DNA of 42,345 bases. Origin: a virus. The number at the start of each line of letters is the position of its first letter. The stretch's first letter is position 1. Made by a program: the position numbers and the translations under genes. Shown here one piece after another: positions 1 through 42,345 of the stretch. The DNA lies in the IMG/VR virus record IMGVR_UViG_3300009418_000033, positions 1 to 42,345 of that record. One strand, 5' to 3'. The notes under the pieces were generated by a model. It made no database searches and had not been told where the DNA came from. It saw only the letters and a list, made by a program, of their open reading frames with translations.

Positions 1-84
1 GCAGTGCCATACTGTACCCTTCACAAGTAGCATGTTCAGAAGTACACTCTCTAAGTCCTTTAGTACCAAGGGTTTAGGCGGTAG

Positions 85-158
85 TGTAGCCTGGTAATCC
101 GCTGGAAGGCTACAGTAACGGCCCACAGCAGCCTACAGTAGCCTCCAAAGAGGGCTAC
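85..158. repeat. Tandem GTAGCC/GGCTAC stem-loops with ACTGTAG direct repeats
   Basis: Plus-strand GTAGCC at 86-91 pairs with GGCTAC at 108-113. The stem extends to 8 bp (85-92 with 107-114) and there is an extra TCC/GGA pairing inside the loop. A second GTAGCC at 138-143 pairs with GGCTAC at 153-158 across a 9-nt loop. The octamer CTACAGTA also occurs twice, at 110-117 and 133-140. The alternating inverted and direct repeats suggest a structured RNA or a protein-binding array. Function unknown. Confidence 0.55.
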
Positions 159-262
159 CGGGGGACGACGTTTCGCCAACATAGTCTAAACCCCGGAATA
201 CATTCGTGACCCCCTAGTCGATTGTAAAGATCTCCCCATATTATAAAGATAGTGTAAATACA

Positions 263-350
263 AGGGGTTCCTCCCCCCATATTCACCCTAGTTATTAAAT
301 AAAGGTGAATAACCAGTGAGGTATTCCTTGGTACATACCTTGGAACCCCT
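263..350 (-). ncRNA. Candidate three-way-junction RNA structure
   Basis: Three nested perfect stems are visible. A closing stem of 9 bp pairs 342-350 with 263-271 (minus-strand AGGGGTTCC with GGAACCCCT). Inside it are a 6-bp hairpin (335-340 with 319-324, 10-nt loop) and an 8-bp hairpin (304-311 with 280-287, 16-nt loop). Junction linkers are 1, 7 and 8 nt. Both strands could form it, but late transcription would produce the minus-strand RNA. It has no tRNA T-arm or anticodon features. Whether it is a stable RNA, a 3' end protector or a DNA element is inference. Confidence 0.45.
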
Positions 351-366
351 ACCCTCTCCAACCAAC

Positions 367-420
367 GAGATACCGACACGATACAAAGGAACATCGTGTC
401 GATCTCTCGTCAGACGAGAG
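367..420 (-). repeat. Overlapping, mutually exclusive hairpins
   Basis: Positions 374-382 and 393-401 form a 9-bp perfect stem (CGACACGAT with ATCGTGTCG, 10-nt loop). It extends by five more pairs (367-371 with 402-406) across a 2-nt bulge. The bases 404-406 also belong to a 17-nt odd palindrome at 404-420 (CTCTCGTC-A-GACGAGAG), so the extended hairpin and the palindrome hairpin cannot both form fully. No U-tract follows either hairpin, so a classical intrinsic terminator is not supported. A switch-like or protein-binding structure is possible. Confidence 0.5.
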
Positions 421-452
421 TATACTACCTCAAGTCTCTCTCCGTATGTTTA

Positions 453-473
453 TATACTACTATACCCGGTTAT
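453..473 (-). repeat. 21-nt perfect repeat, copy 1 (after the last late gene)
   Basis: The same 21 bases occur at 24649-24669 in the same orientation. The core on the plus strand is ACTATACCCGG. This copy starts 14 nt after the stop codon of the 4649-aa gene. On the minus strand the repeat ends in TAGTATA, loosely like the end of a T7-type promoter, but this is only a resemblance. A partial copy (TATACTAC) is at 421-428. Candidate roles are a phage promoter, an RNA processing site or a protein-binding site. Confidence 0.6.
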
Positions 474-478
474 CCGTC

Positions 479-498
479 ATAGCCCTTTATGGGGCTAT
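479..498 (-). other. Hairpin over the stop codon of the last late gene
   Basis: ATAGCCC (479-485) and GGGCTAT (492-498) form a perfect 7-bp stem with a 6-nt loop that contains most of the TAA stop codon. The following minus-strand sequence is not U-rich, so I do not call it an intrinsic terminator. It may stabilise the 3' end of the long late mRNA. Confidence 0.45.
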
Positions 499-3400
499 AC
501 CGCCGCTTTCGAAGAAGCTGTTGGGTAGCTGTAGGAATGAGGGAAACTCATAGAGCGACTCGAAAGTATCGGCATCTTTCTTCATATCAAGATGGGGAGT
601 TAGTATGGGCCTAACCTTTTTAGGAGGAGTCCCCGGAGGAGCTACGGTCTTCTGGAATTCCATTCTTTCCTCTGGAGTGGTGGTGGGAGTATTCATTGGA
701 ATCTTAGGAGATCGTCTATTAGGTATATGCTCTGAGAAATTCGCAAGGATAGCTTCATTCCAGAGTCTAGCTGCTGCGTCTGGTCTATTATTATCCATAT
801 CTTCTTGCATCATGCTAGAATAGGCCAAAGCTAGAATCCTAGCATTATCTCTTTCATCAGGTCTAATATGATTAAATAAAGCATCATTTATTGGAACCCA
901 CCAGAAAGCTTTAGAGGGAAAGAAGGTTTGATAGAGAAGATCCATAGCATGACTAGCCTGAGCATCTTTTTCTCCATGCTGAAGATTTCCTGCTGTTGAT
1001 AACCAATCCATCATATCTATAGAACTTGTAGCTGCTGTTCTATTTCTGGTAAGTACATCACCTTGCACTGCTCCTGTGATAGCATTTGAGAACATTTTAA
1101 AGACACCAGTAGCAGGAACATTCATTGGATTGCCACCATAGACAGGCTCTCCCAACATTGGATTAGCAACAGGGAGAACAGCTATTTCTCTAAATAGTTT
1201 AGATCCATAACCAAGAATAGGAGCATTAGAGCCATGCTGGAATAACTTAGCCATAGGATGTTCTTTCCAATCTTCTGCAATTTCTTGTGGAGACTTCTTC
1301 CCTCTTTGTAATTCTCTTACCTGCATATGCATAGTTTCTAATCCAACAATAGCTAAAAGAAGAGCTAAAGCTTTAATAGCTCCAACCTCTGATGGGTTTT
1401 TCTTCATATATACATTAAAGAAAGCTAATGGATAGGTAGCGTAGAATGAGAACAGTCTACCAAACCAATTCTTATTAAAGTGGGAGAATGCTGCAATACC
1501 TCTAGGTTCTGGTGAGGCATCGTGGGCGTGCATTTCAATATAGTTAATGAAACGATCAAATACATCAGTATAAAGATCTCTCTCAAGAGTACCAAATTGA
1601 TAGTCAACTGAGTTTAGTCTTTCAAACATTAAAGCCTGATCCCAGTTATTATCTGTTGCGTCACCCCACTTCAGTAAGCGACGAACCACAGGCATAAGAT
1701 CTAAGCCACTATCATCTACAACCAATCCTGCCCTTAACCATCTCATAGCCATTCCATAATCTAATTTATTTTCTCTAGCTAAACCTTTGATATACTTACG
1801 TTTATCGGCTGCACTTAATTTAGATCTAAAGACTTTAGGATCAAAGGCTTTACTAAATGCCGCAAGATTGTCAAGATTATGTAGTGTTTGATACCTAGCA
1901 TTTCCTACAGCTACGTTTTTAGTTAGGTTAATAACCTGTCTTAAGAAAGTCCACTCAGATTGCATTTTAGCTGTACCCTCTAAGAAGTTATTTAACTTTG
2001 TCATTCCACCATCTGTAGCTGAATATTTTCTATCTTTGCTCCACATTAGCTTCCATAAAGCCCGAATTCTTTTAGTCCATCTCATATCATATTCTACTCT
2101 ATCATCTTGCATAAACTTTGCAAGTCCTGATCTTTCAATATTATCAAACATGAAAGCTGTGCCTTCCAGATTTGTTCCCAAGTTTGAGGATGCTTTAGGA
2201 ATTCCCTTAACTACTGTGGCTAAAGCATTTACGAGCGCACCAGCATTACCCGATCTTACTATAATAGCATAAGGCAGCTCAACTAATGCTACGGCTTGGG
2301 AAATACCTGTACCAAAGACAGACTGAGCAATATTATTAACTGCTTTAACCATCCCATCAAATTTAGCGTCTGCATGATAAACAGGAGTACCAATCATTTC
2401 TTTGTATAACATTTCCATGAAATCGACCGTTTGCTCTAAAGCTCTTCTTTGTTTTGAATCGATAACCTTTACTCCCTTTGGTGTTTCTAATTCAACAAGG
2501 TTAGCTACCCTATCTCTCATCAAAGAGAACAGATCTTCAAACCTAATATTTTTGAGCTGTTCTCCATATGGGGAATGCACACCTAAACTTTTTAACCAAT
2601 GATTTAATGTTTCTTGAGCATTGATTCGTGTTGCTGTAGTATTTGCGTAATCCATAATAATTTGTCGCCAGTTCCAATCAAACTTCCGTAAGAAGTCAGG
2701 ATTGTCTGCTAATTCTTTTGCTGAGAAAACCCTTTCCTTGCTGCCCATATTTGGTTGTCCAATCTCATTAATGTATCGACGCTCAGCCCCAGCAACTTCT
2801 TGTCCAGCTTTTGAACCAGCAGCTTGATGGTTTCTTCGTTTTGCCCATGTAAGCATCGCTTCCTGCAAGGCTGTTTTTTCGGGGTTAACTTTGTTACCGT
2901 CTACATCCACATAATGTTTAGTGCTTCCTCCATACGCTGCGTCAACTTTGTCTGCAATAGAAAGGGGATCGGTTGCTCCACTGTATTCGGGATTCAGGTT
3001 ATCTTCTTTAAAGGTGTTTAAAATATCCGGCTTAACCATCTTGGCCGGAATTGCTGTAGGAGCAATAGTTCTAGCTGATGTTCTTAATTCCTCGGGCGAG
3101 AACATCTGAATTTTTCTGGAAGCAGGCTTGAAAACATTTGGTTCTCTGATTACTGAAATATCAGCAGCAGACTTAGAAATCAATGGTTCAGCTTTACTAA
3201 GATCTTCTCGTAGATTAGGTCCAAGTTTTTCCTTAAGCTTATTGATAATCGCAGCTTCTCTGTTTTTGAGTTCTTGATAAGCTGTAATAGAGTCGTGATA
3301 TAGTTGTCTTATTTTTTCGGTTCTCTCTCGTTGCATCTGAGAAAAACGAACATCAAAGGCTTCACCCTCTATTGTCATTGGATAATCAGGCCATTGCTCT

Positions 3401-6400
3401 TCTGGTGGTAAGGACTTATGTAAGTTTTCAATATCCCACATTTCTTGTTTAATAGTCTGCAATTCTTTAATAAGGTCCAAACCCTCTACTACTACAGGTT
3501 CAACTTTTTGCTGTCTTAGTTCAGAAATTCTAGCATTATATTCTGCAATAACTAATTCAGGGCTATCCAGTCGCCACTCTCCTTGAGTATGATCCCACGG
3601 CTCCATACCTTTATCATATTTTTCAATCTGAGCTTTAAGGTATCGTTCTCGTCTAGAATCAAATATTCGCGGCAAGGGTTGGCTTAAATACGCTGATAAT
3701 TCAGCTTTGGCTTCATTATATAGTCTAGTTCTAGTTTGTGGGTCAATCGTAACCATTCTTCGCTTACCTGCGGCTATTACAGTTTCTTGTTTCTTTGATT
3801 CGAGATAAGCAATCTGTTCATCTATAGTTAGTGGTTTTACTACGGGTTGGGTTTCCACTCTCTCTATTCCAATAGGTTTCATTTCTTCTGCGCGTTCTCT
3901 ACCTCGGACTGTTAATTTCCACCCTCGGGCAGATTTATCATATTCTATAAATCCTGTTTTCTTTAGGTGTTTAAATAATCTATCCTGATAGCTTCCGATA
4001 TTTAGATTCATCTCATCTTTTAATGTTGATGGTACAAATCTAGATATAGCTTTAGGATCGAATGCAGGCTTATCCTCGAATACTCGTAAGGATACTGCAT
4101 TAGGATCAGGATCAAAATCAGATAATAATGAAAATGCTCTGGCACGAGAAGCATCTTTAGTATAGGCCGAAATGGCTGTTTCTATAGACGGGCCGAAGTA
4201 GTTAATAAAATCTGCTTTAGTAAATGTTGCATTCTCAGGATGAATGCGGAACCACTCAATAATATTTTTCTCAAGATTATTTTTGGGTTCAAATAGAAGA
4301 GGTCTAGCTGGAATATATAATGGCTGGTCCGTAAACTGTTCAAGTTTATTTAGCATTCGTGTAACGATCCGTCGCTTATACATAAGAACATTTCGTCTAT
4401 AATAATTATAGGTTTTAATTTCTTTTCTAAGATTAGGTATTCGTTTGTCGCCTGCATAGTTTCTACTAAACCAATTAATCTTGTTAACAAAAGACGCCTC
4501 ATTGGCAATTTTTCGTATTTGAGGTTCGGCTAATTGTTTGTCTATAGAGTTCAATTCTTTAAGTAGAGAATCAAAAGGATTCTTAACAAAGCGTCTTGCA
4601 CCCTCGATAAACATCGTATAATGCTTTGCAAATTGTTTATAATGATTCTGTAACCAAGCTTCTGTATCCTGTATTCTTGAAGACCTAATTAATTCTTGTA
4701 GGTGGCTTATAAAAGTTTCATCTACCATGACATCTATTTGTTCTGTAGTCATAGGAGTATATGTCTTACCCGCTGCTTTCTTCTGTGCTATAGTCTTAGC
4801 TTCATCTTTCATAATTTTGGCTCTAATTTGTTCTGGTGAATCAGCAACTGAATTAATAAGCTCATCTAAACTCTTGTATGTTCCTTCAATTCTTCTAGTT
4901 AAATCTCGTTCTATCGCATTGATATTTTTATAAACAAGTTCTGTCTTAAACTTTTTCCGTCTGCCTTTAGTTGCTCCTGAAGTAGTCTCTGCTCGATATG
5001 GAAGCAAGAGTTGTTCTGCTAATTGGCCTAAAGTAGCAACTGGTTTTGGCTCTGGTATTTGTCCATGTACAGTCAAAGTCAATGGAACAATTTGCGCAAC
5101 TGGTTCTTTAACCCTGACTCCCTTCCACTTAATATTTTCACCAAGTAAACTTTCCATTGAAACAGATTTACGTCGAGAGGGAAGATACATACGTTCGTGC
5201 CTAAGTTCTGTTTCGGCTATAGCTGCTCTTATTCTTTCTACCCACCTAATAATATTTGCCTTAAGAACTCTTCTTTGTTCTTTAGGATGGGCTGGTGTAC
5301 TAACTCCCGTTCGTTTATCGACTTTAGACTCAATCGTAAATCGTTCTCTGTTTTTTAATGGTCTATTATCAACAGCAAAGTAACCAACCGCATCTATTTC
5401 TCCACTTTCGCTAAGTTGTCGTGCAATAAAATCTTCATGGAAGGCAACAATCTTATCTACATCTAGTTCTTGTTTACCGGTTAATTCGGCACGACGAAGT
5501 TCAACATCAGTACGATAAAATTTAAAGAAACTCTTTGGATTATCAACCCAAATATTTTTCTCTTTATCCCAAATTCTAGGATTACTATCCATTTCTCTTA
5601 TTGTTTTGACTAACAGTTGAATAGCTCTTCGTTCGGCTCTTTCTGGTTCACCAATACCCTTTGCTTTAGGATCAAAATATTCCCAAAGCATAGTATTAAC
5701 AAGTCCTTCTTGTTCTTCTCGGACACTAAAATCTTCGGGTCTATCTATTTTAGCTACGAGGCTTGTTCTATCGGTAGCAACGGCTCCGACCTGTTCAGCC
5801 ATTTCTGGAGTTATATCTTCAAGTTTGCCTCGTCCAATTTCGCTTGTTCGTTTACGTTTAGTGAAAGATTCTTTATAGCCCGCAGCAACAGCGTACATAA
5901 AACGACCTAAAGGAACATCAGACTTGGTTTCTACTCCAAGAGCATCACCATCTCTTTTAAGTCTTCGAACCTTTGTCCATTTTCCATCCTTGCCCCTAAC
6001 TAGTTTATGTGAAAACATTTCTCGACTAGCACGGTGTAAAGCAATAGAATCTACAAAGCCGCCTGCTGCGGCTAAATCAAACTCACCCAAAAGCTCATCA
6101 TAGGTTAGATCTACAAGTTTTTTGGGGTTTCCTGCCTTATCTGTAAACTTTTCACTGACAGAAGTTTTAAATTGTCTATCGTTTAAATACCATAATCTAC
6201 CTAAAGTTTTGGGACGAGATGTAGCTAAATAGTATAGCTCATGAAAAATATCCTCAACTAAAGATTTGTCTACAGTTTGACCAGCTTTAAGATCTGTTCT
6301 GATGATGTTATGGATTTTTTCTAGCATTATAGTTCCCATACCGGGTTCTACTTCCCACTCTTGAAGTCCAGCTCTGTTAGTTCTTCCCTTTTTACCTTCC

Positions 6401-9400
6401 TTAAGAAATCCGCCTCCCTGTCTATTTCTAATAAAAACAAGATCGCCAAGAGACATATGCTTTTGCCGTGTTCCATCGGGAGTATAAGAAAAGAATTGAT
6501 CTACAAGATCTTCTTCTAATCTGGCTTCTTTAGCTTCTATAGCTTCTACTTCTTTTGCTAAAGATTTCTCTCGTAGTAACCTTTTGCCCTTTCCTCCTAG
6601 ATCTCCAGCCATTTTAGCTTGATGCATAGAAAGTCCCGCTGCTTCTGCTAAATGGAACTTGCCTAAGTGATCATGTCCAAATAGAGAACCATCTCCTTCT
6701 AATAGACTTTTAATCATTTGAAGTCTTTTAATTTCCCAAGAAATCATTTCAATATGTGGGTGGTTGGGATTTAGAATACCATATTCAGTTCGCTGTTTGT
6801 TACGGAAACCCAATAGCTTTTCAAGTTCTCGTTTGTATTCCATACGTTCGCGGGAGATTACACTATGGCTTTTAATATAAGCAAGAACATAATTCCATTG
6901 GTCTTCAATCTCTCTAACTTTAGTATTAATTAACTTATCCCAATGCTCGTTCTTTATTTTGCCTTTCTTCGGGATCTGCACCTTTGTAATAGGAGTGGCC
7001 CATCCTAAATAGTCTTCAATTAGTTTAATTTGTTTTCTGGCATTTCTCTGTATACTTTTATGGGGAAGTGTAACTTGGTTTTGATAGAATTGTAATGTTC
7101 GTTTTAATCTATCTACATCAGGATGTATTCCCTCAAATCGTTTCTGTATATGCGGAGGAGCATTACTTCCCTGTAAAATTCCCGGTAAGTTCATAGCTTT
7201 TTCGTTTCTAACCTTTTCCCACACTTGCATTCTAGTAGCAACCATAGTTTGAAAATCAGTATCGCCTGTTAATTCCGCGTATTCTTGCATCATACTAAAG
7301 TATTTAGTTATTTCAAGTTTTACTTGTTGTTCGTTTACCTCAGGTAAATAAAATCTTCCACGGCTAACATCAGCAATTTCCTGCATAATTTGCATTTCTT
7401 CCTGAAGTAATGCTGTTAATTCTGCTTTTGTGGTATCAGCTTCTTTAACACCGATTTTCTCTGGTATTGTAGGTTCTTTTGAAGCAGGAAGAGTAACAGG
7501 TTTCTCTGGTACTATAGCCTCTGTTTCTAGTCGCCTAATTTGTGTTGCTTTAATTGCTGCTAAATCTGCGGTAGCTTGTTTAACCGGACCCTGTTGATTT
7601 TTAAGTTGGCTCGGATGTGCGTCTAAAGGTATACCCATCTTAGTTAGAAATGTTTCAAGTGCCTCTTTAGATGTTAGTAGCTCAGCATCAGAAAGTTTAT
7701 CGGGTATAGCCCCTTGTCTAATTCCGTTTACAGCACGCGCGGTATGCATTGTATAAGCCGGATCGTTGATATTTTGCGACCAAGTCATCGGATCCAAACC
7801 AACATTACTTAATTCTATAGTCTTACCAGACGCATCTACAAAGGCAACTCTAGGTCTTTGGCTTCCGCCTTTGCCGGGTATAATGGTTGCAGGCCGCTTG
7901 TTCCCATGAACATCATAAACAACTACAATATCACCATCCTTGGCATGAGAATAATCAAATATTCCAATATCAAAGAAAAATTCTCCCTCAGTTGTCTTTG
8001 TAGGTTCTATATAAGAAGGTTCAGTAACAACTTCAGGAACCTCTTCCTTCTTAACCATTCCTACAATAGCATCAGCTTCTTCGGTTAAGGGTAAGCTATC
8101 AGTTGTTTCATCAGTAAGTCCCCTAAGTTTGTTAAGCTCATCCTGAAGCAATGCTGTTCGTCTATCAATATCTTCGATTGCAAGTTTACCAGCAGCTAAA
8201 GCTTCTTTAGCTTCTCTGTTTAATGCTTCTTTGCCCTTTTTCTTAGCTTCTTCTTTAGAAATCCCAAGAATTTTCATAGCTTCTTTTTTTGTAAATTCTT
8301 TTTCTATTTGCTCACTAGGTAGATCGTCTAAAACTCTATCAATAGTTTCTTCGGTTTGAACCAACTCAACAGAGCTATTCTCTTCTACATCTCGTGTAGG
8401 TATATCTGAAACCTCGTCTGGTCTTTCTTCTCTTCTTGGCCTCCGTGGTCCTCGCATCTCTGTGTGAGTAAATAAATCCTTAGAGTCAAATGGTACTTCT
8501 CTATGCAAAGGATGTTTACCAACATCTGTAGCCATAATATCCTCAAGATTATCCCAACCAACTTCTTTCTCAACTGCCTCTTTTAATCCGTTTACCTCAC
8601 CTTGAACATCATCAGACCAAGCTGCTGAAGGACGGTTCTCTTTACCTGTGAAGTGTCCGTTCCAAATCTCTAACTCAGGATATTGTTGTGCTATAACTCG
8701 CTCAATGGCTACTCTTGTATGTCTTTGAGAAGGTTTTCCTTCCATGATAGCGTTTAAACTTTCATCAATCATTCTCTTCTTAAGAATCCCAATATCTCTT
8801 AAAATATCTTGTACCATTGTTTCAGAACTAACCGAAACCCATCCCTCCTCTAACCATGTTTTAGCATTTCTTTGCCATTCATCAATATCTGTTCCACGTA
8901 ATTCTTGCCACTTACGATCTATTTCTGCTTCTTGGCGATACAGAGTAAATAGTTCAGTGTTAACTTCGTCGTCTAAAATATTATGTTCTGGATAATATTG
9001 TTTAACCCACGTAGCAAACTCCGAGTCATGATAACCAGCTTTTTCATAGGCAGCGACCATAGTAAGATAGTCATCTGAATTAGATGCTTCACCCTTTCGG
9101 TTTATGATTCTTCTCCAGTTACTAAAGTCTATGTTTTGCTGAACCTCAGAATTCCGAGTAACCCATTTAAGAACTTGTTGTCTATTATAATAGGTAGCTT
9201 CATTGGTTGCTTTTTTAATTAAATGAATAACTATTTTACTGACATCAAAGTTTTCTCTATCACCAATAGCAACTGCTTGTTTTAACAGTGTATTACTATT
9301 TACAAAATCAATTAAATCTAACATAGATAAGCCATTATTTTGGAACGCTAGTTCACTGATGCCTAGCTCAGATCTACCTACAGGTCTGCCTATGATAGCC

Positions 9401-12400
9401 TCAACCATATCAAACAGATGCTTTTCACCAACAGCATAAAAATCTTGCTCGGGAAATAGTGGATTCGGCTGATCGAGATTTCTAGCAAAGGCTTCACCAA
9501 TATTTGTAGTTTGTTCTCTGCCAACAAAGGGAGTAACTGTGGTTAACTCTGATGCTGGTATAGGTCTATCTATACCCTCAACCTTAACCAAATTAAGTTC
9601 ATCGGGAACTGGTTTTGCTACAGGCTGTGGTTCTGCTTCTACCCTAACAGGAGCTTCGTATTCAAGAATATCCTTAAATACATTAGGACTGTCTTTTACT
9701 ATATCTAATTCTTTCATTCCTAATGCGATAGCATTTTCAAACTCAAGTCCTTCTTTCGTAGCTTGTCTCATACCTTCCAGAAGCGTACTAAAAAACAGTT
9801 CTGGAGCCCACGCGGCTGCTTCCTTTGGATTATTCTTTAGTACATCTGCCCACCATCCATTAAAGTCAATCAATCCATCATCAGTTTTCCATGTATTTGC
9901 TAATAGTTTTAGACCACGCACAGCTTGAAGATCGGTTATAATTCCCTGTTCCTTAAGATGCATGATACTCTCAACAAGCAATATTGAACTCTTATTGCCC
10001 CTTTCAATTAAGGCTAATATCTCACTACTCTTAGGAGGCTGTGGTGCTGCTTCTGGTACTATCTCAACTCTACCTGCTGCTTCTACGTCATCAGCGGCTT
10101 CTCTAACAGCCGCCGCTAATTCGGTCCTACCTTCTGCCTCATATCCATCTGCTGATCGTCGCATATCTTCAATATTTCTTGTGGAGAGATGATCTACATC
10201 TTCTATGATTCTAGCATGTTCAAATACTGGGTTTGTTGTATCATGGATTACTACCGAACCAACCTCAAGTTCTCTTCCAACAGCTTCGGTAAATTCTGAG
10301 AATTCTACTTGTTTACTAGATATTTTAACCCTTGCCTTCAAGGGATTTCCGCTAAGTACTAAGACTTCACCATGTTGTTTAATACCCGGTTCAGTAATAG
10401 AGATAACTCTAGGTGCGCCAGCTTGAGATAGATCCTTTGGCATAATATGATCACCCTTAGAAACGTGCATAGTATCAGGATCAAAGCGTTGTCCAACAGC
10501 TTCAATAAACTCAAGACTATGCTGTGTCATAAAGCTGTCTTCACGCGGTTTGATTTCATTATTTAGTTTATCTTTTAAAGCTGCTAATGCTTGTTCTTTT
10601 TCTGGTCCGTCTGGTACTCGTTTTTTAATTTTCTCCATAGCCTCTAAATAATTTCTTCTTATATTCCATAGGATTAAGGATCCTGTACGTACTTGATCAG
10701 TAGTAAGTGTAGCCTCTGGTTCTAAAGACGTTGTTCTAACTAATGCTGATTCTGCATTTTCCATCCGTTTTTCGAGGGTTATCATAACTGTCTCTAAAGG
10801 ATTTTCTGGAGCCTCTGCTATTAAGTGGGGCGGAGTATCTTCTCTTTTAATTATAGGTAAGTCACTGTTAAATCTTTTGTTATCTGCTGCTGCTTGGATA
10901 ACTCTTAAATCATCGTAAGTAAATCCTTTGTCATTATGATGATCCCATACTTGCTTGGCTAAGGTTGGACCATCAATTTTATCTGTCCAAAAGATAGATT
11001 TCTTTGGAATACCGTTAATACCTACAATAGCTCCCTTGTCAGTTGCTAGAGATACATGGCCTAAAGCTGCTAGTTCTACAATAGAAACAAAGCCAGTTTC
11101 CATATAACTATTTGCTTTGATATGAAAAGCACTACCTCCTAAATCAGCGGTAACGGCTGGATTATCCTGAATTATGCTTTGTTGAAGAGTAACATATCCA
11201 TGTGGATCACTTTGCTTTGTAAGTTGTTTAACAGCTAACCCTCGTTCATAATTTGTAATATAATAATCATCTAATTGAATAGCAAAGTCACGGAAATGTG
11301 GTGCGATTTGTTCAAAATCTAGGTGTTCTATATTCCCAAGCTCATCAGTTAATGCCTGTCGTAACCACTCATCTATCTTACCTCTCTCAATTCTTCTAAC
11401 TCTGTATTCAGCTATTAGTATATTAAACGCAGGCCAAGCTTCTGGAGGTACAGCAGTTTCGGCCCGGCTATAGGTTGCGATTACATAGGATGCATCTCGT
11501 TTTGCTTTTTGCTTGGCGTGCCAAACGCTTTGATTACGGCCTACAGAATGTAAATCATCAACTAAAAACTCATGGGTATTATCTAACATTCTTCCTAAAG
11601 TTCTTAGTTCGTAAAGATTAGAATAGTATGCGTCAGCTTTACTAGAACCAAGTTCAGCAACTTTGGAGACAGCCGAACTAAGTTTAGATTGCTTCAGTGC
11701 TTCGTCTAAGAGTTCTGATGCTCTAGCATGATTACCTGTTGGGTCTTGCATTCGTTTAAGTAATGCAGAGAGTACAGCTTTTCTAAGTTCCGAGTTTTCC
11801 ATTGTCTCCTGCTGTATTCGCTCATTCAATCTTCCGTCTTCCTCATCCCGAAGAATTTTTCTAGATTTATTGTCTCGTCTAGGATACTTTGTATCCATAT
11901 CTTTCAGAAGTTTATTAATAAGCTCGTGTTGAGCAATCATTTCATTAACAGAAGTATCTCTATTTTCCATAAGCTTGAGTTTTTCTACAGCATCAAATAG
12001 CTTTACTAGTTCTTCTGTTTGGTATTGATAGTTTTCAAAATAAATCTCTGGTGCAAGATCTTCAGAAAATAGCGGGAATGCTTCTCCCTTATTTCCTTTT
12101 TCTAACCAATTAGTTAATTCTGCTTCTGTTCTTTTAAATTTATTAAAGGCTTTCCTGAATTGATCGCTCTCTAAACCATATTTATCTTTAGCTTTTTCAG
12201 CCCTCGCTCGTCTGTTATTTAGTTTTTGTACTGAATCGTTGTATGCTTTCCACCAACTATTTGCTTGTCGATCTGAAGGAGCCGCAGCATGGAAATCTCT
12301 AGGTCTAGGGGTAGGATTACGAAGACTGTCGGCCTGACTAATTGGATTAACTAGACCGCGTTCTTCCATTGCTCTTCGTCCATCTCTTGCATTTCTCGCT

Positions 12401-14436
12401 TGTCTTTCAGCCGAAGTGGCTACCCTACCACCAGCATTATTCTTTTTCATTCTAAGAAACGCCATTATTTCTTGTTCTATTACTTCTCTGTTGATTACAT
12501 TGCCCATACTACGTCTATTTAGATCTACTAATAGGTTAGAAATCTCATTCATAGTACTATGATGGCCTTCGACTATATTTTTATCTAAGAATCTTGCAAA
12601 ATCTTCACCTTCGCCTCCGGTCATCTTATCAACAAAAGTAGCCATCCTTAGTTTGCCTTCTTCCCATCCCATATGACTAACCAAACCATTAAAGGTTCCA
12701 TCTAGAGGTGTATCAGTAGACATTCCTACGATATGTTTCATTTGGGTTTTCATCCATCCCTTATGAGTCCAGCCTAATTTGTTGGCGTCTTTGTACCAAT
12801 GTTTAAGCTGTCCTCCAAGAAATCCGTCCATGAAACCAGTTAAAGCAAAACCAAAGGCTCCCATTATTCCCATAGTCCAACCAAGTTCCCCTAAACTAAA
12901 GGTAACATCATGGTTTCCTACTCCATCAATAAAGTCCTGTCTTCGGATTCTATCTTCTTGATCTCTAAGGTTCATACCAAGACCATAGGCTGCTCCCCAA
13001 CCACCGCCAACACCCATTCTTCCTACCATACCTCCTAGAGATCTGCCGCCCTTCATAAAGGCTGCGAGTTCTAGGGTATGACCAACTGCTACCATAGGAT
13101 ATCCTAGCATGGACGAAATTACTTTTTGAGAACCTAGTTGTGTCTTTGTAAGACGACCAAGATTTGATCCCTCTAAAAAGGTTGCTGACCAAACACCTTT
13201 TTGGGCTGTAGGCATGACTGCTGTTAATCCACCACTATGCATAAGGCGAGCCGTATCGTCTATAGATAACATTATATCGTCACCAGTTTTTAGAATATTT
13301 GAGGCTCTACCTTTAGTGGGATCAGCGCGAGTAACTCTAGTTACTACTAATTGCCATTGATCCTTTGTTCTACCTGTGTTACCCCACAAACGGGGGTTAA
13401 GGATTCTTCCAAGAGATCTTCCTGTTGGTCCTCTTCCTACAATAGCTCCTGATTTACTCGCAAGATCAATCGTTTCTCCAGTTAGTTTACTTATCAAACG
13501 AGGATTAACATACTCTCCCTTTTGTGCAGCTTTCATAAACTGTGAAAGCTGGGCCGTTAATCTTTCGCCTCTAAGTAGTGCTTGACCCCCTGTTTTAATT
13601 CCTGCGCCTACTGCACCTACACCTAAAGTAAGGGGAATCATAGCCCATAATTCCCAATCCATTCCCATATCAAAAATATGGTCGCCAATAACTTCAGATG
13701 TTTCTGTAGTTCTTCCAAGAAATCTCAGTTGCTCGTCGTATCTATGTTTTCTTATTGTTTCTAAAGAATGATCTAAGATAAATCTATTAACCCAATATAG
13801 ATAGTCGTTTTTATTAGCTGCGCCTTTTCCCCATTCTTTAGGATCTATTCCTTGTTGGGTTATAAACTCTCTAACGAGATCAGCATCAATTTTAGCTCCT
13901 CGTTGAGTAGGAAAGGCGTTATCTAAAGTATCCTGCCATCCATCGGTTTTATAATCAAAGAATGCATCTCTACTTTTGCTCATTGCATCTATACGACTCC
14001 AATCGGTATTAAAGTACCAATTTAAATCGCTATCTTTAATCAACGTACCTCCAGAACCCCATTCAAATGTATGTCTATTTCCTGAATATCCGTCATCTGG
14101 TGGAGGTGTAAGTCCTGCTAGGCTTTCATGGAAATCTACACTAAATGGATTTGCACCTAACATACCCGATTTCCATGTTACTCGATTATGAAACCATCTC
14201 CAGTAATTATGCGTATCCATAGAAGCAAATTTATCGGGAGGAAGCGGACCACGCTCAAAATCCCATTCAAATGGCGATCTAGCCTCTAGTTCTCCAACCT
14301 TGATAGGGATCGGCCACAGTCTATCTTTTGCTTTTTCGTCAATATAGTCGATATAATCAAGACGATTAACAAGCGGAACCGGCTCTCGGGTTTGGATCCT
14401 TTGGTAATCTTTATAGCTTCCTAAAGGATATTCCAT
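487..14436 (-). CDS. Giant ejection protein at the T7 gp16 position (4649 aa)
   Basis: Last gene of the late operon. Its ATG overlaps the stop of the 2079-aa gene by one base (TAATG). T7 gp16 (1318 aa) is injected into the cell envelope and helps translocate DNA; the same role is inferred from position after gp14- and gp15-like genes and from a helical, partly hydrophobic character. Membrane-like segments appear near residues 260-283, 516-543, 4033-4065 and 4346-4370. The middle (about 700-3900) is highly charged, with many coiled-coil-like stretches. Pro/Glu/Val/Lys linkers lie near 1453, 1593, 2130, 2313, 3116, 3520 and 3641. Small islands include SH3/KOW-like beta stretches (about 1343-1400 and 2160-2205) and a winged-helix-like piece (about 3450-3515, containing HLKKTGFIEYD). 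I see no lytic transglycosylase motif; a lysozyme is encoded separately nearby. It also resembles phage polyvalent proteins in modularity. Role moderately sure, domains tentative. Confidence 0.7.
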   Translation of the reverse strand: MEYPLGSYKDYQRIQTREPVPLVNRLDYIDYIDEKAKDRLWPIPIKVGELEARSPFEWDFERGPLPPDKFASMDTHNYWRWFHNRVTWKSGMLGANPFSVDFHESLAGLTPPPDDGYSGNRHTFEWGSGGTLIKDSDLNWYFNTDWSRIDAMSKSRDAFFDYKTDGWQDTLDNAFPTQRGAKIDADLVREFITQQGIDPKEWGKGAANKNDYLYWVNRFILDHSLETIRKHRYDEQLRFLGRTTETSEVIGDHIFDMGMDWELWAMIPLTLGVGAVGAGIKTGGQALLRGERLTAQLSQFMKAAQKGEYVNPRLISKLTGETIDLASKSGAIVGRGPTGRSLGRILNPRLWGNTGRTKDQWQLVVTRVTRADPTKGRASNILKTGDDIMLSIDDTARLMHSGGLTAVMPTAQKGVWSATFLEGSNLGRLTKTQLGSQKVISSMLGYPMVAVGHTLELAAFMKGGRSLGGMVGRMGVGGGWGAAYGLGMNLRDQEDRIRRQDFIDGVGNHDVTFSLGELGWTMGIMGAFGFALTGFMDGFLGGQLKHWYKDANKLGWTHKGWMKTQMKHIVGMSTDTPLDGTFNGLVSHMGWEEGKLRMATFVDKMTGGEGEDFARFLDKNIVEGHHSTMNEISNLLVDLNRRSMGNVINREVIEQEIMAFLRMKKNNAGGRVATSAERQARNARDGRRAMEERGLVNPISQADSLRNPTPRPRDFHAAAPSDRQANSWWKAYNDSVQKLNNRRARAEKAKDKYGLESDQFRKAFNKFKRTEAELTNWLEKGNKGEAFPLFSEDLAPEIYFENYQYQTEELVKLFDAVEKLKLMENRDTSVNEMIAQHELINKLLKDMDTKYPRRDNKSRKILRDEEDGRLNERIQQETMENSELRKAVLSALLKRMQDPTGNHARASELLDEALKQSKLSSAVSKVAELGSSKADAYYSNLYELRTLGRMLDNTHEFLVDDLHSVGRNQSVWHAKQKAKRDASYVIATYSRAETAVPPEAWPAFNILIAEYRVRRIERGKIDEWLRQALTDELGNIEHLDFEQIAPHFRDFAIQLDDYYITNYERGLAVKQLTKQSDPHGYVTLQQSIIQDNPAVTADLGGSAFHIKANSYMETGFVSIVELAALGHVSLATDKGAIVGINGIPKKSIFWTDKIDGPTLAKQVWDHHNDKGFTYDDLRVIQAAADNKRFNSDLPIIKREDTPPHLIAEAPENPLETVMITLEKRMENAESALVRTTSLEPEATLTTDQVRTGSLILWNIRRNYLEAMEKIKKRVPDGPEKEQALAALKDKLNNEIKPREDSFMTQHSLEFIEAVGQRFDPDTMHVSKGDHIMPKDLSQAGAPRVISITEPGIKQHGEVLVLSGNPLKARVKISSKQVEFSEFTEAVGRELEVGSVVIHDTTNPVFEHARIIEDVDHLSTRNIEDMRRSADGYEAEGRTELAAAVREAADDVEAAGRVEIVPEAAPQPPKSSEILALIERGNKSSILLVESIMHLKEQGIITDLQAVRGLKLLANTWKTDDGLIDFNGWWADVLKNNPKEAAAWAPELFFSTLLEGMRQATKEGLEFENAIALGMKELDIVKDSPNVFKDILEYEAPVRVEAEPQPVAKPVPDELNLVKVEGIDRPIPASELTTVTPFVGREQTTNIGEAFARNLDQPNPLFPEQDFYAVGEKHLFDMVEAIIGRPVGRSELGISELAFQNNGLSMLDLIDFVNSNTLLKQAVAIGDRENFDVSKIVIHLIKKATNEATYYNRQQVLKWVTRNSEVQQNIDFSNWRRIINRKGEASNSDDYLTMVAAYEKAGYHDSEFATWVKQYYPEHNILDDEVNTELFTLYRQEAEIDRKWQELRGTDIDEWQRNAKTWLEEGWVSVSSETMVQDILRDIGILKKRMIDESLNAIMEGKPSQRHTRVAIERVIAQQYPELEIWNGHFTGKENRPSAAWSDDVQGEVNGLKEAVEKEVGWDNLEDIMATDVGKHPLHREVPFDSKDLFTHTEMRGPRRPRREERPDEVSDIPTRDVEENSSVELVQTEETIDRVLDDLPSEQIEKEFTKKEAMKILGISKEEAKKKGKEALNREAKEALAAGKLAIEDIDRRTALLQDELNKLRGLTDETTDSLPLTEEADAIVGMVKKEEVPEVVTEPSYIEPTKTTEGEFFFDIGIFDYSHAKDGDIVVVYDVHGNKRPATIIPGKGGSQRPRVAFVDASGKTIELSNVGLDPMTWSQNINDPAYTMHTARAVNGIRQGAIPDKLSDAELLTSKEALETFLTKMGIPLDAHPSQLKNQQGPVKQATADLAAIKATQIRRLETEAIVPEKPVTLPASKEPTIPEKIGVKEADTTKAELTALLQEEMQIMQEIADVSRGRFYLPEVNEQQVKLEITKYFSMMQEYAELTGDTDFQTMVATRMQVWEKVRNEKAMNLPGILQGSNAPPHIQKRFEGIHPDVDRLKRTLQFYQNQVTLPHKSIQRNARKQIKLIEDYLGWATPITKVQIPKKGKIKNEHWDKLINTKVREIEDQWNYVLAYIKSHSVISRERMEYKRELEKLLGFRNKQRTEYGILNPNHPHIEMISWEIKRLQMIKSLLEGDGSLFGHDHLGKFHLAEAAGLSMHQAKMAGDLGGKGKRLLREKSLAKEVEAIEAKEARLEEDLVDQFFSYTPDGTRQKHMSLGDLVFIRNRQGGGFLKEGKKGRTNRAGLQEWEVEPGMGTIMLEKIHNIIRTDLKAGQTVDKSLVEDIFHELYYLATSRPKTLGRLWYLNDRQFKTSVSEKFTDKAGNPKKLVDLTYDELLGEFDLAAAGGFVDSIALHRASREMFSHKLVRGKDGKWTKVRRLKRDGDALGVETKSDVPLGRFMYAVAAGYKESFTKRKRTSEIGRGKLEDITPEMAEQVGAVATDRTSLVAKIDRPEDFSVREEQEGLVNTMLWEYFDPKAKGIGEPERAERRAIQLLVKTIREMDSNPRIWDKEKNIWVDNPKSFFKFYRTDVELRRAELTGKQELDVDKIVAFHEDFIARQLSESGEIDAVGYFAVDNRPLKNRERFTIESKVDKRTGVSTPAHPKEQRRVLKANIIRWVERIRAAIAETELRHERMYLPSRRKSVSMESLLGENIKWKGVRVKEPVAQIVPLTLTVHGQIPEPKPVATLGQLAEQLLLPYRAETTSGATKGRRKKFKTELVYKNINAIERDLTRRIEGTYKSLDELINSVADSPEQIRAKIMKDEAKTIAQKKAAGKTYTPMTTEQIDVMVDETFISHLQELIRSSRIQDTEAWLQNHYKQFAKHYTMFIEGARRFVKNPFDSLLKELNSIDKQLAEPQIRKIANEASFVNKINWFSRNYAGDKRIPNLRKEIKTYNYYRRNVLMYKRRIVTRMLNKLEQFTDQPLYIPARPLLFEPKNNLEKNIIEWFRIHPENATFTKADFINYFGPSIETAISAYTKDASRARAFSLLSDFDPDPNAVSLRVFEDKPAFDPKAISRFVPSTLKDEMNLNIGSYQDRLFKHLKKTGFIEYDKSARGWKLTVRGRERAEEMKPIGIERVETQPVVKPLTIDEQIAYLESKKQETVIAAGKRRMVTIDPQTRTRLYNEAKAELSAYLSQPLPRIFDSRRERYLKAQIEKYDKGMEPWDHTQGEWRLDSPELVIAEYNARISELRQQKVEPVVVEGLDLIKELQTIKQEMWDIENLHKSLPPEEQWPDYPMTIEGEAFDVRFSQMQRERTEKIRQLYHDSITAYQELKNREAAIINKLKEKLGPNLREDLSKAEPLISKSAADISVIREPNVFKPASRKIQMFSPEELRTSARTIAPTAIPAKMVKPDILNTFKEDNLNPEYSGATDPLSIADKVDAAYGGSTKHYVDVDGNKVNPEKTALQEAMLTWAKRRNHQAAGSKAGQEVAGAERRYINEIGQPNMGSKERVFSAKELADNPDFLRKFDWNWRQIIMDYANTTATRINAQETLNHWLKSLGVHSPYGEQLKNIRFEDLFSLMRDRVANLVELETPKGVKVIDSKQRRALEQTVDFMEMLYKEMIGTPVYHADAKFDGMVKAVNNIAQSVFGTGISQAVALVELPYAIIVRSGNAGALVNALATVVKGIPKASSNLGTNLEGTAFMFDNIERSGLAKFMQDDRVEYDMRWTKRIRALWKLMWSKDRKYSATDGGMTKLNNFLEGTAKMQSEWTFLRQVINLTKNVAVGNARYQTLHNLDNLAAFSKAFDPKVFRSKLSAADKRKYIKGLARENKLDYGMAMRWLRAGLVVDDSGLDLMPVVRRLLKWGDATDNNWDQALMFERLNSVDYQFGTLERDLYTDVFDRFINYIEMHAHDASPEPRGIAAFSHFNKNWFGRLFSFYATYPLAFFNVYMKKNPSEVGAIKALALLLAIVGLETMHMQVRELQRGKKSPQEIAEDWKEHPMAKLFQHGSNAPILGYGSKLFREIAVLPVANPMLGEPVYGGNPMNVPATGVFKMFSNAITGAVQGDVLTRNRTAATSSIDMMDWLSTAGNLQHGEKDAQASHAMDLLYQTFFPSKAFWWVPINDALFNHIRPDERDNARILALAYSSMMQEDMDNNRPDAAARLWNEAILANFSEHIPNRRSPKIPMNTPTTTPEERMEFQKTVAPPGTPPKKVRPILTPHLDMKKDADTFESLYEFPSFLQLPNSFFESGGIAP

Positions 14437-17400
14437 TATCTATTCTCCTGTATAGCAAGTCGGAAAGTATAAGCAGGGCCAGTATCTCTCCATCCTAAAT
14501 CTATTGGTAAGCCCGGACCAAAAGACTGTTCCATGTATTGTTCTTGAATTTGTAAGTTATAAGTTAGGTTTAGTGGATCCCATACTAAACTATAAACAAA
14601 GTGACCTCCTGATCCTGTTTTTCTTCGAAGGCCAGCAACATTAAACATTTGACTTGTGTTTTCAGATAAGCGAATAGTTTGATCTGAAATTAAGTTCGGC
14701 TTAGTAAATAATTTAACATCTTGTTTTCTTTTTAGCTGTGCTTGAATAGCAGAATTCTCTGGAACTGCAATCTGTATGCTTCTATCTTTATCAAAGCGTC
14801 CTCCCATTGCATCCGGTCCTCCTTTATTTAAATAAAAAGTGAGGTTTTCTCCTGCATATTCCTCAGGTTCTGGTTTGGGTATTCTTGGAACAGAATTAGG
14901 ATTTGCTTGAGAATCATTAAGTAATAGAGCCGGAATGTGTAGAGAATAAATTTCGTATCTTCCCAATGTATCATTCCATCGGATATCTTTTTTATAAACT
15001 CGCTCTAGACCAGTTAATACTTCTATTGATCTTCCATTAATCATTAAACGCCCAGCAATTCCATCGAAAGCAGAAACCCAATCTCCTGATTGGGGTTTAT
15101 TTCTAAAGTAACCAGTATGTCGATTATGCATCTCATTTTGAGTCATAGGAGCAAAGGTTACTTGCCCACCACCAAATGTCCAAGGAATAGCCTCTTCATA
15201 GGTTTGATCATATCCTGATCTTCCAAGCGGTATACCCCATTTAGTACGTGATACAGCAAACTCAAGAATATCCATTTGTGTAAGAGGATCTCTATGTCGT
15301 TCTTGTTCAGCAATAAACTCCCAAAATTTCTGGTCTGGTATTGCTTCAGTATGTGTTACGTAATCTCTAACCGCATCTGCATATGTATAATCAGTTGATA
15401 TAGAATCAGATCTATAAATATTATAAGGAGAATAAGGCCCATGTTCTTTAGCATAATACGCATCTTGAATTTTCTGTTCGATGTAGTCCATTCCTATTCC
15501 TAAAGGAGATGAGAAAAGCTTTCTTCGTAGTGTCTGAGGAAGAAGACTGTCGAAGTTTATTTGTTCCCATTCTCCCGATAATTGAAAAGCTCCTAGAACA
15601 ACCTGTTCCTCGAATAATTTTTCCATTCTTATATCTAAACCAGCATCGCGTATCGCTCGACTAGGATTGTCGGGATTGTTTTTCCATGTTTGATAAAATT
15701 CTATAGCTGTTGGGTTTGTGAACCAGAAGTTTAAGATTCCAGTTGGATCCGTAGGATTACCATCAGGATCAACCGTACTAATAAGTATCTCTGGATCCGT
15801 AATTCTCATAGCTTCGAACTGTAAATCTATATCATCATATACGTTTTTCCATGCGTTATTATAAGGACCGTAATCATTTGAGGCTACAGAAGCTCTTCTA
15901 ATATGGGATAGGGTTTGTACTATAGGAACCCTAGATTCTTGTGGTTGGGCGAATGGAGGAGGCGAGGATGAAATAGTACCCTGTTTGCTATCCATAGCCT
16001 GATCAAATATTAATCGTTGTCGTTCTGGTGGTAGGTTTCCTAAGGCTGCTTTTCCTGCGGGTGTTCCAATCTTTGCTTTGTTTTTTTCTATAGTATTAGA
16101 TAATAGACTTAATTCTGTATCTAAATATCCTTGGATTTCGGCTCTATTATCTATCATTATTTGACCAACATATGCTCTCAAATTATCCATTAAGTGACGA
16201 GGAGCCTCAAATTCTCTAGTTTGTCTACTAATATCAATAGCTTCTAAAACACGATTAAGTTCGTGCATAGTTTGATCATATGCTTTAGCTTCAATAAAAT
16301 CTACATTTTCCCATTCTTTAGCCCAATGATATTGAACTCTTTGTCCTTGATTAGTGACTGTCATTGTATCATATGAAGGATGCCACTCTTCTGCTACTGC
16401 TTTGCTGAGTTGCCATATTTTTTCTAAGCCTGTAATCTCGTTTCCTACTTGAATATTTGCATTATACCATGCTCTTTCTTCGTGGGATTGGGTTATATAT
16501 GTATCTATTCTGTCTAAAGATTCTTCGGCTTTCTGAATTGCTGTTTCTTCTTCTGGAGTCAATGGCTCGGCAATACCCGGTTCCCGTCTTGTACGAATAG
16601 CCTGCCTAACCTGATCTAATATTCTTTTCATTTCTTTTTGTTGCTCTGGTTTGATCAATGCTACATCATCAGAAGCTAAAATCTGTGACAGAGTATAAGC
16701 CATTCTAAAGTTATTATCTTGTTTTTCAGCTTTATCGTTTGGAAGATAAGGACGGATCCATTGGTATTCCGTCGCTAAAGAATCTACTCTTTCGGCTATA
16801 GCTCCAAGTTCCGGTTTACTTTGTAATTCTGTAGTAAATTCATCGGGATATAATGAAGTCCTAAGTGACATTCTTTCTAACCACTCAGGAAAATCTTCAT
16901 CTTTAGGGATCAAGTCGTGTGGATATCCTTGTTCTTGTAAGGCTGTTCGTACATCGAAATCAGGATCGTCTTTACCTTGTTGTATAATAGCATCAAAGTT
17001 TTCTTGGTCAGCCTGTAAAATATCTGGATTAGTTAAGGATCGTGGATATTCTTGGTTTGGTCTAGCATAGTGTCTAAAGTCTATACTTCCTGTCTCAAGC
17101 ATGTCTTCAAATAAGTCTTCTCGTTCATCTGATCGTTCTGCTTGTTGGGTAATTAATCTAGCAAGATATGATGGTTCTCCTGTGGGCATATCTAATTGGA
17201 GTCCAATGTTTAGTTCCTCACTAGGGATGACTCGAACACCAGTCTTAACATTTGTTTGGTCGGTGGCAGACATAAACCGTTCGTTTATAGGTGAGGTATT
17301 GCTACCTATACGCTCAACTAATTGGAGTCCAGTGTTTCCATTTCGTAGTACAGGTTCTATCGTATATCTGGCTGCTAACTCATTGAACTTTACCTGCATT

Positions 17401-20400
17401 GGACCAAAATTAGGCTTAAGCGACGTAATACCTAACTCTGCAAAGTCTGAACCAGTATCAGCGGTAAACATATCGACTGATTCCGTTTTACCGGCTTCCA
17501 TCATTGATATCATTGGAGCCATAGTAGAATTAACAGCCGGTACAATAAACTCTTCCATTATTCTAATTCGATCATCTGGATCTAGAAGTGTCATAAACAA
17601 ATCAAAAGATATTTCCGTCTTAGCGATCCTCTCTGCTGTTAATTTATTGTCATCGGAAAGACTAGCTATCGTTCTGTCTGAAATCATTTGATCCCAAATC
17701 ATATCCGCTAACATATCTGCTCCCTGTGATCGCATAAGAGAATCTTTTTGTTCCCGACTAGACTTGGAAGTTATGTCTCCTTCTTTGGTTGTATAGTCTG
17801 CCCAAAGTGCGTCATACGCCTCTGGAGTTAACATATTTTCAACCGAACTCTTAGCATCGTCGTATATCTTTGCCATCACTTCCATAGGATCTGATATAGT
17901 TATATCTCGCTCCCTAAATTGTCTACCATTCGGTCCTTTACTTATTGGATAAGCTTCCTCTAAATAGTTTTCTAAGAAGTTCCCAAAAATCTGCTGTCTC
18001 TCATCTCCATAAGAGATTAAATAGGTAGTTATACTCTCTTGATCTTGCATAGGAAGTGCCACGAAAACATCGCCAATCCATTGAAATAATAAGCTTTGAC
18101 TATCAGAATCACCTAAGGTTTCAGACCAGTTCTGCGCGTTGTCTTTCATTAAGCTTGACTCGTACTTTCGTTTTCCGCTGGTACTAGTTCTTATAGTATT
18201 AATTTGTTCGGCTCTTCCGGTAGCATATATTTGCTTAGCCTGTTGTGCTGGAAGAGCTTGGTTGGGGTCTTGTGAAAGAAGAGGAATATTAATAGCTGCG
18301 TTTCTCCAGAGATCTATAGATGCTTGATCCATTTCTAGACTATCGGGAGTATTACCGGTGCTTCTCTTTCTCGCGCCGCCTTTTCCAGCCTCCCAAGCAT
18401 TAAAAATCGGTCTTCGAATACTTTCAATTAACTTATCATACATAACCATAGCTGGATGACCTGCCTCAACAGGTTTGTAGTAAACCTTTCCTCCGGTTCC
18501 ATCAGGTCTTGTTTCTATCATTTCCCAAACCAGTTCGTCTCCCAAAACACCTTGTTCCATCATCTGTTTTATTCTACCTGCGTGTTCAGGTAAAGCTCTT
18601 AACTCTCTAGGTGAAACTAATCTTGTTCTGGTAGGATCAATAGAAATAACGGTTTCTTTAGGTACTCCCATAAGACCACCAGTTTGTCGTCTCATTTCGT
18701 TTTCGCGTTTTCCCCAATTTGGTGTAGCTATAGTATGTTCTGTTGGGGTTGAACCCTCAGGAAGAAGCCTAAATATAGTAGTCAAATTATCGGGTAGATT
18801 TATATCTACATAGACCTCGTTTAATAATGATGTTTCAGTATATGGAGAGCCTGTAGCATCTACCATTGTATTTAAGCCACCCGGATATTGCCGTAGATAC
18901 TCATTAACTGCTACAGTTGAAGCACCTTCCATCTCTCGGGTAAGTTCTCCTAGAGCATGTGTTCTATAAGATTCTTCCATTATTTCGTGAACTTTATTGT
19001 AATTGTCTTCAAAGATAGCATTGACTCTAGTATCATCGGTTGATGCTATGTTAAATCCCAACTGCCACTCTGTTAAAAGATTAGCAATGATCTCAGCCCG
19101 TTCTGGAATTGCAGTATCTAAAGCATAATTTAGTTGATCTATAGAAGTCGGTAGTCCTAAACTTTCTGAATGGCTTTGAATATGTCGATGAATTACAGGA
19201 CCACTTTGTTGTACATCTTTGAGTATAGGCTCTAAAATAGAAGAACGAACAAGCGTTCTACCTTGTGGAGTATTTATAGATCGCTGAGCTGTAATTAAGT
19301 CCTCGTAATTTTTTCGTACTGCCGGTAAATCTCCTCTCTCCATACTAGATCTAGCTAGATCGCCTGTAATTTTCATTTGGCTTGCTACATTAGCATCTTT
19401 ATTTCCTTGGGACATTTGATGTAGAGGATAAAGAAGACTACTTTTTATACGTCCTTTAAAAAGCTCTGTTAAGGATACATCTTTGCCTAAAGAAGAATAA
19501 TCTTCAGTTACTGGTAATACGTTTTCTCCAAGAAGATTAACCATCTGGTTTGAAATTACTTCTGCTAAAACCTTTGGATCAAAAGAAGCATCAAAGGATG
19601 TGGCATCTTGCGGAATAAGACCTATAAGCCGAGCTTTTTCTAGATTGTTTCTATAGTCTTCTATAGTTGTTTGTTGAACTGAATCTAGAATTGATTGTCC
19701 GCCCTCTACTTTAGAGGTTAGTTCTCGTATATAAGTATCAACGGCTTTCATTTCTATACTCTGAGTCATCAATAGCCGTCTATCGGCCCATTCTTGAATA
19801 CCTTGAACAAACGTACCGTCATTAGCCCAAGTAGGATTGTGTTCATAGGCTTGGTTTAATAAAGCTTTTGTAACTTCATTATAGTCTTCGTCTGTTACTC
19901 CCGGTACTTGACTTAGTTTTTCAAGTGTAATACTAAAAAGAGATTTAAAGGAATTCTTAGTTAGGTTTTTTCCTATAGCATCCAGAACAAACTTATTTCT
20001 ACTTTTTAATAAAGCTACTGGTCCTTTACGAGACTCCATTGTTGATTCAATGTTTCCAAAGTGTTCGTCATACCAATCTAGTTGTTTCTTTGTACTCCAA
20101 TGAATAGGCCATGTAGAAGAAGAAGGACTAAAGCCTAGTTGGGCGTTTATTTGTTTAGCTACAGAAGCCGGTATATCAGTATCTTTTCCAGACAACCAAT
20201 CTTGTACTTGTGTTGCGGTTACATTAGGACCAAGATTTAAGTCTCGAATCTTTAAAATATCTTCGGCTCTTCGCTCTGCCCATATTTCTTGATTATCAGT
20301 TCCCTCGGAGATACCTTCTTCAATTCGATTAACGTCTAAGTTTTGATATCCTTCTTGCTTGAGAACTATATTTTTTCCAACTTCTTTAGCAAAACTAAAT

Positions 20401-20675
20401 CCTGATCGAACGAAATCTAAAACGCCTTCGGCAATTCCTTGTCCAGATTGTTCCATTTTTTCGATAAGGTTTGGATCCCAATATTGTTGTTGAGAAGTCA
20501 TACCGCCCTGTTGAACATATCCCTGAAGATTTCTAATAGCTGGACTTGTTATTTCTTGTGCGCCTGCTAGTTCCTCTAAAAGATTCATTCCTGCTGTGAG
20601 AGTATCACTGGCAAATGAAAACCCCGGAGATTGTCGCTGTCGTCCTCTATCAGTATTATCTTCAATGCGTACCAT
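14436..20675 (-). CDS. Large ejection protein at the T7 gp15 position (2079 aa)
   Basis: In T7, gp15 (747 aa) forms with gp14 and gp16 the internal core that is ejected to make a channel across the cell envelope. This protein sits between a gp14-like and a gp16-position gene and is mostly polar and helix-rich, with no signal peptide and no clear transmembrane span. The last ~250 residues change character: they become beta-rich with Pro/Gly/Asn turns, for example GDWVSAFDGIAGRLMINGRS. It is 2.8 times the length of T7 gp15. The start is supported by a GGAGG site upstream of ATG (minus strand GGAGGATTTAAATG) and a 12-bp gap from the preceding gene. The stop overlaps the next start by one base, suggesting translational coupling. 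No catalytic motif was recognised. The assignment rests on synteny and composition. Confidence 0.7.
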   Translation of the reverse strand: MVRIEDNTDRGRQRQSPGFSFASDTLTAGMNLLEELAGAQEITSPAIRNLQGYVQQGGMTSQQQYWDPNLIEKMEQSGQGIAEGVLDFVRSGFSFAKEVGKNIVLKQEGYQNLDVNRIEEGISEGTDNQEIWAERRAEDILKIRDLNLGPNVTATQVQDWLSGKDTDIPASVAKQINAQLGFSPSSSTWPIHWSTKKQLDWYDEHFGNIESTMESRKGPVALLKSRNKFVLDAIGKNLTKNSFKSLFSITLEKLSQVPGVTDEDYNEVTKALLNQAYEHNPTWANDGTFVQGIQEWADRRLLMTQSIEMKAVDTYIRELTSKVEGGQSILDSVQQTTIEDYRNNLEKARLIGLIPQDATSFDASFDPKVLAEVISNQMVNLLGENVLPVTEDYSSLGKDVSLTELFKGRIKSSLLYPLHQMSQGNKDANVASQMKITGDLARSSMERGDLPAVRKNYEDLITAQRSINTPQGRTLVRSSILEPILKDVQQSGPVIHRHIQSHSESLGLPTSIDQLNYALDTAIPERAEIIANLLTEWQLGFNIASTDDTRVNAIFEDNYNKVHEIMEESYRTHALGELTREMEGASTVAVNEYLRQYPGGLNTMVDATGSPYTETSLLNEVYVDINLPDNLTTIFRLLPEGSTPTEHTIATPNWGKRENEMRRQTGGLMGVPKETVISIDPTRTRLVSPRELRALPEHAGRIKQMMEQGVLGDELVWEMIETRPDGTGGKVYYKPVEAGHPAMVMYDKLIESIRRPIFNAWEAGKGGARKRSTGNTPDSLEMDQASIDLWRNAAINIPLLSQDPNQALPAQQAKQIYATGRAEQINTIRTSTSGKRKYESSLMKDNAQNWSETLGDSDSQSLLFQWIGDVFVALPMQDQESITTYLISYGDERQQIFGNFLENYLEEAYPISKGPNGRQFRERDITISDPMEVMAKIYDDAKSSVENMLTPEAYDALWADYTTKEGDITSKSSREQKDSLMRSQGADMLADMIWDQMISDRTIASLSDDNKLTAERIAKTEISFDLFMTLLDPDDRIRIMEEFIVPAVNSTMAPMISMMEAGKTESVDMFTADTGSDFAELGITSLKPNFGPMQVKFNELAARYTIEPVLRNGNTGLQLVERIGSNTSPINERFMSATDQTNVKTGVRVIPSEELNIGLQLDMPTGEPSYLARLITQQAERSDEREDLFEDMLETGSIDFRHYARPNQEYPRSLTNPDILQADQENFDAIIQQGKDDPDFDVRTALQEQGYPHDLIPKDEDFPEWLERMSLRTSLYPDEFTTELQSKPELGAIAERVDSLATEYQWIRPYLPNDKAEKQDNNFRMAYTLSQILASDDVALIKPEQQKEMKRILDQVRQAIRTRREPGIAEPLTPEEETAIQKAEESLDRIDTYITQSHEERAWYNANIQVGNEITGLEKIWQLSKAVAEEWHPSYDTMTVTNQGQRVQYHWAKEWENVDFIEAKAYDQTMHELNRVLEAIDISRQTREFEAPRHLMDNLRAYVGQIMIDNRAEIQGYLDTELSLLSNTIEKNKAKIGTPAGKAALGNLPPERQRLIFDQAMDSKQGTISSSPPPFAQPQESRVPIVQTLSHIRRASVASNDYGPYNNAWKNVYDDIDLQFEAMRITDPEILISTVDPDGNPTDPTGILNFWFTNPTAIEFYQTWKNNPDNPSRAIRDAGLDIRMEKLFEEQVVLGAFQLSGEWEQINFDSLLPQTLRRKLFSSPLGIGMDYIEQKIQDAYYAKEHGPYSPYNIYRSDSISTDYTYADAVRDYVTHTEAIPDQKFWEFIAEQERHRDPLTQMDILEFAVSRTKWGIPLGRSGYDQTYEEAIPWTFGGGQVTFAPMTQNEMHNRHTGYFRNKPQSGDWVSAFDGIAGRLMINGRSIEVLTGLERVYKKDIRWNDTLGRYEIYSLHIPALLLNDSQANPNSVPRIPKPEPEEYAGENLTFYLNKGGPDAMGGRFDKDRSIQIAVPENSAIQAQLKRKQDVKLFTKPNLISDQTIRLSENTSQMFNVAGLRRKTGSGGHFVYSLVWDPLNLTYNLQIQEQYMEQSFGPGLPIDLGWRDTGPAYTFRLAIQENR

Positions 20676-20687
20676 TTAAATCCTCCG

Positions 20688-21500
20688 CTACCAAGTAGAC
20701 ATTTGATCTGCACCGGCATTCATTTCAAGTTGACCGATTGTATTAACCATATTTAATCCTTCTGCTGCACCACTTAATCCTGCTGACGCATAATCCATAA
20801 AATTATTTCCGGGCGATGCGACATTTTGTGGTGGCTGCGAAGGAACATAATAAGATGGCATATTATAACTAAAGAGATCTCGTTTTGCTAATAGACCCTC
20901 ATAAGCACGTTGGATGTTTTGTCTTTCTGTATGATCGTTGATCTTAATAGATTCTAAAGTTGCTCCAGCATTAGCTTTAAATTGGTTTTTCAGGGCTTTA
21001 TATGTACCACTATTGGTAGATAAACCTGAGCCTGTTGCTGCGGCTGATAGCTTTCCCATACTAGAGTGCAAACCTTGATTGATCTGACGAAGTTTTGATC
21101 CAGTATCTTTATGTAACTCATGCTTTGATAGAGCTTTATATTCCATTGCGGCTCTACCAATTTCTCTATTCTGTCTAAATCTAGCTTGATTTATTCTACT
21201 AATTTCTATATTTTTTAATAGATTCTTTACAGAGCCATCGAGAGTTTCCCAATTTCGGTTAGACATATTCTGAGCAAACTCAACTTGCTGTGCAAATTTT
21301 TGTTTAGCTTCATCTGCTCTTTTTTGGAATATACTAAGTATTCCCATTCCTGCTGTTAAACCTAATTGTCCTATTCCTAACATACTACCTAACCCTCCTC
21401 CTGCGGCTCCAGTTACATCACTGATAGCCGAACTTGTTTCTGACATAGCCGAACCCATAAGTGCCTGTCCTGCAAACATACCTGCTGATCCCGGTAACAT
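20688..21500 (-). CDS. Internal virion/ejection protein, T7 gp14-like (270 aa)
   Basis: The N-terminus (about 1-60) is rich in Gly, Ala, Ser and Met with a hydrophobic stretch (LGIGQLGLTAGMGILSIF). A long amphipathic helical segment follows (about 60-130, many Gln, Arg and Lys), then a Ser/Gly-rich part and a hydrophobic Gly/Ala-rich C-terminus. This is the usual composition of gp14-type ejection proteins (T7 gp14 is 196 aa), which insert in the outer membrane and form the outer part of the ejection channel. A strong AAGGAGG site precedes the ATG. It is flanked by the lysozyme gene (3-bp gap) and the gp15-position gene, as expected for an ejection module. Assigned from composition and synteny. 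Confidence 0.75.
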   Translation of the reverse strand: MLPGSAGMFAGQALMGSAMSETSSAISDVTGAAGGGLGSMLGIGQLGLTAGMGILSIFQKRADEAKQKFAQQVEFAQNMSNRNWETLDGSVKNLLKNIEISRINQARFRQNREIGRAAMEYKALSKHELHKDTGSKLRQINQGLHSSMGKLSAAATGSGLSTNSGTYKALKNQFKANAGATLESIKINDHTERQNIQRAYEGLLAKRDLFSYNMPSYYVPSQPPQNVASPGNNFMDYASAGLSGAAEGLNMVNTIGQLEMNAGADQMSTW

Positions 21501-21503
21501 ATA

Positions 21504-22724
21504 TTAATCCTCCTTAGCTCTAAATCTAGCTTTCTCTTCTATCCATCTCTTTAAAGCTTGATCAAACTTTTCAAAACGAAATCTAGACTCTCCTCGTTTA
21601 TAGGTCTTATTTCTAAGCCACTCATCCCGAGCTTCTTCTAATCGTCCTAGTTTAATAAGTTTTCGGGTTGTTGGACTATGGCCCATCATTCCCCAATAAG
21701 TAGCATCAATAAGAGCTACTTGTATATAATCAGGATAGGTATGAAGATTGGGAAAAACTCTGTGTGTGGTTTCAGTTTTCTCTCTTATATCCATCTGAAA
21801 TAGCTGGTGTACCTCTGCTTGGGTTAGTCCCTGTTCACCTTTCATAATAGCTTGTGTGTTTAAAAGAGGATTAATAGTTTGTAACATTCGTCTGGTTCTT
21901 GTAATAGAATCAGGTTTTCTTGGGTCTAAAAGATGCCCAATACCAATCGTTAAATACTTATCTTTTCCAGAATCCGCATAGATTTTATATGTGTTACCAA
22001 CTTTACCCGGAATTCTTCGATTAGGGATTTCATTATCCATAATATATCCCTGTAACTCTGGTAAAAAATAAGCCTGTTCTAATAACATATTTAAATATTC
22101 TGGTTCAATGGGTTTAAATCTAGGATCAATTTGTTTATTACGAGGAAAACTATATAATGTTCTCTGTCCGTTTTCTTCTGTATAATAAATTCGATGGGGA
22201 TTAGGCCGTCCATCAATAACATCCTCAGATATGTCTTTTACAGCTACTCCTTCAGGTATTTTGGGTGGATCATGATAATGTAAATCCGATAGGAGAGCTA
22301 AGTGTAAAGTTGGGTGTCCGACTTTCTTTAGATACCTTCCTTCGTGCTTTCCTTTTGGAATTCTAGATGCACCATGCCACGTACCTTGGTACATACTACC
22401 AAGAGGAGGATCGTTTGGAAACTCTTGTTTAAACTGATTAAGTGTATAATCATCATAAAATGATTCTTGAGCATCATCAAAAGCACCAAATCGGACAATA
22501 GGCTGGGGTTGATCGGATGTAAACAAAGCCTTTGAAAATTCTTTTACTGGTAATGAGGCTAACATACCTAATTCTTCTTCAGAGTTACTTGAATTATAGC
22601 TTTGTTCCCATTGGGCTTTAAATTCTGGAGTATTAAATCCTGTAAAGCCCTCGTTTAATTCAGGATTCTGTTTGATCATTTTATTATATTCATTAGATGC
22701 TAAGGTTGTATCTTGACCAAACAT
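21504..22724 (-). CDS. GH24 (T4-type) lysozyme with long N-terminal extension (406 aa)
   Basis: The C-terminal part (about 225-395) matches the phage lysozyme fold of glycoside hydrolase 24, which cleaves the MurNAc-GlcNAc bond of peptidoglycan. The signature KIYADSGKDKYLTIGIGH (247-264) aligns with the T4 lysozyme region around its catalytic Asp20 and Thr26, giving candidate D251 and T259. The acid corresponding to Glu11 is probably E232 (NEIPNRR), which implies an insertion between it and D251. The first ~220 residues have no recognised domain and no signal peptide. Lying between the large terminase and the gp14-like gene, it may be a virion-associated enzyme used at entry, replacing the transglycosylase domain that T7 carries in gp16. 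It could also serve as the endolysin; no other endolysin is visible. GGAGG lies upstream of the ATG. Confidence 0.82.
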   Translation of the reverse strand: MFGQDTTLASNEYNKMIKQNPELNEGFTGFNTPEFKAQWEQSYNSSNSEEELGMLASLPVKEFSKALFTSDQPQPIVRFGAFDDAQESFYDDYTLNQFKQEFPNDPPLGSMYQGTWHGASRIPKGKHEGRYLKKVGHPTLHLALLSDLHYHDPPKIPEGVAVKDISEDVIDGRPNPHRIYYTEENGQRTLYSFPRNKQIDPRFKPIEPEYLNMLLEQAYFLPELQGYIMDNEIPNRRIPGKVGNTYKIYADSGKDKYLTIGIGHLLDPRKPDSITRTRRMLQTINPLLNTQAIMKGEQGLTQAEVHQLFQMDIREKTETTHRVFPNLHTYPDYIQVALIDATYWGMMGHSPTTRKLIKLGRLEEARDEWLRNKTYKRGESRFRFEKFDQALKRWIEEKARFRAKED

Positions 22725-22728
22725 TTAA

Positions 22729-24411
22729 TCACCTCCAACTACGGCCTCTTTTAATGGACCATTTATTAGGTTGTTCTTGTGGATTAGACGGGTGTAATCT
22801 CATGGCTCCAGTAACCTTATCAGACAATACACCAAATATTCGTTTGTTACTTAACCATTCTTTTACTACTTCGTCTTGTTCTTTAGCTCTGTTCTTTGCA
22901 ATAGCATGATCTACATTTAAGCCTAAAGTATCTTCCCAATAACTAACCGCCGCCGAGAGTACATCAACCCTATCATCGTGGGATAAACTACCCCTAGATG
23001 GTGTTAGCCGGGTTATTTGATATTGAGTTTCTTTATCTTTTATTGCTTTGGTATCAAAGACAAGTCTGTGCTGTGTGGTTACAGGCTCTAAAGCATTAAC
23101 GATTCTAGCTTCCTTGGCTCCTGTTACTCTATAGTCTTCAATCGCTACTTGTCCACACATCTCAGCAACAATAGGACGTAATAACTGACAGAACATGGCA
23201 TCACCAAAGTTGGACTCAACACGTATTAATCTTAATCCATATTGGTAAGCTAATTTAGAAATCTTTGTAAGCGTAACATCACTATAGCCACCCTCTAAAC
23301 CTAATAACTCATGAATATAGATATATCCATTACACGTTGAGGCTATACAGATGGCAGTTTCGTCCTTCCCTCTTCCCGATGGATCTATAAACATTGCTGT
23401 TTGTGTATAGGGAGTGAATTGAGGGGATATCCACATTGGATCAAAGATCTTATCGCCCGCTAGTCCAAAAGAAGGTAGTGTTCTATTAGGAGTTGAGGAT
23501 GCCCATATAACTTTTTCAGGGGCCATCTCAGGGTGTACATCAATAACAACAAGATCAGATAACTTTAGTGGATATTTAGCTGCATCAGCCAAGGTTGTAT
23601 CTAACTTATAATGTAGTGAGAATAACCTCGGTCCAATTTTAGCTTGACGCTCTAACAGAATTTCCATAGGAAATCTTTCTGGTTGTGTAGGTGCGCCAAT
23701 CTCTAATCCAGATTGTAATACCCATTCATTAACATCTTCGATTTCACTAGGCACATTAGGATCTGGCATAACGGCAGGAAACTTAGTAACATCATAACTA
23801 TCCTTAAGAACATTATAGATACTCTCTTGAATCTGTGGTGTTCCTAGTAGAATAACTCTACCACCTACGTTTCTGATCTGCTCAAACTCATGTACTTTGT
23901 TTAATAATTTTTGTCTAGCAGCCGCAGTTTCACAGTTGCCCTCAATCTCAATATCATCACCGATAACATATTCAGCATGAGAACCTGTAATCTGAGAAGA
24001 AATTCCTCGGGCATAGCATGACTTATCCTGACCAATCTTATCTCTAGCTTCTACATTAAAAGCAAAAGCATTATCGGTAGTGTGATCCCCCGGTCTAAGA
24101 TGTTCACAGTATGGGACAAGATCCATAATTTTACGGGTCATCGAAATAAACTCGGCTGCTTTATTTCCAGTAGCGGATACAACAAGAATGGTAGCATTAG
24201 AATCTCTTAGGAGAAACCATGAGGCTAGACAGGCGGTAATAACAGACTTACCAAAGCCACGGCCTGCCTGTAGCTGCATATCCTTAGGGCCGTCCTGTAG
24301 AGCCTCTGCCATCGCATATTGCGCAGCAGTAGGCTCACCTAGTCCTAAGTATTTAAAGCAAGCCCATAGGTGATTCCTAAAATCATCTACCATTTCTTGT
24401 GGAATTTTCAT
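22729..24411 (-). CDS. terL: Terminase large subunit, T7 gp19-like (560 aa)
   Basis: DNA-packaging motor: an ATPase that translocates DNA into the prohead and a nuclease that cuts the concatemer. The Walker A-like motif QAGRGFGKSV lies near residues 48-57 and the Walker B region YVIGDDIE near 147-155. The C-terminal RNase H-like nuclease domain shows FIDPSGRGKDETAIC (about 341-355, first catalytic Asp), a conserved ESNFGDAMF and a late HDDRVDVLSAA (about 477-488) with acidic residues. T7 gp19 is 586 aa, so the length fits. The gene directly follows the putative small terminase (9-bp gap) with an AAGGA site. Its place between the tailspike and the ejection genes differs from T7, where the terminase comes after the tail fibre at the end of the late region. 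Confidence 0.95.
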   Translation of the reverse strand: MKIPQEMVDDFRNHLWACFKYLGLGEPTAAQYAMAEALQDGPKDMQLQAGRGFGKSVITACLASWFLLRDSNATILVVSATGNKAAEFISMTRKIMDLVPYCEHLRPGDHTTDNAFAFNVEARDKIGQDKSCYARGISSQITGSHAEYVIGDDIEIEGNCETAAARQKLLNKVHEFEQIRNVGGRVILLGTPQIQESIYNVLKDSYDVTKFPAVMPDPNVPSEIEDVNEWVLQSGLEIGAPTQPERFPMEILLERQAKIGPRLFSLHYKLDTTLADAAKYPLKLSDLVVIDVHPEMAPEKVIWASSTPNRTLPSFGLAGDKIFDPMWISPQFTPYTQTAMFIDPSGRGKDETAICIASTCNGYIYIHELLGLEGGYSDVTLTKISKLAYQYGLRLIRVESNFGDAMFCQLLRPIVAEMCGQVAIEDYRVTGAKEARIVNALEPVTTQHRLVFDTKAIKDKETQYQITRLTPSRGSLSHDDRVDVLSAAVSYWEDTLGLNVDHAIAKNRAKEQDEVVKEWLSNKRIFGVLSDKVTGAMRLHPSNPQEQPNKWSIKRGRSWR

Positions 24412-24420
24412 AAGTATTCC

Positions 24421-24636
24421 TTAAGTTCCAAATTTAAAAGGAGTATTCTCAAGCATATCTGTAATTTCATCTAAGATATCCTCAGGAATTTCATCGAGCT
24501 TATCTTTATTATCATTTACAATGCCGCGAATAACTTGATAAAGTCCGGGCGTACATTTACTAGGATCGTGTAGGTCTTCTAATAACTGTTGTAATAAGAT
24601 ATTGTTTAGTCGTGATACAAGATTTTTCTTTGACAT
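24421..24636 (-). CDS. Putative terminase small subunit (71 aa)
   Basis: A short, charged, helical protein directly upstream of the large terminase, the usual place for the DNA-recognition subunit. It has a helical N-terminus (NLVSRLNNILLQQLLEDLHD) and a very acidic C-terminus (DKLDEIPEDILDEITDMLEN), as in many small terminases, whose C-terminal tail contacts the large subunit. T7 gp18 is 89 aa, so this one is small. The ATG is preceded by AAGGA. The 21-nt repeat lies immediately upstream (24649-24669), so the terminase pair may have its own transcription or processing signal. Assigned mainly by context. Confidence 0.7.
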   Translation of the reverse strand: MSKKNLVSRLNNILLQQLLEDLHDPSKCTPGLYQVIRGIVNDNKDKLDEIPEDILDEITDMLENTPFKFGT

Positions 24637-24648
24637 TTCGTTGTTCCT

Positions 24649-24669
24649 TATACTACTATACCCGGTTAT
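24649..24669 (-). repeat. 21-nt perfect repeat, copy 2 (upstream of the terminase genes)
   Basis: Identical over 21 nt to 453-473. It lies 4 nt after the tailspike stop codon and 12 nt before the putative small terminase start, filling the gap between these genes. On the minus strand it ends TAGTATA followed by AGGAAC; the AAGGA overlaps the ribosome binding site. Its CCGGG half also takes part in a hairpin with the tailspike stop region. A promoter for the terminase-ejection block is one possibility, an RNA-processing site another. Confidence 0.6.
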
Positions 24670-24687
24670 TGATCAATCAGGTCCGGG
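24661..24687 (-). other. Hairpin at the tailspike-terminase junction
   Basis: CCCGG (24661-24665) and CCGGG (24683-24687) can pair around a 17-nt loop that contains the perfect palindrome ATTGATCAAT and the tailspike stop codon. The stem shares bases with the 21-nt repeat. There is no U-tract after it, so a terminator is not supported. It may be an mRNA-processing or protein-binding site. Confidence 0.35.
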
Positions 24688-26922
24688 CCACTCACTATCA
24701 GAAATGTTTGACCATACGTTTAATCCATAGCGTTCACCATAGTCAGCACTCTCAGCAGCTAAACTCTCACCAACAGTATATCCAACTTCTCCACTATCGG
24801 CCTGTGTTAACGAAATATCATAAAGTGACGAAGTAGAATCTCCATTTTCAAAGACATTACCAATAAAAATAGATTTATTTACGTATTGATCTACACCAGT
24901 AGCCGTAGGATCATTGAAACGAATGTGAGAAGCGTCGGCATGAGACAGAGCAGAATAACTAAAGATGTTACTATTTATAGAGCATCTTGTAAACTGAAGA
25001 TAGAAAAGATCTAGGTTGTGTGCGGCTGCATCAGCAAAATCAGCGGCCTCGCCTCTGATATTAAAGATATTATTATTTACTGCCCATCTATATGCATTAG
25101 CTCTTGCGCCCGATACGCCGGTTACATCAATATTAGTAGCCAAAACGGAACTAGTACTATCAGCGGTTACTATACAGATATTATTAGTAAGTACACAGTT
25201 ATTCATAGTTGTACCAGCATTCACATGAAAATGAATAGACTTACCGAAACCATAAATAATATTGTCTGTTATTTGACTTGCATCGGCTGTTCTTACAGAA
25301 TCCTCATTATAAATCTCAATGCCTTGGTCCGGTCTTAATTGTTTTGAAGAATAAATTCTATTTCCTCTTATTTTAAAAGAATAAAAGGGTATATAATTGT
25401 TATCGTCTGTGCCTAAAACTGCATCGCCAATAGCTCCAGTTAAAACATCATCAGCAGTAATAGCATTTATTAATTGAATACCTGTTGATAATACATTTTC
25501 TAAATGATTATTTAAAATCTCTGTGTCAAATGCTGCTACTACTATATTTCTACGATTATAGAAAGAAACCCCAAGATCATCTAATCCAGTTAAGAATTTT
25601 GTGGCCGTTGTTATATAATTATTTTCAATCTTAGCTCGTACAAAAGTAGCCCCTAACTGAATACCGACACCTCGTATACCTATAAATCTATTATCCTTAA
25701 TAAGACAATAAGAACCACCTGTATGTTCATAAGTTGTTCCTCTTCTTGCAGCATGACCACTCGGAGAATATACGGCGTTACCGCCGCGACCACCAAAGAT
25801 TGTGTTGTTAGAGATCGTAAGATATGGAGTAGTATTTCCTAATAAGATAATGTCTGCATCTGGATAGGCAGGGCCAGCATAAGTATTGGAATCAATCTTA
25901 CAATTATTTACGTAATTTAACTCTACAATACCACCGGGACAATCCTCAAAATTACAATTATAAACCGTTACGTCAGAGCAATACCAAATCTCTAAAGCAC
26001 GATTTAATCCTGAGACACCTACGGCTGTTGCGCCACCAACCGAAGCAACATGAACAATATCCCCAGAAGAGTACTGAAATGTATCTGCATCTACATCAAC
26101 AGTTATAGTTTGTTCACCTCTAACATGATCATTATAATTAAAGTCTGCACTAGCAGTAGTACCACCGCCAAAGTAAACATAGTCACTTACTTCAAGATTA
26201 TGTGCTGCTGAAGCAGCGGTATTAACAGTAACTACTGACGCTGAAGAATTAGTAAAACCATTATTATCTATAGCAACTTCAGCTATGGCATGACCTTTGA
26301 AGGTTACGCTCTCAATTCTAATATTATTATAAATATTTGTTATTTCTATTACAGTTGAGTTTGTCGTAAGTTTTCCAAGTATGGGGTTAAGTAAAACAAT
26401 ATCATTATCTGAAGAATTTACCGCAGTAACTTTTTGCATGTCACTAAAGAAGGTAGTTTTTAGGTCGGGGTTTGAATCTACAGAAGAAGTATCAGTATAA
26501 TTAGAAATAAAATCTGTATTATCAGTATGATGCGCAATTTTTACCCAATCACCTATAGCAAAACTAGAGGCACTCGCAAAGCTTATTACATACTCTCCGA
26601 TATTTACAGCGGCATTGGGATTGAGAGTACTTCCGAAACCCGGAGAACTGCTGCCAATCTTAAGGATGCTAAGTTTACTCTTATTAGTACCAGTATACTT
26701 AATTGTACCATTCTTAATCGTAACATTACTTCGGGTTAATGTTAGTTGAACGGTAGTTGCATAAGTCTTACCAGCAAGATCAATGACACTATAGTCTGAT
26801 GCATTAAGGGTATTCTGTAGGGCTGTTGCATCGTCTGTTGCCCCATCGCCTATTGCCCCGAAGTCGAGCGGCGTGATGAACCCAGTATCCATCATTCGTA
26901 AATTAGTTTTAGTAAGTGCCAT
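24673..26922 (-). CDS. Tailspike-like protein with pectate-lyase-type beta-helix (749 aa)
   Basis: The N-terminal segment TPLDFGAIGDGATDDATALQ (about 18-37) is the hallmark of the pectate lyase superfamily repeat found at the start of phage tailspikes. It is followed by long runs of N-x-I/V patterns (ISNNTIFGG, IKDNRFIG, IENNYI, IRGNRIYS, ITDNIIYG, LTNNICIV, VNNNIFNI) typical of a right-handed parallel beta-helix. Such proteins bind, and often cleave, cell-surface polysaccharide of the host. No catalytic residues could be assigned, so enzymatic activity is inference. A fibre with a T7 gp17-like N-terminus lies directly upstream and may be the adaptor to which this spike attaches. The gene has an AGGAG site, and its stop lies next to the 21-nt repeat. 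Confidence 0.82.
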   Translation of the reverse strand: MALTKTNLRMMDTGFITPLDFGAIGDGATDDATALQNTLNASDYSVIDLAGKTYATTVQLTLTRSNVTIKNGTIKYTGTNKSKLSILKIGSSSPGFGSTLNPNAAVNIGEYVISFASASSFAIGDWVKIAHHTDNTDFISNYTDTSSVDSNPDLKTTFFSDMQKVTAVNSSDNDIVLLNPILGKLTTNSTVIEITNIYNNIRIESVTFKGHAIAEVAIDNNGFTNSSASVVTVNTAASAAHNLEVSDYVYFGGGTTASADFNYNDHVRGEQTITVDVDADTFQYSSGDIVHVASVGGATAVGVSGLNRALEIWYCSDVTVYNCNFEDCPGGIVELNYVNNCKIDSNTYAGPAYPDADIILLGNTTPYLTISNNTIFGGRGGNAVYSPSGHAARRGTTYEHTGGSYCLIKDNRFIGIRGVGIQLGATFVRAKIENNYITTATKFLTGLDDLGVSFYNRRNIVVAAFDTEILNNHLENVLSTGIQLINAITADDVLTGAIGDAVLGTDDNNYIPFYSFKIRGNRIYSSKQLRPDQGIEIYNEDSVRTADASQITDNIIYGFGKSIHFHVNAGTTMNNCVLTNNICIVTADSTSSVLATNIDVTGVSGARANAYRWAVNNNIFNIRGEAADFADAAAHNLDLFYLQFTRCSINSNIFSYSALSHADASHIRFNDPTATGVDQYVNKSIFIGNVFENGDSTSSLYDISLTQADSGEVGYTVGESLAAESADYGERYGLNVWSNISDSEWPGPD

Positions 26923-26956
26923 TTAAAGTTTCTCCTAAAGATAAAAGTATTAACAA

Positions 26957-29872
26957 TTATGTTGAGTAATAGTATCCGTATAAGGTCGATCCATAGTTTC
27001 CTTGATATTTTACATTAGTGTTACTAGCATAACCAAATAAACCAATCTTTACCTTTGTTCCTATCCCACCGTCGTAAGTAGAAACATCATCTGCTGTTAT
27101 AGTATATTTAAACTCAATAGGCATGTAAAGAACTGTTTGTGCAGAAATCCAGAAGTATCTATAATGATTGCTACCGACATCACCATTATCGTCTGTAATA
27201 TCTGTTCCGCCATCGAGGGTGGTTGGCATTACTTCGGAGCTAGTAAAGTTTTTAATAAGTCTAACCTGAACATATCTACTATTTGTGGTAGTATTCTGCA
27301 TATACCAAGGTATATTAGCACTAATCATTACAATATCACCCGCTTTTCTGGGTGTTATTTCTAGTACTTGTCCTAGACTTTTCCAAGTGGTTGTCATAGC
27401 ATTTGCACTATCATGGTTATTTTCTGTTTTTCTTGATATAATTTCGAGTAATCTTAATTCAGCTTCACCATTATGGGTTGTAGAACCAACTACATCTAAA
27501 GTACCAGCAATAGTTGTATTTCCAGTAGCCTCATCTACAGTAAACTTATTAGTATTAACCGCAAAATCCTTAACAACATTTACAGTGCTTCCAGAGGATG
27601 TAATGTCTCCTCCATCTATAGAGATGTCTCCACCTACTGTTATATCGCCTGTAGTTGTAACTGTAGTTGCACTTAAGTCTCCTACTGAAGCAGCAATACT
27701 AGTTGTAACCATAACACCAAAGCAAACAAAGTAAAGCTCTGCTTCATCTGGTGGAGCCGTAGTAAATGTAAGAGTATCTCCTGATATAGAATACGTATTA
27801 GCTGGTTGAACAATACCATCTATAGTAACGAACCATGCACTTGCTACGGTAGAATTTGGGAGTACTGCATCACCCACAGCAAAAGCTACTATAGTACCAT
27901 CAGGAGCAAGATCAATAGCATATTCTCCCGCTCCTCCAGTATACCAAATCTGAGGAGTTGAAACAATACTAGAGTTTGTCCACTTACTAGTATCATTATC
28001 CCAAGCAATAATATCGCCAAGGGCAGGTGTAGCGGAAATGTTTTCATTACCTATATGTTCCATGCCAATGGTTCCGCTTTCCCATGCACTACCGCTGTAC
28101 TTAAGAATATGGTTGGAAGCGGCAGCACCACTGAACCATCCCGAATCAACATAAGTTTTAGTAGCAGCATCAGTACCACCCGTAGGCGTAGCAAGGGCAG
28201 TAATCTTATTACTACCTAAATTAAATTCACCAGTTGCAACCCGAGAGCCATCATGCTTAAAATATGCGGTATCATCTAAGGTAGCCGTAGCTCCCGCGTT
28301 ATACCATGCTGAGCCATTATATCGGATGTCTTCGCCTACAGTTACTTCCATTTCCGTTCCGCCAGTAGGAGTAACAAAACCAGATCTTGTAATAATATCT
28401 ACAGTATCGCCCCCAGCAAAGGCTCCTCCTCCTCCACTCCCGGTAGGGAATGAACTTTGGGTAATGCCACCAGCAAGTTTTCCATCTGTAAGTGCGGATT
28501 CATTAACGAGAACTGTACTTACTGTATCTGTAAGCGCAATGTCGTTTCCATCAGCACCAGCATTATCCGCAGTTAGACTAGCATATGACTCTGTACTCGC
28601 TACACCATCAGATGCTGTAAGACCTTTAACGCCAAGCGTGTTTGTGAAACTAGACCCAAATTTTACTTTTGCAGTATCAGTAGTACCATTAATTGCAAGT
28701 TTTAAATTAGCAATTTTAGCAGCATCGCCGCTCGGATCAAGATACCAATGAATCTGATTTGCAGATGGAGTACTTCCCATTGAAGTTCTAGCTATAACTG
28801 TAGCAGTAACGTCACCGGCATATCCACCAGCATCTTCAGGAACAAGGACTGTGAATGCATCGTTGTGATATACAGTTCCGCCTGTGATTTTAAGTGCATC
28901 TGTCGCTGCTGCTTTTACGCCCGCAGCTACACTACCAAGATAGTTAACCCCAGTACCTAACGCATCAATTAATCCCTTAAGAGTTTTACCTTGATTAGCC
29001 GTAAGTGCTTTAGCCGTAGATGTAGAGGTTACGCTGTCTTCAAGGTCCACATAAACACCATCAGCATCAGAAAGCAAAGCACCGTTAGTTTTTAAGATGA
29101 CACCAAGACCAGCAGTCCCACGGATTATGGTTGTGTCTGTATTTACCCTAAGTTTATTAACGTCAAACTCAAGACCACTATCGTCAGCTAAATCTACAGC
29201 TAACGTAAGATTATCACCAATGTCTCCACCACCAGTTAAACCATCGCCTGATGTCAGGGTATTAGTATTAGCTGAACTTAAGGCTCCAAGTGTGTTTAAT
29301 GTAGCATAGCCACTGGGAGTTCCATAGTAAGGATCAAGGTCGCTTGCGTTGTGAATCTTATCTAATAGTTCTTGACTCAAATAAATTAACTGTGTAGTTT
29401 GATGATTAAGCTGGGCAGAGGTTAGCTTAGAACCGGAAGCCCATGTCACAAAAGGACTTACGCCATAGGTTTTACGGGCTATGATTATGGTATCTGTTGA
29501 GGGAACAAAGACGGGTAGATTAACTGTAGTTCCGCTTCGGTTCCATACGTAGTCTGCGTTTGTATTAGACAGTGTAATTGTCTTGGCTACTGTATCAATA
29601 GTATACATTGTACTACCAGAAGAGGATGTGTTTGGTAAGGTCCAAGCATCCCACTGTTCTGAAGCAGCAATCTTAGTTCCACCTAAGCCATCTGGTGCAG
29701 CAGCGGCTTCAAAAGTTGACGAAGGAGTAAACTTACGAACAACGATTAATTGGTCTTGATCAGAGATTGAAGAGTTGAGCGAAAGGGTGCTGTACGAATA
29801 AGTGTACGTTCCAGCACTACCTGAATATTTAACAAATGATCCGTAGGAATCATTCGTATTGATATAACTCAT
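26957..29872 (-). CDS. Tail fibre, T7 gp17-like N-terminus (971 aa)
   Basis: Residues about 10-170 resemble the T7 gp17 N-terminal domain that docks the fibre to the tail: alternating beta strands with LIVVRKFTPSS, TIIIARKTYG and FVTWASGSKLTSAQLN, ending in a helical YLSQELLDKI. The long middle is low-complexity and beta-rich (Gly/Thr/Ser/Asp, for example DGLTGGGDIGDNLTLAVDL) with phage-fibre repeats such as GEFNLGSNKITALATPTGGT. A second piece like the gp17 docking module occurs near 678-716 (VTIDGIVQPANTYSISGDTL then TFTTAPP). The last ~120 residues form a separate beta-rich head, probably for receptor binding. T7 gp17 is 553 aa, so this is much longer. AAGGAG precedes the ATG. Confidence 0.87.
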   Translation of the reverse strand: MSYINTNDSYGSFVKYSGSAGTYTYSYSTLSLNSSISDQDQLIVVRKFTPSSTFEAAAAPDGLGGTKIAASEQWDAWTLPNTSSSGSTMYTIDTVAKTITLSNTNADYVWNRSGTTVNLPVFVPSTDTIIIARKTYGVSPFVTWASGSKLTSAQLNHQTTQLIYLSQELLDKIHNASDLDPYYGTPSGYATLNTLGALSSANTNTLTSGDGLTGGGDIGDNLTLAVDLADDSGLEFDVNKLRVNTDTTIIRGTAGLGVILKTNGALLSDADGVYVDLEDSVTSTSTAKALTANQGKTLKGLIDALGTGVNYLGSVAAGVKAAATDALKITGGTVYHNDAFTVLVPEDAGGYAGDVTATVIARTSMGSTPSANQIHWYLDPSGDAAKIANLKLAINGTTDTAKVKFGSSFTNTLGVKGLTASDGVASTESYASLTADNAGADGNDIALTDTVSTVLVNESALTDGKLAGGITQSSFPTGSGGGGAFAGGDTVDIITRSGFVTPTGGTEMEVTVGEDIRYNGSAWYNAGATATLDDTAYFKHDGSRVATGEFNLGSNKITALATPTGGTDAATKTYVDSGWFSGAAASNHILKYSGSAWESGTIGMEHIGNENISATPALGDIIAWDNDTSKWTNSSIVSTPQIWYTGGAGEYAIDLAPDGTIVAFAVGDAVLPNSTVASAWFVTIDGIVQPANTYSISGDTLTFTTAPPDEAELYFVCFGVMVTTSIAASVGDLSATTVTTTGDITVGGDISIDGGDITSSGSTVNVVKDFAVNTNKFTVDEATGNTTIAGTLDVVGSTTHNGEAELRLLEIISRKTENNHDSANAMTTTWKSLGQVLEITPRKAGDIVMISANIPWYMQNTTTNSRYVQVRLIKNFTSSEVMPTTLDGGTDITDDNGDVGSNHYRYFWISAQTVLYMPIEFKYTITADDVSTYDGGIGTKVKIGLFGYASNTNVKYQGNYGSTLYGYYYST

Positions 29873-29883
29873 GTCTTTTCTCC

Positions 29884-32814
29884 TTAATCTAAGACAGAAC
29901 TGTATGTGGGTCTAAACATGGCTTTGATTTCCATATTAGATATATTGACGGGAGTGGGAAAATCACTCTTGATAAATATTTGTGTTTCTGAACCAAAGCC
30001 TAAAATTTTTGCTGTCATCTCACCTTCAGGTTCAAATAATTCTAAAGAACCTAAAGTTTGTCCACGTACGCCAAGTTGGTTTACATCAAAAGTTGTTACT
30101 AATGCCGCTCGTCCTCGACGCTTTACCTCAAGTCTATAGTTTCCTGTATAGGAATGACGTATCGACATTGATTTTAGGCTTAAGATACCGTTTATGATAT
30201 TATTGTTTTCATCCCTAAAGAATTGTTGGGATAGTTCAACATTCATCAAAAAGGATTCACCAAGGTAAAACTTATTATCTATTGTTTTATAGTTTCCTTG
30301 GATAGTAACCCAAGTTTGTTTGCTATCGACATAAGTAACTACAGAATCTGGTGTTATTCTTAAATACTTTAACTCTCCCCAGCCATCATCTAAGATAACC
30401 TCATTAATATTGGGAGCTAAGAAAGGAACAACTATTCTGGTTTGGTCTGTTTCTGGTAAATACTCTGTATTTTCATCGGCAGTAATGTGTTTATATCTAT
30501 GATCAATTCTAGGTTTTGTATATTCCTCATCTGACATAGCAATACGCTCTAAATAAAGAATTGTTGTACCATCGCCTCTAGGTTTTTGGATAACTGCATA
30601 TAGTTTATCGTCAAAGTGGGTTAAACTTAACACCTGATCTTCAGAATTTAATACCCACTTATGAAATGCATTTTGAATTACCCGATCTCCTGAATAACGA
30701 TTTGAATAAACAAAGATTTCGTTTTTATTATCTTCATCTACAAAGAAAATAGTATCTCTTGATCCAGCAACTGCGGTACTACCAAATTCTGATGGTAGAT
30801 AATCAGGACAATGAGAGCTTACTTCTAAAGCACTAGCAATACTGCCTGTTTGTGTTGAGAAATAAATATACATCTTCTTATCAGCAAAGAAATAGATCTG
30901 TGATCCCATAAGAACTGGATCAACTAATGGTGCGGTTGAATAAAATGCAGTAGGAGCCAATTCTGCTGTGAAGGGTGTTATGGTATTTTCTGATCCCAGT
31001 AATTCAAATTGAGCATCACTATCGGTATTAATAAATAGATAGTCTGAGAATGGAATCATAGCATTAATACGAGAATACTTATTAGAAGAAGCTTGAAGAT
31101 CAATAGGATCACTAGCAACAATATTGCCTGCGTCCTCAAACCAAAAGTTATCAAAGTCTCCAATTCTTGAAGAGAATAAAGTATCAGCAGCACTAAAGAA
31201 TAAACGTCCACGGTAAAAAGCAATACTATTTATTTCTATTTGTCTAAGGCTTTCATCATCTTTTGTAAAAATTGCTGGTCCGGGGTTTGTCTTTAAAGTA
31301 CCGTTGGTTCTTGGATCCCACTCAATCGGTTCAAACTCAAAGTTATTAGAATTAACCAAAGAAAGCCTAACCGGCATCCTATTAGAATCAAACATACAAT
31401 GACCTTCTGGAGTCCTAACCTTCTGTGTAAAGGGTCTTCCAGATCCTCCCTCTTCTGCATTCTTTGAGATGATGCGGTAGTATCCGGGCATGGCAGCTAG
31501 ATATGCACCTGCTGTAAAGTAAACCTTTCCCATACCTGTAGCATCTCCATTATCGGCTTTATCTCCGGTATTAGGATATAAAGCCCTTAATGTTTCTGCG
31601 GTTCTACTGATGCCTCTACCATCCGAAAACACTGTGTCGGTTGATCCGTTGTTTGCAGAGATATCTGTCTTTAGGGGAGGAAACTTAATTGAACCAAAGT
31701 TATCTAGAGATTGTCCCTTGTACTTAAAATCATTATCAGGATAAGCCCAATCCTCTACCTCAATAAGTTTACCATCTCTTACTGCGAGATAATTAGTTGT
31801 TTCTATTTCGTCTGTTCCATCAGCTATAGTATTAATAACTTTATATACCTGTCGAGGACTACCTCCTATTACAAAGTCACCAGTAATATAGGCATTTAAT
31901 GGGGTCCATTCTGTTGCTTCGGCTAATGGGTCTTGTTCTACAGTAGTATAATAGGTTATAGGTCTACCTTTAAGATCAATATTGTTCATTAAATTACCAT
32001 CTAAATCAAACATATAGTTTGCTGGATTAGTTAATCGAAAGGTATTATTATTAAATTTAACTACATCGTCAAGCTTATAACCATCGCCGGGAGAAGTAAC
32101 TTCTGTTACTTTAGTTCCTGCATAATTCATCTTTACAGCTAATCCAGATCCTTCACTAGATACGTTTTGTGCGTTATATGAAGTATTTGGATCGGCAGCA
32201 TGTAATCCCAAAACATATCTAAAGGCGGCTTTTTCAAGGCCAGCTATAGGAGCCGATCCTGATCCAAAGGGCCAGCCCGGTCCTGAATCTTGGCTGGAAA
32301 ATCCCGTCTTAACTGTACGGTTTAAAATAATTAAGGCTTGTCCAACTGAAATACATCGTAAGGCTTCTCTAGCTGTAGAATATTCATCGTTTCTATGAGT
32401 TAGATAACGTCGTAGTTCAGGGCCGATTGAATTATTGGCGGGAGAAATGTCCTTCCATCCTAATGCCATTAATCTAAAGATCCAAAGGAATTGTTGGGAA
32501 GAACTAGTTGCATTAAAATCAATCATAATAAGATATCTAGCATTACTAGCTACATCGAACCAGTGAAACCAAAGATCTTTACTCTCGATATCATCAATAT
32601 TTAAATCATATTGAAACCCGCCCTCATTATTTCTAAAGATTTCAAATCCTGATCGTTTAGAAATAGATCGTTCTAGTGTTACATAACAATTTTCTATAGT
32701 CTCTGCTTCAGACGGCAATCGTTTACTTGGAGCTTGTCTACCAACACCGCCACCTAAAGTATTAATCGCAATCCTTTGGTTAACAGTTTTTACAGATCTT
32801 TTTCTTTTAGCCAT
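29884..32814 (-). CDS. Tail tubular protein B / tail nozzle, T7 gp12-like (976 aa)
   Basis: The N-terminus is characteristic of gp12-type nozzle proteins: a basic start, RIAINTLGGGVGRQAPSKRL, then EAETIENCYVTLERSISKRSGFE. Further matches to the family are the beta-propeller-like region with FYRGRLFFSAADTLFSSRIGDFDNFWF and DPIDLQASSNKYSRINAMIP, and the late YLERIAMSDEE. The protein forms the hexameric end of the short tail through which DNA leaves. T7 gp12 is 794 aa; the extra length lies partly in an N-terminal insertion around residues 200-420 (including EVTSPGDGYKLDDVVKFNN). The gene follows gp11-like with a 9-bp gap and an AGGAG site. Confident from motifs and synteny. Confidence 0.92.
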   Translation of the reverse strand: MAKRKRSVKTVNQRIAINTLGGGVGRQAPSKRLPSEAETIENCYVTLERSISKRSGFEIFRNNEGGFQYDLNIDDIESKDLWFHWFDVASNARYLIMIDFNATSSSQQFLWIFRLMALGWKDISPANNSIGPELRRYLTHRNDEYSTAREALRCISVGQALIILNRTVKTGFSSQDSGPGWPFGSGSAPIAGLEKAAFRYVLGLHAADPNTSYNAQNVSSEGSGLAVKMNYAGTKVTEVTSPGDGYKLDDVVKFNNNTFRLTNPANYMFDLDGNLMNNIDLKGRPITYYTTVEQDPLAEATEWTPLNAYITGDFVIGGSPRQVYKVINTIADGTDEIETTNYLAVRDGKLIEVEDWAYPDNDFKYKGQSLDNFGSIKFPPLKTDISANNGSTDTVFSDGRGISRTAETLRALYPNTGDKADNGDATGMGKVYFTAGAYLAAMPGYYRIISKNAEEGGSGRPFTQKVRTPEGHCMFDSNRMPVRLSLVNSNNFEFEPIEWDPRTNGTLKTNPGPAIFTKDDESLRQIEINSIAFYRGRLFFSAADTLFSSRIGDFDNFWFEDAGNIVASDPIDLQASSNKYSRINAMIPFSDYLFINTDSDAQFELLGSENTITPFTAELAPTAFYSTAPLVDPVLMGSQIYFFADKKMYIYFSTQTGSIASALEVSSHCPDYLPSEFGSTAVAGSRDTIFFVDEDNKNEIFVYSNRYSGDRVIQNAFHKWVLNSEDQVLSLTHFDDKLYAVIQKPRGDGTTILYLERIAMSDEEYTKPRIDHRYKHITADENTEYLPETDQTRIVVPFLAPNINEVILDDGWGELKYLRITPDSVVTYVDSKQTWVTIQGNYKTIDNKFYLGESFLMNVELSQQFFRDENNNIINGILSLKSMSIRHSYTGNYRLEVKRRGRAALVTTFDVNQLGVRGQTLGSLELFEPEGEMTAKILGFGSETQIFIKSDFPTPVNISNMEIKAMFRPTYSSVLD

Positions 32815-32823
32815 GATTCACTC

Positions 32824-33495
32824 CTACATAGTTGCTCGCCAGAATCTAAATCTAGCGGGATCATTGGTAAATAAGAAGTGTTCTCTACGAATTGCTCGTC
32901 TGCTTAAGTCTCCATCAAATATATTTCTACTTTTAGTTTTTGCATCAGAAGCTTTACCTTCAGCCATACCCATAGCTTCTTTCTGTGCCAAGAAAGCGTC
33001 AGCAGCTTCGTCACCTTGGGTAATCATTTGATACCATCTAGCGGCTCCAGCAACCACAGCCTTTTGAATCGAAGAATCCATATCTTCCCAACGTATTCGC
33101 TGAATAATTTCTACTGTATATTCTGTACCAGCTTCCCATTGATCGGTCTGTTCAGTAATATTAAACAGATAACCATTTGGTTCACCACGAATACCTGCTT
33201 CAATAATATAACCATCAAATCCATCTGCGGTATTGTTACTAGTATGGTGACTTAATAAGGTAATATTAATAGCATCATTTGGAAGGAAGATTTTATTGTT
33301 GGAATCTGGTTTCTTCTTTTGAATGTATGTGTTATGAGCTAATCCTCTAAACTGATATTCATCAGAAGTATTATCTAACATAAACTCAGCAATACTTGTG
33401 TCTACACCAGAGGATTCATCAAGATCTGACACCAGAGATTCACCTGCTGCTAATAGCATTTCATTAACAGCGTTAAGTCTTGTAAGATATCCCAT
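32824..33495 (-). CDS. Tail tubular protein A, T7 gp11-like (223 aa)
   Basis: Opens with LTRLNAVNEMLLAAGESLVSDLDE, the standard start of gp11-type adaptor proteins (leucine/alanine-rich helix followed by a small acidic loop). The later AIRREHFLFTNDPARFRFWRAT tail is also typical of the family. It forms the dodecameric ring between portal and nozzle. T7 gp11 is 196 aa. It is the first gene after the capsid terminator, and a very strong AAGGAGG precedes its ATG. Gp12-like follows immediately. Confidence 0.92.
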   Translation of the reverse strand: MGYLTRLNAVNEMLLAAGESLVSDLDESSGVDTSIAEFMLDNTSDEYQFRGLAHNTYIQKKKPDSNNKIFLPNDAINITLLSHHTSNNTADGFDGYIIEAGIRGEPNGYLFNITEQTDQWEAGTEYTVEIIQRIRWEDMDSSIQKAVVAGAARWYQMITQGDEAADAFLAQKEAMGMAEGKASDAKTKSRNIFDGDLSRRAIRREHFLFTNDPARFRFWRATM

Positions 33496-33512
33496 TAGAA
33501 TCCTCCTTAGTT

Positions 33513-33552
33513 AAAATAAAAGGTAGACCTCCCCCTAAAGGGAGGCCCACCG
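33513..33552 (-). terminator. Intrinsic terminator after the capsid gene
   Basis: On the minus strand, GGGCCTCCC, a TTTA loop and GGGGGAGGTCT form a strong GC-rich hairpin, extended by an outer GGT/ACC pairing and followed by TTTTATTTT. It lies in the 88-bp gap between the capsid and gp11-like genes, the same place as T-phi of T7. It probably terminates partially, so that capsid mRNA is made in excess over tail and ejection mRNA. Confidence 0.88.
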
Positions 33553-33583
33553 TGTCAAACTGAATGACAACTATGATCAAAGA

Positions 33584-34744
33584 TCAAGCGTCATTGTACT
33601 CCGCTGTCATATCAAGCTGCGTAATCATTGCAGCACGACCGGCTGAAGCAGCATATCCAGAATGGAAACAAGCACACTCAGGACGCAGAACGCCTGTGCC
33701 AGCCATCATAGATGCGACCGTGAATACTGTATTACGACGGATATCATCCACCGTATCAACCTTCAAGCCCTGAAGCTTGAGAGCCGCTACAGCACCCTTC
33801 TGCCAAGTTACAGCCCTAATCTGCCCATCGGCATAATTAAGAACATACTTAGCTTCACCAATATCAGGGTCGTTATCAAGAAGAATATGATTAGACTTAA
33901 TAATTGTAACACCCATGTATTCAAGGGAATCCTGTAAACTATTCATACCTTCCGTAAACTGTCGGCCTAAGCCACCAGCCTGCGCAACACCACCAAACAT
34001 TGGCTGTGAGTCAATCGCCGTAGCTTGAGTTCGTGCAACACCAAGAGCGCGAATGTCTTGGAACGCACGAGGATTGACAACACTATATACACCTTCAGTT
34101 GCAATATTATTGTTCTGAAGATGAACCACGAAATCCTCTAGGTCTTGTAAATATGCCAAGGCAGACGAAGTTCGAGCCGTAGGTGTGCCTGCGGCTACAC
34201 CAAGGTTATCATAGTCCGACCCTTGGAATCCATCATGTAATGACAGATCTGATCGTGGATCATTAGTAAGCTTCGCTTCACACGAAGCACGAACCAGATA
34301 AGCATAAATCTGCTTATCCCGAGTATTAGCAAGTGTCATACCTGCCTGACGCGCTAACTCTGCACGGAATTCCCACTGTGTTAACATGAGATCAATGTTA
34401 TCAATCTCAAAGTGAGCAGCCATTGGACGGTTATCAAGAAGAACCTTAAAGGTTCCCGATGTGGAATCCTGATTACCAAGCAGTTCCTCACCTGCATCCC
34501 ATGATGAGTTGAGGCTGACTGTTCCCGTCACAGGGAATTGCATTTCTCGACCACTTGAAATGGTCTTCGACATAACTAACGGTTCAAACGAATTGTATTC
34601 ATCGTAAGCATGAATCACTTCGCCTGACCAAATAGGAAGCCATAACTTACCGGGTGGCGTCGTGTTCGACGTTCCGGCAGTACTACTCCCACGATAAGCT
34701 AAACCAGTAGCTGTTGCATCAAATGAGTCACCTGGAAGTGCCAT
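33584..34744 (-). CDS. Major capsid protein, T7 gp10-like HK97 fold (386 aa)
   Basis: Forms the icosahedral head shell. Family features are the Ser/Thr/Gly-rich flexible N-arm, then LWLPIWSGEVIHAYDEYNSFEPLVM and KTISSGREMQFPVTG. Later parts are ARQAGMTLANTRDKQIYAYLVRA and the C-terminal segment with VASMMAGTGVLRPECACFHSG. T7 gp10A is 344 aa. It is flanked by scaffold upstream and gp11-like downstream, the T7 order. The ATG follows AAGGAG. Codon use looks less AT-biased than in the neighbours, in keeping with high expression. I saw no second, frameshifted product like T7 gp10B: the stop is followed closely by the terminator. Confidence 0.95.
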   Translation of the reverse strand: MALPGDSFDATATGLAYRGSSTAGTSNTTPPGKLWLPIWSGEVIHAYDEYNSFEPLVMSKTISSGREMQFPVTGTVSLNSSWDAGEELLGNQDSTSGTFKVLLDNRPMAAHFEIDNIDLMLTQWEFRAELARQAGMTLANTRDKQIYAYLVRASCEAKLTNDPRSDLSLHDGFQGSDYDNLGVAAGTPTARTSSALAYLQDLEDFVVHLQNNNIATEGVYSVVNPRAFQDIRALGVARTQATAIDSQPMFGGVAQAGGLGRQFTEGMNSLQDSLEYMGVTIIKSNHILLDNDPDIGEAKYVLNYADGQIRAVTWQKGAVAALKLQGLKVDTVDDIRRNTVFTVASMMAGTGVLRPECACFHSGYAASAGRAAMITQLDMTAEYNDA

Positions 34745-34916
34745 TGGTTTATCTCCTTATATTTGAGCAAAAACGAAGGGACGATTAACGATGACATACT
34801 TTAGATTATTCCTTTCGGAGTCCTCCATATGCGGTTAAACTAGATCTAAGACATCCATTGCCATATAGGGGGATTGTTCTTAACTTAAGAGTAACCAAGT
34901 TATCCAGAGTTGTCCC
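34745..34916 (-). other. 172-bp leader between scaffold and capsid genes
   Basis: One of only four gaps longer than about 50 bp in the window. It lies directly upstream of the capsid gene, where T7 carries its strongest late promoter (phi10). It contains an odd palindrome CTTAACTTAAG (34879-34889) and the strong capsid ribosome binding site AAGGAG. I could not identify a promoter consensus with confidence. A 23-codon open frame here (MEDSERNN...) has no Shine-Dalgarno site and is not called. Confidence 0.45.
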
Positions 34917-34925
34917 TCACTCTGG
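34904..34925 (-). other. Hairpin over the scaffold stop codon
   Basis: CCAGAGT (34904-34910) and ACTCTGG (34919-34925) form a perfect 7-bp stem with an 8-nt loop; the TGA stop of the scaffold gene begins in the stem. No U-tract follows on the minus strand, so it is more likely an mRNA stability or processing element than a terminator. T7 late mRNAs are cut by RNase III at hairpins in comparable gaps. Confidence 0.45.
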
Positions 34926-35870
34926 AAGATAATTAAAATCAGTTTTCATCATACGTTCCTCAACAGCATTTCTAAAAGCCGGTTCTATACTAAAACGTGG
35001 ATTACTGCGATCAGCCGCAAACTCACGCTTTGTTGCATAGGGCATTAGTCCTGACGTTGTGGAACCTACATTAACTTTGCCTGTCATTTTGGCAGGCTCC
35101 TTAGCCTTAGGAGAATTAGCTGTAGAATCAGTATACCTAGCCTGTAGTCCCCTAAGAGTAGTTTCTCTCATAGCTTTATTAGCAAAGCCATAATTAATTG
35201 CATATCTTTCTTGTTCACTGAGGTTTTCTGAGGCCCACTTAAGCATACTTTGGAGATTCTCTTTACCTCCAACAACCTTAGCGGAGTTACCATAAGATTC
35301 TCTCATCTTAGCCTTTTGTCCAGCTACGAAATCTTTAATCATTTCCTCAGATAATCCGGTCTTACTTTTAATTTCACTCATGGTGTTATCCATAAGTTCT
35401 CCGGTCGTAGCAATTTCATATCCCCAACTATCCCAATCTTCTTTTTCAATACTTTGGAATAACGGTTTGGGTTCCTCAGGAACCTCTTCAACCTCAGGAA
35501 TTCTTAATTCCGAATCTTCTGTATCAACCGGAACTTCAGGCTGTGCCTGAGTCTCTTCAGTTGGCTGTGGTTGAGTTGGCTGCTGAGCCATCTGTTGTCT
35601 CATCTGTGCCAATTCCTGCTGGCCTTGGGTATAATTCTTTTGTGCTTCTTTTAGACTATCAAACCACTGATTGGCATCAGAGAAATTCTCTGGCATCTCA
35701 ACATTTTGCTGGCTTACGTAAGTCTTAAATGCTTCGCGTTCAGCAATAGCATTCATATCATCCGGGGAAGCTGTTAACCCCTGCTGCATTTCTTGTACTT
35801 GTTCTGCCGCTTCGTTTACAACAGGCTGTTGATAATCGAATTCCGGCTGTGTTTCATTTGTCTCTGCCAT
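34917..35870 (-). CDS. Capsid assembly scaffolding protein, T7 gp9-like (317 aa)
   Basis: An acidic, Gln/Glu/Pro-rich, largely disordered and helical protein directly upstream of the capsid gene. Visible features are a Gln-rich coiled region (about 80-105), a long Pro/Glu stretch (TQPQPTEETQAQPEVPVDTE, about 98-117), a helical C-terminal half and the conserved-looking C-terminal SNPRFSIEPAFRNAVEERMM. Scaffolds template prohead assembly and then leave the head. T7 gp9 is 307 aa, so length, composition and position all fit. GAAGGAAAC precedes the ATG; it overlaps the end of the upstream 55-aa gene, so translation is probably coupled. Confidence 0.9.
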   Translation of the reverse strand: MAETNETQPEFDYQQPVVNEAAEQVQEMQQGLTASPDDMNAIAEREAFKTYVSQQNVEMPENFSDANQWFDSLKEAQKNYTQGQQELAQMRQQMAQQPTQPQPTEETQAQPEVPVDTEDSELRIPEVEEVPEEPKPLFQSIEKEDWDSWGYEIATTGELMDNTMSEIKSKTGLSEEMIKDFVAGQKAKMRESYGNSAKVVGGKENLQSMLKWASENLSEQERYAINYGFANKAMRETTLRGLQARYTDSTANSPKAKEPAKMTGKVNVGSTTSGLMPYATKREFAADRSNPRFSIEPAFRNAVEERMMKTDFNYLPE

Positions 35871-35871
35871 A

Positions 35872-36039
35872 TTAGTTTCCTTCTATTTTTCTTATTCTTG
35901 TTTCATGATCTGATATCATGTTTGAAAAGCGTTTCATCTCCGTAGCTAAAGAACCTAGTTGTCTATTCATTTGCCATAACATAGAAACAATTCCTGTTCC
36001 TATCAAGACTTCTATTATTGTGAATGCTTCTAATTCCAT
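35872..36039 (-). CDS. Small membrane-anchored coiled-coil protein (55 aa)
   Basis: MELEAFTIIEVLIGTGIVSM is an N-terminal hydrophobic segment (about 5-23), followed by a charged helical tail ending HETRIRKIEGN. It is shorter than the usual gene-calling cutoff, but the start is well supported: minus-strand AGGGGG lies about 10 nt before the ATG, and the stop abuts the scaffold start. The shape (one span plus a short coiled coil) occurs in small phage membrane proteins sometimes annotated as holin-like or spanin-like. It is the third member of a membrane-protein cassette with the two genes just upstream. Function inferred only from shape and context. Confidence 0.75.
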   Translation of the reverse strand: MELEAFTIIEVLIGTGIVSMLWQMNRQLGSLATEMKRFSNMISDHETRIRKIEGN

Positions 36040-36053
36040 AGCTATGGTTCCCC

Positions 36054-36176
36054 CTAAGTTGACTTAGACCAAGGCATCATCTTATTTACCCAAGTATATA
36101 ACGGTCTGCCGATGATTCCACCGACTATAAAAACTACAGCAGTATAAAAAACTGTTCCTAACACACTACTAAACAC
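36054..36176 (-). CDS. Very small single-span membrane protein (40 aa, GTG start)
   Basis: Translation MFSSVLGTVFYTAVVFIVGG followed by IIGRPLYTWVNKMMPWSKST: a hydrophobic span at about 4-23 and a short basic tail. The GTG start overlaps the end of the upstream lipoprotein gene by 8 bases and is preceded, 7 nt away, by a perfect AAGGAG, stronger than many ATG sites in this window. This makes it convincing despite its length. Together with its two neighbours it is a candidate lysis or membrane-remodelling gene (holin or antiholin-like), but no family can be named. Confidence 0.78.
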   Translation of the reverse strand: MFSSVLGTVFYTAVVFIVGGIIGRPLYTWVNKMMPWSKST

Positions 36177-36582
36177 TAATGATCTCCTTTACTTTGATCT
36201 TATCGTCATTAATAATCTTAACAATAATTTTCCAACCCCAAGCTATACTAATAGCTCCGGTTACAACAACTACAGGAATAAAAATCCATGAGGCATATAG
36301 AGCAATAAGGTAATTAACTACGATCATTAAACTACCACCTAAAATTGCCCTCCATCCCATAGATCCTCTGGTTAATACTAGAAGAACCATACCTGCTAGT
36401 AAACAAAAGCCCCCTATAGCACTAAGAATAGACAGGTTATTCAAACTCTGTACTCTTTCAACCATATCGGTTGTTACATTCTCAGGTGCGATAGAAGGTA
36501 ACTTAGTTTTATTCGTAGAAAAACAACCCCCAAGAAATAAACTACTTAGAATACTTAACTTTTTTGCCAGTTCTCTTAGCAT
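36169..36582 (-). CDS. Putative lipoprotein with membrane segments (137 aa)
   Basis: The N-terminus MLRELAKKLSILSSLFLGGC is a lipoprotein signal peptide: basic start, hydrophobic core and lipobox LGGC with Cys20 as the acylation site. After a polar stretch (about 21-48), two or three hydrophobic segments follow (about 51-71, 78-98, 100-122) and then a charged tail. Outer-membrane spanins are lipoproteins, but they normally lack such spans, so the assignment is open. The start overlaps the upstream Lys-rich gene by 41 bp. The chosen ATG has only a weak ribosome binding site but gives a complete signal peptide. It is the first gene of a three-gene membrane cassette placed, unusually, between head genes. 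Confidence 0.75.
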   Translation of the reverse strand: MLRELAKKLSILSSLFLGGCFSTNKTKLPSIAPENVTTDMVERVQSLNNLSILSAIGGFCLLAGMVLLVLTRGSMGWRAILGGSLMIVVNYLIALYASWIFIPVVVVTGAISIAWGWKIIVKIINDDKIKVKEIISV

Positions 36583-36658
36583 AAGCTTTAGCCTTTTTCA
36601 TACCTGCTTTGGTATATTTAAATTTCTTCTTTTTCTTACCCTTCCCAACTGTAGGCAT
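36542..36658 (-). CDS. Tiny Lys-rich basic protein (38 aa)
   Basis: MPTVGKGKKKKKFKYTKAGM is followed by a similar basic tail; 16 of 38 residues are Lys. From memory, very similar tiny basic proteins starting MPTVGKGKK occur in the late regions of marine podoviruses, with no established function. DNA binding or neutralisation of packaged DNA is plausible. I chose the internal ATG at 36658 because GGGAGG lies about 8 nt upstream; the longer 70-aa reading needs a TTG start without a good site. Its 3' end overlaps the lipoprotein gene. Confidence 0.8.
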   Translation of the reverse strand: MPTVGKGKKKKKFKYTKAGMKKAKAYAKRTGKKVKYSK

Positions 36659-36763
36659 GATAAAATCCTCCCTTTTAAAATGAGTTGTTTCAAAATCCAA
36701 ATATGTACTTGGTAGTATAGCATCCGACACTAGTGTTCTAAGGAGTCTAAACAAAATATTCCC
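36659..36763 (-). promoter_or_regulatory. Intergenic gap with possible sigma-70-like promoter
   Basis: This 105-bp gap precedes the Lys-rich protein and the membrane cassette. On the minus strand TATACT (36719-36714) is a good -10 candidate, with a weak TTAGAA -35 (36741-36736) and a 16-bp spacer. The spacer includes the 10-bp palindrome ACACTAGTGT (36727-36736). Because the -35 match is only partial, a host-type promoter is a suggestion, not a firm call. It would let the small genes and the scaffold be transcribed separately. Confidence 0.3.
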
Positions 36764-38332
36764 CTATGTTTTTTCTATGTCTTGTTTCGTCCAAACAGTA
36801 TCCCATTTTTCTGGAACTCTAAATCCTCTAGCCTCTAGTAATCTATTACGAGTATTTATACATTCTTCTAGTGTCGTAGGCCCACATAATAAAGTACTAT
36901 GGTTTGCTTTAACTACATAAGATCCACCATCGTCATAGTCTAAGTCAGGTGGTAGCTCAATAACACCAAGAAATATATCAGTACCCTCTACTACATCTGC
37001 ATTAGATCCTGTAGGATGAGACTTCCAAATCTCAAGCTTAAAGGATAGTTCACTAGATGTTCCTATACCACTAAGGGCTGTAGGAGGTACTGTAGATAAC
37101 CAAGGTAACTTATCATCATAGTCTGCACTTATCGCAGTATTCCCTCGCCAAATTAATGTACTATAAGCTTGTTGATCATCATCACCATACCTAGCATATG
37201 TACCCCCTGTATTTTTCCACTGTACATCAGTAAAAAACTTAACCTTTTTCCTAGATGCGGCTGTTCCACTTTCAAAGTTAGCAAGACCACCATGAAGTAC
37301 TAGGTAATTTGGTGAATCATATTGTGGTTTAATACCAGTTAATTCAATAGATATTGTCTTAGTATTATTAGTTGCTGAAGTATCAGTAGCTTGGTTTGAA
37401 CTAAAGGAAGAAGATACAAATTTACCAAGACGAATACCGAATACTTTATTATGTTGTGTTAGATTCGCAGAAACACCACGGCCTGCCGCAGTTTCGTCAC
37501 TAGTCTTTAGTAGTATATCCCACGAAGTATCTGATAAATCGTTATCTAATAATGTAGTATATGTAAGCATATCCTCATCATTTGTTTCACTTGTATCTAA
37601 TGTTAAAACATCTCCCCCTAAAATTGAGGCATCTTGATTCCTAATAATAACCGTAGACTCATAGTCATTATCGTTATTACACTTATATTGAGACGCAGCA
37701 CCCAATAACCAAAGACCTTTATTATCTTTTGTTAAGTTTAATGTGGCGGATTCTCTCGTAACTGGGGTAGTTGTATTAGAGGCATCTGTTGAGTTCTCTT
37801 CGTAGAAATAATCATTACCTTCTGTCATATCCGTAAGGTCAAACAAAATCATTTGAGCATAGTCTTGTATAGGACTAGTTGCCGTACCTGCTCCAGTATG
37901 TTCTAAGTAAACTATAGGTCCATTTGTACTAGTACTACTAGCAGTAAACTGAGTAACAAAAGTATACGTAGAATAATGGTTTGTTGGTGGATTTTGCCTA
38001 CCAAGGTGTTTCATTTTAGAACCATCCATAACCACATTAGATCCAGTACTACGTTCCAACATAGTAATTACTAAATCATCACCAGCATCATCCATTTGAT
38101 AACGAACTGTAACTGATAAAAGATATGTTCTACCAGATTGAATCCAGCCAGTACCTACGTGCGTCGTAGCAAACGACCCATCTATAGGTACTGTGTATGT
38201 TGTATTATCTTCTTCATATTTTATAGGCGTTGGTATGTTTTTAGATATTTCTAATCGACAGAGAGGTTTATCTATAGGCCAAGGTATCCTTGCTCCCGAA
38301 GTAGCCGAAGCAGTAGGAGTGTAAGTTGCCAT
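36764..38332 (-). CDS. Beta-rich putative virion protein (522 aa)
   Basis: Not recognised as a named family. The protein is rich in Thr, Ser, Asp and Asn with alternating strands and no membrane segment or signal peptide, resembling phage head-fibre or tail-appendage proteins. The last ~40 residues change to a helical, basic piece (TLEECINTRNRLLEARGF). It lies in the head module between the methyltransferase-like gene and the small basic gene, so a role as a head-associated structural protein is likely. CGGAGG precedes the ATG. It could also be a second receptor-binding protein. No catalytic motif was seen. Confidence 0.6.
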   Translation of the reverse strand: MATYTPTASATSGARIPWPIDKPLCRLEISKNIPTPIKYEEDNTTYTVPIDGSFATTHVGTGWIQSGRTYLLSVTVRYQMDDAGDDLVITMLERSTGSNVVMDGSKMKHLGRQNPPTNHYSTYTFVTQFTASSTSTNGPIVYLEHTGAGTATSPIQDYAQMILFDLTDMTEGNDYFYEENSTDASNTTTPVTRESATLNLTKDNKGLWLLGAASQYKCNNDNDYESTVIIRNQDASILGGDVLTLDTSETNDEDMLTYTTLLDNDLSDTSWDILLKTSDETAAGRGVSANLTQHNKVFGIRLGKFVSSSFSSNQATDTSATNNTKTISIELTGIKPQYDSPNYLVLHGGLANFESGTAASRKKVKFFTDVQWKNTGGTYARYGDDDQQAYSTLIWRGNTAISADYDDKLPWLSTVPPTALSGIGTSSELSFKLEIWKSHPTGSNADVVEGTDIFLGVIELPPDLDYDDGGSYVVKANHSTLLCGPTTLEECINTRNRLLEARGFRVPEKWDTVWTKQDIEKT

Positions 38333-38333
38333 A

Positions 38334-38846
38334 TCAACCTCCGTTCATAAGTTTAGTAGGCTTCCAAAACATTATTTTATCACAGTGCGAACTGTACTTC
38401 TCTTCTGTTTTTTTCCACCATAGTTCTTGAGGGACAGAATGATGCTCCGTCCAAGAGTCCATCCAAGCCAAATCGAAATGCAAAGTAGGTTCCCAGTCAT
38501 CGGAGTCATAGCAAATAACTTCAAACCGATCATCCTTTTTACAATAAGGCCATACTAATCCTACAACCTCAGGATATTTTTCTAAGATAATAACTCGTTC
38601 TACTTCAGGGGAAAACAATATTTTATTATGTACATAGCTTATACCTAAGCCAGTAACTAATATGTTTCCCCTCAGTGTCTCAGAAAATAGCGGCCTATGT
38701 TCTATAAATTCACTTGGTCTATCCGACATTATGTGTTGTTTATTATGGAATAATATAGTTTCTTTACCATATTTTCTTTTACAGTGTTGAATCTTAAATG
38801 ATCCTAGCTCTTGCTCAGGGATATCAACAGTTACTCTATTGATCAT
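38334..38846 (-). CDS. SAM-methyltransferase / spermidine-synthase-like Rossmann protein (170 aa)
   Basis: Residues 60-75 (GNILVTGLGISYVHNK) match the glycine-rich motif I of class I methyltransferases. VERVIILEK (82-90) ends in the acidic residue (E89) that usually binds the SAM ribose. RFEVICYDSDDW (107-118) and FDLAWMDSW (124-132) fit motifs II/III and IV, in the order of the spermidine-synthase-like branch (compare VEKVTLVEID and FDVIIVD). At 170 aa it keeps little more than the nucleotide-binding core and lacks the N-terminal domain of true spermidine synthases. The start overlaps the upstream stop (ATGA), showing translational coupling with the decoration genes. The substrate is unknown: a virion protein, DNA or a small molecule are all possible, and the activity may be lost. 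Confidence 0.6.
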   Translation of the reverse strand: MINRVTVDIPEQELGSFKIQHCKRKYGKETILFHNKQHIMSDRPSEFIEHRPLFSETLRGNILVTGLGISYVHNKILFSPEVERVIILEKYPEVVGLVWPYCKKDDRFEVICYDSDDWEPTLHFDLAWMDSWTEHHSVPQELWWKKTEEKYSSHCDKIMFWKPTKLMNGG

Positions 38847-39274
38847 GCCGGTGGTAATAGGTAAAAGAACTTAAGTTTACCACTATTGCCCCAAGTTAAC
38901 CCACTAGCATTAGCTACAATTCTAAAGAATGGAACATCTGTATTTGTAAAATCAACCAAAGCCATCTTAAGACCAGTAACATTAGGGGTAATATCTGAAG
39001 ATATTGTAGCAAAGGTATCAGTAAAGTTACTACCATCGTGAGATAGCTGTACTGTTAAGGTTGAAGCAACATCAGAAAAAGCAATAGTAACATCTACTCC
39101 CACCATAATTTTCTTACCGTTAAAAGCTGTAGTACTGATGGCACGAGAGGCTAAGATATCACCAGTACCAGATCCCGTAAGACCAGAGATAAGAGGAGAG
39201 GCTGCTGTTTCATATTTTGTATATAAATTAACTGTGGAAGTTGCAAAGTCTTCCTCGACTATAAAGGTTGCCAT
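38843..39274 (-). CDS. Putative head decoration protein, paralogue 2 (143 aa)
   Basis: A beta-rich protein similar to the product of the gene just upstream. Shared positions include KKIMVGVDVTIAF and TVQLSHDGSNFTDTFATIS (about 53-91), against KKIAVAVETVVRF and RLQASPDGTNWVDVSTIS in the paralogue, followed by a similar strand ending FFRIVANAS. The fold looks like a small beta-sandwich, as in capsid decoration and head-fibre proteins. Placement right after the portal gene supports a virion role. TTAGGAG precedes the ATG. The stop overlaps the methyltransferase-like start by 4 bases. Decoration is inference. Confidence 0.62.
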   Translation of the reverse strand: MATFIVEEDFATSTVNLYTKYETAASPLISGLTGSGTGDILASRAISTTAFNGKKIMVGVDVTIAFSDVASTLTVQLSHDGSNFTDTFATISSDITPNVTGLKMALVDFTNTDVPFFRIVANASGLTWGNSGKLKFFYLLPPA

Positions 39275-39284
39275 TAGTTCTCTC

Positions 39285-39707
39285 CTAACTTATAGAGTAT
39301 TCAGTCTTAACGGTTCCGGCTGAATATGAACCACCATATATAGTGGCAGCTTCCTCATTAATAATTAACCGCCAATACGGTGCATAAAAATCACTGTTAT
39401 CTACAACAAATGTATTAGTACCAACTGCGGTAAGTCCTGATGTAGCTGATATAGTTGAAACATCTACCCAATTTGTACCATCTGGAGATGCTTGCAATCT
39501 TATGGAAGCATCAGCATTAAACCTAACAACTGTTTCCACAGCAACAGCTATTTTTTTATTAGCAAATACATCAGAAATTGAGGTAGTCACAACACCATCG
39601 GTTGTAGATGAAAGTACACTAGTAGCTGAAGCGGAATACTTTTTCGTATATCCGGCAGGCATCTTAGTTGTGGTTGAAGAAGCAATAGTAGAGGTTTGAA
39701 AAGCCAT
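39285..39707 (-). CDS. Putative head decoration protein, paralogue 1 (140 aa)
   Basis: First of two tandem paralogues between the portal and the methyltransferase-like gene. A Ser/Thr-rich N-terminus (about 1-45) precedes a beta-rich body with KKIAVAVETVVRFNADASIR (51-70) and LQASPDGTNWVDVSTIS (71-87), then FYAPYWRLIINEE. The spacing of D-G-x-N and the following V/T-rich strands is shared with the downstream paralogue, so a gene duplication is likely. Such small beta proteins next to head genes usually coat the capsid or bind carbohydrate. GGAGG precedes the ATG, which overlaps the portal stop by one base. Confidence 0.62.
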   Translation of the reverse strand: MAFQTSTIASSTTTKMPAGYTKKYSASATSVLSSTTDGVVTTSISDVFANKKIAVAVETVVRFNADASIRLQASPDGTNWVDVSTISATSGLTAVGTNTFVVDNSDFYAPYWRLIINEEAATIYGGSYSAGTVKTEYSIS

Positions 39708-41332
39708 TAGATTACACCTCCACTAAGTTGCGAAACCTGCTCTGCTAATTCAGGATTCTGTTGTAAGATTTGTTGGATACCTTGACCACCTGTTTCCTGT
39801 AGATCTTTAGCAGCCAAGTCTCCGACAGCACCGGCTCCCGATTGGGCGAGTTGACTTTGGATACCAGCTTGTGTTTGTGCGCCTTGTTGCTGTTCCATCA
39901 GAGCCATCTTTTCTTCCTGAACTTCCTCAGGGGACTTAACCCACTTAGTAGAATCAAATCCAATAGAGGTAATTAGAGCTTTAGCATACTCATCCCATCT
40001 AAATAATTCAAGTGCGGGTGGCGGTAAATTCTTTACCATCTCACCCATTTGCATAAGCTTAGAAAGATCTGTGTCTCTACTAAGTGCTTGTAATCCTGTT
40101 ACAATCTCTACTGTTAACAAACCATCTTCAGAAAACTGTTCCTGTAATCTAGGATCTATCTCATTATTTTCAAGCATAAGATGTACTGATCGACGAACAA
40201 TAGGCTCCATTAATTCTCTAGAAATTGCTGAGAATGCACCACCTAGAATTGTCTCTAATTCTGAACCAATCATTCGAACAGCCGTTGCGGTAACACGATC
40301 TCCACTAGGTATTGCTGAACCACTGAGTAAGAAAGCGTTGCCAATCTCTCTTCGCATAGTTTCGACACCACTCTGAGTCGATTGAATCTGAGGGTTCATA
40401 GTACCAGAAGGACTAAGGGTAAAGACATCTTGTTGTCTTGCAGACACAAAGCCTCCATTAGAGGTTCCAGCAATGTCATCTAATTCAGTTAAACCTGCGG
40501 GATCAATACCAATCCAAAAGGCTGAGCCAGCAGCAATACCTTCGATTAAAGCTTCGGTAAATGATTCGAGAGTCTGGATATCGCCAATAATATCCTCACA
40601 ATGAGAGCGACCATAATTTTCCCCTGCAACAATAGCCCATCGTAATGGAACCACAGGAGATACTTTAAACGAACCTGAGTTTACGGTTGTTCCTTCTTCG
40701 TCTTGGGCTGTTTGTTTCCATGTATCATCTTCTTGTAATTCTAGTCTTACATATACTGTATCATACCCTTTCTTAGCATTTGTAGTAGAGTTATAATAAC
40801 CAGCTAGAATTTCCTCATCATTATCCTTAGCTATATACTCTAGGTAAATGATCTCCTGAGTAATACCGTCTACATCTCTACGTAAAACAAACTGATCTAA
40901 TCGAATTACCCTAAAATTAAAATCATCTTCTTGAATTACTAACACATCCCCAATAACAATAAGATGCTGCAAGGCAAGATAAATTGTTTCTCTTAGGTTT
41001 CGACTGGAAAGTTTATTATAGGTTTGATAAGATAACCTATCTAGAAAGTTCTCTATTTCTTGTGTTGGTTCCATGCCAGTAGATAATTCAAACTTAAAAA
41101 AGGGAGCATCGTTTAGGGGAAGCATAGCCGATAGAATTTTAGAGGCCATATTAGTAACGCCTCTAGCTGCAACAGATGAATAAGCCTGAGGTAATTGATT
41201 CTCTTCTGTTAAACCTTCTGGTGGAAGTAAGGAGGGAATTGTGAGTGCTGCACATTTTCGTGCGCGCTCTAGGCTCATAAGACGCTGACCATCTAATAGT
41301 CTCCAGCGTTCTACAATTTTATCTTCAGCCAT
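39707..41332 (-). CDS. Portal / head-tail connector, T7 gp8-like (541 aa)
   Basis: Forms the dodecameric ring through which DNA enters and leaves the head. The N-terminal half carries the family pattern RWRLLDGQRLMSLERARKCA, TIPSLLPPEGL, SSVAARGVTNMASKILSAML and LNDAPFFKFEL. The later SGSAIPSGDRVTATAVRM followed by IGSELETILGGAFSAIS is also a strong gp8 signature. The C-terminus is Gln/Ala-rich and flexible. T7 gp8 is 536 aa, so the length agrees closely. AGGAG precedes the ATG. It stands at the head of the structural genes as in T7. Confidence 0.96.
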   Translation of the reverse strand: MAEDKIVERWRLLDGQRLMSLERARKCAALTIPSLLPPEGLTEENQLPQAYSSVAARGVTNMASKILSAMLPLNDAPFFKFELSTGMEPTQEIENFLDRLSYQTYNKLSSRNLRETIYLALQHLIVIGDVLVIQEDDFNFRVIRLDQFVLRRDVDGITQEIIYLEYIAKDNDEEILAGYYNSTTNAKKGYDTVYVRLELQEDDTWKQTAQDEEGTTVNSGSFKVSPVVPLRWAIVAGENYGRSHCEDIIGDIQTLESFTEALIEGIAAGSAFWIGIDPAGLTELDDIAGTSNGGFVSARQQDVFTLSPSGTMNPQIQSTQSGVETMRREIGNAFLLSGSAIPSGDRVTATAVRMIGSELETILGGAFSAISRELMEPIVRRSVHLMLENNEIDPRLQEQFSEDGLLTVEIVTGLQALSRDTDLSKLMQMGEMVKNLPPPALELFRWDEYAKALITSIGFDSTKWVKSPEEVQEEKMALMEQQQGAQTQAGIQSQLAQSGAGAVGDLAAKDLQETGGQGIQQILQQNPELAEQVSQLSGGVI

Positions 41333-41351
41333 TGTTATCTCCTAATAAAGA

Positions 41352-41729
41352 TCAATAATAATCATCCTCATCACCATCCAGATCTGAATAATATTCCTCA
41401 TCATCAATTAAACCATAGAATCCATATAAGAAATCATCAGGGTCTTGACCCGGAGCAGTAGGATCTTGGATTACACCAGCTTCTTGTTGAGCCTGTTGCT
41501 CTGTATCTGATATCTGCTCTTCTTCTTGCTGTAGCTCTAATTCCTCTTGAGAGATTACTTCCTCTTCTAAAGCTTTAAACTCCTCCTCTTGTTGTAGAAC
41601 CTCATCCATTCTCTCTTGCCACGCTAGATCTTCTTCAGCCCTAGTTTCATCCATAAACTCATCATACGCAGCAGTTTGTTCGACTGGATCAGGAACGTAA
41701 GGCATTGTATTATCTACTGATGTTCCCAT
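41352..41729 (-). CDS. Very acidic hypothetical protein (125 aa)
   Basis: Not recognised. The protein is strongly acidic: long Glu/Gln-rich helical stretches (about 25-85, for example EEEVISQEELELQQEEEQIS) and an Asp/Tyr-rich tail (DDFLYGFYGLIDDEEYYSDL). It has no signal peptide, membrane segment or cysteine. It sits 19 bp upstream of the portal gene and directly after a basic coiled-coil protein, so an acid-base pair of interacting proteins is possible. GAAGG precedes the ATG. Candidate roles are head assembly or mimicry of DNA, both inference. Confidence 0.65.
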   Translation of the reverse strand: MGTSVDNTMPYVPDPVEQTAAYDEFMDETRAEEDLAWQERMDEVLQQEEEFKALEEEVISQEELELQQEEEQISDTEQQAQQEAGVIQDPTAPGQDPDDFLYGFYGLIDDEEYYSDLDGDEDDYY

Positions 41730-41746
41730 AGTTTACCTTCTTTCTA

Positions 41747-42345
41747 TCACGCGGGTCTACGACCCATTGCGGTGTGACGACCACCCTCGCCGCCAGCACC
41801 AGTACCGGGTGCGCTATAAAATCTTGTGGGAGCCGTTCTACGAGATACTTTAGCTACTCCTGCTCCTCTAGGTTTATTTGGGGCATGAGCCGCAGCGGCT
41901 GTTGCAGCAGTAAGAGCATGGGTCTTACCCTTTTTTCTAGCTTGTCTTTTACGTTCTGCTTTTACTGCTTGAACCTTTTCATGGGTACGGCGTTCTTCAG
42001 CTAATAGACGAGTTTCTGCTTGGGTCTTTCTTAATCTCTCCTCTTGTTGTTTATGCCTTAAGGACGCTGCCCTTACATTGGCTGCTCTATTTTCTCTTGC
42101 TGTCAAATCATATTCTTCTTGTATCCTTTTAGTTTCCTCTTGCTGCTGAATTTGTCTTGACCAAGCTTGATCTCTATAAGCCTCTCTTTCCTTTACTGCC
42201 TCTTGTTGTGCCTGTATCTGCATCCGCCATAGTTCATCATAATTCATACCCTCAAATTCAGGGTATCCGGTATCTGGATTAATACTATTGTTCTCATGTC
42301 CTACAGTAAATCTATCCATATCCATTTCAAAAGCATCAAAAGCAA
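41747..42345 (-). CDS. Basic coiled-coil hypothetical protein, 5' end cut by the window
   Basis: The frame stays open to the right edge (AFDAFE precedes the first internal Met), and the Met codon at 42325 has no Shine-Dalgarno site, so the gene probably starts outside the window. The visible ~199 residues comprise a coiled coil rich in Gln, Glu and Arg (from about YDELWRMQIQAQQEAVKERE to AERKRQARKK), then an Ala/Pro/Gly/Arg-rich basic tail that looks disordered. No family was recognised. Its neighbours are the acidic protein and the portal. A role in head assembly or nucleic-acid binding is possible but unproven. Confidence 0.65.
   Translation of the reverse strand, partial: AFDAFEMDMDRFTVGHENNSINPDTGYPEFEGMNYDELWRMQIQAQQEAVKEREAYRDQAWSRQIQQQEETKRIQEEYDLTARENRAANVRAASLRHKQQEERLRKTQAETRLLAEERRTHEKVQAVKAERKRQARKKGKTHALTAATAAAAHAPNKPRGAGVAKVSRRTAPTRFYSAPGTGAGGEGGRHTAMGRRPA

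Follow-up and report, generated by a model that had tools for sequence, protein, structure and literature searches.

In phage T7 the genes for the ejection proteins gp14, gp15 and gp16 (196, 747 and 1318 aa) form a block between gp12/13 and gp17. Ejection of such large proteins has so far been studied on T7 gp16 (144 kDa) and on the N4 polymerase (3500 residues). A structure of T7 gp16 has been deposited (7EYB), its lytic transglycosylase N-terminus is phage-specific and also missing in P22, and published gp16-like proteins range from 609 to 1337 aa (PMC8954989). In N4, a protein of 3,500 residues is ejected from this position as well (PMC12633501), which makes the size of the protein described below less extraordinary than it looks.

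Here, we analyze a window of 42,345 nucleotides (IMG/VR virus record IMGVR_UViG_3300009418_000033, positions 1 to 42,345) in which a gp14-like gene is accompanied by two genes encoding proteins 2.8-fold and 3.5-fold larger than T7 gp15 and gp16, respectively. A preliminary description, made from the sequence alone, had reported frames of 2079 and 4649 aa and a 270-aa gp14-like gene; these open reading frames are exactly as claimed and the T7 sizes used for comparison are correct. We propose that the cassette is probably the set of ejection (internal virion) proteins in a lineage of T7-like podophages, with the largest protein in the gp16 role and its middle acting as a carrier of delivered effectors.

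Organization and conservation of the cassette

The gp14-, gp15- and gp16-position frames are consecutive, the latter two overlapping by a single base (Table 1). One copy of each protein amounts to a calculated 0.79 MDa, close to the 0.75 MDa estimated initially. The two large genes occupy 48% of the window, in line with the initial "nearly half", and about 29% of the genome, which is represented by a circular map of ~69.0 kb tiled from the window and record G002, which overlap at both ends.

Table 1 Features of the analyzed window.
Feature	Position	Strand	Size or basis
gp16-position giant protein	487..14436	-	4649 aa, 528.6 kDa, ATG start
C-terminal conserved domain, residues ~3850-4649	490..2889	-	identity to G001, cluster-2 profile match
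Variable middle, residues ~850-3345	4400..11889	-	no recognised domain
N-terminal conserved part, residues ~1-849	11890..14436	-	profile match to cluster-2 N-terminus
gp15-position protein	14436..20675	-	2079 aa, 235.5 kDa, ATG start
gp14-like protein	20688..21500	-	270 aa, 28.8 kDa
Lysozyme-like protein	21504..22724	-	406 aa, YADSG...LTIGIGHLL motif
Terminase large subunit (TerL)	22729..24411	-	phrog_38, E 3e-91
Terminase small subunit (TerS)	24421..24636	-	phrog_1351, E 1e-5
T7 gp12-like tail tube B	29884..32814	-	phrog_457, E 4e-85; tblastn to T7-like tail tubular protein B
T7 gp11-like tail tube A	32824..33495	-	phrog_446, E 3.5e-30
Major capsid protein	33584..34744	-	phrog_267, E 1.6e-29
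Scaffold	34917..35870	-	phrog_1052, E 1.7e-20
Portal / head-tail joining protein	39707..41332	-	phrog_449, E 4e-101

The preliminary description had proposed to look for the same gene sizes in related metagenomic genomes. Relatives collected by a TerL scan define a lineage of uncultured phages with genomes of roughly 58-70 kb, and the gp16-position frame is giant in all 19 complete cases (3804-5694 aa). Gp15-position frames range from 1052 to 2481 aa and their lengths do not co-vary with those of the gp16-position frames. Together, the two oversized genes take ~30%, and up to about a third, of the genome. The order gp14-15-16 is the same in the window, in the relative G001 and in the other relatives, some of which carry extra small genes in between. 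The assignment to gp15 and gp16 positions thus holds for the local order, but the block as a whole follows TerS-TerL-lysozyme at the end of the module, unlike in T7. G001 and G002 each have a gene for an 819-aa protein whose motifs identify it as a T7-type RNA polymerase. A TerL search of 84,980 genomes of bacteria and archaea found neither a host nor a provirus.

In G001, the counterpart pair encodes a gp15-position protein of 2023 aa (40% identity) and a gp16-position protein of 4219 aa (59% identity over the full length). Between the window and G001, dN/dS of the gp16 frame is 0.17 overall and 0.10-0.25 in every ~465-codon block; judged from these ratios, purifying selection acts on every stretch of the giant frame, as had been supposed from its intactness. 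Given the same pair in G001, 17 further complete open gp16-position frames and the low dN/dS, chance or an assembly artefact is excluded as the origin of the giant frames. Internal repeats as a source of length were absent from ten gp16-like proteins and from the window's gp15-like protein. This absence speaks against a tail tape-measure or other non-ejected structural protein, as do the T7-type tail tubes A and B, which imply a short tail, and the enzyme motifs of relatives. Such a role is very improbable, even though the giant is a very long, largely helical chain whose gp14-like neighbour has weak, low-complexity matches to tape-measure PHROGs.

Conserved ends and a replaceable middle

Sequence searches of Pfam, PHROGs, NCBIfam and PDB with the three window proteins returned nothing significant; weak matches (SpoIIID, ALTTAQ and, for the gp14-like protein, tape measure) were dismissed as chance or low complexity. 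By tblastn, the gp15-like protein and nearly all of the gp16-like protein had no match in 50,697 phage records, and neither the C-terminal 1426 aa of the relative G021 nor the ADP-ribosyltransferase (ART) region of the relative G033 had a match in phage records.

Profile comparison of two divergent clusters of giants showed that their ends are homologous and their middles are not. At the N-terminus, residues 18-849 of the window group match cluster 2 (P 2e-5, probability 77%), while at the C-terminus the match covers residues 3903-4476 (E 2e-14), with residues 3861-4459 being 74-80% identical to G001. The middle of the window's giant is unrelated to that of cluster 2, having been replaced as a block between the clusters, and differs from G001 by two large indels (~1450-1610 and ~2090-2290). 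Hydrophobic peaks are found at residues 262 and 522 of the N-terminal part and at residues 4351-4369 near the C-terminus. Across the giants, two hydrophobic regions flank the middle as in T7 gp16, a likeness in hydropathy only: 33 of the 38 top-two peaks, counted over related sequences, fall into end regions that make up 21.5% of the sequence. The peaks computed for T7 gp16 (residues 330-390 and 1136-1191) match its TMH I (243-410) and TMH II (1119-1290) (PMC8954989).

The profile-profile search against T7 gp15 and gp16 envisaged earlier yielded no match: hhalign detected no homology of the window's gp15-like protein to T7-like gp15 and none of the giant to T7-like gp16 (P >= 0.05 for all parts compared), and T7's N-terminal lytic transglycosylase is absent from the window's giant. 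AlphaFold2 (AF2) modeling of the window's C-terminus (19 sequences) gave a mostly helical, low-confidence model (pLDDT 49.6), and the C-terminus of G021 as query also came out mostly helical (pLDDT 64.5). Neither had a PDB fold match. The viral Foldseek matches (BFVD) of the G021 model include a Yersinia podophage protein annotated as "Putative internal core protein" (E 1.9e-4), an entry for a large polyvalent protein (7.5e-4), "Matrixin" (3e-3) and, from an Erwinia phage, "internal virion protein D" (0.02); their TM-scores are only about 0.3-0.4, and confidence in the AF2 models is low to moderate. Ejection-protein identity, as initially proposed, therefore stands as the best reading for the gp16-position protein, suggested by gene order, the hydrophobic peaks at the ends, the conserved ends with swapped middle and the G021 C-terminal model, but not as sequence homology to T7 gp15 or gp16.

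Enzyme domains in related giants

In relatives, enzyme domains sit in the middle of the giant, between the two membrane-like segments. Complete cluster-2 members carry a zincin motif (HExxH with a downstream EEF) ~1383-1535 aa from the C-terminal end, six relatives' giants contain RNase_H_2, an RNase-H-like exonuclease domain, and one, G033, contains ART-PolyVal (E 7.7e-9), combining it with RNase_H_2 and HExxH in a single chain. Searches with lineage profiles found no zincin, RNase H or ART in the window's cluster (window, G001 and G005), so the cargo reading for the window is transferred from its relatives. No recognised enzyme domain was found in the window's or G001's giant, nor were two or more enzyme or polyvalent-associated domains found in the window's own.

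The preliminary description had offered either a longer channel or extra effector domains. The enzyme domains in relatives favor extra delivered domains for the gp16 protein; in the window's own protein none is recognised. A longer channel may apply to the gp15-like protein. A purely mechanical reading, in which the two proteins would be oversized components of a tunnel or hub and form a longer or wider conduit for a thick or unusual host envelope, without enzymatic cargo in the window's virus, would fit the lack of recognised enzyme domains in the window's and G001's proteins, the mostly helical C-terminal models and the enlargement of a tunnel-protein-like gp15 without transmembrane (TM) segments. 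We nevertheless consider purely mechanical expansion unlikely, as same-locus relatives carry enzyme domains with conserved motifs, the lengths of the two proteins vary independently and the gp16-like middle is swapped as a block between clusters.

It is similarly doubtful that the giant is a packaged polyvalent passenger of the DarB/DdrB type, outside the ejection machine, with the gp16 gene missing or replaced. Polyvalent-type domains in relatives and the lack of gp16 homology point in this direction, and polyvalent proteins typically adjoin virion genes (PMC5512222). However, the cassette offers no other gp16 candidate, the giant frame comes directly after gp14-15 with its one-base overlap, membrane-like peaks are present at both ends, and internal core and internal virion proteins are among the fold matches.

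A packaged N4-type virion RNA polymerase (vRNAP) is the least probable alternative and can be regarded as extremely improbable. Relatives do share the layout of N4 gp50, whose HExxH and hydrophobic peak lie 1272 and 270 aa from the C-terminal end, at nearly the same distances (HExxH in cluster 2 only). However, profile similarity to gp50 does not extend beyond the HExxH stretch, no polymerase family match was found in the window's giant or the relatives scanned, and the lineage has its separate T7-type RNA polymerase gene.

Neighboring proteins

No TM-like segment is found in the gp15-like protein and no known domain was detected in PHROG, Pfam, NCBIfam and PDB sequence searches; between most sub-lineages, gp15-like proteins are not recognisable as related. 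The gp14-like protein is 82% identical in G001, has a 99% profile match to the equivalent cluster-2 gene and aligns weakly and co-linearly with the T7-like gp14 profile (P 4e-4), the probability being 34% for the window group and 6% once the clusters are merged. The motif of the lysozyme-like protein is presumably of the T4-lysozyme type; the protein itself had no library match, and the gene at this position in the relative L027 encodes LysM (2e-13) and a weak Phage_lysozyme match (0.008). In the window, the lysozyme-like gene is thus a candidate for the wall hydrolase function that in T7 forms part of gp16.

Proposed mechanism and implications

Under the proposed ejection role, the gp16-position protein would be stored in the head over the portal and leave through the tail, threaded as a chain that is at least in part unfolded. 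Its N- and C-terminal hydrophobic segments may then anchor it in the inner membrane, while the periplasmic tunnel would fall to the gp15-like protein and the neighboring lysozyme-like gene would supply the wall hydrolase that is part of gp16 in T7. The enlarged part would be the stretch between the anchors, some 3,000-5,000 residues, which faces the cytoplasm in the T7 model and in relatives holds exchangeable zincin metallopeptidase, RNase-H-like exonuclease and ADP-ribosyltransferase domains. Based on these exchangeable domains, the giant may be both a pore anchor and a carrier of effectors delivered with the DNA. Packaging, ejection and topology are inferred here, as is whatever activity the window's own middle may have.

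More tentatively, it is quite possible that this whole T7-like lineage turned gp16 into a swap-cargo delivery platform of conserved membrane-anchoring ends and an exchangeable effector string (some 2,500-4,500 residues), the middle in the window's cluster consisting entirely of undescribed domain families. If so, these giants would rank with the largest proteins known to travel through a short phage tail. For the question of how a protein that greatly exceeds the tail bore in width is stored, threaded and refolded, the lineage offers a series of natural sizes (3804-5694 aa) in which the ends are conserved and the middles replaceable, and which would allow ejection machinery to be told from cargo. 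It also connects polyvalent effector proteins to the position of T7 gp16 and shows that a phage can devote as much as about a third of its genome to the ejection step.

Comparison with known systems

We call the cassette an oversized new variant of podoviral ejection proteins, with the layout of the N4 virion RNA polymerase but without the polymerase. With the T7 gp14-gp15-gp16 ejectosome it shares the small-medium-large three-gene order within a virion module of T7 type, hydrophobic segments close to either end of the largest protein and a gp15-like protein without TM segments. As in N4 and DEV (Schitoviridae), whose vRNAPs have 3500 and 3398 aa, a giant third ejection protein follows a small and a medium one; the giants described here are larger and lack a polymerase, and the phage is otherwise T7-like and has an RNA polymerase gene of its own. 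Similar to the polyvalent proteins known from phages and conjugative elements (PMC5512222), relatives are multi-domain proteins next to virion genes, with a zincin-like peptidase and, in one case, a PolyVal ART, whereas the window's giant has no recognised domain and the lineage shows long ends that carry membrane-like segments, and proteins reaching 5694 aa. Marine and freshwater Autographiviridae (Roseobacter CRP phages, pelagiphages, S-CBP42 and Limnohabitans phage YIMV22061) have the same head and tail genes and TerL proteins ~36-40% identical, and in three marine members the hydrophobic peaks of gp16 lie at residues ~216-234 and at ~330-370 from the C-terminal end; their genomes of ~38-47 kb, however, encode a gp15 of 454-857 aa and a gp16 of 1210-1610 aa.

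Genome organization

The window covers the half of a T7-like phage genome that encodes the virion, with every gene on the minus strand. From the portal, the order is scaffold, capsid, tail tubes A and B, fibre and spike, TerS, TerL and a lysozyme-like gene, followed by frames of 270, 2079 and 4649 aa in the gp14, gp15 and gp16 positions. Since the window and the record G002 overlap at both ends (6670 and 1167 bases, 99.9 and 100% identical), they tile a circular map of ~69.0 kb, 29% of which is gp15 and gp16. The other half, seen in G002 and the relative G001, encodes a T7-type RNA polymerase (819 aa), DNA polymerase, primase-helicase, ribonucleotide reductase and dUTPase-like genes, all named by motifs only. 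The ribonucleotide reductase-like proteins of this half carry a TLACSGGSCEV-type C-terminus, and the dUTPase-like gene adjoins. G001 conserves two stretches, in window 1-487 and across the end of the giant gene, to 72-80%; they possibly represent a terminator, promoter or genome-end region.

Features of the window and of related phage loci
Record or locus	Coordinates	Strand	Feature	Remarks
Window	39707-41332	-	Portal	First gene of listed order
Window	38334-38846	-	170-aa protein, GNILVTGLGISYVHNKI...EKYPEVV	By eye resembles truncated spermidine-synthase-like or other Rossmann methyltransferase fold; apparently missing between corresponding neighbour genes of G001
Window	14436-20675	-	gp15-position frame	
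Window	487-14436	-	gp16-position frame (P0001)	
Window	1-487		Non-coding, higher GC	Beyond giant gene's end
L014	1944-3842		Ribonucleotide reductase-like	632-633 aa (with L015)
L015	15902-17803		Ribonucleotide reductase-like	
L131 (G027)	1031-12718		gp16-position frame as two neighbouring ORFs	1126 and at least 2767 aa, separated by four bases
L096 (G029)	13776-21221		gp15-position protein	2481 aa
L022	8782-12015		LysM-bearing virion-module protein	583-1077 aa (with L027, L054); adjoin ejection genes
L027	11656-13407		LysM-bearing virion-module protein	
L054	13921-15990		LysM-bearing virion-module protein	

Giant genes across the lineage

Relatives were gathered by a TerL scan and a TerL-alignment scan (best 80 of 179 confirmed places from the latter), yielding many with TerL identities of 63-100%, and the gene after gp15 was retrieved where enough sequence was present. 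The window's two large frames read as the preliminary description gave them, and such sizes extend to the lineage: 19 complete gp16-position frames, including the window's, span 3804-5694 aa (median 5012) and 28 gp15-position frames 1052-2481 aa, compared with 1210-1610 and 454-857 aa in seven T7-like genomes examined and 609-1337 aa for gp16-like proteins in a review table (PMC8954989). Where both genes of a long contig were measured, the pair occupies 23-36% of that contig. The giant gene pair is a lineage feature. For the divided frame of G027, a true split and an error are alike possible; the locus seems to read N further on.

Nei-Gojobori-type dN/dS between the window and G001 was 0.17 for gp16 overall and 0.10-0.25 in every block of ~465 codons, 0.37 for gp15 and 0.07 for TerL, ratios that are rough because dS is near saturation (1.4-2.6). 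The block values uphold the earlier view that the giant frame is under selection.

Architecture of the giant proteins

The gp16-like proteins form two clusters, window/G001/G005 and all others (cluster 2). Whole-alignment profile comparison identified a C-terminal domain common to both clusters (window 3903-4476, E 2e-14) and, with less support, a common N-terminal part (window 18-849, P 2e-5), in the same order, with no match between clusters in the middle, where two large indels also separate the window from G001 (residues ~1450-1610 and ~2090-2290). Hydropathy peaks lie mainly ~260-310 residues into the protein and 220-280 before its C-end; those of T7 gp16 are at residues 330-390 and 1136-1191, and published work assigns its two membrane regions to 243-410 and 1119-1290 and its cytoplasm-facing part to 411-1118 (PMC8954989). 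Because the peaks lie near both ends, like the T7 membrane regions, the enlargement sits between the two putative anchors, judged by hydropathy, not homology. A gp16-type role is argued chiefly from this anchor placement with its enlarged interval, on the same basis.

Structure prediction gave a poor model for the last 800 residues of the window's giant protein (pLDDT 49.6) and a better one for their homologue in relative G021 (pLDDT 64.5, pTM 0.55); neither model had a PDB match. Against a viral library, the G021 model matched four entries at E <0.001. Two of these carry a name in their annotation, one as a large polyvalent protein and one as 'Putative internal core protein' (Yersinia phage vB_YenP_ISAO8). 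Among the weaker matches are an entry annotated 'Matrixin' and one annotated 'Putative internal virion protein D' (Erwinia phage pEp_SNUABM_12). Since TM-scores are modest (about 0.3-0.4), these predicted fold matches are supportive of an ejection-type identity, not proof.

Conservation is lowest in the gp15-like protein (40% identity to G001, 20-29% in its middle regions), which is unrecognisable in most other sub-lineages; the window's copy has no TM segment or domain match. Judged by position only, it may serve as a tunnel; a longer channel is possible. The gene is mosaic, as the C-terminal 172 residues in G029 are 42% identical to those in G031 and the remainder is unlike by blastp. LysM-bearing proteins adjoin the ejection genes of relatives, placing wall-degrading function there on separate genes; one of the three has a weak phage-lysozyme match.

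Enzyme domains in relatives

In complete cluster 2 proteins a zincin-type HExxH stands ~1383-1535 aa before the C-end, with a conserved EEF downstream in a second helix-like stretch. The zincin-region profile scores 195-384 bits in all complete members but G016 (71 bits). G008 and G016 match it without the HExxH letters, so this region may be inactive in both. An RNase_H_2 domain showing the motifs DxE and NG..FD occurs in six relatives, and G033 has ART-PolyVal (E 7.7e-9, exceeding Pfam's cut-off). All three belong to the domain types seen in polyvalent proteins, whose phage representatives have been predicted to enter the virion and be injected (PMC5512222). Candidates for the proposed extra effector domains occur in relatives, but lineage profiles found none of the three in the window's cluster, and no activity is therefore claimed for P0001.

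Comparison with N4

The original observation is confirmed and widened to the lineage; its interpretation is partly supported. The pair is best read as an oversized form of the podoviral ejection proteins whose gp16-type member now carries exchangeable domains. In N4, gp52 (150 aa) and gp51 (644 aa) precede gp50 (3500 aa), in which HExxH stands 1272 aa, and the strongest hydrophobic peak 270 aa, before the C-end. The layout is alike, but the giants have no detectable sequence similarity to gp50 and no polymerase. Ejection of gp50 is known (present in 4 +/- 1 copies, probably in an unfolded state during passage; PMC12633501), so passage of a protein of this size order through a short tail is already established for N4; the novelty lies in the T7-like setting, the larger size and the replacement of the middle.
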